A stretch of 64,000 nucleotides of DNA, taken from assembly GCA_026770025.1 (NCBI GenBank), contig JAMXDE010000053.1, positions 186,001-250,000 of the forward strand. The letters are read 5' to 3'. The stretch comes from Craspedostauros australis (Eukaryota; Bacillariophyta; Bacillariophyceae; Mastogloiales; Achnanthaceae). Positions within the stretch are counted from its first letter, which is position 1; every line of letters starts with the position of its first letter. This document shows, piece after piece, positions 1-64,000 of the stretch. Position numbers and translations under genes: made by a program. The notes beneath the pieces were generated by a model. That model ran no database searches, was not told the DNA's origin, and worked only from the letters and a program-made list of their open reading frames with translations.

Positions 1-183
1 GTATTCCGTCCGCTTGGGTGTGACACTGTAGCAGTCGATCTGCTGTCTTGGATGACTCTGTATATTGAACACGGTCTTCGGTGACAGCTCTTTTCGATGG
101 AGTTGTTTCCAGAAAGTCTTGAAGTCTGGATCATGATCGCTGTTGGTATTGGTGTTGGCGACAGTATCCATGTTGTGGTTCAT
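1..183 (-). CDS. LRR family protein, N-terminal fragment cut by window edge (copy 0)
   Basis: The reverse complement encodes the first 61 residues of the same family as the 485-residue proteins at 9932-11389 and 34676-36133, starting at an ATG whose complement lies at 181-183. The frame is open to the window edge. It matches the other two copies almost throughout, but residues 32-34 read ELS here, WWI in the copy at 9932 and LWV in the copy at 34676, so this position is variable in all three. The fragment shows that the LRR array extends to the left of the window. Function is inferred only from the full copies; whether the gene is intact cannot be judged. Confidence 0.75.
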   Translation of the reverse strand, partial: MNHNMDTVANTNTNSDHDPDFKTFWKQLHRKELSPKTVFNIQSHPRQQIDCYSVTPKRTEY

Positions 184-340
184 CCTTTTCTTGTTGTCGC
201 TGTCGTTTCCGATTGTTGTTGATTGTTGTTGATTGTTACTGATGATGATTGTTGCTGTTGCTGCTGATTGTTTCTGTTGGTGGTCGTCCCTGTTGGCGAG
301 TGGAGCAGGTAGAGCTGATAGAGCAGGCAGAGTGTGTGGT
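184..340. other. LRR upstream spacer with GTT/GAT microsatellite
   Basis: This is the sequence in front of the minus-strand LRR gene. It is nearly the same as 11390-11537 and 36134-36255, differing mainly in the number of GATTGTTGTT-type repeats. It must hold the LRR promoter, but no convincing TATA box was identified. It ends in TGTGGT (335-340), which also forms the unit A/unit B junction at 32554-32559. Confidence 0.6.
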
Positions 341-890
341 CCCAAATCAGTTGCGCTTGGATGGCGATTGTGAGCTCATCTGCTCGAGCTTGATGTCCTC
401 CATTTCATGATCCTGTGCATTGATCACGAAGCAACGTGTCGTCAGTCAACGTGCCTGCACGGACTTGCGCAGTTCCACCACGGTGTATGGTGTGGTGTGG
501 TTCGGTATGGTATAGTATGGCATGGTACGACCGTGCACAGCCACATCATGATCCGAAGCTGGCTTGCTCGCTCGCTCGCACGATACAACCTTCGATGATG
601 CCCAACTTGGCCACGCTGTGCAGTTGTGCCTCTTCATGTGATACCATAGTACATCCCTCTGTGATGGTCTTGGGGGGAGTCAACCACGATACCACTCCGA
701 TCGATACACTTCTTCGGGAGTTGCATGTTATCGAACGACTCCAATGGGCAGATCCGCGATGCGACGAACCCACCACGATGGCTTCTTTGCTGGGCATCAG
801 AGACTTTTCTCGCGTTTTGTCAAGAACATGACGATGGTGATGATGAGCATGACACCACTCGTGTTTCAATCGACAACAAACGTATCCAGG
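341..890. repeat. Module M, copy 1 of 4
   Basis: A module of about 550 bp occurs four times, at 341, 11538, 32560 and 36256, always in the same orientation and starting CCCAAATCAG. It contains a variable GGTGT/GGTAT microsatellite (about 487-530 here). It contains no reading frame whose protein is plausible: the translations are low-complexity and differ from copy to copy through indels. Copies 1, 2 and 4 directly follow the 5' end of an LRR gene, so M may be shared upstream sequence of the divergent LRR gene or an old duplicated non-coding block. No function is assigned. Confidence 0.7.
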
Positions 891-1391
891 ACTCATCTCG
901 CCTCACCCAATCGTCGCGAACGACAAATAGCACGGGAAGCCATTCGTTGTGTGGCGGTGGCGGCGACGATGACGACAGTGATGGTCGGTGGCGCAACAGA
1001 AATCGCCGCTGAGAATACTGATGCAGATCGCCACAACCACAACCACAACCACAACCACAACGCTCAACGATGATCACCGTCGGCACCAAGCATCTATCCA
1101 CAGAGTACGTATACCAATACTCTCTCTCGTTTCTCTCTGCTTCTTGAGAGAGACTTCGAACAATGCCGGCTGGTTGACTTGGTTCCTCACTCATTGATCG
1201 CCCAACCACAGAGACAGCCGCAACCAGAAGAATCACAGCAATGGCACCAATGGCTACAGTGAAACCAATGGCATCGTTGATGCATCAAAAGAGGATGATT
1301 GGTGCCATCTGCATCGCTTGCATGGTGGTGGCAACGAACTCACGGTCATCGCCGTCGTCCCCGTCATCCTCACTCCAACGCAGAAGCGAAT

Positions 1392-1427
<36 letters not shown>

Positions 1428-1446
1428 TGAAAGTGGGAACCACCAA
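891..1446. other. No gene recognised; microsatellites upstream of FAD pseudogene
   Basis: The stretch is shared with 33191-33660. It holds (CAACCA)n-type repeats near 1030-1060 and a CAG run at about 1394-1426 that is much shorter in unit B. A short frame beginning MASLMHQKRM (1271 onward) may have been an N-terminal leader of the monooxygenase. A further copy of about 70 bp of this leader region lies at 59862-59933. I see no intact gene. Confidence 0.5.
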
Positions 1447-2189
1447 CCAATACGGAAGATTGCCGTGATCGGCGGTGGCAGCGCTGGTCTCTCCTTGCGC
1501 AGGCTTTCGAGAACAACAGCAATACCGACACCAACGACACCAACGACACCAACGACAACAGTGACAACAGCGACAACAACGTCGCTTGGAAGGCATCATC
1601 CAAGGCTGAGCGCATCCAGCAGCAGATGCGACAGTAGATCGATGATGCCAAGATCCCCACGCACACCATCAGGCCCATCATCGATCGACTCATCGACAAT
1701 GCCGATCGTTTCTTCGAGTTGGGGATCTACTTCCACAAGCCCTTTGCGTGATGGTCCAAGGCGATGATGGCCACCCACGGCAACCGCAATGGAAGCACTT
1801 GCAAAGACGCAGATGTGGAGAAGGCCGCCATCCTGACTGTCTGTGGTGATGCGGCGCACGTCATGCCACCGTTCCTTGGACAGGGCACCAATCAGGCCAT
1901 CCAAGACGCTAACTGTCTGGCCAACGCCATTCGGCAATACAATATGCAATACGATGAACAAGTCAATGGTGGCAACAGCCTCAAAGACATCCTGCAGATA
2001 GAATACATGGACAAGCGATGGTCCACCATCGGGACCATCACGTCCAGCATGGCCAACCCTGGTCTGATGGGATACCTGAAGGCCTTGTGAGGACCGTTGG
2101 CCAAGTTCCGGGATGTGTGCTTCTTCATCATGGACAAGACGAGCGTTGCAAAGAAGATCTTTCTGGATGCTGCTGCTCCGAGGATATGA
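1447..2189 (+). pseudogene. FAD-dependent monooxygenase, decayed and internally deleted (unit A)
   Basis: Two hallmarks of the FAD_binding_3 family are visible in different frames. The first is the dinucleotide-binding motif IAVIGGGSAGLS near 1455-1490. The second is the distal GDAAHVMPPFLGQGTNQAI motif near 1850-1900, followed by a typical C-terminal part ending at 2189. Between them only about 90 codons of recognisable protein remain instead of the usual 250 or so, so the centre of the enzyme is deleted and partly replaced by ACC/AAC simple sequence. The distal frame has TGA stops at 1749-1751 and 2088-2090. The same stops occur in the unit B copy, so the gene died before the tandem duplication. 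The intact family hydroxylates aromatic or isoprenoid substrates using NAD(P)H; this copy cannot. Confidence 0.85.
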
Positions 2190-2311
2190 GAATGTATGGA
2201 GCGGTGTGAAATCGCGGTGTGATGCAGATAGGTTCTGTGGACGGCTTTCGCTTGTTGTTGACGGACCAGCCACACTTGTACGATCCAGACATTCCATACT
2301 TCTCACCAACC

Positions 2312-3067
2312 TGTTGGAAATCCGGGGTTAAGGTAGTAGATTAATCTGTTATCAATCTGTACCAATTTAGAACTGTGAGAACAAACTCCTTGACTCTCCA
2401 ATTCCAGTTCAGCAGCAAGTGTAATCTGTAGCAGTTCACCATGATCATGCACTTGTTCATGGTTGCTTTTATCTGCTTCATCAGCTTGCTCTCATGCTCT
2501 CTTCTGCAGGTTCATCATGCATCATTGTGGTGATTTGCATCTTCTACATTCGAGCAGCATCTCTCATAGATGCACAGGTACCTTCAGCATGGGTCTCAGT
2601 CTGATTGATCCCACTTGACTTTCGGTTCCTCAGTATTCCACCTGCGCCATCATCACATACTCACCGGTCATGTTCAATGCATGTCGCGTCGTCATTCGTG
2701 CTCTTGAGCGGATAGGAGCATCGCCTCCGTTTCGCTTTCTCAGAGAAGCGATCCCTTGTCCGTCGATGCGTGTCGACATGTCTGATATATATCAACAGTT
2801 TCGCCCATAGTCTTGGCTCATGTGCGATTACATCCCTAGAGGTCGATCCATAGGTTCGCCCTCATTACAGCGGTGGTACATGGATAGGTTCCATGGTGGG
2901 ACATGATTGATGTTGATTTCATTCATGAACAGAGGGTTGATGGGGGACAGGCTGCAAGGTGGTCCGAGTGTTACCAACAAAGTTGGCCTCGTCGAGTTGT
3001 GAAGATATTATTGGGAGGTGCGGCAATCATGGGTATCTTGGTAAAAGCGTACCCCCGATTCCTGACA
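2312..3067 (-). repeat. Copia-1 3' LTR
   Basis: A 756-bp LTR. It starts TGTTGG and ends CTGACA on the plus strand, hence TGTCAG...CCAACA in element orientation. It contains a TATATAT stretch at about 2785-2791 that could serve as the LTR TATA box. It differs from the 5' LTR at about four sites, for example in the AGATGCACAGG/AGACGCACAGG tract. Confidence 0.95.
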
Positions 3068-3152
3068 CCCTTCCATTATCGCATCGACAATATATCGTTC
3101 TTGACTCTGCTCTCTCTTACCCTTCATCACCACCATCCCACTCTCCGTTCCA

Positions 3153-6100
3153 TTAGTCCAATGCTGACCTTGGCTGGATGATATCGCCCTTGTGTCTGTC
3201 GTAGATCTCCTTCTTCGTGTTCTTGGTGAACCCGTCTGCGATGTTGTCCTCTGAACGTACGAACCGGGCTCTAGCCTCTCTATTCGTAATCAGTTCTCGA
3301 ATGAAGTGATGTCGTATGTCGATGTGTCTGGTTCGGGCGGATGTGGATGGGTTGGAAGCGATGAAGATTGCTCCCACGTTGTCAACCATCACGTCTGCTG
3401 GTCTGTGCATTTCCAACCCGATGTCTCTCATCAGTTGGGTGAGGAAGCGGATCTCCTTTCCGGCCTCCGATAGTGCAACGTACTCTGCTTCCGTTGAGCT
3501 CAGTGTCACGCTGCGTTGTGCCTTCGATCTCCAGATGATTGGCACTCCTTGTAGTAGCACGATGTGTCCTCCTACGCTGATGCGGTTGTCCTTGTCGCCA
3601 GCGAACTCGCTGTCGGTGTATACAACAATCTTCCATGCATCGTTCTCCAATGGATCCGGCTTCACCCTCAATCCATATTCTCTCGTGTCCGACACGAACT
3701 TCATGACCCTTAGCATTTCCTTGTATGCTATGGCTGTTGGTCCATCCAACACCTTGGTCAGTTCACGTACTGCGTTAGCGATGTCGGGCCGGGAGTGTTT
3801 CACCAAGTATAGCAGCATACCTACTCCACTTCGGTACCTGCTGTGCCGTTCCTTGTCCACCTTGGGCGAGTCGCTGTCCCTTTGGATGCCTTGCCCTGGT
3901 GTTCCTGGTGTACCATACCGCTGTAGCTTCATCACGTCGTCCTTAAATGTATCGGTGATGTTCTTGATGATGTGCGGTTGGTTCACCCAGCAGTTCGTAT
4001 GATCGTGGTTGAATATGATCTTGCAACTGAGATAGTCTTCGAGATCCTCTTCCACCTTGATTCCGAACCGCTCTGCCTTGATATCCCTCACTAGCTTCTT
4101 CAGTTCCTGTTCCTCTCCGATGCATAAGCAATCGTCAACGTAGGTTCCGATCAGCAGTAGGCTCCCTTCCTGATTCCGAATCAGAAGGCATGGATCCACA
4201 GCGCTCTGTCTAAACCCCAATTTGAGTAGGATGTCGACCAGCTTCTTGTTCCATTGTCTGGCACTCTGCACGAGTCCATAAATCGTCTTCTTGAGTAGCA
4301 GGCATTCGTCGGCTTCATGCTTCATACCCTTGGGGCATCGCATGTAGATCTCCTCCTCGAGCTCTCCATGTAAGAATGCTGTCTCAAAGTCGATAATGAT
4401 GCTGTCCAAGTGTAACAGCATCTTCATTGTGAGCATAACGCGGTAGGTTGCGTCGTGTATCACTGGTGCGTGGTGTGCTGAGAAGTCAACCCCTGCAATC
4501 TGCGAGTATCCGCATGCGACGAGCCTTGCACGGAACACACCGTTTCTCTTCTCCTTGAACACCCATTTGGTCTTCACGCATCGCCGATCCTTCGGCATTT
4601 GGTTCATCTTGATCTTCTCCCATACTCCTCTTCTGGCCATATCGTTGAACTCCTTGTTGATGGCCTCCCGCCATTTCGTTCTCTTCTCAGGATCTGCATG
4701 ATCCCAGCACTCCTCGAATGTGGTTGGGTCTAGCATCATTGCGACATTAGCTTGCTCGTACCCCTCTTCGAGTGATCGTTGGTCCAATCCTTGGCTCGCA
4801 GTGATGAAGTCATCGAGTCTCATCTTACCATGAGTAGTATTTATCATCATACCTGCGACGTCTCTATTGAATGTTGACCAATTCGTGTGGAAATCCTGTC
4901 CTGATGTTGCCAATGGTGTGGTAGTCGTTGTTGGAGTAGTCTCATTCTCTCCTTCATCTGATTCTGACTCTCCACTGGATCCTAGGTCTCGTTCCTCCAT
5001 TGGAATGGGTGAATTGTTGAACCCCGCGAGAGCCTTCAGCATCCTTGGCATGTCCCTAACAGGTGTTGCGACTGGGACCTCGTCTGGCTCGTCCTCGCCT
5101 GACTCGTAGTGTCCCTTCTCGTCGTCCCTTCCGGATTCATCGTCGTTATCATTGTACGATTTGTCATCCCCTTGGGTGGGGAGCAAGTCATCTTGCCCTT
5201 GAGCAGCGTCTTCTGTATCTATGTCAATTCTGGCTCCTCTGCTCTGATCTGCGTCGTCGGTTTCCATTCCCTTGATGGTGTCCTCACGTCGCTCCCAAGT
5301 TACTCTATTGTTCGGGGAAGGTATCTCCGATGTAGAGTCGTCATCTTCCAGGTCTATTAGTACTGACCTGTTGGCGTTCGCAATACCCTTGAACTGCCCA
5401 TATGACTGGTTCATCCATGTCACGTCTCTCGTGATTAGGATTCTCGTTGTAGCTAGATTCATCATCCGGTACACACCACTAGCATGCGATTGGCCGTATC
5501 CGACGAACATAGCCGGTTTGGATCTGCTATCCAGCTTCGCCTTGATTGTTCGTCCTCCGATGTGGACCATACCTATTTCGCCAAATGTACGCAGTCCATC
5601 TACGTAAGTGGGGATCTGTTCGTTGAATAGGATGCAAGCTGGTTCTCTTGTCTTTGTTCCGATGATGTTCTCCAATTGAGTGGCTGTGCGAGTTGCTTCT
5701 GCCCACAGCTTACTTCGAGAGCTCTTCGGCAGATGCGTCTGGTTTAGCATGGCTCTCACCTTTCCGTACAGTACCGCGAATTTTCGCTCCACGCGACCAT
5801 TTTGTTGGGGAGTGGCCGCGGCGGTGTACTCGAAAGTCGGTGCGAACCCAGCGTTAAGTAGTTGCTTCTCCGTGGAGTAATTTTCTCCCGCGTTGTCACA
5901 TCTCACATTTTTCACGTTCACTTCCTGATTCGCCTGAAGCCACCGTAATAACCCCACCATCTTGGATCCGACGTCGCTCTTTTCTTTCACAAAGAAACTC
6001 CAGCAGTAATCGCTGTAGTCATCGATAACCAGAAGCCAGTATTTGCCTCGGCCGAAACTGTACGTCTGAACACTCGATGTGTCCATGAACAGTCGCTCTC

Positions 6101-8936
6101 CGACTTTCTTTGCTCTTTGCTGTAGAGTCTTCGTCAATCCTCTTTGTCGCGATTTGCCGATCGCGCAATCCACACAAGCGTTTAGCTTCCCTGTGACATT
6201 CCATCCGTATCGTCCCGCAGTGCGAGAGATGGTGTAAGTGTCAACATGGCCTAACATTTTATGGATTTTGTTGATGTCGATCGGTTTCTTCGTCGACACC
6301 CCGACGTTGGCTTGATCGTCGAGTGCAGGAGCGGCTATCATGTTCACGCCACTCACAAATCCGCTGTGCGTCGCCATGATGCGATCAAAGCGAATGCGTT
6401 GTCCCTTCTTCTCCAAGGACATGATCACACCTCGGTTGCTAATATCGAAACCGTTTTCGAGAGCCTTGTTGATGCTCAAGAGGTTGACCCATAGCTCAGG
6501 CACGTACTTCACCGACTTGAGGAGGATGATTGCGGTATCGCCATTCTTCTGCATGACTTTCATCCGCTTGTCCCCCACCTTGGTTGCCTTGAGGTATCGA
6601 CCGCTGCCTACCTTGATGGAGTGATTCGCTGTGCGCACGTTGATCATACCCTCGTCGTTGTTCGTGAGGTGACAGGAGGCGCCGGAATCTCCTAACCAGG
6701 TGTTGGCCTCGTGGCGGTCGGGTGCGATGGTCGACTTACGCGTATCGACGTCGTCCAAGTCGCCGATCACCATTGCCATTTCGTGGCCGTTGGCATCGCT
6801 GTACAGTGGTAGCTCGCAGTGAGTGCGATAATCACGGATGCCATTGATGCTCGGATGGTGCATCCACATCAGCTGCTCCGATGCGGTGCTGCTCATCGCT
6901 CCGATCAGCGCCTGTTGAATTGGCTGAAGGCGTACGTTCTCCAGCATTCCGTTCATCTGGTATGCATTAACACAGATGTCGAGTGCGCCTCGCACTCCAA
7001 TTTGGTGCATCAAGTAGTACAGGGAGCGTGGCTCCACCCCCGTCAGTCTGAGGGTTGCAATGTCATGCACTGCGTCGATGCAGATGAGGGAGAGTTCGGA
7101 CCGGACGTCGTTTGGTGAAAGGACATTGCTCAGCGAGCATCGGGCGGTCACGAACAACATTCCGCTCGTCTCTTCTAGCACCTCTCTACGTACCATCCTT
7201 TCGCCTTCATTTCTAGGCACAGCACCTCTTGGCTCGTTGGCGAGCTGGATGAAGAAAGGAATGTTCGGGCAGTCTACGCACCATGCGTAGAGAGGCCCGC
7301 GCTTGAGACACAACGGACACCATCCGTTGTTCATGTCGCGACGCGATGATTGCTCGATCATGTCGTCGAGTGCGCTTGGACGGGATGGGAGACTATAGAC
7401 CGGTTCGTTGATGGCGCAGTCGATGTTGTCGTTGTCGACTCCTGTCATCGCCATCTCCGTTACGTCTGCGTCCTCCTCATCTGTCGTTCCCTCGTGGTAC
7501 TCTATGACCACTTCGTCGGGATCCTCGGCTTCTGCGTCGGATGAAAAGAGCTCGTCTTTGATCATCTCCTCGTCGTTGATAGGGGGCCCGTAGTAACCGT
7601 ACTCTCGTGGAGAGTGCTTGGCCATATCTTCGGAAGTCCATGCTCTTTCTGCGTTGGATGCTCTGCTCTCGAAGCTGGCGGTTCCGTCGACATCGATCGT
7701 GACGAACGCCATGTCATCCATCATCACGTCGTCATCGTGTGAAAACACACGGTCCTGTGTGGTCACATTTTTGTCTTGGTTTGCGAATTTGGTGATTTTA
7801 TTGAGTTTTGCGCTGATCACACTTTCTTCTTCGCTCGCGTCTTCGTTGATGAACACACACATCATATCGTCTGATGCGGTGAGTGCGACGTCGTCGACTC
7901 CATCCATTCCGTCCGTAGCGACGTTGGCGGAGTCCGCCTCCTTCATGGCGGCCCTGAGCTTGAAGCACTGCACGATCTTGTGCCCCTTCTTGCCGCAGTA
8001 GTTGCATTCCCCGTTGAATTTGGGTTTGCCTCCGCCGTTGCCTTGGCCCTTCGACTTGTTCTTGCCGTTGCCCTTCTTGGCTGCGGATCGACAATCCGCC
8101 TTCTTATGGCCGTAGGCGCCACAGTTGCGACAGTTGCCCTTGAAGCTCCCAATGGCTGCGAGTGCCATCTCCTCCTTACTGTTGTTGCCGCCGCGGTTGG
8201 AGTTGCCTCCTTTGATGTTGCGGCCGTCGTAGGTGGCGCTCATGGTCTCGCGGATGTCTTCGATGGTCATGGTCTCTTCCTTTCCGAGGAATCTGAGTTC
8301 TATGATCTTCACATCCATTTCGTACTCTTTGCCAAGGGCGTTGAGCACGAGCATGTGGTACTGCTGGATATCCATGTTGATACCAGCGTTACCGAGGCGA
8401 TTGCGCAGCATTTCCATTTCGGTGAGGAACGTGTCTGGGTTCTCGCCCTTCTTCAATCGCATCCCGTTGAGTTGAGCCAACAACTTTGCCTTCATAGGCG
8501 CGGTTCGTTGCTCGTAGATGCGCTCAAGAGCCTTCCACGCCTTGCGCGGGTCTCCACTCTCAGTGAGACTGCCCTTAGTTCCCACCGCAGCCATGAAGGC
8601 AACATTGCCTTCCGTTGTTTCGTGGTTGATAGCCACGGCCAGTTCTTCGAACGCATACTTAGCCAGCATCTTCTTGTATTCTCCTTTTTCCGCACGGGTC
8701 ATGGAGGATATCTTCTTCGGTTCACTCGCGCCTTCCTCCATCTTAGGAACGGGAGCCAAGGGGTCTGAGCTGAACGGAGCTGGCTTCACCACTACATCAT
8801 CATAGTCCATGAGGTAAAAACCCTCGAGTCCCTTGCGCGCGGCGCGGGTCATGAACTTGACACTCCAGCCTTTCCAGCTAGAACGCTTGCCGTCAAAGAC
8901 GACAACGCGGTCGGACTTGAAGAGATAGGAGCTCAT
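3153..8936 (-). CDS. Copia-1 gag-pol polyprotein (1927 aa)
   Basis: A single frame encodes the capsid, protease, integrase and reverse transcriptase/RNase H needed for replication through an RNA intermediate. In order: a Gag region with two CX2CX4HX4C zinc knuckles (about 269-282 and 311-324); an acidic spacer; the aspartic protease motif DSGASC near 749; the integrase HHCC region (GHVD...CVDC) followed by the DDE core (MDTSS near 950, CDNAGE, and RVERKF near 1047); reverse transcriptase with the YVDD catalytic box near 1597; and RNase H with TDSEFAGD near 1773 and STEAEY. No stop or frameshift is present, and Gag and Pol are fused without a recoding site. The ATG chosen opens MSSYLFKSDRVV, which aligns with the start of Copia-2. 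The domain order integrase before RT places it in Ty1/copia. Confidence 0.97.
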   Translation of the reverse strand: MSSYLFKSDRVVVFDGKRSSWKGWSVKFMTRAARKGLEGFYLMDYDDVVVKPAPFSSDPLAPVPKMEEGASEPKKISSMTRAEKGEYKKMLAKYAFEELAVAINHETTEGNVAFMAAVGTKGSLTESGDPRKAWKALERIYEQRTAPMKAKLLAQLNGMRLKKGENPDTFLTEMEMLRNRLGNAGINMDIQQYHMLVLNALGKEYEMDVKIIELRFLGKEETMTIEDIRETMSATYDGRNIKGGNSNRGGNNSKEEMALAAIGSFKGNCRNCGAYGHKKADCRSAAKKGNGKNKSKGQGNGGGKPKFNGECNYCGKKGHKIVQCFKLRAAMKEADSANVATDGMDGVDDVALTASDDMMCVFINEDASEEESVISAKLNKITKFANQDKNVTTQDRVFSHDDDVMMDDMAFVTIDVDGTASFESRASNAERAWTSEDMAKHSPREYGYYGPPINDEEMIKDELFSSDAEAEDPDEVVIEYHEGTTDEEDADVTEMAMTGVDNDNIDCAINEPVYSLPSRPSALDDMIEQSSRRDMNNGWCPLCLKRGPLYAWCVDCPNIPFFIQLANEPRGAVPRNEGERMVRREVLEETSGMLFVTARCSLSNVLSPNDVRSELSLICIDAVHDIATLRLTGVEPRSLYYLMHQIGVRGALDICVNAYQMNGMLENVRLQPIQQALIGAMSSTASEQLMWMHHPSINGIRDYRTHCELPLYSDANGHEMAMVIGDLDDVDTRKSTIAPDRHEANTWLGDSGASCHLTNNDEGMINVRTANHSIKVGSGRYLKATKVGDKRMKVMQKNGDTAIILLKSVKYVPELWVNLLSINKALENGFDISNRGVIMSLEKKGQRIRFDRIMATHSGFVSGVNMIAAPALDDQANVGVSTKKPIDINKIHKMLGHVDTYTISRTAGRYGWNVTGKLNACVDCAIGKSRQRGLTKTLQQRAKKVGERLFMDTSSVQTYSFGRGKYWLLVIDDYSDYCWSFFVKEKSDVGSKMVGLLRWLQANQEVNVKNVRCDNAGENYSTEKQLLNAGFAPTFEYTAAATPQQNGRVERKFAVLYGKVRAMLNQTHLPKSSRSKLWAEATRTATQLENIIGTKTREPACILFNEQIPTYVDGLRTFGEIGMVHIGGRTIKAKLDSRSKPAMFVGYGQSHASGVYRMMNLATTRILITRDVTWMNQSYGQFKGIANANRSVLIDLEDDDSTSEIPSPNNRVTWERREDTIKGMETDDADQSRGARIDIDTEDAAQGQDDLLPTQGDDKSYNDNDDESGRDDEKGHYESGEDEPDEVPVATPVRDMPRMLKALAGFNNSPIPMEERDLGSSGESESDEGENETTPTTTTTPLATSGQDFHTNWSTFNRDVAGMMINTTHGKMRLDDFITASQGLDQRSLEEGYEQANVAMMLDPTTFEECWDHADPEKRTKWREAINKEFNDMARRGVWEKIKMNQMPKDRRCVKTKWVFKEKRNGVFRARLVACGYSQIAGVDFSAHHAPVIHDATYRVMLTMKMLLHLDSIIIDFETAFLHGELEEEIYMRCPKGMKHEADECLLLKKTIYGLVQSARQWNKKLVDILLKLGFRQSAVDPCLLIRNQEGSLLLIGTYVDDCLCIGEEQELKKLVRDIKAERFGIKVEEDLEDYLSCKIIFNHDHTNCWVNQPHIIKNITDTFKDDVMKLQRYGTPGTPGQGIQRDSDSPKVDKERHSRYRSGVGMLLYLVKHSRPDIANAVRELTKVLDGPTAIAYKEMLRVMKFVSDTREYGLRVKPDPLENDAWKIVVYTDSEFAGDKDNRISVGGHIVLLQGVPIIWRSKAQRSVTLSSTEAEYVALSEAGKEIRFLTQLMRDIGLEMHRPADVMVDNVGAIFIASNPSTSARTRHIDIRHHFIRELITNREARARFVRSEDNIADGFTKNTKKEIYDRHKGDIIQPRSALD

Positions 8937-9018
8937 GGTCGAAGTAGTGGTGGTGATGTTCGTTGCTGTGTTGGTGGGTGATGGAAACGTTGGATTTCAA
9001 TCGTAACGTTTCGAAACG

Positions 9019-9774
9019 TGTTGGAAATCCGGGGTTAAGGTAGTAGATTAATCTGTTATCAATCTGTACCAATTTAGAACTGTGAGAACAAACTCCTTGA
9101 CTCTCCAATTCCAGTTCAGCAGCAAGTGTAATCTGTAGCAGTTCACCATGATCATGCACTTGTTCATGGTTGCTTTTATCTGCTTCATCAGCTTGCTCTC
9201 ATGCTCTCTTCTGCAGGTTCATCATGCATCATCGTGGTGATTTGCATCTTCTACATTCGAGCAGCATCTCTCATAGACGCACAGGTACCTTCAGCATGGG
9301 TCTCAGTCTGATTGATCCCACTTGACTTTCGGTTCCTCAGTATTCCACCTGCGCCATCATCACATACTCACCGGTCATGTTCAATGCATGTCGCGTCGTC
9401 ATTCGTGCTCTTGAGCGGATAGGAGCATTGCCTCCGTTTCGCTTTCTCAGAGAAGCGATCCCTTGTCCGTCGATGCGTGTCGACATGTCTGATATATATC
9501 AACAGTTTCGCCCATAGTCTTGGCTCATGTGCGATTACATCCCTAGAGGTCGATCCATAGGTTCGCCCTCATTACAGCGGTGGTACATGGATAGGTTCCA
9601 TGGTGGGACATGATTGATGTTGATTTCATTCATGAACAGAAGGTTGATGGGGGACAGGCTGCAAGGTGGTCCGAGTGTTACCAACAAAGTTGGCCTCGTC
9701 GAGTTGTGAAGATATTATTGGGAGGTGCGGCAATCATGGGTATCTTGGTAAAAGCGTACCCCCGATTCCTGACA
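9019..9774 (-). repeat. Copia-1 5' LTR
   Basis: The partner of the 2312-3067 LTR, equal in length. In element orientation it precedes the gag-pol ATG by about 80 bp. The TATATAT stretch is at about 9492-9498. Transcription should start in this LTR and read toward lower coordinates. Confidence 0.95.
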
Positions 9775-9931
9775 CCAACCACAACACTCAATCACAATCA
9801 TAATCACAAGCGAACACCTCCCAATCAACCCATCAATCAATCAACCAACCAACCATCTCCCTTTTCCATCTCACTCGTACAACAACACACTCACATTCAC
9901 CAGAGTATCAATACTGTCTTCATGTGCTGTT

Positions 9932-11389
9932 CTAATTACTCGATGAGCAGAATGCTCCAAGGCAATGCAGGATCGCATCAATCATCGATGTGCCTTTCTT
10001 GTCCACACCGCAAGCAGAAGCATCATCAACTCGGACGAGCCGATCCTCTCTCTTGTCATCCCATGCCTGTTTCAACGTCTCACTGCCCTGCAGCAGAACG
10101 TTAAAAGTCGCGCTCATGGGATCCATTGTACCCATTAGACCCCCTACATGCATTGGACCACGACGTTTGCTTGTTCTCATCAGCATCTCCCCAAACAGGG
10201 CCAGTGGTCGCGACCATGTTGAAAGGGAACACAGCACTGCTCTCACCTTGTTGCGATGATTTTGCCGCAAGTTGCATTCAACAAGCGCATTGTACGAATG
10301 GACATGTTCGTCAGGCGGACGTGGATAAATGTAGAGACGAGTGAGTTGGGTAGTCTGCTCCAAGGCTTGCTGAAGTGCTTCCATTTGTGCCGAGAGAGTC
10401 TCAGGTGGAACTTCAAACCTGCCAGGACCCCCAATGGCAAAGTATCTGAGAGATGACAAGGTCTTGTTTCCCAGGAGCGATATCAATGCGTCGAACCTTG
10501 TCATTTCCTCTTGTTGTGATGACCTAATCCAAAAACTGGACACCTCGAGCTTGTTCAGGTGTGATGCATCTGAAAGAAGTTTGATGATCTGGTCGATTTC
10601 TTGTTGTGAGTAGATTCGTCGGACGCTGTGGACCAGACCGAAATCGATGTAGAACTTGTTGATGCGCTTGTTTGACTGGAATAGCTTTGCCAAGCCATCG
10701 CAAGTGACTCGGGTGTCCAAAAAGGATACTCCGGTGACGCTACAATTGTTTGGAGACAGCCATCTGCACAAATCAGCACCCCCATTGGCGAGCTTGCAGG
10801 TATAAAACCCAACGTATTTGGAGTTTTGGGAGATATTGAACATGAGCTTGTCACAATCAACAAGATCACATGAATACAAACGCACACGATGTGTCACAAG
10901 AGGGATATCATGGAGCTGCTTCATCTCGACGAAGCATGGAGGCAAGTAGATGCCTTCGTCGAATGAAGATTTGAGTGGGTGTTTGGCAGCCAATCGAAGT
11001 ACGAAGCGAATCGCTTGCTTGTCTTCTTCTCCGAATTGGTCATTGCTGCCGAATTCCAGATACAGGTATCGAATGCGCATCCATCCGCAGCTCTCACGAG
11101 ACCAATTGCTCAGTAGAACACGAGGTGCCAAAGCAATGTGTTTGTGCCGAACCACCATCGATTCCAAGTCAGCAAAGGTGAATCCTGCTTCGATGGCCAT
11201 GTCCCAGTATTCCATCCGCTTGGGTGTGACACTGTAGCAGTCGATCTGCTGTCTTGGATGACTCTGCACATTGAACACGGTCTTCGGTATCCACCATTTT
11301 CGATGGAGTTGTTTCCAGAAAGTCTTGAAGTCTGGATCATGATCGGTGTTGGTATTGGTGTTGGCGACAACATCCATGTTGTGGTTCAT
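9932..11389 (-). CDS. RNI-like leucine-rich repeat protein, hypervariable paralog A (485 aa)
   Basis: An intact intronless frame. Residues from about 105 to 360 show repeated short beta-strand/turn patterns (for example RYLYLEF, THRVRLYSC, VTGVSFLDT, NKLEVSS, LTRLYIY) spaced by helical segments, as in RNI-like or LRR_6 proteins. There is no signal peptide or membrane segment, so it is probably cytosolic or nuclear. Such proteins bind other proteins; the partner is unknown. The paralog at 34676-36133 has the same length with no gap, long identical blocks (109-136, 173-193, 261-284, 377-424), and differences concentrated in patches at 79-88, 95-108, 246-260, 285-289 and 317-324. At 220, 222 and 224 every second residue differs, as expected for the exposed face of a beta-strand. 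The intact frame argues for function. Confidence 0.8.
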   Translation of the reverse strand: MNHNMDVVANTNTNTDHDPDFKTFWKQLHRKWWIPKTVFNVQSHPRQQIDCYSVTPKRMEYWDMAIEAGFTFADLESMVVRHKHIALAPRVLLSNWSRESCGWMRIRYLYLEFGSNDQFGEEDKQAIRFVLRLAAKHPLKSSFDEGIYLPPCFVEMKQLHDIPLVTHRVRLYSCDLVDCDKLMFNISQNSKYVGFYTCKLANGGADLCRWLSPNNCSVTGVSFLDTRVTCDGLAKLFQSNKRINKFYIDFGLVHSVRRIYSQQEIDQIIKLLSDASHLNKLEVSSFWIRSSQQEEMTRFDALISLLGNKTLSSLRYFAIGGPGRFEVPPETLSAQMEALQQALEQTTQLTRLYIYPRPPDEHVHSYNALVECNLRQNHRNKVRAVLCSLSTWSRPLALFGEMLMRTSKRRGPMHVGGLMGTMDPMSATFNVLLQGSETLKQAWDDKREDRLVRVDDASACGVDKKGTSMIDAILHCLGAFCSSSN

Positions 11390-11537
11390 CCTTTTCTTGT
11401 TGTCGCTGTCGTTTCCGATTGTTGTTGATTGTTACTGATGATGATTGTTGCTGTTGTTGCTGATTGTTTCTGTTGGTGGTCGGTATAATCGTACGAGTGG
11501 AGCAGGTAGAGCTGATAGAGCAGGCAGAGTCTGTGGT
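11390..11537. other. LRR upstream spacer, copy A
   Basis: The divergent upstream region of the LRR gene, the same as 184-340 and 36134-36255, with a GTT/GAT microsatellite. GGTATAATCG near 11480 is TATA-like when read on the minus strand (ATTATACC) about 90 bp before the ATG; this is weak support for a promoter. Confidence 0.4.
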
Positions 11538-12100
11538 CCCAAATCAGTTGCGCTTGGATGGCGATTGTGAGCTCATCTGCTCAAGTTTGATGTCCTCCAT
11601 TTCATGATCCTGTGCATTGATCACGAAGCAACGTGTCGTCAGTCAACACGCCTGCATGGACTTGCGCAGTTCCACCACGGTGTATGGTGTGGTGTGGTGT
11701 GGTGTGGTTCGGTATGGTATAGTATGGCATGGTACGACCGTGCACAGCCACATCATGATCCGAAGCTGGCTTGCTCGCTCGCTCGCACGATACAACCTTC
11801 GATGATGCCCAACTTGGCCACGCTGTGCAGTTGTGCTTCATCATGTGATGCCATAGTACATCCCTCTGTGATGGTCTTGGGGGGAGTCAACCACGATACT
11901 ATTATTATACTCCGATCGATACACTTCTTCGGGAGTTGGATGTCATCGAACGACTCCGATGGGCTGATCCACGATGTGAAGAATCCACGATGACTTCTTC
12001 GGTGGAAATCAGAGGCGTTTCTCATGTTCTGTGGCGATGACGATGACGACGATGGTGATGACACCACTCGTGTTTCAATCCACAACAAACGTATCCAAGA
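11538..12100. repeat. Module M, copy 2 of 4
   Basis: Nearly identical to copies 1, 3 and 4 up to a common end in GTATCCAAGA. The GGTGT microsatellite is at about 11683-11735. After 12100 it runs into sequence found only behind copy 4, whereas copies 1 and 3 lead into the FAD pseudogene. Confidence 0.7.
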
Positions 12101-12428
12101 CTCCTTCCTGCCACCACGATGCGATTGGCACGATGCGATTGGCACGATGCGATCGTCAAACAGCACAACAACACCACAAGAAGCAGACTTCAAGACACTC
12201 CTCGCTTTCGTTCTTGGCGCCTCACCATGTTAGCACTATGATCGTACCCATGCACGCACAGAACGCCTCATCGTCAGTCGCCACTCACATGGACAAAGAT
12301 CAAGACAAGGAGGTGATTGGAGCAGTGTGCACACCATCCCGCTACCATCAGCCAGTTGATCATCATGATTGTAGTACGACCACCAAGCCACAACACCGCC
12401 AAGTTCGTCATCACATCATGATCCATCC

Positions 12429-12623
12429 ATGCAAATCATGAGGATTCTTTCCATCGCTCGCATCTGCGTGGCAGTTGTGATCCCCAGTTCTGTCATTGTC
12501 GATTCTACTGTTCGTGCTGATGATGGTGCTGATGATGGTGGTGCTGGTGCTGGTGATGTCAAGCAGCAGGATCGGGAACCGCAACTGAACATGACGCATC
12601 CACAACGTCTGCGGCCGCTCTAA
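12429..12623 (+). pseudogene. Small secreted protein, truncated by a stop (unit A)
   Basis: The frame starts MQIMRILSIARICVAVV, a plausible signal peptide, followed by an Asp/Gly-rich stretch. The unit B copy (37153-37524) runs for 123 codons. Here a C-to-T-type change makes CTC TAA at about 12618-12623 and ends it after 64. The downstream part of the region was later interrupted by Copia-3 at 12759. The region between 12101 and 12428 holds no recognisable gene. It is uncertain whether even the unit B version is a real gene. Confidence 0.4.
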
Positions 12624-12758
12624 CTGCGCATCCCCGCACATGCAGCAAGGCACGGCATGTGGCACCAATTGCAACAGCAGCAACAAGAGCAACAGCAACA
12701 ACCCTCTTCGACGATTCCACATGGGTTCTACTGTGCAGAACACACCAGGGCACCATGT

Positions 12759-12866
12759 TGTGAGAGTCTGTGTCAGATGGAGAAACAGAGAATTTATGAG
12801 GTTGTTCTGCTGTTGTGGAGAAGGCAGACACAGCTGTGCCAGACTGACGTCGGCCAGACTATGACA
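12759..12866 (-). repeat. Copia-3 3' LTR (108 bp)
   Basis: Identical by eye to 26668-26775. This is very short for a copia LTR. It is bounded by TG...CA and the CATGT target duplication. Confidence 0.93.
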
Positions 12867-12933
12867 CCCCCCCACGGTCGCTGGGTGGAAAACCCAGTGA
12901 CCGGAACAACTCGATTAAATGTATTATGTAAAA

Positions 12934-13829
12934 CTAGGCCTCAAGCCGAGCAGCAGACCACACCGGCACGAGTGCACCGGAAACGTTGTCCCAGTGCCTA
13001 AAGAATGTGGGCGGAGCCGTCTGCTTGGTGCCCATGTCGGCAGCATTCACAGTTGTGTCGATATCCATGAACGTGACGAGCTCGTTTTCGACCCACTGCT
13101 GCACGGCAAAATGCCGAATCTCAACATGTCGTGTGCGCCTTGAGGGTTGCCCAGCATTCGCTATCATGAGGGCCCCTTGATTGTCCTCGTACAGAACAGT
13201 TGCCTGCACCTGCGGCACACCGAGCTCTTCCAGCGTACACCGCAGGCATAGGGCCATGCGACCCGCATCAGAGGCGCAGAGCAGCTCAGCCTCAGTGCTG
13301 GACATTGCCACTGTAGGCTGCACCCTCGCTTTCCATGCGACCGTGGCGCCGGCCAGCTTGAAGACGATGCTGGAAACGGACCTGCGATGTCGAGTATCGG
13401 TGGCCCAGTCGCCATCGGCGTACCCGTAGAGGACAGAAGGATCTTCATTGGGATGGCGATGAAAGATACCATCCTGAACCGCAACGGCGGCCGGTAAAGG
13501 AAGGTCCGGAAGGTCCACGACCCGCTGAGTGCGATGGTATGTGACCCCACGATCCATCGTGCCATGAAGATATCGAAAGATTCGCTTGACCGCCGTAAAG
13601 TGTAAAGCTGAAGGCCGTGCTGAGAACTGCGAGAGCTTGACCACGGGGAAAGTGATGTCGGGACGACAAGTCACCATGGGCCAGATAAGCTCACCAATAG
13701 CCTGCCGATATGACCCAAACTTGGCTTGAATCTTGCGAAGCTCACCAGAATCGAGTGCCTCCGCATCATCCAGAGCCTTGATATGGGCGTTGCTGGCCGC
13801 CATGGGAAGTTCAGTGTCATGCATGTCGT
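12934..13829 (-). pseudogene. Copia-3 pol, 3' part: end of RT and RNase H
   Basis: The fragment continues the pol frame that stops at the Copia-2 insertion (21213). The RNase H domain is evident: YADGDWATD near the middle, then AMSSTEAELLCASDAG and YEDNQGALMIA. The frame ends in VWSAARLEA at 12934, 67 bp from the 3' LTR. It starts within the duplicated TGTCGT (13824-13829). Because the gene is physically split by 7.4 kb, it cannot make a complete Pol. Confidence 0.9.
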
Positions 13830-14606
13830 TGTTGGAAATCCGGGGTTATAGTAGTAGACTAATCTGTTATCAGTCTGTACCGTTTTAGAACTGTGAGCAC
13901 AACATGCTCATCTCCTTTCGATTCCAATTCACAACAAGCATGATCTGCAGTAGCCACCCGAGATTACACCCTTCAGCTTGGCTCCTTTCGTCTGTATCTT
14001 CATCTTGCTTTCATCGTGGTTCATTGCTTGCTTGGCTGAGGATTGGAGAGCACCTACATTCGTCAAGTTCATACTCGTAGACCTGTAGGTACCTCTCCTT
14101 CGGTCTCTTGTCACCTCACTGGTCCCACTTCATTTCAGTTCCTCCCTTCGGTCATCTCGATGGTTGCCTTTGGATGCTTGGAACTTATTGTCATCTGGAT
14201 CGTGGTCTTGGGTGAATAGGGATCGCCTCTGTTTCGCTTTCTCACATTAGGTTCTCAGGGACGCGTCGACTTGTTCAGATATATTGGTTGTCGCGCTCAT
14301 TCGATTCACTCAGGGCTGGTGTGTTGCCATCGTCATAGATCTCTCGGTTCCCGACCGTTATCGGGACATGGCCGAGTAGGCCACTGGATGAGGGTGCTTG
14401 GATGTCGCATAAGACAGGTAAGGCCATTGGGCTGTCCGAGTGCAACTGGTCGATTGCTAGGTTGCGGTTTGTCTGGGAGATGCTATTGGGGGTTGCGGCA
14501 ATCGTGGGTATCTTTGCACTTAACACCATTCCGGTTCCAGTCAGTCCTCATGGGAGCTGCGGTAGAATACGGTATCTTTGCAAAGTCGTACCCCCGATTC
14601 CTGACA
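13830..14606 (-). repeat. Copia-2 3' LTR
   Basis: A 777-bp LTR with ends TGTTGG and CTGACA on the plus strand. No difference from 20436-21212 was found by eye. AGATATATTGG at about 14277 may supply the TATA box in element sense. Confidence 0.95.
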
Positions 14607-14702
14607 CCCTTCCATTGTCGCACCACCATACTCACTCACACACACAAATCGTCTCTCGTCACACTCCCTTGTCTCGCTCTTGCACTCATCTCTTCTGTCC
14701 CA

Positions 14703-17700
14703 TTAATCCATGGTCGATTTCAATTGAATGATGCTCCCTTTGTGTCTATCGTAGATCTCCTTCTTTGTGTTCTTGGTGAAGCCGTCTGCAATGTTGTCCT
14801 CTGAGCGCACAAATTGAATTCGTGCCTCTCCGTTGTCTATCAGCTCCCGAGTGAAATGATGTCGTATATCGATGTGTCTCGTTCGCGCTGATGTCGACGG
14901 ATTGGAGGCAATGAAGATAGCCCCCACGTTGTCCACGTACACATCCACTGGTTTGGTCATCGTCAACCCGATGTCCTCCATTAGCTGCGTGAGGAAGCGA
15001 ATCTCTTTTCCTGCTTCTGACAGCGCGACGTATTCCGCCTCTGTCGAGCTGAGAGTTACACTTCGTTGTGCCTTCGATCTCCATACGATGGGCACCCCTT
15101 GCAGTAGGACGAGATGTCCCCCGACACTGATCCGGTTATCCTTGTCTCCCGCAAACTCACTGTCTGCGTAGATCTCGATCTTCCATGCGTCGTTCTCCAA
15201 TGGGGTTGGTTGCATTCGTAGTCCGTAGTCCCTCGTGTCCGATACGAACTTCATTACTCGCAGCATCTCCTTGTATGCTGCAGCTGATGGTTCGTCCAAT
15301 ACTTTGGTGAGCTCACGCACCGCATTCGCAATGTCGGGTCGCGAGTGCTTCACCAAGTATAGCAGCATACCTACTCCGCTTCGGTATCTGCTGTGTCGGT
15401 CACTGTCCACTTTGGGTAGGTCGCTGTTTCTCTGGATACCCTGTCCTGGTGTTCCTGGAGTTCCGTATCGTTGTAGAGTCAGCACGTCATCCTTGAATGT
15501 ATCGATGATGTTCTTGATGATGTGTGGCTGGTTCACCCAACAGTTCGACTGATTGTTGTTGAAGATGATCTTGCAGCTGAGGTAGTCTTCGAGGTCGTTC
15601 TCCACCTTGATTCCGAATTGCTCAGCTTTGATGTCGATGGTCAGTTGCTTCAACTCCTCCTTTTCTCCGATGCATAGGCAGTCGTCGACGTAGGTGCCTA
15701 TCAGCAGTAGTCTCCCTTCCTGATTCCGAATCAGAAGGCATGGATCCACTTTGCTCTGTCGAAATCCCAGCTTGAGTAGAATGTCGACCAGCTTTTTGTT
15801 CCATTGTCTGGCGCTCTGCACTAATCCGTAGATGGTCTTCTTGAGCAGCAAGCATTCGTCGGCCTCATGCCTCATCCCCTTTGGGCATTGCATGTAGATC
15901 TCTTCGTCCAGTTCTCCATGTAAGAATGCTGTCTCGAAGTCGATGATCATACTATCCATGTGCAGCAGCATCTTCATAGTGAGCATGATGCGGTAGGTTG
16001 CATCATGAATCACTGGTGCGTGGTGTGCTGAGAAGTCCACTCCTGCGATCTGTGAGTAGCCGCAGGCGACGAGTCTAGCCCGGAAGACTCCGTTCCTCTT
16101 CTCCTTGAATACCCATTTGGTCTTCACGCATCGCCGATCCCTCGGCATTCGGTTCCTCTTGATCTTCTCCCATACTCCCCTTCGGGTCATATCGTTGAAC
16201 TCCTTATTGATGGCCTCTCTCCACTTCGTTCTCTTCTCGGGATCTGCATGGTCCCAGCATTCTTCGAAGGTGGTAGGGTCTAGCATCATAGCTACGCTTG
16301 CTTGCTCGGGTCTGACTCGATCGTTCGTCACTTGGCTCGCAGCGATGAAGTCATCCAATCTCATCTTTCCGTGAGTGGTGTCTATCATCATCCCTGCGAC
16401 GTCTCTGTTGAACATCGACCCGTCTGTATGGAAGCTCGGCCCCTTTGTCGCCGCTGTTTCGGCTTCTGTCTCTTGGGCTGTCTCTTGCTTCTCCTCGTCA
16501 GATTCCGATGCCTCGCTAGATCCGTAGTCTCTGTCCTCCTTAGGAACAGGCGAGTTATTATACCCTGCGAGATCTCTGACCATTCTTGGTACGTGCGCAA
16601 CAGGTGTTGCGACTGGAGTCGAGGGCGGTTCTTGCTCTACCGTTCTTTCCTCACTCCTTCCATCCTCGTCCCTTCCGGATTCATCGCCGACGTCTTCGTC
16701 TGGTTCCTGATCCTCCTGGACGGGTAGCAGGTCGTCCTGCTCTACCGTAGCATCTTCTGAATCTCCTTGTTCTCTGGTTCTGCTGCGCTGGTCATCGTCA
16801 TCGGTTTCTATGTCACTCATACTGTCCGATTGACGAAGCCAAGTCACTCCTCTCTCTGGAGACGAGTCTCTTGATGAGGAGTCGTCGTCTGCGTTCATTA
16901 CTCTGGATCTGCTGGCATCCTTAATACCTTTGAACTCTCCATATGACTTATTCAACCATGTTACGTCTCGAGTCATCAGGATTCTCGAGGTAGCAAGGTT
17001 CATCATGCGGTACACTCCTTTCGCGTGCGACTCTCCATATCCCACGAACATGGCAGGTTTGGAGCGGTCGTCTAGCTTGGCCTTGATAGTCTGTCCACCG
17101 ATGTGTACCATCCCCATCTCGCCGAACACACGCAGGTCATTTGCATACTTCGGGATTTTTCCGTTTAACAGTATACACGCTGGCTCCCTTGACTTCGTGC
17201 CAATGATGTTCTCCAGCTGCGTTGCCGTGTGAGCAGCCTCTGCCCACAGCTTCCCTCGCGTTGTTTTTGGTAGATGGGTTTGGTTCAGCATGGCGCGTAC
17301 TTTGCCGTAGAGTGTCGCGAATTTCCTTTCGACACGACCGTTCTGTTGGGGAGTCGATGCCGCAGTGTACTCGAAGGTTGGGGCGAATCCCTTGTTAAGT
17401 AAGAGTTTCTCTGTAGAACGATTCTCTCCTGCGTTGTCACATCTGACATTCTGAACCGTTACTCGCTGATTCGCCTGGAGCCATTGGAACAACAAAAGCA
17501 TCTTCGACCCCACGTCGCTTTTCTCTGTGATGAAGTAACTCCAGCAGTAGTCACTGTAATCGTCGATCACAAGAAGCCAGTATTTGCCCCTTCCCAGGCT
17601 GTGTGTCTGAACGCTTGATGTGTCCATGAACAATCGATCCCCGACTCCTTTCGCTCGTTGTTGAGTCGATTTCGACATCGATCTCTGACGCGATTTCCCA

Positions 17701-20354
17701 ATCGCGCAGTCAACACACACGTTCAGTTTTCCTGTCACGTTCCAGCCGTACCTCCCTGCTGTTCGAGAGATGGTGTACGCGTCAACGTGGCCTAACATTT
17801 TATGAATTGTGTTGATGTCGACTGGTGCGTCGGTTGACACGCCAATATGAGCTTGGTCGTCGGTCTTGGCATTGCTCACCATATTCACTCCGCAAACGAA
17901 GCCGCTCTGGGTCGCCATGATGCGGTCGAAGCTGATGTGCACGCTGCCCTTTTTCAAGCTGATCACGATGCCGCGGTTGCTAATGTCGAACCCATTTTCG
18001 AGAGCTTTATTGATGCTCAGCAGGTTCACCCACAGCTTCGGCACGTACTTCACTGACTTGAGTACGACGATGGATGTCCTTCCATTCTTCTGCATGACGG
18101 TCATGCGCTTGTCCCCCACCTTGGTTGCTTTGAGGAAGCGTCCGTTTCCGATCTTCACCGATTGGTCGGAGACTTGGACGTTGGTCATCCCTTTGTCACA
18201 GTTGGTGAGATGGCACGATGCACCTGAATCGCCCAGCCAGGTGTTGCTTTCGTAGTGGTCTGGTGCGATGGCGGATCTCTTTGCATCGACGTCGTTCACG
18301 TTCCCGATCATCAGGGCTACCTCGTGGTGATCACCGTGTTCCGTGTAGAGTGGTAACACTGAAAGCGCTGGGTTCGAGTCTCGAACCCCTTTGTTGCTGC
18401 TGTGATGCATCCAGAGGATGGAGTGCGAGGCATGGAGGGTCATGCAGGAGATCAGATTGCTAGGGAAGGGTTGGCGATAGTGAGCTTCCAAGCTGTTGTT
18501 GATGTTGCAGGGGTTGCGACAAACGGACATCGTAGTGATCATGCCGATGTCATGCAGCTTGAAGTATACGGAGCGTGGTTCAATCTGTGGAGTATGGTCC
18601 CCCGTGTGAGCATCCACAGCGTCGTAGCACAATAGGGCGAGTTCGTTTCGCACCGCGTTGGCTGGGAGCACGTTGCTCAACGACGCTCGAATGGCGTAGC
18701 GAAGGGAACCGGTCCTTGCGAGCAGGGCGCGGCGCTCCGCGCGTTCTGCATCATTGCTCGGCACATCCCCGCGTGGGTCGTTGTGGAGCTGGATGAAGAA
18801 TGGGACTTGGGGGCATTCCACGCACCATGCGTAGAGTGGTCCTCTCTTGAGGCACAAAGGGCACCAGGCCGTGTTGGTGGTGAGCCGTGCAGCGTTCTCG
18901 ATCATGCGCTCCACAAGCGTGTGCTCAGGGGCGAAGTTGTACACCGGGCGGGGTGGCTGTCTTCCTTGGTTGGCTTCCCCCATGTCATCGTCGACATCTT
19001 CGGTGTCGGTGGCCCCTTCGTTGGTGAGGCTTGCGTCGTAGTAGGCTTCCTGTCCTGGGTTGGAGTTGCTCATCTTGTTGTTGACGTTGTGTGGTCTCAA
19101 GGAAACAATGGGAGATGTGTCAGTCTGTTCGACGATGGCTGCAAAGGCGACGTCCTCCATTACCTTGGAGTCAGCTTGGTAATTGCTGTCGTTGTCGCGT
19201 GTTTTCGCCTCGCCTGTGTTCACAGACAAGTTGGTCACATTTTCCAATTCGTTCGTGTTTCCCGAGGTGGGCACACAAATTAGCCCATCTGTTGTCACAA
19301 GAGCCACGTCGTTGTTTCCCTCCATCCCATCAGTCGCCACATTGGCCGAGTCTGCCTCCTTCATGGCTGCCTTTAGCTTAAAGCACTGTAGGATCTTGTG
19401 TCCCTTCTTACCGCAGTACTTACACTCCCCATTGAACTTGGGCTTACTGTTGTTGTCTCCTTGCCCACTCTTCTTGTTCTTGCCGTTGCCTTTCTTGGGG
19501 GCGGAGCGACAGTCTGCCTTCTTGTGGCCGTAGGCGCCACAGTTGCGGCAGTGACCTTTGAAGCCTCCTACTGCAGCGAATGCGGTCTCTTCCCTGTTAC
19601 TGTTGCTCTCACGCCTGTTGCCGCCGAGCTTGAGGTGTCGGCCGTCATAGGTGGCGCTGACAGCCTCGCGGATGTCTTCGAGGGTCATGGTGTCCTCCAT
19701 ACCGTCGAACTTGAGCTCCAAGAGCTTGACGTCCGTCTCGTATTCCCTTCCGAGGGCGTTGAGTACGAGCATGTGGTACTGTTGCATATCCATCTTGATG
19801 CCAGTACTACCGAGGCGATTACGCAGCACTTCCATCTCGGTCAGGAACGTGTCTGGGTGCTCACCTTTCTTCAACCGCATCCCGTTGAGTTGAGCCAACA
19901 ACTTTGCCTTGACAGGCGCAGTACGCTGCTCGTAGATGCGTTCAAGGGCCTTCCACGCCTTGCGTGGGTCTCCACTCTCAGTGGGTCCACCCTTGGTTCC
20001 CACCACAGCCATGAAGGCGACATCGCCTTCCGTAGTTTCATGGTTGATCGCCATGGTCAGTTCTTCAAACGCGCACTTGGCCAGCCCATTCTTGTATACC
20101 TCCTTCTCCTCAGCAGTCATCGAGGCTATCTTCTTCGCGATAGACTCACCCTCTTCGATCTTCACATCGGAGATGAGGGCGCTGGGGCCGAAGGGAGCTG
20201 GCTTCACCTCCACCTTGTCTAGATCCATGAGATACAGGTCCTCGAGACCCTTGCTTGCGGCGCGAGCTAGGAACTTGATGCTCCAACCCGTCCAGCTGGA
20301 TCGCTTGCCGTCGAAGATGACAACGCGGTCGCTTTTGCGAAGATAGGAACTCAT
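14703..20354 (-). CDS. Copia-2 gag-pol polyprotein (1883 aa)
   Basis: The frame starts at the ATG opening MSSYLRKSDRVVIFDG, which aligns with the Copia-1 start; the open frame extends 21 codons further upstream without an ATG. In order: two zinc knuckles (CRNCGAYGHKKADC near 268 and CKYCGKKGHKILQC), protease DSGASC near 708, integrase zinc region and DDE core (MDTSS, CDNAGE, RVERKF), reverse transcriptase with YVDD near 1553, and RNase H (YADSEFAGD, STEAEY). It is highly similar to Copia-1 Pol but clearly diverged in the Gag/protease linker (about residues 350-680). No inactivating change is visible. Confidence 0.97.
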   Translation of the reverse strand: MSSYLRKSDRVVIFDGKRSSWTGWSIKFLARAASKGLEDLYLMDLDKVEVKPAPFGPSALISDVKIEEGESIAKKIASMTAEEKEVYKNGLAKCAFEELTMAINHETTEGDVAFMAVVGTKGGPTESGDPRKAWKALERIYEQRTAPVKAKLLAQLNGMRLKKGEHPDTFLTEMEVLRNRLGSTGIKMDMQQYHMLVLNALGREYETDVKLLELKFDGMEDTMTLEDIREAVSATYDGRHLKLGGNRRESNSNREETAFAAVGGFKGHCRNCGAYGHKKADCRSAPKKGNGKNKKSGQGDNNSKPKFNGECKYCGKKGHKILQCFKLKAAMKEADSANVATDGMEGNNDVALVTTDGLICVPTSGNTNELENVTNLSVNTGEAKTRDNDSNYQADSKVMEDVAFAAIVEQTDTSPIVSLRPHNVNNKMSNSNPGQEAYYDASLTNEGATDTEDVDDDMGEANQGRQPPRPVYNFAPEHTLVERMIENAARLTTNTAWCPLCLKRGPLYAWCVECPQVPFFIQLHNDPRGDVPSNDAERAERRALLARTGSLRYAIRASLSNVLPANAVRNELALLCYDAVDAHTGDHTPQIEPRSVYFKLHDIGMITTMSVCRNPCNINNSLEAHYRQPFPSNLISCMTLHASHSILWMHHSSNKGVRDSNPALSVLPLYTEHGDHHEVALMIGNVNDVDAKRSAIAPDHYESNTWLGDSGASCHLTNCDKGMTNVQVSDQSVKIGNGRFLKATKVGDKRMTVMQKNGRTSIVVLKSVKYVPKLWVNLLSINKALENGFDISNRGIVISLKKGSVHISFDRIMATQSGFVCGVNMVSNAKTDDQAHIGVSTDAPVDINTIHKMLGHVDAYTISRTAGRYGWNVTGKLNVCVDCAIGKSRQRSMSKSTQQRAKGVGDRLFMDTSSVQTHSLGRGKYWLLVIDDYSDYCWSYFITEKSDVGSKMLLLFQWLQANQRVTVQNVRCDNAGENRSTEKLLLNKGFAPTFEYTAASTPQQNGRVERKFATLYGKVRAMLNQTHLPKTTRGKLWAEAAHTATQLENIIGTKSREPACILLNGKIPKYANDLRVFGEMGMVHIGGQTIKAKLDDRSKPAMFVGYGESHAKGVYRMMNLATSRILMTRDVTWLNKSYGEFKGIKDASRSRVMNADDDSSSRDSSPERGVTWLRQSDSMSDIETDDDDQRSRTREQGDSEDATVEQDDLLPVQEDQEPDEDVGDESGRDEDGRSEERTVEQEPPSTPVATPVAHVPRMVRDLAGYNNSPVPKEDRDYGSSEASESDEEKQETAQETEAETAATKGPSFHTDGSMFNRDVAGMMIDTTHGKMRLDDFIAASQVTNDRVRPEQASVAMMLDPTTFEECWDHADPEKRTKWREAINKEFNDMTRRGVWEKIKRNRMPRDRRCVKTKWVFKEKRNGVFRARLVACGYSQIAGVDFSAHHAPVIHDATYRIMLTMKMLLHMDSMIIDFETAFLHGELDEEIYMQCPKGMRHEADECLLLKKTIYGLVQSARQWNKKLVDILLKLGFRQSKVDPCLLIRNQEGRLLLIGTYVDDCLCIGEKEELKQLTIDIKAEQFGIKVENDLEDYLSCKIIFNNNQSNCWVNQPHIIKNIIDTFKDDVLTLQRYGTPGTPGQGIQRNSDLPKVDSDRHSRYRSGVGMLLYLVKHSRPDIANAVRELTKVLDEPSAAAYKEMLRVMKFVSDTRDYGLRMQPTPLENDAWKIEIYADSEFAGDKDNRISVGGHLVLLQGVPIVWRSKAQRSVTLSSTEAEYVALSEAGKEIRFLTQLMEDIGLTMTKPVDVYVDNVGAIFIASNPSTSARTRHIDIRHHFTRELIDNGEARIQFVRSEDNIADGFTKNTKKEIYDRHKGSIIQLKSTMD

Positions 20355-20435
20355 GGTGACTTGGTGGTGGTGGTGTTTGTTGCTGTGTTGGTGGGTGATG
20401 GAAACGTTGGATTTCAATCGTAACGTTTCGAAACG

Positions 20436-21212
20436 TGTTGGAAATCCGGGGTTATAGTAGTAGACTAATCTGTTATCAGTCTGTACCGTTTTAGAACTGT
20501 GAGCACAACATGCTCATCTCCTTTCGATTCCAATTCACAACAAGCATGATCTGCAGTAGCCACCCGAGATTACACCCTTCAGCTTGGCTCCTTTCGTCTG
20601 TATCTTCATCTTGCTTTCATCGTGGTTCATTGCTTGCTTGGCTGAGGATTGGAGAGCACCTACATTCGTCAAGTTCATACTCGTAGACCTGTAGGTACCT
20701 CTCCTTCGGTCTCTTGTCACCTCACTGGTCCCACTTCATTTCAGTTCCTCCCTTCGGTCATCTCGATGGTTGCCTTTGGATGCTTGGAACTTATTGTCAT
20801 CTGGATCGTGGTCTTGGGTGAATAGGGATCGCCTCTGTTTCGCTTTCTCACATTAGGTTCTCAGGGACGCGTCGACTTGTTCAGATATATTGGTTGTCGC
20901 GCTCATTCGATTCACTCAGGGCTGGTGTGTTGCCATCGTCATAGATCTCTCGGTTCCCGACCGTTATCGGGACATGGCCGAGTAGGCCACTGGATGAGGG
21001 TGCTTGGATGTCGCATAAGACAGGTAAGGCCATTGGGCTGTCCGAGTGCAACTGGTCGATTGCTAGGTTGCGGTTTGTCTGGGAGATGCTATTGGGGGTT
21101 GCGGCAATCGTGGGTATCTTTGCACTTAACACCATTCCGGTTCCAGTCAGTCCTCATGGGAGCTGCGGTAGAATACGGTATCTTTGCAAAGTCGTACCCC
21201 CGATTCCTGACA
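20436..21212 (-). repeat. Copia-2 5' LTR
   Basis: Equal to 13830-14606 in length and apparently in sequence. It lies upstream of the gag-pol ATG in element orientation. Confidence 0.95.
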
Positions 21213-24200
21213 TGTCGTCCCAATCATGACGCCGGAATACCTTGCCGAGGTACGTGGCGTTGTGCATGGTGATATGCGTGGATGTTTGAATGATGTCGGC
21301 CCCATTGAAGTGTTGGAGCAAACCAAAACGCTTCATGGGCACGAAGAGAAACCCATCAAGTTCATCACAGATCGCCCCAAACGTGTCAGCACTGTCGCAT
21401 GCGATGGCGAAGTCGTCAACTTGTCTGAGGAACAGAACATCGCGCCCTTTGTACATGGCCCTGTAAAGGCACGGCGCATGCGTGGTCGGCTTGAACCCCA
21501 TGCGCTGCAGTTGAGCATCGATGTGTCTTGCCCACTGCCGGGGCGCCTCAGGATGTCCTTGAAGGTTCTTGCATATGGGAATGACATGCCCTTTCGGAAT
21601 GGGTGGCTTGCCTTTCGACTTCCACCAGTTGGCGAATGGTATGTCCACGTGCATGAAGTACCGCTGCTCACCGCAAGGGGCTTCTGCAAATGCATTGGAC
21701 ACATCGGCTCCGTAGATTTTCTTGTTTTCCAAAGCCGAGATGGCCACAAAAAGTCGGAAATCCGTAGCATCTGGTGTCGCAGTGAAGGTGTGTCCAGTGA
21801 TGACGGCCTTTCCTGCGCGAGGAGATCCATCGCACACTGCGCGAGCCTTGCGTCGCGTCTCAGTGGGATTCTGCTTGAGCACGTACACCCAGACCCAATG
21901 GAACACTTGATCACCGCCCTGAGCAGCCACTGGGTTGCCGAACATGCCCTGGTCGTCGTATTGCTGGAGCTGTTGAAACTCAGATTGCTCCCAAAGCTCC
22001 CAGTCGTCTTGACCACGCAACGCTCGTCGTGTGAGCTTGAGCGCCACTCGACGACGTGAAGATGAGTCGTCGCCGCCGTCGTCTTTGGCGGCACGGCATA
22101 GCGCCCGGATGTCTCGCCACTGGTCGAAGTACAGTTGTATCAGACCACGAGCTGACAGAGTGTTGCGGATGGCATCAAAAGCGAACGTGAAGGTGGCTTG
22201 AGTTTCACCAAGTCCTCGAGCGTCACGGACGACCGCCTCAAGCTCCGGCAGGTCGCATACTGGCAAGCCATTGACCGCCAGCAAGTATGCGCCGCGAAGC
22301 CGTGATTTCCACTGGGGTACACGCCGTGCGCGCTGCCCAGAAGAAATGTCGAAGAGTCGAAGCCTCTCACGGTGATTGTTCGAGTTCCACTCGATGCCCG
22401 CATGCGGATGGTTGCCGAACAACGGTATGTCCACGTCGAAAGACGTGTCATACGGATGGCCGGACATGTCCAGCATCATGACGTCGTTCATGGGTGACTT
22501 GGCATGCACGGCTGCAGCAGACGCAGCCGGCGCGATGTGGAATCCATCACGGAGAGGCAGCGGAACGAAACTTGCACCTTGAATCCCAGGTAGGATTTTG
22601 AGTTTGTCCAGTGTTGGTTGAACGGCGAAAGTTGGACCACCAATTTCTGGTTCCGCAGCCGCATCTTTGACAGGGGCCTCAACCTGTTCAGCACCCAGGT
22701 CGAAGAGAAGTTGGGCTGATGGTGGACGATCCGTGCACATGTAGTGTGCCTCATCGAACACCACGGAACCACCAACCTTGACAGTGCCGGAGTCCAGATC
22801 GATGTACCGAATATTGACTCCATCGCCCATGAATCCAAGGAAGATCCCGCTGTATGTGTGCACATCCAGCTTCCGGATGGCTTTGTCAGGCTTGCGAACC
22901 GTGACGCGAGATCCAAATACCCTCAAATGTGCAATATCGGGGATATTGCCGTTGAGCGCTTCGTACGGCGTTTTGTCAATGGCAGCATGCCACATGCGAT
23001 TGCGCAGATACGCAGCATGTAGCAGCGCAGCCGACCAATACTGCGGTGGTAGACCAGCCCCATACAGCATGGCACGAACCATGACCGCGTACACGCGATT
23101 GAGTCTCTCAGCCTTGCCATTTCGATGATGTACACCGGCGCCCGTTGGTTCGAGGACGTACCCAGCATCACGAACCATTTCCGCGAATGCCCGGGATGTG
23201 TACAACTCACCACCATGATCCACTCGAATGGCACGGTAGCCGTCCTTCCGACCGAACCGTTGGAGGTGTGTACGCACCACATCGACTGGAGTGCTCTTGC
23301 CTTCGGTGTTAAACACCCATGCGTACCTCGAGTATGCATCCACGATGAGTAGATATGCAGTACATCGGTCAAAGGATTCCACCACTGCCGGCATGTTCTT
23401 GACTTTGGCGTACTGAGACGAGCTCGCACGCATGTAGCCGAAGTCCATATGGAATCGGGAACCAACTGCCAGAGCGGAAACGTCAGCAGTAGGACCTCTC
23501 GGTTGTCGCTGTGCACGGGCCTCCATGCACGTGGTGCACATGCGGACCGGATGTTGACCGGCTGCAACCTTGGTGGGGATGCCCACAGAGTGTTGTGGAA
23601 GGTGCACCATCTGATGATGCCCAGGATGTCCGAGGCGCTGATGCCACAGCTCGTATGTGAGGGCCTTGTTCCCAGTAGACGCTGTCACGCTGTGTACAGA
23701 GTACAGAGCCATGAAAAAGTAGAGGTCGTTGATCCTCACCATGGAAGCGCGCTTGGAGAACTTGTGTGCGTTGCCATAGAACCTGACATGGGGGTCATTA
23801 CGATCCCTGCACACCACATCGAAGGTGTCATATACCGCTGAGTGCTCACAGATGAGCTGTGGAGAGAGAAGAGTGGCCGAGACGTGCTGGCAGAAGTACA
23901 TCGGGATGGGGATGACATCGCCATCGTCGAGTCTGAATGGAAAGACACCACGGTGTGTGCACACCATAGCACCTGACCTGACGTCGGCGCCGGATAGGTC
24001 GAGTGGAATGTCGAGCGGAGTCACGTCCGCAAGGACGTGTTTGGCATTGGTGACTGAGATGTTGGCACCCAAGTCGCACTGCTGACGGGCAGCGCTGTTG
24101 AATCCGCCAACCGGTGTCACATGATGGATCAGGGGAACGCTGTGTATACGTTCATGATCACCTCTCGCCTCATGGGCAACAACACATGCGATTCTTGGCC

Positions 24201-24390
24201 CTTCAGGTATGAGCATGTGCCACTCAGTCGGCTGCGCGGGTGGCTTTGGAAGCACCTGCGAGGTCGACTGAGTACCATGGGCCTGTGATGGCGCAGGCAG
24301 TATGCCAACGGAGTTGGCTGGCCCTGAATCTACCGCGCATTCATGTGTGATAAGCCGTTCACCAGCAGAAGGATGTGCTGGCCGGCTTAG
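21213..24390 (-). pseudogene. Copia-3 pol, 5' part: protease, integrase, most of RT
   Basis: The pol frame is open from before the gag stop (24387-24389) to the Copia-2 junction. It lacks an ATG near its start; the first recognisable part is VLPKPPAQPTEWHML near 24255. It is therefore probably reached by a -1 shift from gag near GAT TTT TCC TAA. The protease motif is degenerate, reading CDLGANISVTN where DSGA is usual. The integrase zinc region (HQRLGHPGHH...CTTC) and core (HMDFG, VDHGGEL, GKAERLNR) are clear. Reverse transcriptase has QVDDFAIAC in place of YVDD. The sequence is a distinct copia lineage, not a relative of Copia-1 or Copia-2 at the species level. Confidence 0.88.
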
Positions 24391-26493
24391 GAAAAATCCT
24401 GCCCGAACTGGAGCACGGACATGAGAAGGTCGTCGTCGTCGACATCGGACCCATCATCATCATTCGCCCTGGTTTGAAGCACCCTTGCAACGGCCTTGCG
24501 CCCATCGGGTGTGGCCATCTTCATGAGGGTGTTGCCCAGTTTCTCGGCCAGCTTCATGTTCTTCTCGCGGAAGCTGGCAAGATTTTGGTGGCGAGCAAGG
24601 AACACGCAGCTGGTGCTCTCGTGCCCTCCACGGCCGCAAGCAGCGCAGATGGCGCCCTTGACTGGCTTGCGGAAGTCGTCGCGGCGAGCGCGGAAGTCTT
24701 GATTGACCCCATCATCATCGTCATCGCTCGCACGATCGCGATTCCCGCGACCACGGCTCTGGCCATGTGGACCGCCTTGGCGTCGTTGGGACCGAGTCAT
24801 GGCATGTGCGGTCTTGGTGTCACCCGCACTGTCAGCGAGCTTGACAGCCAGTTCCCCAACGTGTAGGGTATGAGGAAAGCTGGAGTCATCTTCACGCGCG
24901 AGAACCAGCTCCTTGTACTGATTGACGTTGTGTCCGGCGCTCTGCATCTCATCCAAAAAATGAATGGATGCTCGACGTGGACTGAACTGATGCAGGGACC
25001 CATGTTGGTCAACGAAGGTCATGAGGGACGTCGCGAAAGAGATGACGCCTTGTTTCCCATCAAACCTTGGTGGCATGGGAATGCCCGCAGCCGCCGGCGC
25101 TGTCACCGTGCACTGTAGGACGCGATGCAGAAAGTGGAATGCGTTGAGCATTTCAAAGCTTCGCGTCTGCAGGAAGCGCTGGTAGTGGATGGCAAGCTTC
25201 GTGTCAGGCTTGACCTCGAGCACCCCTGGCGACAGCAGCTTCATGGCGTGCGCCGCGTTGATAGCAGCGACCGTGCTGCTGGTGAGGAAGGATGGAAACA
25301 CGACGCAGTCGACCCTGTAGAAGGAAAGGGGAATGATGTACGCGCCGTACTGCTCCGCCACCATCTGGTAGTGTTCATACCATGTGCGGACATGGTGAGG
25401 TTCCAGACTGCTGAGAGGAGTGACATGGGCATCAAGGAAGCCTCGCTTGTCAACTTGAATGCGCGAGCTGGCTTGATATTGCCACGTGGGATGTTTCTTG
25501 AGGTCGACACCATAAGGCGCGGAATCGTGGTACCTGGCACGGTGTGCCGAGTCTTCACGCATGATGTCATCGAAGAAGTCGTACCCACTGGAGCCGTCCA
25601 CGTGAGTGCGCGCGTTGGCAGCAGCACCACGTTGGTTGGCACCGGTGGGAGCCCCGCGATTGCCATGGCGAGGCGTGCGGAAGTCGGGCGTGGGAATGCC
25701 ACGCTCGAACATGTCCACGAGCTCGGGGTCGTCGACCACGGACCGGTCGAATGCAACGCCACCGTCGTCGCGCTCACGAGTGACGGCGTTGTTCGCAGGT
25801 GCGTCGGCATGCGTCGCAGTCCTGGACCGATCACCGCGGGCGCCGAGTCTTGGAGTAGTGTCCCGCCTTGGTGTGAGCACCACCGCAGGGTGTGTCGCGA
25901 TGGGCGGACCGGCCGCATGGCAAGTCGAAGGTGCCCCCCAACGATGGGATGTTCACGGACGTATCGGAGGCGATGGGATCACCACCCCGATAGAGAGCGG
26001 CAGAGAAGCTCGACCACTGAAAGCCAACTGGCAACGTGGACTGCTGGTACCACTCGCGTAGCGTCTTGAGCTCGTTGAGGTCAGGCTTGCTGATGGACCC
26101 GTACAGATTGACCTGCGCGGCAGCGCGCTGGTCACTGGAGATGCGAAGAAGATTGTGGAACCGCCCCCACACTGAAGGTTCGTCGAGGCAGTTGGTGAAG
26201 TACTTGGCCACCGTGGCGGCACCGGCTGGAGAAAGGTAAGCCACGCGAAGAATGGGCTGTACGAGTGTGCCAGGATCGAAGCTTGCTGGCAGCGCACCGT
26301 CGCCGAGCGCCGCAGTGTTGTCGTTGACATCGCCGGTGACGCCTCCGCCGCGAACGTTGGTACTGCCCCCGTCGCCACGAGAGTCGCCCACGCCGTCGCC
26401 GGGCACAGCGTTGTCAGCACCAGTGCCAAGCGCGTCATCGCCAGTAAGGCTGGATTGGTTGGTGGTGGTGGAGTCGGTTGTGTTGGTCGTCAT
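24387..26493 (-). pseudogene. Copia-3 gag, split by a frameshift near 25830-25900
   Basis: The first part starts MTTNTTDSTTTNQSS at 26493 and stays open to 25831. The second is open from about 25900 to a TAA at 24387 and carries one zinc knuckle (CAACGRGGHESTSC) near 24640. The two halves are one base out of register, and the overlap is GC-rich, so this is either a one-base mutation or an assembly error. Gag coats the RNA in the particle; the knuckle binds the RNA. Confidence 0.8.
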
Positions 26494-26667
26494 GGTGATG
26501 GACACGAATGATGTTGCGAAACGGAAAGCGAGAAAAAGTTTTGTGTGTGAAAAGCAAACTACGCGTGAAACCACGAGGAGAGAGGTCAGCAATGACGCAA
26601 ACTTCGTGTGTGACCGCGGCAGGGATGCGTGAAAAGATCGTGAGATCAGAAAGAAGGCTCAGAAACC

Positions 26668-26775
26668 TGTGAGAGTCTGTGTCAGATGGAGAAACAGAGA
26701 ATTTATGAGGTTGTTCTGCTGTTGTGGAGAAGGCAGACACAGCTGTGCCAGACTGACGTCGGCCAGACTATGACA
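26668..26775 (-). repeat. Copia-3 5' LTR (108 bp)
   Basis: Identical to the 3' LTR. The leader directly after it in element sense starts GGTTTCTGAGCC; no tRNA complement could be assigned with confidence. Confidence 0.93.
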
Positions 26776-26780
26776 CATGT

Positions 26781-27433
26781 GACACGCCACCTCCTCATCC
26801 ATCTCTATCCGAACAGGTACCTTATTCGTGAGTGAATCGGCGATCAGTCCCGTGTTCAACCAACCATCGACCCTCGGCGATAGATTGGTGACCATGACGA
26901 TGATGGACTCATCATCGAACACCCCCACGCTGCACCTTCGGGCACCGCATCTTTCCGTGCAGATCCGAGATCCCTCCCACTACCACTGCAACGCAGCGCA
27001 ATGCAATGCAACACCATCCCAACAAAGACAAGAGATGAAGCTGCGCGAGCAATTCATCTCCAACAGCGCAGACACCCATCATCTCCCAAGACAAGTGATG
27101 GTGCTTGATCCGCGAACAAGACATCGCACGATGTCCGACCATTTCGCAGCCACAACAATTGGCTTTGGCAAGTTCTTGTTCTGCTCTTTGATTTGGCGAT
27201 GTCTGTTTTGTGGCATCTCATGAAGCAGTATTCCGCAGCAAGCAGACGAAGACTTGCCTCCTGGATCGTGGTGTGACGACGCAGGTGATGAGAAGCACAG
27301 ACTGGACCAGGCAATCTCAAGGAGGCGAAGGCAACTTTGTTCAACATAAATCATGGGCATCCGTACTCAAGTGCAATCGATACACCATTGGCCGTTCTTG
27401 TCTTCCATCAATCACAACGCTGGCTTGTTGATC
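26781..27433. other. Unit A intergenic stretch, no gene recognised
   Basis: Collinear with 37474-38121. Small frames exist on both strands, but indels between the two units break each of them. CAATGCAATGC-type short repeats near 26990-27010 are absent in unit B. Upstream control sequence of the secreted-protein pseudogene may lie here. Confidence 0.5.
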
Positions 27434-29238
27434 ATGAAGGCACTGCGGTGACTCGGCGCTGCTACGCTATTTGCGGCGATGATCGCTGGGAGTGCAGTCC
27501 CAACAGCAAGTGCCATGGGGAATACAACGGTGAGTCACCTGGATCATCGCACTCATTGCCCTCTGGTGGCCTTCACTGACGTCTTCCATGTTGGGTTCTT
27601 CGCCCGCTGAATCCGTACAATACGTCCATTCGTTCGTATACATGTATGCATGCATGCATTTATGTATGCATGTGTGTAGCATGTATGTATGCTCGCCCTC
27701 ACCCTGGACCATTCCGCCAAATCCTCTCTCTCTCTCTCTCTCTCGCTGTGTTCACGCTGCCTGTACTTGCGATCATCACAACAAATCGGATGAAACGAAT
27801 TCGCTCAATCAACTTGAACTGGAACGACTGTGCCCATCACAACAACTATGACATCACGCTGCAGCATCCCACACCGGCACCGCTTTGCGATGAATGGAGA
27901 TTCGCAACCATTGACGGAGATCTCTTGAATCAAACCTCTCAATCTCTCAGATTCGATGTATTCATTGTTGAAGACGTTCAAATTAACTCCATCAAAGTGT
28001 TTCTGGCTCCTGGCTGTTCCAACATGCCATACAAGAATACACGATCTTCTTCCTTCCCCACATCTGGCAGGTGGACAGCGGGAATTGGACTCAGATCGCC
28101 TCTGGCAACAACGGAGAAGTCGACTCTGATGGTTTCACGGCCTCTCTTCCATTTGATTCGCCTCTGTCCTTTTCAGTGGATACTGGCCTGATTTCCTTTC
28201 GTATCGATATGGCAAACCGGTCGAGGAACGCCCGTGCGGACTTCCCCACCTTGCCTCGAGCCGCCCATTGAAGACCGCCCGAATTGCCCGTTCGGCGTAC
28301 CTGCGGGACTTGGCAGCGTGGAAGTTGATGGCAATCCATCCAGCATCGTTCCAGATGTTGTATTCGCTTTTCCGGGAGTGTTCGAATTCTGTCGCGGCCT
28401 TGCCACTGCGAAGCCAACCGAATCACTCTCCCCTCCATCACAGCATCGCCGACAGCCTTGGCATCTGCCGCTCCGGCCGTGACACCGACAGCTACTTGTC
28501 GAAGCGTGGAGGCAGTGGGCCTTCCTCGGCTGTTCTTTATCGACCAAGTGGAATCGCAGCGATTCGATATTGAGGTGTTGGACACCGTCGATGTCACTGG
28601 CATGAGACCTGCTCTATCCACCGTGGGTAATCAACCATATTCCATCTTCTACCATCCCAGCTCATGGGATGCGCCTGGTGCCTGGAGAGATTGCATCCGG
28701 AACCATCGAGGCGAGAGGTGCAGACGGGTTCACCGATGTGATCTCGTTCAATCCACCGCTGTCCTTTTCAGCAAGCGATGGCATGGTCGCCATCCGTGTG
28801 GATACGCAGACAGAATCATTGAATGATGCCCCGGGGGACTTCGAGCCTATACCACCAGACTGGTTCGAATGTGAGGGATGCCCGTTCATCATGATCCCAG
28901 GGTTGTCAAGCGAAGAGGTTGAAGAGTATCCTGGTGCCGCTTGCGAAGGTTTCTGCGACTTCTTCATGGGATCGTTGGAGTTCTGCAACAACGACTCCCT
29001 CACAGTGTTGACTACGAATACACCATCGGACATGGCATCTGCTTCACCATCGCTTCTGCCATCACCCGCACCGTCGCCGTCGCCTTCGCCGTCATCCAGA
29101 CCATCGTTCATGCCCTCGCCCACACCATCCTCCGCATCATCTTCTCAACCAACCCTGGCCTGGAGCACAAAGGGAGCGAAGGGATCAAAACCATCGAAAG
29201 AAAGCAAAACGAGCAAGTCCGCCAAATCATCCAAGTGA
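27434..29238 (+). pseudogene. Two-repeat secreted protein with Lys/Ser tail, decayed (unit A)
   Basis: A signal-peptide exon starts ATG AAG GCA CTG but here runs into TGA at codon 6; in unit B that codon is read through. A donor CG|GTGAGT at 27530 and an acceptor CTGCAG ending 27864, with a long AG-free tract before it, mark a 335-bp intron. The mature part has two homologous domains of about 130 residues; both have an IASG..DGF..PLSFS..FR(I/V)D core and end in a Cys-rich LEFC. A Ser/Pro-rich linker and a GSKPSKESKTSKSAKSSK tail of diatom type follow. Disruptions shared with unit B are an 8-bp tandem duplication in repeat 1 (28029-28044) and a 2-nt loss near 28690. Disruptions private to A are an extra base near 28245 and a changed (TC)n length. 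The intact ancestor was probably a cell-surface or wall protein. Confidence 0.75.
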
Positions 29239-29755
29239 TCAAGGAGCACCAATGTAGTGATGATGGAGAGGCGATGATGGGAGAGAGTGGGAAGGGAGAA
29301 GATCGCTTGTGCCTGGTCATCGTTGGGCTGTGCGTCGGTGAAGCGGTGCACGACACTCGACGTGACACTTGTCCCACGACGGAACTGTTCGCAACCACTC
29401 TCGCGAAAGATCCCTCCGAGTGAAGTGGGTCACGAAATACGAGTCACGGAAAGCGTGATGAAATGCTGCACTTGGCCTCAGTAGATGGTGAGATGACTCA
29501 GTTGAACACATCCATCTGTTGTCACGATGACGTCAAGTTGCCTTTTCCATCTGCTCCAATTTGTCATACAACAATTTGAATTCTGAATGTCGCATACGAC
29601 AACAAAACGTCACGATGACCACACCGTCCAGCATCTCGGTCGCCACAAACCGCTTCGCACATGACCCTGTTGTTTTTTTTCACAAAACGCAACAAGGCAT
29701 CAACGCGGTGGTCAACATGCTCATGAACAACAGATCAATGATTTCAAAAGACAAC
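29239..29755. other. Unit A intergenic stretch, no gene recognised
   Basis: Collinear with 39935-40480. It has a T-run near 29670-29680; unit B has a local duplication of the ACCGCAC/TCACAAA motif there. No gene seen. Confidence 0.5.
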
Positions 29756-29980
29756 GCGGTACAACGCGACAGATTTCGATCGTGGATACACGTTTCTGCA
29801 CGTTGCAAGTTAGCGAGCATCCTTTCAAAGGCAACGGTCATGGCTTTGCATGTACCAAATACCGTTAGAATGAGCATGCGGATTGCGGCGTCGAAGCACA
29901 GAGTGCACAACATGCGCACTCACGTCGAGCTCCTCTCCAACTTTGAGCCACAGACATCGCGGTACAACGCTGTACAACGC
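29756..29980. repeat. 213-bp segment missing from unit B, bounded by GTACAACGC repeats
   Basis: Direct repeats GTACAACGC at 29759-29767 and 29972-29980, with a longer CGCGGTACAACGC at 29755-29767 and 29958-29970, bracket 213 bp. Unit B has one repeat copy here (near 40492). Loss in B by slippage or recombination is simpler than a gain in A. Confidence 0.75.
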
Positions 29981-30029
29981 GGCAAGTCCAAGTTCTTTCG
30001 TTGTTCTCCTCGTCCTCCATTTGCCTCTT

Positions 30030-30037
30030 CATAAAAG
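30030..30037 (+). promoter_or_regulatory. TATA-like box of the 30152 gene
   Basis: CATAAAAG lies 115 bp before the ATG at 30152. The element and the whole leader from it to the ATG are almost identical at 40549-40556 in unit B, although the proteins downstream differ strongly. Confidence 0.6.
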
Positions 30038-30151
30038 GAGCAACTTCGCAACACAAATTTTCGACGCACACCCCTTCCACATCAACCGACGATTGATCTG
30101 AAGGAGCACTCCCCATCAGCACACGCACACATCCGAACGACAACATCAACC

Positions 30152-30604
30152 ATGGCGAGTTCCACAAACGACGCCCACAATCATGCGATTTTGGCACTTT
30201 CCCTCGCATTTCGAACACTCGGACCCCACAAAGCGAGACTCACTCACGCTGACATTCGGACCTTCGTTGCATGCTCAATAGATGCAATCGACATGATCCA
30301 ACCCCCCCAAGGACGGCAGAGAATCTTGATTAGTTGGGAAAACTTGAGCCGCGCGGTCGATCGTCAAGACGCGACACCGCAAGAGCATTTCAGGACGCTG
30401 GGTCGCTGCATCGGTCGGCTCCCCAGTGTGATTGGATCTGCTCTATTGGGTCCTCGGTGTGCCGTTCTTCCCGACGACATTCTCGACGGGTTCCTGTCAA
30501 ACATGGGGAGCGTGGTGTCCCACTGGGAGAACGAAGGGAACCACGAAAAATTTGAGCGAGCTACGAAGATGCTCAACATGGTATTGGAATACATCCGATC
30601 GTAG
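30152..30604 (+). CDS. Fast-evolving small helical protein, paralog A (150 aa)
   Basis: The frame begins MASSTNDAHNHAILALSLAF in a good context (CAACCATGG). The protein looks alpha-helical, without signal peptide or membrane segment. It sits between the same promoter/leader and the same 3' UTR as the 307-residue protein at 40673, yet the two can be aligned only weakly (DA..HA..AL near the N-terminus, an IG.LP-like segment further on). The frame ends with TAG at 30602-30604, but it stays open and coding-like for another 64 codons to 30796, so the TAG may be a recent nonsense change. An AATAAA at 31010-31015 fits a polyadenylation signal. The family is not recognised and no function is proposed. 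Confidence 0.65.
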   Translation: MASSTNDAHNHAILALSLAFRTLGPHKARLTHADIRTFVACSIDAIDMIQPPQGRQRILISWENLSRAVDRQDATPQEHFRTLGRCIGRLPSVIGSALLGPRCAVLPDDILDGFLSNMGSVVSHWENEGNHEKFERATKMLNMVLEYIRS

Positions 30605-31009
30605 TACGATGTGAATTGGTTGGCCAACACCATTGCAAGACGTGCCCGTGGAGCGGCGAACCAAGTTGCCTCAGGTGTGAACTCTTTCGAAGACGCCATT
30701 GCTGACGGTACCGGCATGCCAATTTGTTTCATGTCCAGCATTGCTAGCAATGCCAACAACAGCAACAACAACAACAACAACGACAGCGGCAACTGATACT
30801 GCTGACCCAGAAGCAGCAGCCGTTGCTGCTCCACCATCTTGTGCAGATCAGGAAGCCGTGCCAACAACGACGACAACGACATCTGCTGCTGGCCCACAAG
30901 CAGCAGCCGCCCCCTCCCGCCCCCTCCAACTAGTGCAGATCAGGACACAAACAGCACAGCCATGAGGGCAACGGAAAACGTAGTAAATAGTAATATAGTG
31001 CAATGATTG

Positions 31010-31015
31010 AATAAA
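31010..31015 (+). terminator. Polyadenylation signal AATAAA
   Basis: AATAAA follows the conserved 3' UTR of the 30152 gene. The same signal is at 41835-41840 behind the paralog. Confidence 0.55.
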
Positions 31016-31057
31016 TACTGACTTCTTACTTTAGTATCTGCTACAACTGTTCTACCA

Positions 31058-32346
31058 TCACTTCGATGGTATTGTGTCCATGAAGATGAAGCGACGCGTT
31101 GGTGCAAGAATGATGCTGAGAACCTCAGCAGCCTGCAACAAATGCTGTTGGATCCAGGATGCATTCCGTTGCGTGACGTGACGCAGGATGGAGGCGAAGG
31201 CAGTCCAGATGGGTCCATATGGATGAATGTCTGATGTCGTCCCGATCGGCGGTTCGAACTTGGCGTATCCCAGGATCAGCACGACGTCGTGCCGTTGTTG
31301 AAGAAGTGTTGGCAGATGGCAGTCTTGCCGACGCCTGCAACACCATCGACGATGACAATCTCGCAGCGGTTCTTGGATCGCAGGTAGGCCTGCTTCAGTC
31401 TGCAGAGCTCATTGACCCGCCCATGAAACTGGATCGGCGGGGCGCGTGTGGGAAGGTATGCGTCGGTTCTTTCGACGGCATCTACTCCTCGTCCTCACAA
31501 TCGATCGGCGGTCTGTCGTCAATGCGCATCGGGTGTGGTGACTTCGATCACCGTTTGCTCGGTGATGTAAGAGAATGGATCGGTCTGCTGACGGTCGACG
31601 CATGTATCGATGCAGGATGATGGCTGGACTGCTCATCTGTGAGGTTGGTAAGGGTCGTCTGCAATGTTGCGACGGTGGCATCATCGATGAGAGATGAGTT
31701 GCGCATGGATCTGTTCGTCTGCTCTTCTTGTCTTGCGCGTAGGAATCGAAGCTGTGTGTGCGCGAGTATTGGAATGTGTACACTTCATTGTTGTCATTCG
31801 CCATGTGGCAACCATCGTTGTTGTTGTTGCCATCATCGCTGGCAAAGTGTATCTTCCTGCCTGGGCCGTACCGACTCTCCAAGTATCGCATGCGTTCTTT
31901 GGCTGTTGCCAGTCTGTCTGCAATGCGGCCACCTTCTTCAGATCGATGAGCGGTTGCTGTGTGGTTGCAAGCTGATGGCCGTGGCGGAGGTTGATGACTC
32001 CTGCAGTTGTTCTTGTCGTAGCTGCTCGTGTGGATGCTTGCGTGGTTGGCAGCTGGAGGTGTTACCAACGAGCCTGCATCCTCCATCGAAGCCGTAGGCG
32101 GAGTCCGCAGGTGAAGCCTTTCCCAGAGTGGACGTTGGGTGTCATGTGTGGCGATCCATGATAGCTTCGGCTGCTGCTGCTGCTGCTGCTGCTGCTGATC
32201 GTCTTGGAGGTGTCGTCGCCCTTGTTGGTTGGATGGGCCATGGCGGTGTGAGCATAGTGCAATGAGCGCGAGACGAAGTGTTTGATCGAGGAGGTGCCTC
32301 CATGGAGATCGACCACGGCCTCATCATCGGGTGCATCGATGTTCAT
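31058..32346 (-). pseudogene. AAA_16 (Orc1-like) ATPase, decayed N-terminal part (unit A)
   Basis: On the minus strand an ATG at 32346 opens MNIDAPDDEAVVDLHGG and a Ser run. The recognisable ATPase start, FHGRVNELCRLKQAY, and the Walker A motif GVAGVGKTAICQHF (about 31300-31420) follow in other frames, and then GYAKFEPPIGTTSD near 31250 in yet another. At least three frame changes and several stops separate the pieces, and nothing after the first third of the ATPase domain is present. Similar genes are numerous in diatoms, where the ATPase precedes signalling domains. The unit B copy shares the breaks, so decay preceded the duplication. An undetected intron could explain one frame change but not all. 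Confidence 0.8.
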
Positions 32347-32559
32347 GATGCTACTCGCATGCCGCTCGCACGTTGGTTGTGTTGGATGTGCAAGGAAATG
32401 GTTTTCTCGCTCGTGGTAATTTGTGGTTGTTGGTCGGCATCCGCCAAATTCCAACCAAGTTGCCAGCTCAACAAGATCCACAACAGAACAAACCACTGAA
32501 TTTTGGTGGGCCTCGCCTTTGAACGAATCAATCGCCAAAGAAATCACCTTTTCTGTGGT
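32347..32559. other. End of unit A and duplication junction
   Basis: Collinear with 43172-43385 up to TTCTGTGGT, where the sequence switches to the start of module M. The six bases TGTGGT (32554-32559) occur in both parents (335-340 and 43380-43385), so this is a microhomology junction of the tandem duplication. Confidence 0.85.
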
Positions 32560-33190
32560 CCCAAATCAGTTGCGCTTGGATGGCGATTGTGAGCTCATCT
32601 GCTCAAGTTTGCTGTCCTCCATTCCATGATCCTGTGCATTGATCACGAAGCAACGTGTCGTCAGTCAACACGCCTGCATGGACTTGCGCGGTTCCACCAC
32701 GGTGTATGGTGGTTCGGTGTGGTATGGTGTGGTATGGTATGGTACGACCGTGGACAGCCACATCCACGATCCGAAGCTGCCTAGCTCGCTCACACGATAC
32801 GACCTTCGATGATGCCCAACTTTGCCACGCTGTACAGTTTCGCCTCTTCATGTGATACCATAGGTCGTGTTATCTGAGTAGGCACATCCCTCTGTAATGG
32901 TCTTGGGGGAGTCAATCACGATACTATTATTATGCTCCGATCGATACGCTTCTTCGAGAGTTGGATGTTATCGAACGACTCCGATGGGCTGATCCACGAT
33001 GTGAAGAATCCACCACGATGACTTCTTCAGTGGAAATCAGAGGCGTTTCTCATGTTCTGTGGCGATGACGATGACGACGATGACAGCGATGACAGCGATG
33101 ACAGCGATGACAGCGATGACAGCGATGACAGCGATGACAGCGATGATGAGCATGACACCACTCGTGTTTCAATCCACAACAAACGTATCC
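32560..33190. repeat. Module M, copy 3 of 4, with GATGACAGC minisatellite
   Basis: Same module as at 341. It carries a run of about seven GATGACAGC nonamers (about 33077-33145) that is absent or reduced to one unit in the other three copies. Translated, the run gives Asp-Asp-Ser repeats, but no credible gene surrounds it. Confidence 0.7.
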
Positions 33191-33660
33191 AGGACTCATC
33201 TCGCCTCACCCAATCGTCGCGAACGACAAATAGCAAGCCATTCGTTGTTTGGCGGTGGCGGCGACGATGACGACAGTGATGGTGGTGGCGCAACAGAAAT
33301 CGCCGCTGCGAATACTGATGCAGATCGCCACAACCACAACCACAACGCTCAACGATGATCTAGCGAGAGACTTCGAACAATGCCGGCTGGTTGACTTGGT
33401 TCCTCACTCATTGATCGCCCAACCACAGAGACAGCCGCAACCAGAAGAATCACGGCAATGGCACCAATGGCACCAATGGCATCGTCGATGCATCAAAAGA
33501 GGACGATTGGTGCCATCAACATTGCGTGCATGGTGGTGGCAACGAACTCACGGTCATCCCCGTCGTCCCCGTCATCCTCACTCCAACGCAGAAGCGAAGC
33601 AGCAGCAGGAGCAGCAGGAGAAGAAGCAATGAGAGTGAGAGTGGGAACCACCAACCAATA
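33191..33660. other. No gene recognised; upstream of FAD pseudogene B
   Basis: Collinear with 891-1446, with a shorter CAC/AAC microsatellite and an interrupted CAG run near 33600-33630. Confidence 0.5.
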
Positions 33661-34388
33661 CGGAAGATTGCCGTGATCGGCGGTGGCAGCGCTGGGCTCT
33701 CCTGGCGCAAGCTTTCGAGAACAACAGCAATACCAACACCAACGACACCAACGACAACAGCGACAACAGCGACAACAACGTCGCTTGGAAGGCATCATCC
33801 AAGGCTGAGCGCATCCAGCAGCAGATGCGACAGTAGATCGATGATGCCAAGATCCCCAAGCACACCATCAGGCCCATCATCGATCGACTCATCGACAATG
33901 CCAATCGTTTCTTCGAGTTGGGGATCTACTTCCACAAGCCCTTTGCGTGACAGACCAAGGCGATGATGGCCACCCACGGCAACTGCAATGGAAGCACTTG
34001 CAAAGACGCAGATGTGGAGAAAGCCGCCATCCTGACTGTCTGCAGTGATGCGGCGCACGCTGTGCCTCTGTTCCTTGGACAGGGCACCAATCAGGCCATC
34101 CAAGACACCTACTGTCTGGCCAACGCCATTCGGCAATACAATATGCAATACGATGAACAAGCCAATGGCGGGAACAGCCTCAAAGACATCCTGCAGATAG
34201 AATACATGGACAAGTGATGGTCCACCATCGGGACCATCACGTCCAGCATGGCCAACCCTGGTCTGATGGGATACCTGAAGGCCTTGTGAGGACCGTTGGC
34301 CAAGTTCCGGGATGTGTTCTTCTTCATCATGGACAAGATGGGCGTTGCGAAGAAGACCGTTCTGGATGATGCTGTTCTGAGGATATGA
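33661..34388 (+). pseudogene. FAD-dependent monooxygenase, decayed (unit B)
   Basis: The same remnant as 1447-2189: IAVIGGGSAGLSW near 33670 and DAAHAVPLFLGQGTNQAIQD near 34050-34100 in different frames, with the centre of the enzyme missing. TGA stops at 33948-33950 and 34287-34289 are shared with unit A. A further TGA at 34215-34217 (MDK then stop, where A has MDKRWSTIG) is private to B, and the catalytic GDAAH has become SDAAH. Confidence 0.85.
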
Positions 34389-34675
34389 GAATGTGCGGAG
34401 CAGTGCGAAATCGCGACGTGAAATCGCGACGTGAAATCGCGCTGTGGTGCAGATAGGTTCTGTGGACGGCTTTCGCTTGTTGTTGATGGACCAGCCACAC
34501 TTGTACGATCCAAACATTCCATACTTCTCACCAACCACACCACTCAATCATTATCATAATCACAAGTGAACATCTCCCAATCAATCAACCAGCCAACCAC
34601 CTCCCTTTTCCATCTCACTCATACGACAACACACTCACATGCACCAGAGTATCAATACTGTCTTCATGTACTGTT

Positions 34676-36133
34676 CTAATTACTCGACGACAAGAGTACT
34701 CCAAGGCCATCCAGGATCGCATCAATCATCGATGTACCTTTCTTTTCCACATGACAAGCAGAAGGATCATCAACTCGGACGAGTTGATCCTCTCTCTTGT
34801 CATTCCACGCTTGTTTCAACGTCTCACTGCCCTGCAGCAGAATGTTGAAAGTCTCGCTCGTGGGATCCATTGTACCCATTAGACCCCCTACATGCATTGG
34901 ACCACGACGTTTGCTTGTTCTCATCAGCATCTCTCCAAACAGGGCCAGCGGTCGTGACCATGTTGAAAGGGAACACAGCACTGCTCTCACCTTGTTGCGA
35001 TGATTTCGCCGCAAGTTGCATTCAACAAGCGCATTGTACGAATGGACATGTTCGTCAGGCGGGTCTCGATAAATGTAGAGATGGGTGAGTTGGGTAGTCT
35101 GCTCCAAGGCTTGCTGAAGTGCTTTCATTTGTGCCGAGAAGATCTCGGGCGCAACCTCAAACATGCTGGGAACATCAAAATGACGATATCTGAGAGATGA
35201 CAAGCTCTTGTTTCCCAGGAGCGAGATCAAAGTGTCGAACCTTGTCATCCCCTCTTGTTGCGATGACATGTCCCAAGTACAGGAAACCTCGAGCTTGTTC
35301 AGGTGTGATGCATCTGAAAGGAGTTTGATGATCTGGTCGATTTCTTGTTGTGAGTGGATTTGTTGAGTGTCGGAGAGCCGAGACCAATTGATGTTGAGCT
35401 TGTTGATGCGCTTGTTTGACTGGAATAGCTTTGCCAAGCTATCGCAAGTGATACGGGTGTCCCAAAAGAATACTTCGGTGACACTGCAATTGTTTGGAGA
35501 CAGCCATCTGCACAAATCAGCGCCCCCATTGGTGAGCTTGCAGAAACAAAACGAAACGTATTTGGAGTTTTGGGAGATGTTGAACATGAGCTTGTCACAA
35601 TCAACAAGATCACATGAATCAAAATGCACACGATGTGTCACAAGAGGGATATCATGGAGCTGTTTTATCTTCACGAAGCATGGAGGCAAGCAGATGCCTT
35701 CGCCGAATATAGATTTGGCTGGGCGTTTGGCAGCCAATCGAAGTACAAAGCGAATGGCTTGCTTGTCTTCTTCTCCGAATTGGTCATTGCTGCCGAATTC
35801 CAGATACAGGGATCCAATACCCATCCATCCGCTTCTCTGAAAAAGCGATTTGCTCAGTAGAACACGAGGTGATACAGCAACGTGCTTGTGCCACCACTGC
35901 ATCGATTCCAAGTCAGCGACGGTGAATCCTGCTTCGATGGCCATGTCCCAGTATTCCATCCGCTTGGGTGTGACACTGTAGCAGTCGATCTGCTGTCTTG
36001 AATGACTCTGTATATTGAATGCAGTCTTCGGAACCCACAATTTTCGATGGAGTTGTTTCCAGAAAGTCTTGAAGTCTGGATCATGATCACTGTTGGTATT
36101 GGTGTTGGCGACAGCATGCATGTTGTGGTTCAT
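34676..36133 (-). CDS. RNI-like leucine-rich repeat protein, hypervariable paralog B (485 aa)
   Basis: Intact and exactly as long as paralog A (9932-11389), with no gap in the alignment. Constant blocks alternate with patches that are almost completely replaced: 13 of 15 residues differ at 246-260, 7 of 8 at 317-324, 10 of 14 at 95-108 and 4 of 5 at 285-289, while 377-424 and 261-284 are identical. The patches coincide with predicted LRR strands such as NKLNINW and SLRYRHF. No signal peptide is seen. Retention of an open frame through this much change indicates selection. The protein is presumably a binding or recognition protein; the partner is unknown. Confidence 0.8.
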   Translation of the reverse strand: MNHNMHAVANTNTNSDHDPDFKTFWKQLHRKLWVPKTAFNIQSHSRQQIDCYSVTPKRMEYWDMAIEAGFTVADLESMQWWHKHVAVSPRVLLSKSLFQRSGWMGIGSLYLEFGSNDQFGEEDKQAIRFVLRLAAKRPAKSIFGEGICLPPCFVKIKQLHDIPLVTHRVHFDSCDLVDCDKLMFNISQNSKYVSFCFCKLTNGGADLCRWLSPNNCSVTEVFFWDTRITCDSLAKLFQSNKRINKLNINWSRLSDTQQIHSQQEIDQIIKLLSDASHLNKLEVSCTWDMSSQQEGMTRFDTLISLLGNKSLSSLRYRHFDVPSMFEVAPEIFSAQMKALQQALEQTTQLTHLYIYRDPPDEHVHSYNALVECNLRRNHRNKVRAVLCSLSTWSRPLALFGEMLMRTSKRRGPMHVGGLMGTMDPTSETFNILLQGSETLKQAWNDKREDQLVRVDDPSACHVEKKGTSMIDAILDGLGVLLSSSN

Positions 36134-36255
36134 CCTTTTCTTGTTGTCGCTGTCGTTTCCGATTGTTGCTGTTGTTGCTGATTGTTTCTGTTGGTGGTCG
36201 GTATAATCGTACGAGTGGAGCAGGTAGAGCTGATAGAGCAGGCAGAGTATGTGGT
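36134..36255. other. LRR upstream spacer, copy B
   Basis: The same region as 11390-11537, with a shorter GTT microsatellite. It is probably the promoter region of the LRR gene. Confidence 0.4.
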
Positions 36256-36830
36256 CCCAAATCAGTTGCGCTTGGATGGCGATTGTGAGCTCATCTGCTC
36301 AAGTTTGATGTCCTCCATTTCATGATCCTGTGCATTGATCACGAAGCAACATGTCGTCAGTCAACACGCCTGCATGGACTTGCGCAGTTCCACCACGGTG
36401 TATGGTGTGGTGTGGTGTGGTGTGGTGTGGTGTGGTTCGGTATGGTATAGTATGGCATGGTACGACCGTGGACAGGCACATCATGATCCGAAGCTGGCTT
36501 GCTCGCTCGCTCGCACGATACAACCTTCGATGATGCCCAACTTGGCCACGCTGTGCAGTTGTGCTTCATCATGTGATGCCATAGTACATCCCTCTGTGAT
36601 GGTCTTGGAGGGAGTCAACCACGATACTATTATATTATACTCCGATCGATACAGTGCTTCGGCCGTTGGATGTTATCGACCGACTCCGATGGGCTGATCC
36701 ACGATGTGAAGAATCCACGATGACTTCTTCGGTGGAAATCAGAGGCGTTTCTCATGTTCTGTGGCGATGACGTTGACGACGATGGCGATGACACCACTCG
36801 TGTTTCAATCCACAACAAACGTATCCAAGA
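36256..36830. repeat. Module M, copy 4 of 4
   Basis: The same module as copies 1-3. The GGTGT microsatellite (about 36400-36440) is the longest of the four. It ends at GTATCCAAGA as in copy 2. Confidence 0.7.
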
Positions 36831-37152
36831 CTCCTTCCTGCCACCACGATGCGATTGGCATGATGCGATCGTCAAACAGCACAACAACACAACAACACCA
36901 CAAGAAGCAGACTTCGAGGCGCTCCTCGCTTTCGTTCTTGGCGCCTCACCATGTTAGCACTATGATCGTACCCATGCACGCACAGAACGCCTCATCGTCG
37001 GTCGCCACTCACATGGACAAAGGTCAAGACAAGGAGGTGATTGGAGCAGTGTGCACACCATCCCGCTACCATCGCCGAGTTGATCATCATGATTGTAGTA
37101 CGACCACCAAGCCACAACACCGCCATGTTCGTCATCACATCATGATCCATCC

Positions 37153-37524
37153 ATGCAAATCATGAGGATTCTTTCCACCGCTCGCATCTGCGTGGCAGTT
37201 GTGCTCCCCAGTTCTGTCATTGTCGATTCTACTGTTCGTGCCGATGATGGTGCTGATGATGGTGCTGGTGATGTCAAGCAGCAGGATCGGGAACCGCAAC
37301 TGAACATGATGCATCCACAACGTCTGCGGCTGCTCCAACTGCGTATCCCCCGCACATGCGGCAAGGCACGGCATGTGGCGCCAATCGCACAGCAGCAGCA
37401 AGAGCAACAGCAACAACCCTCTTCGACGATTCCACATGGGTTCGACTGTGCAGAACACACCAGGGCACCATGTGACACGCCACCTCCTCATCTATCTCTA
37501 TCCGAACAGCCACCTCATTCGTGA
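37153..37524 (+). CDS. Possible small secreted protein (123 aa, unit B)
   Basis: The frame opens MQIMRILSTARICVAVVLPS, which could be a signal peptide, followed by an Asp/Gly-rich and then a Gln/Pro-rich stretch. It is intact here and ended by a stop in unit A (12429-12623). The start of the region, 36831-37152, shows no gene. The composition is low-complexity at the end and no family is recognised, so this may be a chance frame or a first exon. The empty target site of Copia-3 lies inside it at 37469-37473. Confidence 0.35.
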   Translation: MQIMRILSTARICVAVVLPSSVIVDSTVRADDGADDGAGDVKQQDREPQLNMMHPQRLRLLQLRIPRTCGKARHVAPIAQQQQEQQQQPSSTIPHGFDCAEHTRAPCDTPPPHLSLSEQPPHS

Positions 37525-38121
37525 GTGAATCGGCGATCAGTCCCGTGTTCAACCAACCATCGACTCTCGGCGATAGATTGGTGACCATGACGATGATGGA
37601 TTCATCATCGAACGCCCCCACTCTGCACCTTCGGGCACCGCATCTTTCCGTGCAGATCTGAGATCCCTCCCACTACCACTGCAACGCAGCGCAGCGCAAC
37701 GCAATCCAAACAAAGACAGGAGATGAAGCTGCGCGAGCAATTCATCTCCAACAGCGCACACACTCATCATCTCCCAAGACAAGTGGTGATGCTTGATCCG
37801 CGAACAAGACATCGCGCGATGTCCGACCATTTCGCAGCCACAACAATTGGCTTTGGCAAGTTCTTGTTCTGATCTTTGATTTGGCGATATCTGTTTTGTG
37901 GCATCTCATGAAGCAACATTCCGCAGCAAGCAGACGAAGACTTGCCTCCTGGATCGTGGTGTGACGACGCAGGTGATGAGAAGCACAGACTGGACCAGGC
38001 AATCTCAAGGAGGCGAAGGCAACTTTGTTCAACATAAATCATGGGCATCCGTACTCCAGTGCAATCGATACAGCATTGGCCGTTCTTGTCTTCCATCAAT
38101 CACAACGCTGGTTTGTTGATC
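37525..38121. other. Unit B intergenic stretch, no gene recognised
   Basis: Collinear with 26830-27433. Small frames are not conserved between units. Confidence 0.5.
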
Positions 38122-39934
38122 ATGAAGGCACTGTGGCCATTCGACGCTGCTACGCTATTTGCGGCGATGATCGCTGCGAGTGCAGTCCCAACAGCAAGTG
38201 CCATGGGGAATACAACGGTGAGTCACCCGGATCATCGCACTCATTGCCCTCTGGTGGCCTTCACTGACGTCTTCCATGTTGGGTTCTTCGCCCGCTGAAT
38301 CCGTACCATACGTCCATTCGTTCGTATGCATGCATGCATTTATGTATGCATGTGTGTATGCATGTGTGTAGCATGTATGTATGCTCGCACTCAACCCAGA
38401 CTCTTCCGCCAAATCCTCTCTCTCTCGCTCGCTCGCTGTGTTCACGCTGCTTGTACTTGCGATCATCACAACAAATCGGATGAAACGAATTCGCTCAATC
38501 AACTTGAACTGGAACGACTGTGCCCATCACAACAACTATGACATCACGCTGCAGCATCCCACACCGGCACCGCTTTGCGATGAATGGAGATTCGCAGCCA
38601 TTGACGGAGATCTCTTGAATCAAACCTCTCAATCTCTCAGATTCGATGTATTCATTGTTGAAGACGTTCAAATTAACTCCATCAAAGTGTTTCTGGCTCC
38701 TGGCTGTTCCAACATGCCATACAAGAATACAAGATCTTCTTCCATCCCCACATCTGGCAGGTGGACAGCGGGAATTGGACTCAGATCGCCTCTGGCAACA
38801 ACGGAGAAGTCGACTCTGATGGTTTCACGGCCTCTCTTCCATTTGATTCGCCTCTGTCCTTTTCAGTGGATACTGGCCTGATTTCCTTTCGCATCGATAT
38901 GGCAAACCGGCTGAGGAACTTCCGCGCGGACTTTCCGACTTGCCTCGACCCACCCTTTGAAGGCTGCCCGAATTGCCCGTTCGGCGTATCTGTGGGACTT
39001 GGCAGCGTGGAAGTTGATGTCGATCCATCCAGCATCGTTCCAGATGTTCTATTCGCTTTTCCGGGAGTGTTGGAATTCTGTCGCGGCCTTGCCACTGCGA
39101 CACCAACCGAATCACTCTCCCCTCCATCACAGCATCGCCGACAGCCTTGACATCTGTCGCTCCGACCCTGGCGCCGACAGCTACTTGTCGAAGCGTGGAA
39201 GCAGTGGGCCTTCCTCGGCTGCTCTTTTATCGACCAAGTGGAATCGCAGCGATTCGATATTGAGGTGCTGGACACCGTCGATATCACTGGCATGAGACCT
39301 GCTCTATCCACCGTGGGTAATCAACCATATTGCATCTTCTACCATCCCAGCTCATGGGATGCGCCTGGTGCCTGGAGAGATTGCATCCGGAACCATCGAG
39401 GCGAGAGGTGCAGACGGGTTCACCGATATGATCTCGTTCAATCCACCGCTGTCCTTTTCAGCAAGCGATGGCATGGTCGCCATCCGTGTGGATACGCAGA
39501 CAGAATCATGGAATGATGCCGCGGGGGGCTTCGAGCCTACAACACCAGACTGGTTCGAATGTGAGGGATGGCCGTTCATCATGTTCCCAGGGTTGTCAAG
39601 CGAAGAGGTTGAAGAGTATCCTGGTACCGCTTGCGAAGGTTTCTGCGACTTCTTCATGGGATCGTTGGAGTTCTGCAACAACGACTCCCTCACAGTGGTG
39701 ACTACGAATACACCATCGGACATGGCACCCGCCCCGCCATCGCTTCTGCCATCACCCGCGCCGTCGCCTTCGCCGTCGCCTTCGCCGTCATCCAGACCAT
39801 CGTTCATGCCCTCGCCCACACCATCCTCCGCATCATCTTCTCAACCAACCCTGGCCTGGAGCACAAAGGGAGCGAAGGGATCAAAACCATCGAAAGAAAG
39901 CAAAACGAGCAAGTCCGCCAAATCATCCAAGTGA
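38122..39934 (+). pseudogene. Two-repeat secreted protein with Lys/Ser tail, decayed (unit B)
   Basis: Exon 1 (38122-38217) encodes a 32-residue signal sequence, MKALWPFDAATLFAAMIAAS onward. The intron 38218-38554 has a GTGAGT donor and a CTGCAG acceptor after a long AG-free stretch, and it joins in phase 0 to exon 2 at 38555 (HPTPAPLCDEW). Repeat 1 (about 38640-39090) and repeat 2 (about 39230-39690) share the IASG..DGF..PLSFS..FR(I/V)D core; a Ser/Pro-rich segment and the Lys/Ser tail follow. Frames are broken by an 8-bp tandem duplication ATACAAGA (38719-38734), a TGA at 39148-39150, an extra T near 39220 and a 2-nt loss near 39380. The first and last are shared with unit A; the TGA and extra T are private. 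Exon 1 is better preserved than in unit A. Confidence 0.75.
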
Positions 39935-40548
39935 TCAAGGAGCACCAATGTAGTGATGATGGAGAGGCGATGATGGGAGAGAGTGGGAAGGGAGAAGATC
40001 GCTTGTGCCTGGTCATCGCTGGGCTGTGCGTCGGTGAAGCGGTGCACGACACTCGACGTGACACTTGTCCCACAACGATACTGCTCACAACCACTCTCCG
40101 CGAAAGATCCCTCCGAGTGAAGTGGGTCACGAAATACGAGTCACGGAAAGCCCTTTGAAAAGCTGAACTTGTGTTCAATTGATGGTGGCATGACTCAGTC
40201 GAACACATCTATCTGTGGCCAAAGTGATGTCAAGTTGCCTTTTCCATCTGCTCCAAGTTGTCACACGACAATTTGAATTCTGAATGTCGCATACGACAAC
40301 AAAACGTCACAACGACCACGCCGTCCAGCATCTCGATCGCCACAAACCGCACCGCACATGACCCTGTTGTTTTTTTTTTCTCACAAACCGCACCGCCCAT
40401 GACCGTTTTTTTCACAAACCGCAACAAGGCATCAACACGGTGGTCAACATGCCCATGAACAACAGATCAATGATTTCAAAAGACAACGCGGTACAACGCG
40501 GCAAGTGCAAGTTCTTTCGTTGTTCTCCTCGTCTTCCATTTGCCTCTT
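39935..40548. other. Unit B intergenic stretch upstream of the 40673 gene
   Basis: Collinear with 29239-30029 apart from a 213-bp deletion near 40492. Poly-T near 40370-40380. No gene seen. Confidence 0.5.
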
Positions 40549-40556
40549 CATAAAAG
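40549..40556 (+). promoter_or_regulatory. TATA-like box of the 40673 gene
   Basis: CATAAAAG, 117 bp before the ATG, inside a leader nearly identical to that of the 30152 gene. Confidence 0.6.
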
Positions 40557-40672
40557 GAGCAACTTCGCAACACAAATTTTCGACGCACACCCCTTCCACA
40601 TCAACCGACGATTGATCTGAAGGAGCACTCCCCATCAGCACACACACACACATCCGAACGACAACATCAACC

Positions 40673-41596
40673 ATGGTGACTTTCACAGACGCCTACCGCA
40701 ACCAAGCGATGAAGGCACTTCTCTCAGCCATTCCATCTTTCAAGGACGTGCAGACACACACGAATGACGAGGCCAGCGCCTTCGGTAAGTTCTTCAATGT
40801 GATGTCCAGCACATTCAAAGACAACGAGACCCTGGAGAAAGCGAAGGACGCTCTGAAGGATGCTATGAAGAACATAGGAGAGGCTACGGAGAGTGCAATC
40901 ATGGACTTTTCGGACCAACTCGACCGCCTGACGGGAAACCTCGCGGAGGACGACGATGACCAAACGCAATCTTCGACATCCATCAATAGCGCAACCATTG
41001 GTGAGAATAAATGGGAGATCATGATGCGACTGGCCATTGTCTTCCGAAAGGAAACAGGCAGTGAGGCTCGTGGAGCCCGCCGTGCCTTCGATGCCGCAGT
41101 CCAATGCTCCGACACCCAGTGGGATTCATTGGCTACGTCCCACGCTGCGATCGGGCAGTATTTGGGCGAGATGCCGCGCAGTCTCCAGCTCAACGCCGAA
41201 GCAACTCTTGGCCAACTCGCCGATTGTCTTTTCGGGCGTGCGGCCGACGCGGCAGGTGATTACATGAGCAGGCCCCGGTCAGATGCCCGAGACAACGGCA
41301 GCGGCAGCATCGGCACCGACGGCGACGACGGCACCGGCGGCAACAACGGCACCGGCGGCAACAGCAGCGGCACCGGCACCGGCGGCAACAACGGCACCGG
41401 CGGCAACAACGGCACCGGCGGCAACGGCACAGGCGGCAACGGCACCGGCGGCAACAACGGCACCGGCGGCAACGGCACAGGCGGCAACGGCACCGGCGGC
41501 AACGGCACCGGCGGCAACGGCACCGGCGGCAACAGCAGCGGCAGTGATGACTCCAACCACAACAACAGAAGCGGCAGCCGTTGCTGCTGTCCCTGA
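40673..41596 (+). CDS. Fast-evolving helical protein with GTGGN repeat tail, paralog B (307 aa)
   Basis: Residues 1-200 look helical and charged (MVTFTDAYRNQAMKALLSAI onward), without signal peptide. Residues from about 205 to 295 are a pentapeptide GTGGN/NGTGG array encoded by a 15-bp minisatellite (about 41330-41540). The locus matches 30152-30604: same TATA-like box, leader, ATG context and 3' UTR. The protein is otherwise barely alignable with paralog A. The +1 frame of the tail (41283-41831) encodes an Ala/Thr-rich sequence whose last part (ADQEA..TTTTTTSAAGPQAAAAP) also exists in unit A in the equivalent frame. The real C-terminus may therefore lie in that frame through splicing or a shift. 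Function unknown. Confidence 0.65.
   Translation: MVTFTDAYRNQAMKALLSAIPSFKDVQTHTNDEASAFGKFFNVMSSTFKDNETLEKAKDALKDAMKNIGEATESAIMDFSDQLDRLTGNLAEDDDDQTQSSTSINSATIGENKWEIMMRLAIVFRKETGSEARGARRAFDAAVQCSDTQWDSLATSHAAIGQYLGEMPRSLQLNAEATLGQLADCLFGRAADAAGDYMSRPRSDARDNGSGSIGTDGDDGTGGNNGTGGNSSGTGTGGNNGTGGNNGTGGNGTGGNGTGGNNGTGGNGTGGNGTGGNGTGGNGTGGNSSGSDDSNHNNRSGSRCCCP
41330..41540 (+). repeat. 15-bp minisatellite GGCACCGGCGGCAAC
   Basis: About fourteen imperfect units encode GTGGN in one frame and Thr-Ala-Pro-Ala-type repeats in another. Unit A has only an AAC run at the corresponding place (near 30755-30785). Confidence 0.85.
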
Positions 41597-41834
41597 AGCG
41601 ACAGCCGTCGCCGCTCTGCCACCTAGTGCAGATCAGGAAGCAGCGCCAACGACGGCAGCAGCGCCAACGACGGCAGCAGCGCCAACGACGACGACGACAA
41701 CGACATCTGCTGCTGGCCCACAAGCAGCAGCCGCCCCCTCCCGCCCCCCTCCAACTAGTGCAGATCAGGACACAAACAGCACAGCCATGAGGGCAACGGA
41801 AAACGTAGTAAATAGTAATATAGTGCAATGATTG

Positions 41835-41840
41835 AATAAA
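41835..41840 (+). terminator. Polyadenylation signal AATAAA
   Basis: At the same relative position as 31010-31015, behind the conserved 3' UTR. Confidence 0.55.
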
Positions 41841-41888
41841 TACTGACTTCTTACTTTAGTATGTGCTGCAACTGTTCTACCATTATTT

Positions 41889-43171
41889 CTATGTTATTGT
41901 TTCCACGAAGATGAAGCGACGCGTTTGCGCAAGGCTGACGCAAAGATCCTCAGCAGCCTTCAGCACATACTGTTGGATCCAGGATGCATTCCGTTGCGTG
42001 ACGTGACGCAGGATGGAGGCGAAGGCAGTCCAGATGGGTTCATATGGATGAATGTCTGATGTCGTCCCGATTGGCGGTTCGAACTTGGCGTATCCCAGGA
42101 TCAGCACGACGTCGTGCCGTTGTTGAAGAAGTGTTGGCAGATGGCAGTCTTGCCGACGCCTGCAACACCATCGACGATGACAATCTCACAGCGGTTCTTG
42201 GATCGCAGGTAGGCCTGCTTCAGTCTGCAGAGCTCATTGACCCGCCCATGAAACTGGATCGGCGGGGCGCGTGTGGGAAGTTATGCGTCGGTTCGTTCGA
42301 CGGCATCTACTCCTCGTCCTCACAATCGATCGGCGGTCTGTCGTCAATGCGCATCGGGTGTGGTGACTTCGATCACCGTTTGCTCGGTGATGAAAGAGAA
42401 TGGATCGGTCTGCTGACGGTCGACGCATGTATCGATGCAGGATGATGGCTGGACTGCTCATCTGTGAGGTTGGTAAGGGTCGTCTGCAATGTTGCGACGG
42501 TGGCATCATCGATGAGAGATGAGTTGCGCATGGATCTGTTCGTCTGCTCTTCTTGTCTTGCGCGTAGGAATCGAAGCTGTGTGTGCGCGAGTATTGGAAT
42601 GTGTACACTTCATTGTTGTCATTCTCCATGTGGCAACCATCGTTGTTGTTGTTGCCATCATCGCTGGCGAATTGTATCTTCCTGCCTGGGCCGTACCGAC
42701 TCTCCAAGTATCGCATGCGTTCTTTGGCTGCTGCCAGTCTGTCTGCAATGCGGCCGTCTTCTTGGGATCGATGGGCGGTTGCTGTGTGGTTGCAAGCTGA
42801 TGGCCGTGGCGGAGGTTGATGACTCCTGCAGTTGATCTTGTCGTAGCTGCTCGTGTGGATGCTTGCGTGGTTGGCAGCTGGAGGTGTTACCAACGAGCCT
42901 GCATCCTCCATCGAAGCCGTAGGCGGAGTCCGCAGGTGAAGCCTTTCCCAGAGTGGACGTTGGGTGTCATGTGTGGCGATCCATGATAGCTTCGGCTGCT
43001 GCTGCTGCTGCTGCTGCTGCTGATCGTCGTGGAGGTGTCGTCGCCCTTGTTGGTTGGATGGGCCATGGCGGTGTGAGCATAGTGCAATGGGCGCGAGACG
43101 AAGTGTTTGATGGAGGAGGTGCCTTCATGGAGATCGACCATGGCCTCATCATCGGGTGCATCGATGTTCAC
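41889..43171 (-). pseudogene. AAA_16 (Orc1-like) ATPase, decayed N-terminal part (unit B)
   Basis: The counterpart of 31058-32346. Walker A GVAGVGKTAICQHF and FHGRVNELCRLKQAY are readable in separate frames near 42125-42260. The initiator codon of unit A is GTG here (complement of 43169-43171), an extra sign of decay. The Ser run comes from a GCT/AGC microsatellite near 42998-43022. Confidence 0.8.
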
Positions 43172-43385
43172 GATGCTACTCGCATGCCGCTCGCACGTTG
43201 GTTGTGTTGGATGTGCAAGGAAATGGTTTTCTCGCTCGTGGTAATTTGTGGTTGTTGGTCGGCATCCGCCAAATTCCAACCAAGTTGCCAACGCAACAAG
43301 ATCCACAACCAGAACAAACCACTGAATTTTGGTGGGGCTCGCCTTTGAACGAATCAATCGCCAAAGAAATCACTTTTTCTGTGGT

Positions 43386-43938
43386 GTGGCAACACAGACA
43401 CGTTCGTCCCCGCAGTTGGTTTGTCGGACCGAACAAAAGCACAGTGGCACTGGAGGTGTTTGCGTGGCTCATAATTTCATAATATCGGCTTCTAAGCCAA
43501 TCAGATCACTCCATTATGAACACAAGATACCTTTCGAACAGGGGGTGACCAGGACCGAAACGAGCGTATAACGTCAATCGAAAAAATTATGAAATCCTGG
43601 AGTTGAGTTATGAACGCCCCAAAAAGAGCGTTCATAACTCAACTCTCACTTTTCGTCGATATCTCATCTCGTGCCTTGCTCTCAAATCGCTCCTCCAACG
43701 GTAATTTCGAGTTGATGTGATTTCTTCCCTCACAAGCGTTGGCATCAGTTTTTATCGACCTCTGTCGTGCAAGTATCGTCACGCGACCCTCCACTTCCTC
43801 CCTTGCATGCACCATCAATCTGTGTCGATTGTCCATCTCCTTTCATGCACGTCGTGGCCTTCCTTCATGTAGCTTGTTCGTAGAGCTTGTGGTATGATTT
43901 GCGTTTTGTGTTATATTATTGGCATCTGCTCTATCATC
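43386..43938. other. Right flank of unit B and left end of Harbinger-1
   Basis: Unique sequence resumes at 43386. The left terminal inverted repeat of Harbinger-1 is 43451-43482. A perfect 18-bp hairpin (43600-43617 with 43628-43645, 10-nt loop) lies between the TIR and the transposase. No gene. Confidence 0.7.
43600..43645. repeat. Perfect 18-bp hairpin
   Basis: GAGTTGAGTTATGAACGC at 43600-43617 is followed by a 10-nt loop and its exact reverse complement at 43628-43645. It is inside Harbinger-1, 150 bp from the left TIR; it may be a subterminal transposase-binding site or a remnant of a palindromic insertion. Confidence 0.9.
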
Positions 43939-45096
43939 ATGGATTACTCCTCTTTCCTCCAACGCCGCCGCGAGGTAGCCACCGCTACCGTCCTCATCAT
44001 CATCGCCGAACAACTAATGGCACAGCAGCGTCTTCTCACGTTCGCTGTGGCCGACTACCTCCATGACAGCTTGCCCACTGCTTTGCGCAGAGGCCGCTAC
44101 AAGAGCTCAGGGGTTTTCTCACATGACACCGGCACCTTCTGGCAAAACATTCTTGCACATGGTGATGCCATGGAGTTCTACAACTTCATTGGCATCACCA
44201 GGGAGTCCTTCGTCCAACTCGCCGCTGTCTTGAAGCCATCCATCGAGGCTCTTCCGGTCAACCAACGATCTGTGGCCCCGCGTCGATGTGATTTGGCACG
44301 TCGCAGATTCACACACATTGATGTAACAGCAATCGTTTTGAAGTATCTCACTTCAAAGGCCGAGCTCAAGAACCTCTCGCCCCAATTCGGTTGCATCGTT
44401 AGCGTCTTCCACGACTACCTCAACTTGGGCATGGACGCAGTGCTAGAAGCACTAATCATGCATGACCTCGCCAAGGTGTTCTGGGATAGAAGCGACGACG
44501 CCCTCGATGACATGAAGGACATCAGCAAGTCCTTCCCTGCTGCGCCTGGCGTCGTGGCAGTGATTGATGGCTTGAAGCTCATCAGCCACGCACCAGCGCT
44601 TCCCGCCGAGCAGAACCGCGACTTCAACGGGTGGACCAAGGACGTCAACCGCAATCTCGTGCTGGTTTGGAACTTGAAAGGGCGAGTCGTCGACTGTGCG
44701 GTCAACACTCCTGGCAGCTTTCACGATTCCACGTCCTGTGTCTGGGCGCACATCTACGAGCACATCATGAAGCTACCAAAGGGAACAGCTGTCGCTGCAG
44801 ATGCCGCCTTCAGCACTGCCAAGAATCTGAAGGGCAAAGTGATCAAGGTCAAGAAGAGCAAGCAACACAAGCACTCTGCATACAACTCTACTCTCACACA
44901 CTTGCGTCAGTGCGCAGAGTGGGGCAATCATACTCTCACAGCGACCTTCCGCCGCCTCCTCACTCCCCTTCCTACTGATAACATCCGACGCGGCAGGATC
45001 ATGTGGTCTTCTATCCTTCTCCACAATTGGAAGACCGAGACCTGCGATCGCAATCAGATTCGTACCTACCTCAGGGACGTCTCCTCCAAGCTCTAG
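43939..45096 (+). CDS. Harbinger-1 transposase, DDE_Tnp_4 (385 aa)
   Basis: The DDE catalytic residues are visible: VVAVIDGLKL (first Asp), NTPGSFHDST (second Asp) and CAEWGN (Glu), with DAAFS between. The N-terminal helical part (MDYSSFLQRRREVAT) probably carries the DNA-binding HTH. The ATG at 43939 is preferred; an in-frame ATG at 43894 would add a hydrophobic stretch. The frame is intact. The enzyme cuts and pastes the element and needs the Myb partner (45473-46666) for nuclear import and end binding in known family members. Convergent to its partner with a 376-bp gap. Confidence 0.92.
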   Translation: MDYSSFLQRRREVATATVLIIIAEQLMAQQRLLTFAVADYLHDSLPTALRRGRYKSSGVFSHDTGTFWQNILAHGDAMEFYNFIGITRESFVQLAAVLKPSIEALPVNQRSVAPRRCDLARRRFTHIDVTAIVLKYLTSKAELKNLSPQFGCIVSVFHDYLNLGMDAVLEALIMHDLAKVFWDRSDDALDDMKDISKSFPAAPGVVAVIDGLKLISHAPALPAEQNRDFNGWTKDVNRNLVLVWNLKGRVVDCAVNTPGSFHDSTSCVWAHIYEHIMKLPKGTAVAADAAFSTAKNLKGKVIKVKKSKQHKHSAYNSTLTHLRQCAEWGNHTLTATFRRLLTPLPTDNIRRGRIMWSSILLHNWKTETCDRNQIRTYLRDVSSKL

Positions 45097-45472
45097 GAGG
45101 ACTACTTGTAAATAACAGTAATGAACAGTGAAGTTGTAAGCATGAATAGTACTTGTACAGGTGTCACTGTGCACATCAGAAACATCGTCCAAATGTTCTT
45201 GTCATTGTTCTGCAAAATGCCTGCGTGTCAATTTCGAGCGGTGTGCTCCACGCGATTGGATTATGTCATATTTTTCGCCAGGTCTGTTTTGCTTCTGTAT
45301 CACGAAATTTGTGTTGGGATTGACATGCGATAAATGCACAACCATTTTTAGTGTCACATTGGTTTCACAGCAACCACTACAACTGCCACATGCATGCATA
45401 CACAACCGCAGAATGATACTAGAAATGGTGACTATGATGTTTACATGTACTGCTAGGAATAGGAAGGTTGGC
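45097..45472. other. Gap between convergent Harbinger-1 genes
   Basis: No reading frame with credible protein; probably the overlapping 3' ends of both transcripts. Confidence 0.6.
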
Positions 45473-46666
45473 TTAGTTGTTCTTCATGTAGTCGAACATG
45501 GCATTGAGTTGTTGAGAGAGGCCACCACAAGCGACCTTGAGATCGGAGTTGGCCTCCTTCAACTCTGTGCACGTTTTTTCAAGCATGGCACACTTGTTGC
45601 CCATGGCATCGAGGCGCTTGTTGTTATCATCAGTGCTGTGGTATGCAGGAGGAGCCTTCATCACACTAATGAGCTCCCCAAGGCACCCTGAGAGCTTGTT
45701 CGACAACTCATTTGTCGAGTTATGCATGTCGAGCATGGTCGATGCCAGCATATCGGCCTTGCGCTTGCGTGGAAGGGGACGAACTGGAGTTCCTTCAGCA
45801 GAGAAGAGACCCGTTGCGATACGGGCCCTGCTGAGCTTGCCAGCCTGCTTCTCGACGAGCTCCGCGATGGAGGCTGCGGTGTTGCCTTCGACAGTGGTGG
45901 CAGTGGTAGCAGCGACGGTGTTGTCCACCTCGTCAGCAATGCGCTCAAACTCCTCATCATTGAGGCCAGAGAATCCGATCGATTCCTTTGTCCTGATGTT
46001 CTCATGAATCTGTTGCGCCCACTGCACATCACCAGGGATGTGCGATGATCCGGTTGGCTTGGTGCGAAGCGCAAGCAGATGGAACTTGCGCTTGCACCCT
46101 GTGGCGTTGCGTCGCCACGTAGGGTCAATCCCAACACACTCTGCAACGACTGCGTCCCACATGTCGCGTCCCACAGGGAGGATGCGGCCCACCGTCGCGA
46201 GCAAGAGGTGGATTTCTTTGTCGGTCCACTTGGTGGATCCGATCTTTCGACCTTTGGGTCTGGAGAGATCTGCGCTGGCCACAGGCGCTGTGATGACAAC
46301 TGGCACATCCGTATTGCCAGACTCACTGGGAGCGGAGCACCAAGAAGATTCGGATGTGATGGATGCTGTTTGATCGGCTGCTTGCCAGAGTTGGGCTGCA
46401 AGGGTCGATGGTAGAGCAGAGCATCCAGGCCAGAGCTTCTTCTGTGGTGTCATGCGAAGGGAGGCGAGAATGTTGCTGCCACGTTCGTCTTCCACGCCTT
46501 CGCAGTGATTGATACCAGCGATGACTCGCTCAAGTGGTGGTACCTCCTTCGGTGGAGCGATGCCAGTGACGAAGACTCGGTAAAACCAAGCGACATCGTC
46601 ATGGTAGGATCGGCCTTCGGAGGAAGGACGGAAGAGATCTTCACAGGAGTATGGTGTTGGCGTCAT
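45473..46666 (-). CDS. Harbinger-1 Myb/SANT-like DNA-binding protein (397 aa)
   Basis: The start is set at MTPTPYSCEDLFRPS (46666); the open frame upstream has no ATG. A Myb/SANT-like trihelix lies near residues 150-215 (TKWTDKEIHLLLATVGRI, then MWDAVVAEC and WRRNATGCKRKFHLL). A basic patch follows (PRKRKADM), and the C-terminus is a leucine-rich probable coiled coil. In known Harbinger elements this protein helps the transposase enter the nucleus and bind the subterminal repeats. The frame is intact, so Harbinger-1 could be autonomous. Confidence 0.88.
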   Translation of the reverse strand: MTPTPYSCEDLFRPSSEGRSYHDDVAWFYRVFVTGIAPPKEVPPLERVIAGINHCEGVEDERGSNILASLRMTPQKKLWPGCSALPSTLAAQLWQAADQTASITSESSWCSAPSESGNTDVPVVITAPVASADLSRPKGRKIGSTKWTDKEIHLLLATVGRILPVGRDMWDAVVAECVGIDPTWRRNATGCKRKFHLLALRTKPTGSSHIPGDVQWAQQIHENIRTKESIGFSGLNDEEFERIADEVDNTVAATTATTVEGNTAASIAELVEKQAGKLSRARIATGLFSAEGTPVRPLPRKRKADMLASTMLDMHNSTNELSNKLSGCLGELISVMKAPPAYHSTDDNNKRLDAMGNKCAMLEKTCTELKEANSDLKVACGGLSQQLNAMFDYMKNN

Positions 46667-47326
46667 GGCGACGATGATGATGAGAGTGGGCGGGTGGATG
46701 GATTGTATGAATGGGTGGATGGATGGATCAATCGAAGGTGAACGCGAAGTATGTGTCAATTTTCCGGATGTATGGACCGATTGATGCAGTGCAGTGCTCC
46801 GTGGATGGTGGAGCAGATACAGGGAAAGCAAATTGGAGGATGAAGGAAAGCAGACATGCAACGACGATGCGAATTAACCACCACATGAAGGGGACGGCGA
46901 TGGACAGAGGAAGAAAGGGCCAGACTGATTCCGCGAAAAGCATGGATGTGGACTTCATGGAGGCAACACAGGACGGTTGTCGACAATCGGGTCAACAGAA
47001 CCGCATTTCAAATCCAACGCCTCCGCGCTAAGCATATTCAGGATGAATACCAACAATACATGAAAGATGCAATACATAGACGATCGGAAGACACCCTGGC
47101 GCGTGTGGCACGCGAGCAAGTTGGAAGCACATGAAGAACATCTGAAGTAGTTAGGGAAACACCTCAAGAATCGGAGGCAACAAAGCCATGAAGAGCACGA
47201 TGGCGCCAACCGGTAAATCTAGAACGAAACGTGGATAAGATACACGACTCAAAACGATCTATCGAGTCGATGTCCTTAACGGGACTAAGATCGTGACTCG
47301 GGATAGGGGCGCGCCAGCCTCGCCAG
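46667..47326. other. Harbinger-1 right subterminal region, no gene
   Basis: This contains the 5' leader of the Myb-like gene and a GGATGGATGGAT-type microsatellite near 46690-46735. No further gene. Confidence 0.6.
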
Positions 47327-47358
47327 TTATGAAATTATGAGCCACGCAAACACCTCCA

Positions 47359-47844
47359 CTTCGGAGGCACTTGCGAGAACGTTTGACACCAAGAAAGCAT
47401 CATCGTTCCGGACGTGTCAGAGAGTTCTCCCAGGACTGACTTTTGAGAACTCCAAGACACAACAAGCGCATCAAACTCACGTTCTGAAATGGCGAACCTT
47501 CAGATTTATTGAACTCGGCTTCATCGACCAAGATGTGATGCACACTTGTGGAGAGCAATGGAATCACTCGACAACACAACGACATGTCACTTTTATCATG
47601 ATGATGGGCTGATGCAAGTCGTGTGTAATGGAGGAGCAAGATACAAGCCAAAAGGCACCTCGCACTGGCCGAAGGCAATGGCCGAAGGCAATGGCCAAGA
47701 GTATGTTCCCACCAGACATGAGCGATACAGAGTATCATTGAAACAGAACACGACCGCTCTTCCACGCTCTCTCTCGATCTTCGGTCTTTTCTACGACCAC
47801 ACGAACAAGAACGACGAACATGATAGCAGTAGTCGTACGACCTA
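47359..47844. other. Spacer between Harbinger-1 and the mariner-like element
   Basis: About 490 bp without a credible gene. The short frames here overlap each other and have no domain. Confidence 0.55.
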
Positions 47845-48144
47845 CAGAGAATGTAAAATGGGTCGCGATAGCACTAGTTGTGGAGTTTTACTCGTGATGA
47901 GTCGTGATAAAGTAGACTAAAATAGAGCACACCCAAAACCATCCAAACAACTGCTTATGATGCTATATCTCAACACCACACCATTTAAAATTAAAACTAG
48001 ACAGTGCATTCGGACGCTTGGCTATCAGTGATTCTGAATATCGAAGTTAAATTTGTATGAACTTTATTTTTAATGTCGTTTTGGCTTGCTGTCTGTCAGG
48101 TGGTGGGTGCAAAAAATTCTCGATGGCACCATGCTGCCCTACCT

Positions 48145-48940
48145 TCACCACCCATGATCATCATTATCATCCCTGGCATTTTCACAATCTGCGCACCACA
48201 CTGGCTCCGGATACCCCCCATCTATCCACCCCATGAAGCGCTCCGAATCCAATGTGCATTTCACACTCCAAACTGTCCCTGCACTGAAAAGCAGAAATTT
48301 CGAACACCCGATTCCGACGCGCATGCCGTTTGGATTTGGATCCGTATCTCGTCGATAGGACCCTTGCAGCTTCTTCACATGCCCCTCATGCGTTCCCACG
48401 TTCTCTGGCGACACACTGATGTGTTCAAAATGGTTGGGGCGTTCATACCTCCAAAGGTACATCTCCATGTGCTGACGCCAACATGGAGTTTTTGCGACAC
48501 CCCAAAAACACCATTTTGTGTGCATCCCAGGCTGCAGCCTCTTCCAGACAATCCTACTCGGAATCTCCTCCATATCCTTGTTCCTGATTTGATTCTTAAC
48601 CCATCTGCGATGGGTGGCTTGGTGATCTGGGTGACTTGTCAATGGCGCCCATCACCACCCAAGTCACGTGATGTGTCCGCCGCCACCCACCAAAAAACTC
48701 TTGCCCTCCACTTGTTTCTTGCGGAGGGCACCTTCCAGGCCACCCCCGACCCTCAAACTTCGTGTGCATCTTCATCGTATCCTCTTGGATACGTCTTGCC
48801 CATCCATGGTCGTTGGAATGGCCTGTGCATTCCAGGCAGAGACCATATCCAACGAGCTGATGTTCCTCCGAATCGTATCGTCTGCGCGTGGGCCTGCGAC
48901 GGCCCCAAATCAACCACTCCGGCAACCCCCTCTCGCTCAT
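48145..48940 (-). pseudogene. ORFX of MLE-1, unrecognised gene broken by one frameshift
   Basis: An ATG at 48940 opens MSERGLPEWLIWGRRRP; this frame runs to 48596, and a second frame (48642-48145) continues the similarity. The predicted protein matches the ORFX at 53428 in the same order: IWGRRRP, GYGLC.ECTGH, KFEGRG.PGRCP, HMEMY, VSPE.VG.HEGH, LQGSYR and FM..I.GGY.E....C..C.NAR. Conserved Cys and His could form a zinc site, but no known domain was identified. The gene is divergent from the transposase and ends about 300 bp from the left TIR. The 314-codon frame on the opposite strand (48073-49017) overlaps it and is judged a shadow. Confidence 0.55.
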
Positions 48941-49408
48941 CTACTAAGATTTACATGGCGGTTCCGCCTATGCGCTCGGATCTTGCACTGGACCGCTGGC
49001 TGTCGCAGTGCCGATGATGCCGTTCGACGGTGCTTGAGGAGTTTTGTTGTGTTTCTCCATTGTCGTGTTGTTGTGTTGTGTTTGGTGTTCTCGAACAGTT
49101 TTTGCTGTTGGGGGGCAGGGAGATTAACCACAATTCTACCGAATGTGGCAACCAATGAGAACACTTTGCGAGTCCCGAATTGCGCCTCCATTCCACAACA
49201 ACAAAACTGACCTCACAAAATGGACAACGGAAACCATGCGCATCTGGAACGAGCTGCTGTTGATTCTCTGTTGCTTGTAGCCATTGCTTGTACAACAATG
49301 TAGAATGACTGTGACTCTCCACATGGGAGAGCGGACGACACAATGCACCTTGTGACCATCCAATGTTGCCCATGCCCCCTGTGATGCGCTGCGCCGTGCT
49401 GTGCGTTG
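48941..49408. other. Divergent promoter region of ORFX and the mariner transposase
   Basis: 468 bp between the divergent starts, with GTTGTGTTG-type repeats near 49045-49085. No clear TATA box was assigned. Confidence 0.4.
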
Positions 49409-52093
49409 ATGGCTGGTGATGCGATGCGCTGTCTCGCTGTCCTCGTGTGCCTGGTGTGCGTCGCAACGCATCTTTCAACTCAACTGCAGCCTCCATCAAC
49501 ACAATACACATCATCCTCCATTCACTGTGATCTTCTGCTCGCAAGCATGATGCTCGCTGGTGACTGTGTGAAGGTGTCATCCCACACGGACTCACGTGGC
49601 AGGGTTCATGACCTCGGTGTGTGCCATGTCCAGTCGCTGATGAAGCTGACTGTTGAGGGCGCTACCGTCAAACGTGATGGGCCTCTTGCACCAGGAGAGG
49701 TGGAGATGGTCATGGTGACCCCAGTGATGTCCAGAGGGCACATGTACATCGTTCGTGAGGATCTGTGCGCACCACACAGCCTCGCTACCTTCGCACGGAC
49801 TCGCGCTGCTGGTGGCCTTGCTCAGCCTTCCCTCCTTTCTCCCCAGCATCACTCTGTCGCTGCTGCGCGTGTCAACAACAAGGCTAAGCCCCCCACACCA
49901 TCCCCAACTACCACGGAACCGCAAGAAGCCGACATCGCTGCTTTTCTCGAGCTGGCACAAGAGCACAGGACAGCAGCCATCGCCCAGCTCACGAAGCAGA
50001 TGAAGAAAGGCGCGAAAACAAAAGGATGGTTGCGAAAGGATGGAGGGCATAGCAACACTAAGCCCACCAATAGAAAGAAACAACTTGATAAGCAAGACAA
50101 CCAAAACTACATCGTTCTCTATTTCAATTTGGGTGGGATCCCAGCCAACATGAAATTGATCGCCCACGCATGGGATATTGGCACTAGCACTGTCGAACGC
50201 AACATCAAAAAATTCCAACAGAACAACCTGGAATGGAAGAAGCGCAGCAATGCGGGCAGCACCATCTTCACCTGCTCCAAGAAGCAACAGCAATGCTTCA
50301 CGCCGCGTGCCATCTTCGCAAAGCAACTGCGGCTTAAGCATCCCAGACAACGGTTGACGACTGAGGACATCTCTTATGCCTTTGACCATGCTTCGCCTGA
50401 AGAGCTGGCATCCGCAAAATCCCTGTCTGATTCGTGGTTGGAGCGTGGTCCCTTCCTGCAAGTTGAGCTCCAGGATGTGTTGCAATGATGCAATGGCGCA
50501 ATCTCGTGGGACGATGTTGCACGCGAACTAGCAGGAAACGGCAACGTCCAATGCGTCTGCAAAGACACCATCCGAACATACGTCATGGGATTGGAGGGCA
50601 GCAAATACCATTCTACAACAATACTCCCCAAGATCAAGGGCGACACGAAGGCAAAGCGCGAGATCTGGGCCAAGGACTTCTGTGTGTTCTGGGAAGCAGC
50701 TGAGCAGCTTGAGAATACACAAGTTGTTGTTGTCCACATGGATGAGAAGTGGTTCTACTCTATTGTTGCTTGGAAGAATCTCAAACATGTGCCCCAAATG
50801 GGGGTTAAGCCTGTGAATCATGCTGTGCACCACAAGTGCCACATCAAAAAGACCATGGTGATTGCATCAACAGCGTTCGCTCCAACAGACAACCGCTTTG
50901 ATCGAGGAGGAAAGGCGTATAAGGTCAGCTTCGAACGTGTTGGGCGCAAGGTTCGAGCGCAGAAGACTACATACAAGCGAACTTGGGTCTCGCCAACCAA
51001 GTACAAGCACCTTCCTGACAAGAACAAAATCTCTTGCAAGAAGGGTGAACTGTACTTTCAACCACTGGAAATCATGGGCAGCAAGGAAACAGATGGCCAT
51101 CGTGTTAAGCCCAAGCCAAAATACAGCCTCAAGAAATTCTTCCGCGAAAAAGAACTCCCAGCACTGGATTCGCTTGCCAGCAAAATCAAGGCCAAAACGG
51201 GCAAGAACGTGGTGATTCGGTACCAGATGGATGGCGCAGGGCCACACAGAGAGATGGAACTGCTCAGGTTCATCAACGAGGAGTTCGACAGTCGCAGGTG
51301 GCACCTCCAATTTCAACCATCGAATTCTCCCATCACGAACGTGAAAGACGATACGATATTCCCAGCAATGTCAAAACACGTGTCAGCGCATCAAGGTAAG
51401 CACAACAGGAGTCGCATGTTCACCACTGATGCGTTGTGGGGTGCTTGCAAAACCTGTTGGGAGCAATTTGGGCTGGACAAGGTAGCTCGCGCGTATGTTC
51501 GCCACCATCAGATCGCCTACGCAATTTGTGCTGCGAAAGGAGGTGACGAATTTGTGACGGAGCGCAAGGGACTGAGCATGAACGTGCGGAAGCAAACATT
51601 CACCGAAACTGACAAGGACGGCAACAAGATCGGCGTTACTGTGTCTCACACGGACTTCACGTTGGAGGAGGAGGATGAGGCAACCAACAATGCTTCCAAG
51701 AAACCAACTGCAACAGGCAAGAAAGACAAATCAGCTGGCTTCAAATATGCCAAGCCCAACATCGAAGGTATGTACGATGATGCGCTCAAGGTGATGGCTG
51801 TCAGTGGACTGCAGTGCCTTAAAACGAACCTGCGAACAACCAGAAGCCTCATTCCATTGCTGGAGAAGCAAATCGTTGCGACCACCAAAGCCAATGAGGA
51901 GGCTGAGCAACAGAAAAAAGGCCAGAAGAAGAAGACACCCAGCAAGAGCAAAGCTGAGATTAGTGGGCCTCACAACAACAAGAGCAAGACCGAAGCAGCA
52001 CCCACCATGAACACATTCGAAGTGGCCATGTTCGTTGGCAAGACCGAGCATCACAGCAAAGCAGAGCAGGATGCCAACACAGCAGAGGTGTAG
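49409..52093 (+). pseudogene. MLE-1 mariner-type transposase with one in-frame stop
   Basis: A single frame of 895 codons is interrupted only by TGA at 50486-50488; the reading frame before and after is the same, so one nonsense change separates two intact parts. A helix-turn-helix (LIAHAWDIGTSTVERNIKKF) lies near 50150-50215. The catalytic triad is HMDEKWF (near 50740), YQMDGAGPH (near 51225) and NSPITNVKDD (near 51330), about 38 residues between the second and third Asp, like the plant/stramenopile mariner group. The C-terminus is Lys-rich. It is unusually long for mariner (normally 350-500), with an extra N-terminal 220 residues. Whether TGA is read through or reassigned is not testable here. 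Confidence 0.85.
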
Positions 52094-52670
52094 CTGCAAA
52101 TCGTAGTAGTAGTAGTATTATATGTGTGAGGTACACCTGTGGTTCGAATGGTGGTGTGCGCATCATTTGCTTGATGGCATGGAGGATTGTGATGTGATGT
52201 GTTGTGTTTTTTTTGTGACGGGGACCATAATTTTTGTGTCGTGGTTGGTGCGCGTCGCCACACGATCGGTGTGTTGTGTCGCGAAGCCGTCACGTTGCGT
52301 CGTGGAACGGTCCGCGTGTGTTGCGGCGCGATTGGCCATCACGTTGTGTCGCGAAGCAAGGGCCACGTGCTGCGAGACGCACTCACATCTTGTGTTGTGA
52401 CTGGTTTCGCATGACGTCGAATCCGTCCTGTGACGTAGAAGACGGACCAGGGAGGAACAACACGAAATAGCTCTAAATGTATAATCGCCGTTGCTCCCAA
52501 AAGCAAGCAAACCAGTGGCAACAAGGGGCCAAAACTCTACAACTAGTGCTATCGTGACCCCATTTTACATTCTCTGCAGCTAGTAACAGCAGCAGCAGCA
52601 GCAGCTGCAGGAGTCCCAATACTGAAGGCAGGGACCAAGACGACAGCCAGATGTTCCCCGTGGTGGACTA
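52094..52670. other. Right end of MLE-1 and left flank of the long-TIR element
   Basis: Noncoding; the right TIR is 52531-52576 and a short CAG run is near 52588-52605. The 93 bp between the two elements would stay open in one frame across the long-TIR insertion (into 58748 onward), but no protein family is recognised. Confidence 0.5.
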
Positions 52671-52830
52671 GGAGCCCCCCGAGTGAGTCGACCTGCACTT
52701 TGTCCTGGGACTCAACATCTTTTTTCTCGGATATCCAAACAAATCACATATTCATAATCCTCATATTCTAAAACCAAATAATGATTCAAATTACTTTCCG
52801 GTTAGACCTTAGTTTAAGTTTTATGGTCCC
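52671..52830 (+). repeat. LT element left inverted repeat
   Basis: Pairs with 58586-58745. The inner limit is approximate. Confidence 0.9.
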
Positions 52831-52998
52831 ATCAAGGTGCTAATTTTTAGACTGATTTAGGGACTCAGCCTTTGACAGACGACTACATCGATCCAATTTA
52901 ACCCTTTGCTGTTCTTTGTTTCAGCAAGTTTGTTCCGATTTTGAATTGTTTAGTCTCTTTTTCAGGTGTTCGGACGACACCATCCAACAGTCCATCCA

Positions 52999-54502
52999 CG
53001 ATAGCACTAGTTGTAGAATGTTGGGGTAAGCGGTGAATGCGCTTTTACATGCATTCAACCATGTGCTCGGACGATCCGTCATCGACGTCACGAAATTGGA
53101 TACTTCGTCATGAAACACCAATGATATCACGATGCGCAACATCAGGTCTGCTTCGTCGTGGCGAAGTGGTTGAGCGGGGTTGGTACTCCTCGAGTGTTTT
53201 ATGTTGTGCTCCTTTTGGACAGTCACTACAATTCTTGGTAAATCTCCACATCCCCCAATATGTGAGGCTGGTTGAGAGTGGCAAACTTGACACACCAACA
53301 TGGAAGTGGAGCCACACCAAAAAAACATCCACAATGGCCGTCGAACGGTATGCTTGGCGCCGCAACAACCAGCCGGCCAATTCAAGATTCAAGCATATCG
53401 CCGTCACCGCCATGCAACCTTTGGTGGGTGGACGAGCGGAGGCGGGAAGAGGGGTTGATTTGGGGCCGTCGTAGGCCCCAGAAATACGGCCACAATTTGG
53501 CTCCAAATCGGCTCGTTGGTTTTGGCCTGTGTGTGGCACACACAGGTCATATCAGCGCCTATGGATGCGCAAGATGCCTCAAGGAGGCCAAGATGAAGGC
53601 ACCCTCGAAGTTTGAGGGTCGCGGAGCACCGGGAAGGTGTCCGCGCGGAGGCAAAGGTGGTTTTGAGGAGTTTTGGTTGGGGCTCGCCTGGCACCGGTCG
53701 CGTGGCTTTGGCTGTGAGGGGCGATGGGACGACGCCCCTCAATCGCAAAGCCACCCATACAAGGTGCGTGCGACATCAATTGAAGATGCACGTCGTGAAG
53801 TGTGCGCCATGGATATGGTCTACAAGAGGCTGCAGCTGACCATATCTGCAGAATGGTCGTTGTTGGTGGGAGCAGAAAATGCACCACCACATCATCATAT
53901 GGAGGTGTACCACGTCGGTCATGCACTCCCAGCTCATTCTGGATGCATCCGCGTGTCGCCATGGAGTGTGGGAATGCACGAGGAGCGCTTGGAGGGGCTG
54001 AAAGGGTCATATGGATGAGGTATGGATCCGTATCCATACCGCATCCGGATTGACAACGTTTTTTGGCAATTGCTCTGTTTCAGTGTGTGGCTGCATTGCT
54101 GCATGCAGAGCCAATGTCTGTGGCCATCCTTCATGGAGCGGATAGCTGGGGGGTATTCAGAGCGAATGGTATGCACAGTTTGCTGAAATACAAGGATGAT
54201 GATAATGATCATGTGTGCTCATTGGAGGGCAACATTGTGGCATCAGCATTTTTTTCCGAATCCACCACACAAAACACAGCAAACCAACATGACTTCCAAA
54301 ATATTTTCTATACTCATTTAACTTCAATATTCTGATAAACCGATAATCATGCGTATTAATGCAATGTTTAGATTTAATTGTAAGCGATGTGTTGTTGAGA
54401 TATGGCATGACAAGCAGATATTGGATGTGTTTTTGGATGGCCTCTAGACTCGTTGTAGTAGCATGGCCTGCCACCCACAAAACTCCACAACTAGTGTTAT
54501 CG
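52999..54502. mobile_element. MLE-2, transposase-less mariner relative retaining ORFX
   Basis: The ends CGATAGCACTAGTTGTAGAA (52999 onward) and its near complement (54479-54502) match the MLE-1 core repeats. The right 250 bp (about 54240-54478), read in reverse, are clearly similar to 47890-48110 of MLE-1, so MLE-2 lies in the opposite orientation. The transposase is gone but ORFX remains. The right end supplies the last codons and stop (CCG CGA TAA) of the LT transposase at 54497. Confidence 0.75.
53428..54018 (+). pseudogene. ORFX of MLE-2, unrecognised gene, initiator and stop altered
   Basis: The alignment with MLE-1 ORFX starts at VDERRREEGLIWGRRRP (GTG where MLE-1 has ATG) and stays in a single frame for 197 codons: LVGFGLC..HTGH, KFEGRGAPGRCP, HHMEVYH, VSPWSVGMHEE, LEGLKGSYG. 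A TGA at 54016-54018 then interrupts where MLE-1 has SYRRDTDPNPN, and similarity continues in short pieces to about 54230 (SFMERIAGGYSERM, C..C.N). Preservation of frame and motif order between two well-diverged copies suggests a former protein-coding role in the mariner family. No domain is recognised. Confidence 0.55.
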
Positions 54503-57500
54503 CGGCAGTACGTGCCCATCACAATTTTCCGTCTCATCACCCAACACAGCCTCACTTTCTGTGTTGGCCTTGATTGTGTCAGCATCACACCACATCTGAT
54601 GATCCAGCTCCTCTTCTTCTCTCTGCAACTCCTCTTCTCTCTGCTCCTCCTCTGTTGCAGCTGGCGCATTGTGGGTCGCCACGATTACAGATGCTGTTGC
54701 TGTGCTTGTTGGGTTGGTGTTGGTGTTGGTTTCCGCCTTGATGAGAGAGGCCTCCTTCTTGTCCTTGCGTTGTTTGGCGTTGTACGCTGCAGACAGCGAC
54801 GCTTTCACGCGCATGGGATTTGCGTGCAGTTGTACGTACCAGTCAGTTTTGGTCCTGTTGTCGTCCATCAATTGTTCGTGTGCTTCGTGTTCGGATGGTC
54901 TGTTTTTTGGGTCCTTCGCGGACGCTTCACTGATGTCCTTCAATTTGTCCGCGATGTAGTCTGGTAGTTCCGCTGGTTTGCGCGTTGTTTTGCTCGCCCA
55001 GCCTGGCACTGCGAGTAGTGGGTGTTCGGTTTCCGCGGTCTGGTCTTGTAGCACTGTGGTGTGATCGGATGGTAGATGTTGTTGTCCGTCTGCGATGGCT
55101 TTACCGAACGCCAGCCCCTTGCTCTCCGCCGCTGTGCGCCCGAGTTTTCGCGTCTTGTCCGTCTTCCTGAACGATTCGGACGTTATCGGCAGCTTGTCGG
55201 ACGTGAACGTTCTGTCCTCGAGGACACCCAGCTCGTTGACAATCCAGCCATCCCATTCGGTGCTCTTGACCACGACGTCTTCCATGATACCAGATGCAGC
55301 CACCAACCGCGCCTGGTCATCGTCATACTTCACCTCGTGAGTTTGACGTACCTGTTGTCCGTTCGCGCGGAATCGTCGTTTTGGTGCGCCAGGAAGCGTG
55401 GTGATGTTGCCTTGGAGGGATGACGCGTTGACCAGTACCGTGGTGGTACCCGCGATGTTACCAGCTTTCAGCGCAAGGAAGAGTTGGAACGGGGTCTTGA
55501 TGTTGCGTCCACTTTGCACGTATTTTCGCAGTACACGGGTGATGTACGCGAAGTGGGTGTCCAGCATGCTCTTACCAGTTTGGGCCTCTGTGTAGATCCA
55601 TGCGATGATTTTGGCCGCCTTTCGTGTCGCAAGGTTCTTGTTGAGTACCGATGTGATGAGCGCGATGTGCTCATGACTGGCGAAACAACACGCGTTATCG
55701 CTCTGGAAGATGATTTCAGTCACGGATGGGTGAATGTCTTTGACCGTTTTTTGCAGGATGTCAAGTAGTCCACCAACTTGAAGTGTGTCTTGTGTCGGTC
55801 TTCCGCCGACCACAATGTCGATGAACTGATAAGTAAAAATGTCATTGCGACACGTGATGACCATCGCCCCAAGCAGTGACATTCCCTTCTTCCCCCAATA
55901 TTCTTGTTGGGCTTCGCTTTGGCCTGTCGGTAGAATTTTTTGCTTATGGTCGAGTACCACATAGGCTCTTTCAGGCTTATCATTGAGTTCGGATTGATAA
56001 AAGGCGATTTGTCGGAATTGCACTTTGGCACGCACTTTGTGAGCCATGTAGTTAACAATTTCGTTGGCGAATCCCGGCGCCGCCGCAAGCATTGATTGCA
56101 ATTCGTCCGTGTGTTCTGCGAGTTCGTTGTCCTTAAGCATTTCGACGAATGGGACAAAACGATCATTCACAAATCGCATTGCTGATCCACAACGGTTGCA
56201 TACTTTACGTGGTTGTTCGGTCGCGGTGGTGGGAGAAGTGTCATTTGTGATGGTTGGCGTGTCGCTTTTGAGAGTGTTCTTCTTGCGCTTGTGCTTGTTG
56301 GTGCGTGGTTTGCGTTGATTGGAGGATGTGGTTGTTGCCTTCTTCTTCTCCTTTCCGGTGATGAGTGCGAACGCAGCCGAATGCATGGGGTCATCACACT
56401 GAAGCTGCATGTGGGAGGCGGAGAATTCCCATTTGAGGAACACAACAAGCAGCTCGAGCGCATGCAAGAGGGAATCGGCTGTGCGCACATGTGGAGAGAT
56501 GACGTCATCTGGGTTGTCGTTGTCGCTGTCGCTGTCGCTCTCGTCATTGGCATCGTTTTGTTCCTCCCCGTCTGTTTCATACTTAGCCTTCAGTAGGTCT
56601 ACTAGGCGCGAAATTGCCTGTTTGAGTTTCTCCGTCGCCATCCAGAAGTAACTCTCAAAGGAAGAGAGGCCCGTCTTGATCTTGCTTTTGCGTGTTAGTA
56701 GGTGGGTCATGGTGGTGAAAGCGGGCATTCCCACTGGGCGGTTGGTCGTAGACGAGTACATGTCGAATAGTTGTTCGATAGTCGTGCTTCCTCGATCGAA
56801 CACCGGAACATTTTCAAAATTGACACCGCCATACTGTACTGTGTGACTCAAACCTGCCTTGTATGTTGCAGTGGTCATGAGGAAAGATGTCACACCAGAC
56901 AGGTCACAGGCAGGCACACGATACTGGAGAACTCTTGGCGGGATGATTTTGCCGCGGCTGAACATTTCAAAAGCATGTCGCAAGGTTGTTAGTTGACTCC
57001 GGGTCATAGTAGCGCGTGCAGGCTTGACACGAATACGTTGGTCCTCTGGAAGAGTCTCCACATGATGAGACAGGATTGCAGAGCTGTTAGTGAATGTCGT
57101 AGACGCAGCAAGCACAGCCCTGGATGCGTTAGCCAGTGTCTTTTCCCCCCTCACACAGAGGGTGTATAGATTCGGACCGAGTGTAGTTGGTGGAAGGTCC
57201 ACGCGAGCACGGACAAACGACACCACCTGTTGCATCTGGCGAGTTGGCAATGCCTCACAAGGGAGCAAGACACCCCAGAGTGCAGTAACCACAGTAACCC
57301 ATACGCGTATCACGTCCCACCATGTTTGCCTGTCACGCTGGCCACCAAGCACGAATCCCGTGGGAGGCATGGAATTAAACACGTCCATGTTGATGTCATC
57401 GGTGAGCTCCTCCATCACGCGGATCACAGCATCACGCCTCCAGCTCCCCTCCTCTGATGTATCACCCTCGAACTTGCCGCCCCTCCTGCCCCTGCTGGCG

Positions 57501-58045
57501 CGCATCTGTTCCTCCTTGTCGTCCATGTAGGTGCTGTCACTGTCATGGGAGGGATCCGCGTAGCCACCAGCAACAACAGTGTTGCAACGCCGGGGAAGCC
57601 TCGCCGGTGGGGCAGGCTCGACAGGTGGTGCAACGTCGGCCACAGCAGGCGGGGGTGGCGCGTTCACGACAACGCTCACCGAAGTCCCATCGCCAACACC
57701 TCGTCCCTCGGATCGCACCCTGACGTTGGAGTTGTCGTAGGCGCCTCCGTTGTTGTCGAGGATGTGAACGTACACATGTAGCTCGCGAGCGTGCGCATGC
57801 GTACCGTTCGGGACGAGGCTGCCATCTGCTGCGAGCATCGGCTTCACATCGATCACTTGCGTGATGATGCTCGGCTTCCTCAACGTAGCGGATGGCTTGT
57901 CAGGCAACAGTTGATCGGCGGTTGGCAACAGGAACCCCTTCGAATCGACAGGAGGAGCAGGCACACGGTGAGCAGAACGCAGTTTCTTACTGGGGGAGGG
58001 GTTAGCATCCTTGGAGTGGGCCTTGGCAGCGGTAGAGGTAGACAT
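54497..58045 (-). CDS. LT element transposase, RNase H-like DDE type (1182 aa)
   Basis: The start is MSTSTAAKAHSKDANP (58045). Residues 1-200 are low-complexity and basic/acidic; a CNRCG pair near 650 may belong to a zinc ribbon. The catalytic core shows YVVLDHKQKI near 696, IIFQSDNACCF near 781 and TEAQTGKSMLDTHFAYI near 816, with a helical C-terminal region ending in an acidic Gln/Glu-rich stretch. The SDNA...E.Q.GK..LD spacing resembles a DDE-type family I have the impression of seeing in oomycetes, but I cannot name the superfamily. The frame is fully open. The final residues come from the end of MLE-2, so the original C-terminus may be altered. The position between 155-bp TIRs marks it as the element's transposase. 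Confidence 0.75.
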   Translation of the reverse strand: MSTSTAAKAHSKDANPSPSKKLRSAHRVPAPPVDSKGFLLPTADQLLPDKPSATLRKPSIITQVIDVKPMLAADGSLVPNGTHAHARELHVYVHILDNNGGAYDNSNVRVRSEGRGVGDGTSVSVVVNAPPPPAVADVAPPVEPAPPARLPRRCNTVVAGGYADPSHDSDSTYMDDKEEQMRASRGRRGGKFEGDTSEEGSWRRDAVIRVMEELTDDINMDVFNSMPPTGFVLGGQRDRQTWWDVIRVWVTVVTALWGVLLPCEALPTRQMQQVVSFVRARVDLPPTTLGPNLYTLCVRGEKTLANASRAVLAASTTFTNSSAILSHHVETLPEDQRIRVKPARATMTRSQLTTLRHAFEMFSRGKIIPPRVLQYRVPACDLSGVTSFLMTTATYKAGLSHTVQYGGVNFENVPVFDRGSTTIEQLFDMYSSTTNRPVGMPAFTTMTHLLTRKSKIKTGLSSFESYFWMATEKLKQAISRLVDLLKAKYETDGEEQNDANDESDSDSDNDNPDDVISPHVRTADSLLHALELLVVFLKWEFSASHMQLQCDDPMHSAAFALITGKEKKKATTTSSNQRKPRTNKHKRKKNTLKSDTPTITNDTSPTTATEQPRKVCNRCGSAMRFVNDRFVPFVEMLKDNELAEHTDELQSMLAAAPGFANEIVNYMAHKVRAKVQFRQIAFYQSELNDKPERAYVVLDHKQKILPTGQSEAQQEYWGKKGMSLLGAMVITCRNDIFTYQFIDIVVGGRPTQDTLQVGGLLDILQKTVKDIHPSVTEIIFQSDNACCFASHEHIALITSVLNKNLATRKAAKIIAWIYTEAQTGKSMLDTHFAYITRVLRKYVQSGRNIKTPFQLFLALKAGNIAGTTTVLVNASSLQGNITTLPGAPKRRFRANGQQVRQTHEVKYDDDQARLVAASGIMEDVVVKSTEWDGWIVNELGVLEDRTFTSDKLPITSESFRKTDKTRKLGRTAAESKGLAFGKAIADGQQHLPSDHTTVLQDQTAETEHPLLAVPGWASKTTRKPAELPDYIADKLKDISEASAKDPKNRPSEHEAHEQLMDDNRTKTDWYVQLHANPMRVKASLSAAYNAKQRKDKKEASLIKAETNTNTNPTSTATASVIVATHNAPAATEEEQREEELQREEEELDHQMWCDADTIKANTESEAVLGDETENCDGHVLPR

Positions 58046-58585
58046 GGTGAAGTTGTTGCTGTAGAGTATAGTTGTTGGCTGGTTGGATGTGATGAACTGC
58101 ACTGGTCTGAGATGAAGTGAGGAAGGAGAGCACAGGATGACAGGTCGACCATTCGTTGACAACAACAACAACAACAACAACTACTACTACTACTACTACA
58201 CTACCACCACACTACCAGAACGAGCACTAACATTGAACACAAGAGCGAGCACGCATGGAATTGGCGAGGAAAGTTGTGAAATGGAGCGAAAGTGTGGCGA
58301 TGATGTGTGAATGGTGAGGGGGTGTCGATGATGTTGGATGCGATGTGTTTTGTGTGATGTGTTTTGTGTGATGCGTTTTGTGTGATGTGTTTTGTGACGA
58401 GCAAAATGTGAGATCATGCGCCACATGCTAACGTGTATTTAACGCGTACCAACCGAACGACATCTTCGACACCGTCTTCGTGACTGATTACCATACGATA
58501 AATAATCAAGAACATCACAGAACCTTCTGAGAAACAAGTAGGAGTTTCATGGGGTTCGACCCATACGACTCAAAAATGCCTCGAT
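58046..58585. other. LT element 5' region with microsatellites
   Basis: Leader of the transposase gene. It holds (AAC)n and (ACT)n runs at about 58155-58200 and a 14-bp tandem array at 58342-58397. No gene. Confidence 0.6.
58342..58397 (+). repeat. Four-copy 14-bp tandem repeat GATGTGTTTTGTGT
   Basis: Four adjacent units with one or two substitutions, upstream of the LT transposase; perhaps transposase-binding iterons. Confidence 0.85.
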
Positions 58586-58745
58586 GGGCTCATAAAACTT
58601 AAAATAAGGTCTAACCGGAAAGTGATTTGAATCAGTATTTGGTTTTAGAATATGGGGATTATGAATATGTGATTTGTTTGGATATCCGAGAAAAAAGGTG
58701 TTGAGTCCCAGGACAAAGTGCAGGTCGACTCACTCGGGGGGCTCC
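58586..58745 (-). repeat. LT element right inverted repeat
   Basis: The reverse complement of 52671-52830 with few differences. Confidence 0.9.
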
Positions 58746-58872
58746 TAGTCATGCTTCTCTCACTCCTTCTCGACGGTTCTGTGCAAGCGACTGCACCAGG
58801 TGTCAGACCAGAAGCAGCAGAACTGGAAGCACGCCAGCTGCTGGTGGCTCAAGAGCCAGCTGTAGCCAAACA

Positions 58873-59754
58873 ATTTGGCGATGTTTGGCTAAAATTCGAT
58901 CACAATAACCACCCTGTAGAATGTAGTACATTTTCTACTTAAGTCCCGAACAAAAACAGGCCAACAACAGCATCAACCGTAGTCAAACTCTCCAGACTTA
59001 TCTCATGTGCGTGTTCCTGTACTCATCTTGCCATTGTAGCATCACGTGACGTTGATATATACAACCCTAAAGTTTGGTGGCTGTTGCTCTCTTGCTCGGT
59101 GAGCACTGATGTGATCCGTCAAGCACCCCCATCATTCACGGACGTTTTTGGCTTCTGGTTGGCATGTTTTCTTGGTCTGAACCATCGCTGATGTCACGAT
59201 GACGCAGGCGTTGGAACCAGAATTCTCCAAACTTGTCAACGAAATTGGGGATCCGAGTGGTCAAGTATCGTTCCGACCTCCATGGGAGCACTCAACGCAA
59301 GCATGCCACCATACCATCGCACTCAAACACAATATAGACCATATGGTTGTGACCGTCTCGGAGAGAGGATTCTGAAACTATGTCTATTGTACAGATTGAG
59401 CCAAATACCGCTAAGTCCGGAGACTTCAAAGATGGAGGGTCGAATTTCTCGAAGAACAGAGGCAAGATCCTACCAGACTCCTGTAGAATCCTACGTGTAG
59501 CCAAACATCGCCAAACAACACCCGGTCCGTCCGTCGTCCGAAGGCAAAACCACACCAAGGGGGTCAACAAACACATCAAGATCGACGAGATGGTAGTAAC
59601 AACATGGTAATGCTATCACTTGCCTGGATAGCCCTTTCTCTTAAGTTTACGTAGATACAAAGATATGTTGGATTGAGTGTCTATAAAACGAAGTCTGAGT
59701 TTGGGAAAAACAGGTCCAAAATCTGTATCCAAACATCGCCAAACATCGCCAATT
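58873..59754. repeat. Possible MITE bounded by GGCGATGTTTGGC repeats
   Basis: ATTTGGCGATGTTTGGC at 58873-58889 has its inverse GCCAAACATCGCCAAT at 59739-59754; further copies of CCAAACATCGCC lie at 59501 and 59730. The 0.88-kb interval has no credible gene. The arms are short, so the boundaries are tentative. Confidence 0.4.
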
Positions 59755-59861
59755 TTTGGGGTCTGGCTCTTTGAGGCACTAGCGTTATCGTTGCTGTATT
59801 CTACATTTGGTGCAGGTCGTAACTGTGGGGACACCAACCTTGCATAGTGACGGCACAGACA

Positions 59862-59933
59862 CATCAAAAGAGGATGATTGGTGCCATCTGCATCGTTTGC
59901 ATGGTGGTGGCAACGAACTCACTGTCATCCCTG
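59862..59933 (+). repeat. Dispersed fragment of the FAD-pseudogene leader
   Basis: About 72 bp (CATCAAAAGAGGATGATTGG onward) match 1279-1350 and 33491-33560 with few changes. It is an orphan piece outside the tandem units. Confidence 0.8.
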
Positions 59934-60494
59934 GACCGTCCGGTACTTGGATTAGTCGTGGATAAATAAGACAATTTCCATTCGACTCAATAGACTACTT
60001 TAGCACCAGTTTCGTGGGTTCATGTTTCAATTCTGTGGACACACATTTCCATATTGATTATAACGGTCAACTCAAACCTATAACGTTCAGAGAGCAGGAC
60101 AGGCCAACCAACACGGAACGCTTGAGTGTCTTCCTGTCACCGTTCTGAATCAAACCCCCCGTTCTGAATCAGACAGCTCATTCTGGATTCAGAATCAGAA
60201 CTTCTGAAGTTCTGAATCCGTTCTGACTCGATTATGTTGTCTAAATGCTCTTGCGGATGAAAGCCGCTTCGCAAGATTGCCATCATTTTAAACACGACGC
60301 ATAACGCCAATTAACGCCTGTCAAGCACAACAAGCTGGCAACACAACAACCATTTCTTTGTTGTTTGCTGTCGAGCGCTCACACGCACATCATCGATAGC
60401 TGCTCCATCGTCGCTGTCGCTGGTACTATTGCTGTTGCTGCACACTTGCAAGTCTTCACACATCATACCACGAGTACACCCTCTTCGATTCACA
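59934..60494. other. Upstream of Harbinger-2; GTTCTGAATC repeats
   Basis: No gene. GTTCTGAATC occurs at 60142, 60161 and 60209, with inverse copies near 60186-60200, including the palindrome AGAACTTCTGAAGTTCT. This could be the left end of the second Harbinger element, but no matching right end is in the window. Confidence 0.5.
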
Positions 60495-61449
60495 ATGGCT
60501 GATGTGATCACAGCTGATCAAATGCTCCACATGGGGCTCATGGTGGTGAGCTCCTGCTATGGTGAATTCGACGGTAAGAGTATGATGGCCAAGACCAGCT
60601 GCTTCCGGTCGCATTTTGGCATCGGATCTGCAGCTGTCGCGGCTCTCTACTTTGACCTCCAATCGCTCAACATCGACCATGCGTTCGCGAGAATCTCTTT
60701 GCGCAGGTTGCTCATCGCTCTGTTCTGGATCAAAACATACAGCATGGAGACCTTGATGACCAGCAAGTTCCACCTCACCGAGAAGACGATTCGAAAGCAC
60801 TGCCTCGCATACGTGCAATCGATTGCTGCGCTACGACGGCACAAGGTAAGATAGTCCAGAAGCGTTTACATATGCGAGAATGTCGTCAATCTCATCAAGT
60901 CACTGTGCACTCACCATCTTCCAGATTCGTTGGACTCAAACCGTTGCTGAAAATGATCAAACTTTTGTTGTGACTGTGGATGGTACACACTGCGAGATCA
61001 ACGAGCCTCGAGATGATCCAAGCTCCAAATGGTTTTCGCACAAATCACATGGTCCTGGTCTTGCGTATGAGCTGGCAATCTCCATCCGTGAGAGCAGGTT
61101 GGTCTGGATCAATGGCCCATTTCCTGCCTCTGTGAACGACCGCACAATCTACAAAACGGAAAATGGTTTGCGATCCACCATCCCAGATGGCTGCCTTGGC
61201 ATTGGTGATGAAGGATACACAAACGAGGACAAACTGAGCACAGCGAACTCTCTCGATAGCAGAGAATTGGCAGAATTCAAGCAAAGAGCACGCGCGCGTC
61301 ACGAGATCTTCAATGGAAGACTGAAGGTATTCAACGTGCTGAAAAATAAATTCCGCCATCACCGCGATCGCCATTTGGCAGTCTTCGAGACATGCTGTGT
61401 TCTGGTACAATATGACATGGAGAATGGAAATCCTCTGTTTGATGTGTAG
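60495..61449 (+). CDS. Harbinger-like DDE_Tnp_4 transposase with one intron (291 aa)
   Basis: Exon 1 is 60495-60845 (MADVITADQMLHMGLM onward) and exon 2 is 60925-61449. The 79-bp intron has GTAAGA at its start and TTCCAG at its end and joins ...RRHK to IRWTQT in phase 0. Catalytic residues: VVTVDGTHCEI (first Asp), FPASVNDRTIY (second Asp) and FKQRARARHEIFNGR (Glu). The protein is complete, and it is typical of short stramenopile Harbinger transposases. It is convergent to the two-exon gene 61790-63464, the usual layout of a transposase and its accessory protein. No TIR pair could be defined inside the window. Confidence 0.88.
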
Positions 61450-61789
61450 CAACTATAACATTCTCTATAGCACTCATTAGAATCATCAAGCAACATCAGT
61501 GATCTCTATTTGCGCAGTTGTTTGGAACGTTGGAGGAATTTGGGTCTTTGTGAGGAATCGTGGTGTGGATGTGATTTGGTGCCGTGCACGAACAAATATC
61601 CACGACTCGCGCCAAACAACGGCTCGACACAACACCACAACCAAGATAATGCGACAAAATGCAATAAAATGCAACGCAATGCCACACAGATGCACATTCG
61701 TTTGTTCTGTTGACATCAATCCTAATTATACTGTTGCCAGAGATTAAACTACTGTTCTCCATCTCATGCCTTCGCTCATGAGCGATCAC
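61450..61789. other. Gap between convergent genes
   Basis: 340 bp, AT-rich with AATGCAATAAAATGC-type repeats near 61655-61680; probably 3' UTRs. No gene. Confidence 0.6.
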
Positions 61790-63464
61790 TTATGCATCAT
61801 CATCGTCATCATCGCTGTCCTCGTTCATGCCTGTGTTTCGGTCAGCAAGGGGGATGCTCCCAAGGGACTCCTCGAGAGCCGCCAACTCCAGACTAGTCAA
61901 ACCAGGCGGGGTACTCTTGCGGCCACGAGGATGATTGGTTGCGTCGTCAAGCTCTGCAATCGTGCGCTTCTTGTGGTTTGTTGCATCGTTCATGATGGCA
62001 TCGTTGCTTCCGACTGTGGTGGCAGCGAGAACTGCAACAGGCGGGGTGATGTTTTTGTGATCAACTGGCCCAGTTGGCACGTTTGGAAGGAGGAGAAGAG
62101 GGGTGCTGGGCACGTCTGGCATGCGAGGAACGTTGGCGGTTGGTGTGGTGGTTGCTCCGCCAGAAGCGCGGTTGCTTGTGGAAACGTTGTTCGCCACTTT
62201 GTCCGAGAAATTGCGGCGTCCGGAGCTGTTCACAAATGGGCGAGGAATGCTCTTGCGCCCGCTTCCTCTGCCAGCATGTGTGGAGCCTCCGCCACCCTCC
62301 GTCTTCGTGGGTGGAGCTTCTCAGAAGAGCACAACAGTAGAGTAGAGTAGTGTAGTAGAGGAGTAGAGTGTAGTAGAATAGAATCGTTTTGTTAGTGTTA
62401 CATGCACTCAACTTGACCACACACCATTGCTTCACTTGTATTCACTCACGTTTCACGTTGCCTGCGCCAAGATCGTCATCATCGTCGTCATCCTCAGCGG
62501 TTCGCACAGCACTGGTGTCTGCAGTTGTATTGGCCACAGCCACATGCCAGAAGACCTTGATGAAGGAGTCTGTGGCTGCCCCTGGATTGGCGTCCTTGCT
62601 TGACAGCTCAATACGTCGGCTGCAGCGCTTCAGGGAGTGGTTGGTGGGATCCTTCCGCACATTGTAGAACTCCTTGCAGAACTCCATCCCATCTGGGGGC
62701 ACAAGAGTGGTCTCCATGAGCGGACGGGATCCTTCAGTCTTGTCCAACCGATTGGAGAGTTTGAAGTACTCCTCCTTGGCCTTGTCACAGAAGATGGCCT
62801 GAGTTCTTGCGGTTGCAATGGCCGTCTTGTCCCGAACGTCAACGAGCGGAAACACTGGCTCAGTGATGATGATTGATTTGTTGTCATCGCCCAGGATGGC
62901 GGAGTAATGGCTGATGTCGCGAGCGTCAGTGACAAGCTTCGAGATGACCACCTTGTCGACGACGAGATTACCGTCGGCCTTGGCAGATGCGACGTAGATG
63001 GCGATTCCGCCAGGGATCATTGTTGCGCCATCTCCATTGAGGGTGAAGCTGGTGCGGAAGGCGATGTTCTTGGACATGGTTGCTGGTGCTGGTGCTGGTG
63101 CTGGTGCTGAGGTGATGAGGCAGTCACTGGCTCGTGGGTGGGTGTTGGATTGTTGGTTGTGATGCTTTCGCTTTTTGTGTGGTGATTCGATGGCGTGATT
63201 CTGGAACATGGAGCACAACTCATCCATGTCATTGCCTTGTGCTGCACTCACGGTTTTCTCCAAGTAGTTCTTTCTATTGTACGCTCTCTTCCGCTCAGGC
63301 GACCGCGCCAGGCCAAAGAGGAAGACATTCTGATCACAAAATGTACTGAATTTGCCGTGCTTGGATGGGTTTTGAATGAAGCTCAGAATTTGCGTGTCGG
63401 TGGCGCTGGTTGGGGCCTTCGTACCTTTTCGCTTGCGCGCTTGTTTCTCCTGAGAGTCCTCCAT
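61790..63464 (-). CDS. Two-exon protein of unknown family, probable Harbinger-2 partner (513 aa)
   Basis: Exon 1 runs 63464-62450 (MEDSQEKQARKRKGTKAP onward) and exon 2 runs 62316-61790. The 133-bp intron has a C|GTGAGT donor and a GAAG|CT acceptor and restores a frame of exactly 514 codons; without it exon 1 would stop three codons later. The N-terminus is basic, an ERKRAYNRKNYLEK helix follows, then a central beta-rich region (MSKNIAFRTSFTLNGDG, AIYVASAKADGN), an acidic Asp run, and a Gly/Arg-rich then acidic tail. No Myb motif or other domain was recognised. Position and orientation suggest the accessory factor of the Harbinger-like element, but a host gene is possible. Confidence 0.65.
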
Positions 63465-63882
63465 GGTTGGTTGGTTTTGAACTAGTATATGATGATGCTG
63501 ATCAGCATTTATTGTGGATACAGTTGAGCCTAGATTCTGATTCATTGCGTGTTGGGTATACTTGTGTTGTCGTCGCAAGGAGCACTATGTGGGAGACTGA
63601 GCTCGTTGGCACGATTGTCATGGCCCTGTTTTGGTGGGAAGATCAAGCAGTCTTGTGTGCATCGCCGTTTGGACAGATTACAAACAAGCAACGGATTATT
63701 GCTGGCGGGGCTACCGAACTCGTTGTAGTTGCTCATGTTGTTCTCTTCGTATCGATTGTTGGGTGTTATCTCGCAGATATGAGTGGTAGAGTCCGCTTGG
63801 TCTCACTGCGACTCTTGCCCAACGTCACAACAGGTCTCACACACAAACTACAACAGAACAACATCTCGACTACTTGTTAATC
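63465..63882. other. Divergent promoter region
   Basis: 418 bp between the divergent starts at 63464 and 63883; AACTAGTATATGATG near 63480 contains TATAT about 20 bp before the minus-strand ATG. No gene. Confidence 0.4.
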
Positions 63883-64000
63883 ATGCCTCGCAGCAAGTTG
63901 TGGCCAGCGGTCAAGGAGACTCTTCGTGATGATCTTCTGCATGGGAGAATCACTGATGACATGAAACCTCGCGCCGTCTACGAACTGCGAGTCGAATACA
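63883..64000 (+). CDS. Start of an unidentified gene, cut by window edge
   Basis: An ATG at 63883 opens MPRSKLWPAVKETLRDDLLH, and the frame stays open for 39 codons to the edge. The composition looks coding and helical. It is divergent from the 61790-63464 gene. Too short to identify. Confidence 0.45.
   Translation, partial: MPRSKLWPAVKETLRDDLLHGRITDDMKPRAVYELRVEY

Follow-up and report, generated by a model that had tools for sequence, protein, structure and literature searches.

The window, a stretch of 64,000 nucleotides, carries three minus-strand genes for LRR proteins: two that are complete and one of which only the 5' end lies inside. The original prediction had described the two complete genes as 485-residue open reading frames that align without gaps, and this is what we found: both frames are present, each of 485 codons, and the alignment is ungapped. 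The third copy, taken to be partial, proved to be a full-length gene that leaves the window at its edge; as predicted, it carries yet another triplet at residues 32–34 (WWI, LWV, and ELS in the three window copies). The mapped features are as follows.

1..183, minus strand: third LRR gene copy, codons 1–61 (5' end), part of a full-length gene (C51:184729-186183) that crosses the window edge
9932..11389, minus strand: LRR gene copy 1, 485 aa, one uninterrupted open reading frame
10310..11080, minus strand: copy 1, predicted LRR solenoid of the ribonuclease-inhibitor type with alternating strands and helices, approximately residues 104–360 (coordinates converted by hand)
10418..10441, minus strand: copy 1, patch 317–324, end of strand 311–319 and loop
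10610..10654, minus strand: copy 1, patch 246–260, end of strand 245–249 and next loop
10718..10732, minus strand: copy 1, strand 220–224, every other residue variable
11066..11107, minus strand: copy 1, patch 95–108, loop and strand 104–106 at the start of the LRR
11390..12090, minus strand: stretch of about 700 bases upstream of copy 1, aligning to 40–48 of 49 other flanked loci (sampled every 100 bases)
33951..34214, plus strand: remnant of a FAD-dependent monooxygenase gene (PF01494, 22.4 bits, cut-off 22), convergent, downstream of copy 2
34676..36133, minus strand: LRR gene copy 2, 485 aa, with 81% protein identity to copy 1
35162..35185, minus strand: copy 2, patch 317–324
35354..35398, minus strand: copy 2, patch 246–260
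35462..35476, minus strand: copy 2, strand 220–224, every other residue variable
35810..35851, minus strand: copy 2, patch 95–108

Of the other flanked loci, approximately two thirds can be aligned with the region downstream of copy 2, and no such alignment was found for the region downstream of copy 1. Copia-like elements, recognised by eye from their open reading frames, surround the window LRR genes.

Copies 1 and 2 differ at 92 of 485 residues, and a further 29 codons differ silently only. On recounting, the differences are packed as originally described: 13 of 15 residues differ at 246–260, 7 of 8 at 317–324, and 10 of 14 at 95–108, the blocks 261–284 and 377–424 contain none (0/24 and 0/48), and, of residues 220–224, the two copies share only 221 and 223. 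This clustering exceeds chance. When the differences between the two copies were shuffled 20,000 times, 13 differences within 15 residues never occurred, eight within eight residues occurred 19 times, and an identical run of at least 48 residues occurred 52 times.

Extent and predicted fold of the family

The original prediction, drawn from the window, understates the case, as the same genome (74.8 Mb in 90 contigs) holds at least 95 matching places. A search with copy 1 returned 88 matches, and a search with a divergent member returned the larger set, from 125 candidates. Family members are 65–83% identical to copy 1 and are arranged in tandem groups with a spacing of about 3.4–5 kb, as well as being spread over many contigs. 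Two more distant paralogs, 45% (C35:617176) and 38% (on contig C25) identical, are found in the same genome. We retrieved 86 family copies, of which 82 are distinct in the aligned coding part; together with the 45% paralog, they account for 87 of the 95 places, the eight omitted being near-duplicates, fragments, or shortened matches. Uncollapsed haplotypes may account for a few of the places. Some family copies are fragments or carry stops. Among the 82 aligned copies, the aligned frame is free of stops in 59; a stop occurs at or after reference codon 430 in 20 and earlier in three.

The family is apparently lineage-specific. The protein search returned only two relatives: P0003, which is identical to one locus of the same genome, and P0004, known as a protein only (246 residues), which comes from a 938-base metagenome contig. 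P0004 is 95% identical to another locus and is a near-allele from a JGI record. Neither viral contigs nor prokaryote genomes, both scanned with two short peptide patterns, yielded a confirmed relative, so that the protein, viral-contig, and prokaryote searches gave none beyond the source organism or its near kin. The C-terminal segment alone retrieved no relative, and a PDB sequence search gave chance-level matches only (best E 0.2). The same genome contains many silicon-transporter genes; thus, the host is probably a silica-using alga and likely a diatom.

An AlphaFold2 model built from four sequences (mean pLDDT 67.6) predicts a solenoid in which strands and helices alternate. Among the matches listed, the nearest solved folds are NLRP9 and ribonuclease inhibitor, and the repeated strand-helix units with buried hydrophobic positions are those of an LRR protein with a predicted ribonuclease-inhibitor-like fold. 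Over residues 121–360, ten-residue means of pLDDT are mostly 70–88, with dips to 64 at 141–150, 60 at 251–260, and 54 at 321–330; confidence is thus low at the loops of patches 246–260 and 317–324. By eye, no signal peptide or transmembrane segment is evident in the family proteins. Pfam searches of 27 members (E ≤ 0.1) and both window proteins (E ≤ 1) gave no match to NB-ARC, ROC, kinase, TIR, or F-box. The NB-ARC or NACHT domain of an NLR, the ROC-COR domains of an LRR-ROCO protein, and BTB likewise had no match in these proteins, and the F-box of an FBXL protein could be present only in a very divergent form. The genes, as read from the DNA, are not built of one LRR per exon: the window copies are uninterrupted frames of 485 codons, and 59 of the 82 copies are free of stops.

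Selection on the predicted outward face

Codon-level selection was analysed with our own FUBAR-style grid method, distinct from HyPhy and PAML, which estimates a silent and a replacement rate for each codon. Block exchange violates the assumption of a single tree in such an analysis, and both a single tree and local trees were used. With 82 copies, 103 codons were classified as diversifying on one tree and 102 on local trees, 87 of them on both, and 80 and 97 codons, respectively, as purifying. With 64 copies, 99 and 118 codons were diversifying, 83 on both. The mean silent and replacement rates of the 82 copies are nearly equal (0.91 and 1.01), so a single ratio for the whole gene masks the presence of two classes of sites. 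A gene-wide dN/dS near 1 had been named in advance as a sign against the prediction; the NG86 values (64 copies, 0.81; window pair, 0.66) combine diversified and constrained sites. In the 64 copies, dN/dS is 1.36 for the strands plus three residues, 0.44 for the helices, 0.68 for the N-terminal segment, and 0.61 for the C-terminal segment; in the window pair, it is 1.28 for strands and 0.14 for helices.

Within the strands, the sites separate by orientation. Outward and inward positions were called from the alternation along each strand and the distribution of hydrophobic residues rather than from coordinates, and are therefore partly tied to conservation; with these calls, dN/dS in the 64 copies is 1.81 outward and 0.34 inward. 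On both kinds of tree, 13 of the 21 outward positions are selected with 82 copies and 15 with 64 copies (13–18 over all runs and trees), and none of the 14 inward positions is selected in any run. Entropy follows the same division: of the 101 positions that reach 1.5 bits in the family, 17 are among the 21 outward positions and none among the 14 inward ones. The predicted placement of the patches on the strand surface thus holds for the outward residues, but the densest patches extend into the post-strand loop. Since dN/dS (64 copies) is 1.04 over the nine residues that follow each strand core, patches 246–260 and 317–324 are best read as strand ends with the loops that follow. Selected codons beyond the LRR strands include 79–81, 412–416, and 453–479. 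The aligned copies show diversifying selection on the predicted outward LRR face.

Equal silent saturation of the patches, the other sign that would have counted against the prediction, was not seen, although a modest silent rise is possible. Beside selected codons, fourfold silent diversity is 0.126, vs 0.107 away from them (p 0.19), and twofold silent diversity is 0.072 vs 0.068 (p 0.98), neither being significantly raised. In the 40 codons with the greatest variation, bases 1 and 2 show approximately double the variation of base 3, whereas ordinary codons have the opposite pattern, and all four bases are present at base 1 in 78% and at base 2 in 68% of these 40. The latter figures bear on the possibility of a diversity-generating retroelement target, in which changes would be confined to template adenines. 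The possible rise is indicated by base-3 diversity (0.262 in these 40 codons vs 0.116 in the least variable) and by counted dS (0.29 in outward vs 0.20 in inward codons), both of which partly reflect replacement change at base 3. With this reservation, we rejected a mutational hot spot as the main cause, given the silent diversity and the excess of variation at bases 1 and 2. Pseudogene drift was likewise rejected, as 79 of 82 frames are open to codon 430 and no inward position is selected.

Block exchange between copies

Clear mosaics are found among the aligned sequences, indicating that block exchange occurs. Upstream of codon 289, loci L045 and L057 are identical; past it, they differ at 64 codons. 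P0004 equals a gene on contig C74 except for 13 residues within a 30-residue stretch, and this stretch is identical to a locus on another contig, L076 (32/32). The informative sites run in the order 47 backbone, 13 donor, 30 backbone. L076 belongs to 20 loci that were added later, and the best match among the first 68 loci had eight mismatches. The block (approximately residues 352–381, numbered by hand) overlaps strand 351–355 and the next helix; among the outward strand positions, it alters 355 only.

Strict tests detect few recent events. A 300-base identity-window test was passed by 2 of 3,233 pairs (0 of 6,466 in the null), and exact runs exceeded the 99th percentile of a 400-pair simulation in 43 of 1,883 divergent pairs, with about 19 expected. 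An exact donor was present for 22 of 49 difference clusters in 10 chosen, mutually overlapping close pairs, but these clusters are only 5–58 bases long, so some of the donors are chance matches; for three sandwiched blocks within the genome (codons 313–327, 184–196, and 347–373), none of the 82 copies is an exact donor. A PHI-like statistic was 0.537 vs a permutation mean of 0.587, with none of 1,000 permutations as low. A donor-block scan, whose score ignores relatedness, reached 30 or more in 70 of 82 copies vs 29–37 of 82 in four codon-shuffled alignments. Distances between gene segments correlate weakly (0.06–0.38), and associations among selected codons decay over approximately five codons. 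Silent-site linkage is near background at every distance, which we do not take as proof of exchange, as a star-like expansion with recurrent mutation could mimic it.

The 24-base haplotypes of the patches are nearly all unique (for example, 58 distinct among 64 at codons 281–288). A cassette library, that is, a small fixed set of patches, was therefore rejected as the main source of variants, which is probably point mutation with selection, and we conclude that conversion reshuffles variants made mainly in this way. The original prediction had offered diversifying selection or templated exchange on an exposed LRR face; the sequences show selection together with some exchange.

A putative recognition repertoire

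The closest known systems are the plant highly variable NLRs and the brown-algal LRR-ROCO genes. In Arabidopsis hvNLR clades such as RPP13 and RPP8, high-entropy residues are described as clustering on the LRR surface and overlapping positively selected sites, with intergenic exchange among paralogs (PMC8226289, PMC6771003, in excerpt). The present family shares with them a variable, selected LRR surface, its high-entropy residues lying on the strand face, as well as exchange between paralogs. The 101 high-entropy positions here are counted over paralogs, whereas the hvNLR threshold of 10 positions given in those excerpts applies to near-allelic series. Unlike hvNLRs, the family consists of stand-alone LRR proteins without an NB-ARC, TIR, or CC match, in nearly 100 copies of one family.

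The original prediction knew of no well-described comparable system in diatom-like algae; brown algae, which are also stramenopiles, have one. Excerpts of PMC11378527 describe LRR-ROCO proteins as candidate immune receptors with four positively selected concave-side LRR positions; most of the genes have each LRR in its own 72-bp exon, which is shuffled, and encode ROC-COR domains. The likeness lies in a stramenopile host and positive selection on ligand-face positions. The present family differs from that account in its uninterrupted frame, in changing in place, and in having no ROC-COR match. LRR proteins are also reported among the main tandem duplicates of Seminavis robusta and as enriched, and described as secreted, in Nitzschia putrida (PMC7335047, PMC9054022); these expansions are likewise tandem, and the excerpts of these papers do not describe site-level selection or exchange. 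The young, species-specific LRR families of PMC6564038, as excerpted, show signs of ectopic recombination and exon units that vary in number, unlike the copies here, which align over their length with few gaps. Among the open-licence literature matches listed, the excerpts contain no account of the present family, nor of a diatom hypervariable LRR family, its site-level diversification, or block exchange.

The site pattern is the signature expected for direct recognition of changing ligands, and the likeliest role is a putative diversified recognition repertoire. We consider it fairly probable that the genes encode stand-alone LRR recognition proteins, that they make up a large family apparently confined to one lineage, and that selection renews the ligand face, with duplication, point mutation, and gene conversion contributing. 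The conserved N-terminal segment, helices, and C-terminal segment would hold the predicted ribonuclease-inhibitor-type solenoid, and the outward strand residues with the loops just after them would form a ligand face kept changing by selection. Diversity would come from tandem and dispersed duplication, positively selected point mutation, and block-copying gene conversion between paralogs. As inspection by eye reveals neither a signal peptide nor a membrane segment, we adopt as a working model an intracellular receptor or adaptor whose face may bind fast-changing non-self ligands (proteins of viruses, bacteria, parasites, or other individuals) and whose conserved ends may serve as output, relaying a signal or recruiting an effector. 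More tentatively, a single-celled silicified alga may possess nearly 100 intracellular stand-alone LRR receptors that are immune-like but lack a known signalling domain, with faces renewed by selection and templated block copying between contigs.

Fast-evolving F-box or BTB adaptor families occur in worms and plants, and the LRR face could similarly choose the proteins on which a conserved machine, for example a ubiquitin ligase, acts. We regard such variable substrate adaptors as rather unlikely in view of the lack of F-box or BTB Pfam matches in the 27 members and both window proteins, although the idea is compatible with the recognition reading. A role in mating, kin, or species recognition, in which the variable face separates self from partner, is unlikely. 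It would agree with the mating-type-biased diatom LRR genes MRP2 and MRM2 (PMC6261938), for which such a role has been suggested, and with Pseudo-nitzschia, where excerpts of PMC5485032 list LRR receptor-like genes as 2 of 11 sex-regulated genes with Ka:Ks > 1; however, MRP2 and MRM2 are described in the former source as having transmembrane segments, none of which is evident by eye here, and nearly 100 loci would be many for a mating system. We give little weight to inhibitors of toxins or selfish elements that bind tightly, as ribonuclease inhibitor does: this protein is among the closest folds and the window genes sit, by eye, among copia-like elements, but the likeness is at the level of the fold only and such elements are common in such genomes. 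Mutational hot spots, relaxed constraint, or functionless decaying duplicates, to which a gene-wide dN/dS not far below 1, fragmentary or stop-bearing copies, and the slightly higher dS of outward codons could point, are most improbable, being already largely contradicted by the silent-site, base-position, inward-position, and open-frame results above.

How microalgae recognise viruses, bacteria, or mates is largely an open question. The family supplies a candidate gene set with a predicted binding face and specified variable positions, as well as a case of block conversion with a donor that can be named (L076). If the proteins do form a recognition system, repertoire-style receptors would be extended to a unicellular silicified alga.

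DNA beside LRR copy 2 and other LRR family loci

LRR copy 2, the LRR gene at window 34676..36133 (minus strand), is convergent with a gene remnant:

33415-34217, plus strand, FAD-dependent monooxygenase gene remnant

The DNA downstream of copy 2 could be aligned to about two-thirds of the family loci that were compared with their flanks, so the remnant-bearing stretch probably travelled with the LRR tandem unit.

Two family loci on separate contigs, L024 (C13:1849546) and L025 (C35:654062), share 4.46 kb at 99.9% identity; either the assembly kept two haplotypes apart here, or a large segment was duplicated recently. A distant paralog, L089 (C25:255477-257484), is 38% identical and possibly marks the start of a second subfamily.

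Retroelements and an apparent duplication in the window

Three copia-like retroelements were recognised by eye from their ORFs, two with a single long open frame:

3153-8936, minus strand, copia-like retroelement
14703-20417, minus strand, copia-like retroelement
21154-26592, minus strand, copia-like retroelement

By-eye inspection of the ORF list also revealed an apparent segmental duplication (~27646-33300 versus ~38380-44000), exemplified by two ORF pairs:

28669-29238 and 39359-39934, paired ORFs, putative segmental duplication
31409-32086 and 42234-42911, paired ORFs, putative segmental duplication

Silicon transporter genes

PMC9054022 describes the silicon transporter family of Nitzschia putrida as having expanded and as evolving under diversifying selection. 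In the C. australis genome, 88 matches to silicon transporter genes (PF03842) are distributed over many contigs. About 30 matches are nearly full-length, and the set looks like a large expansion.
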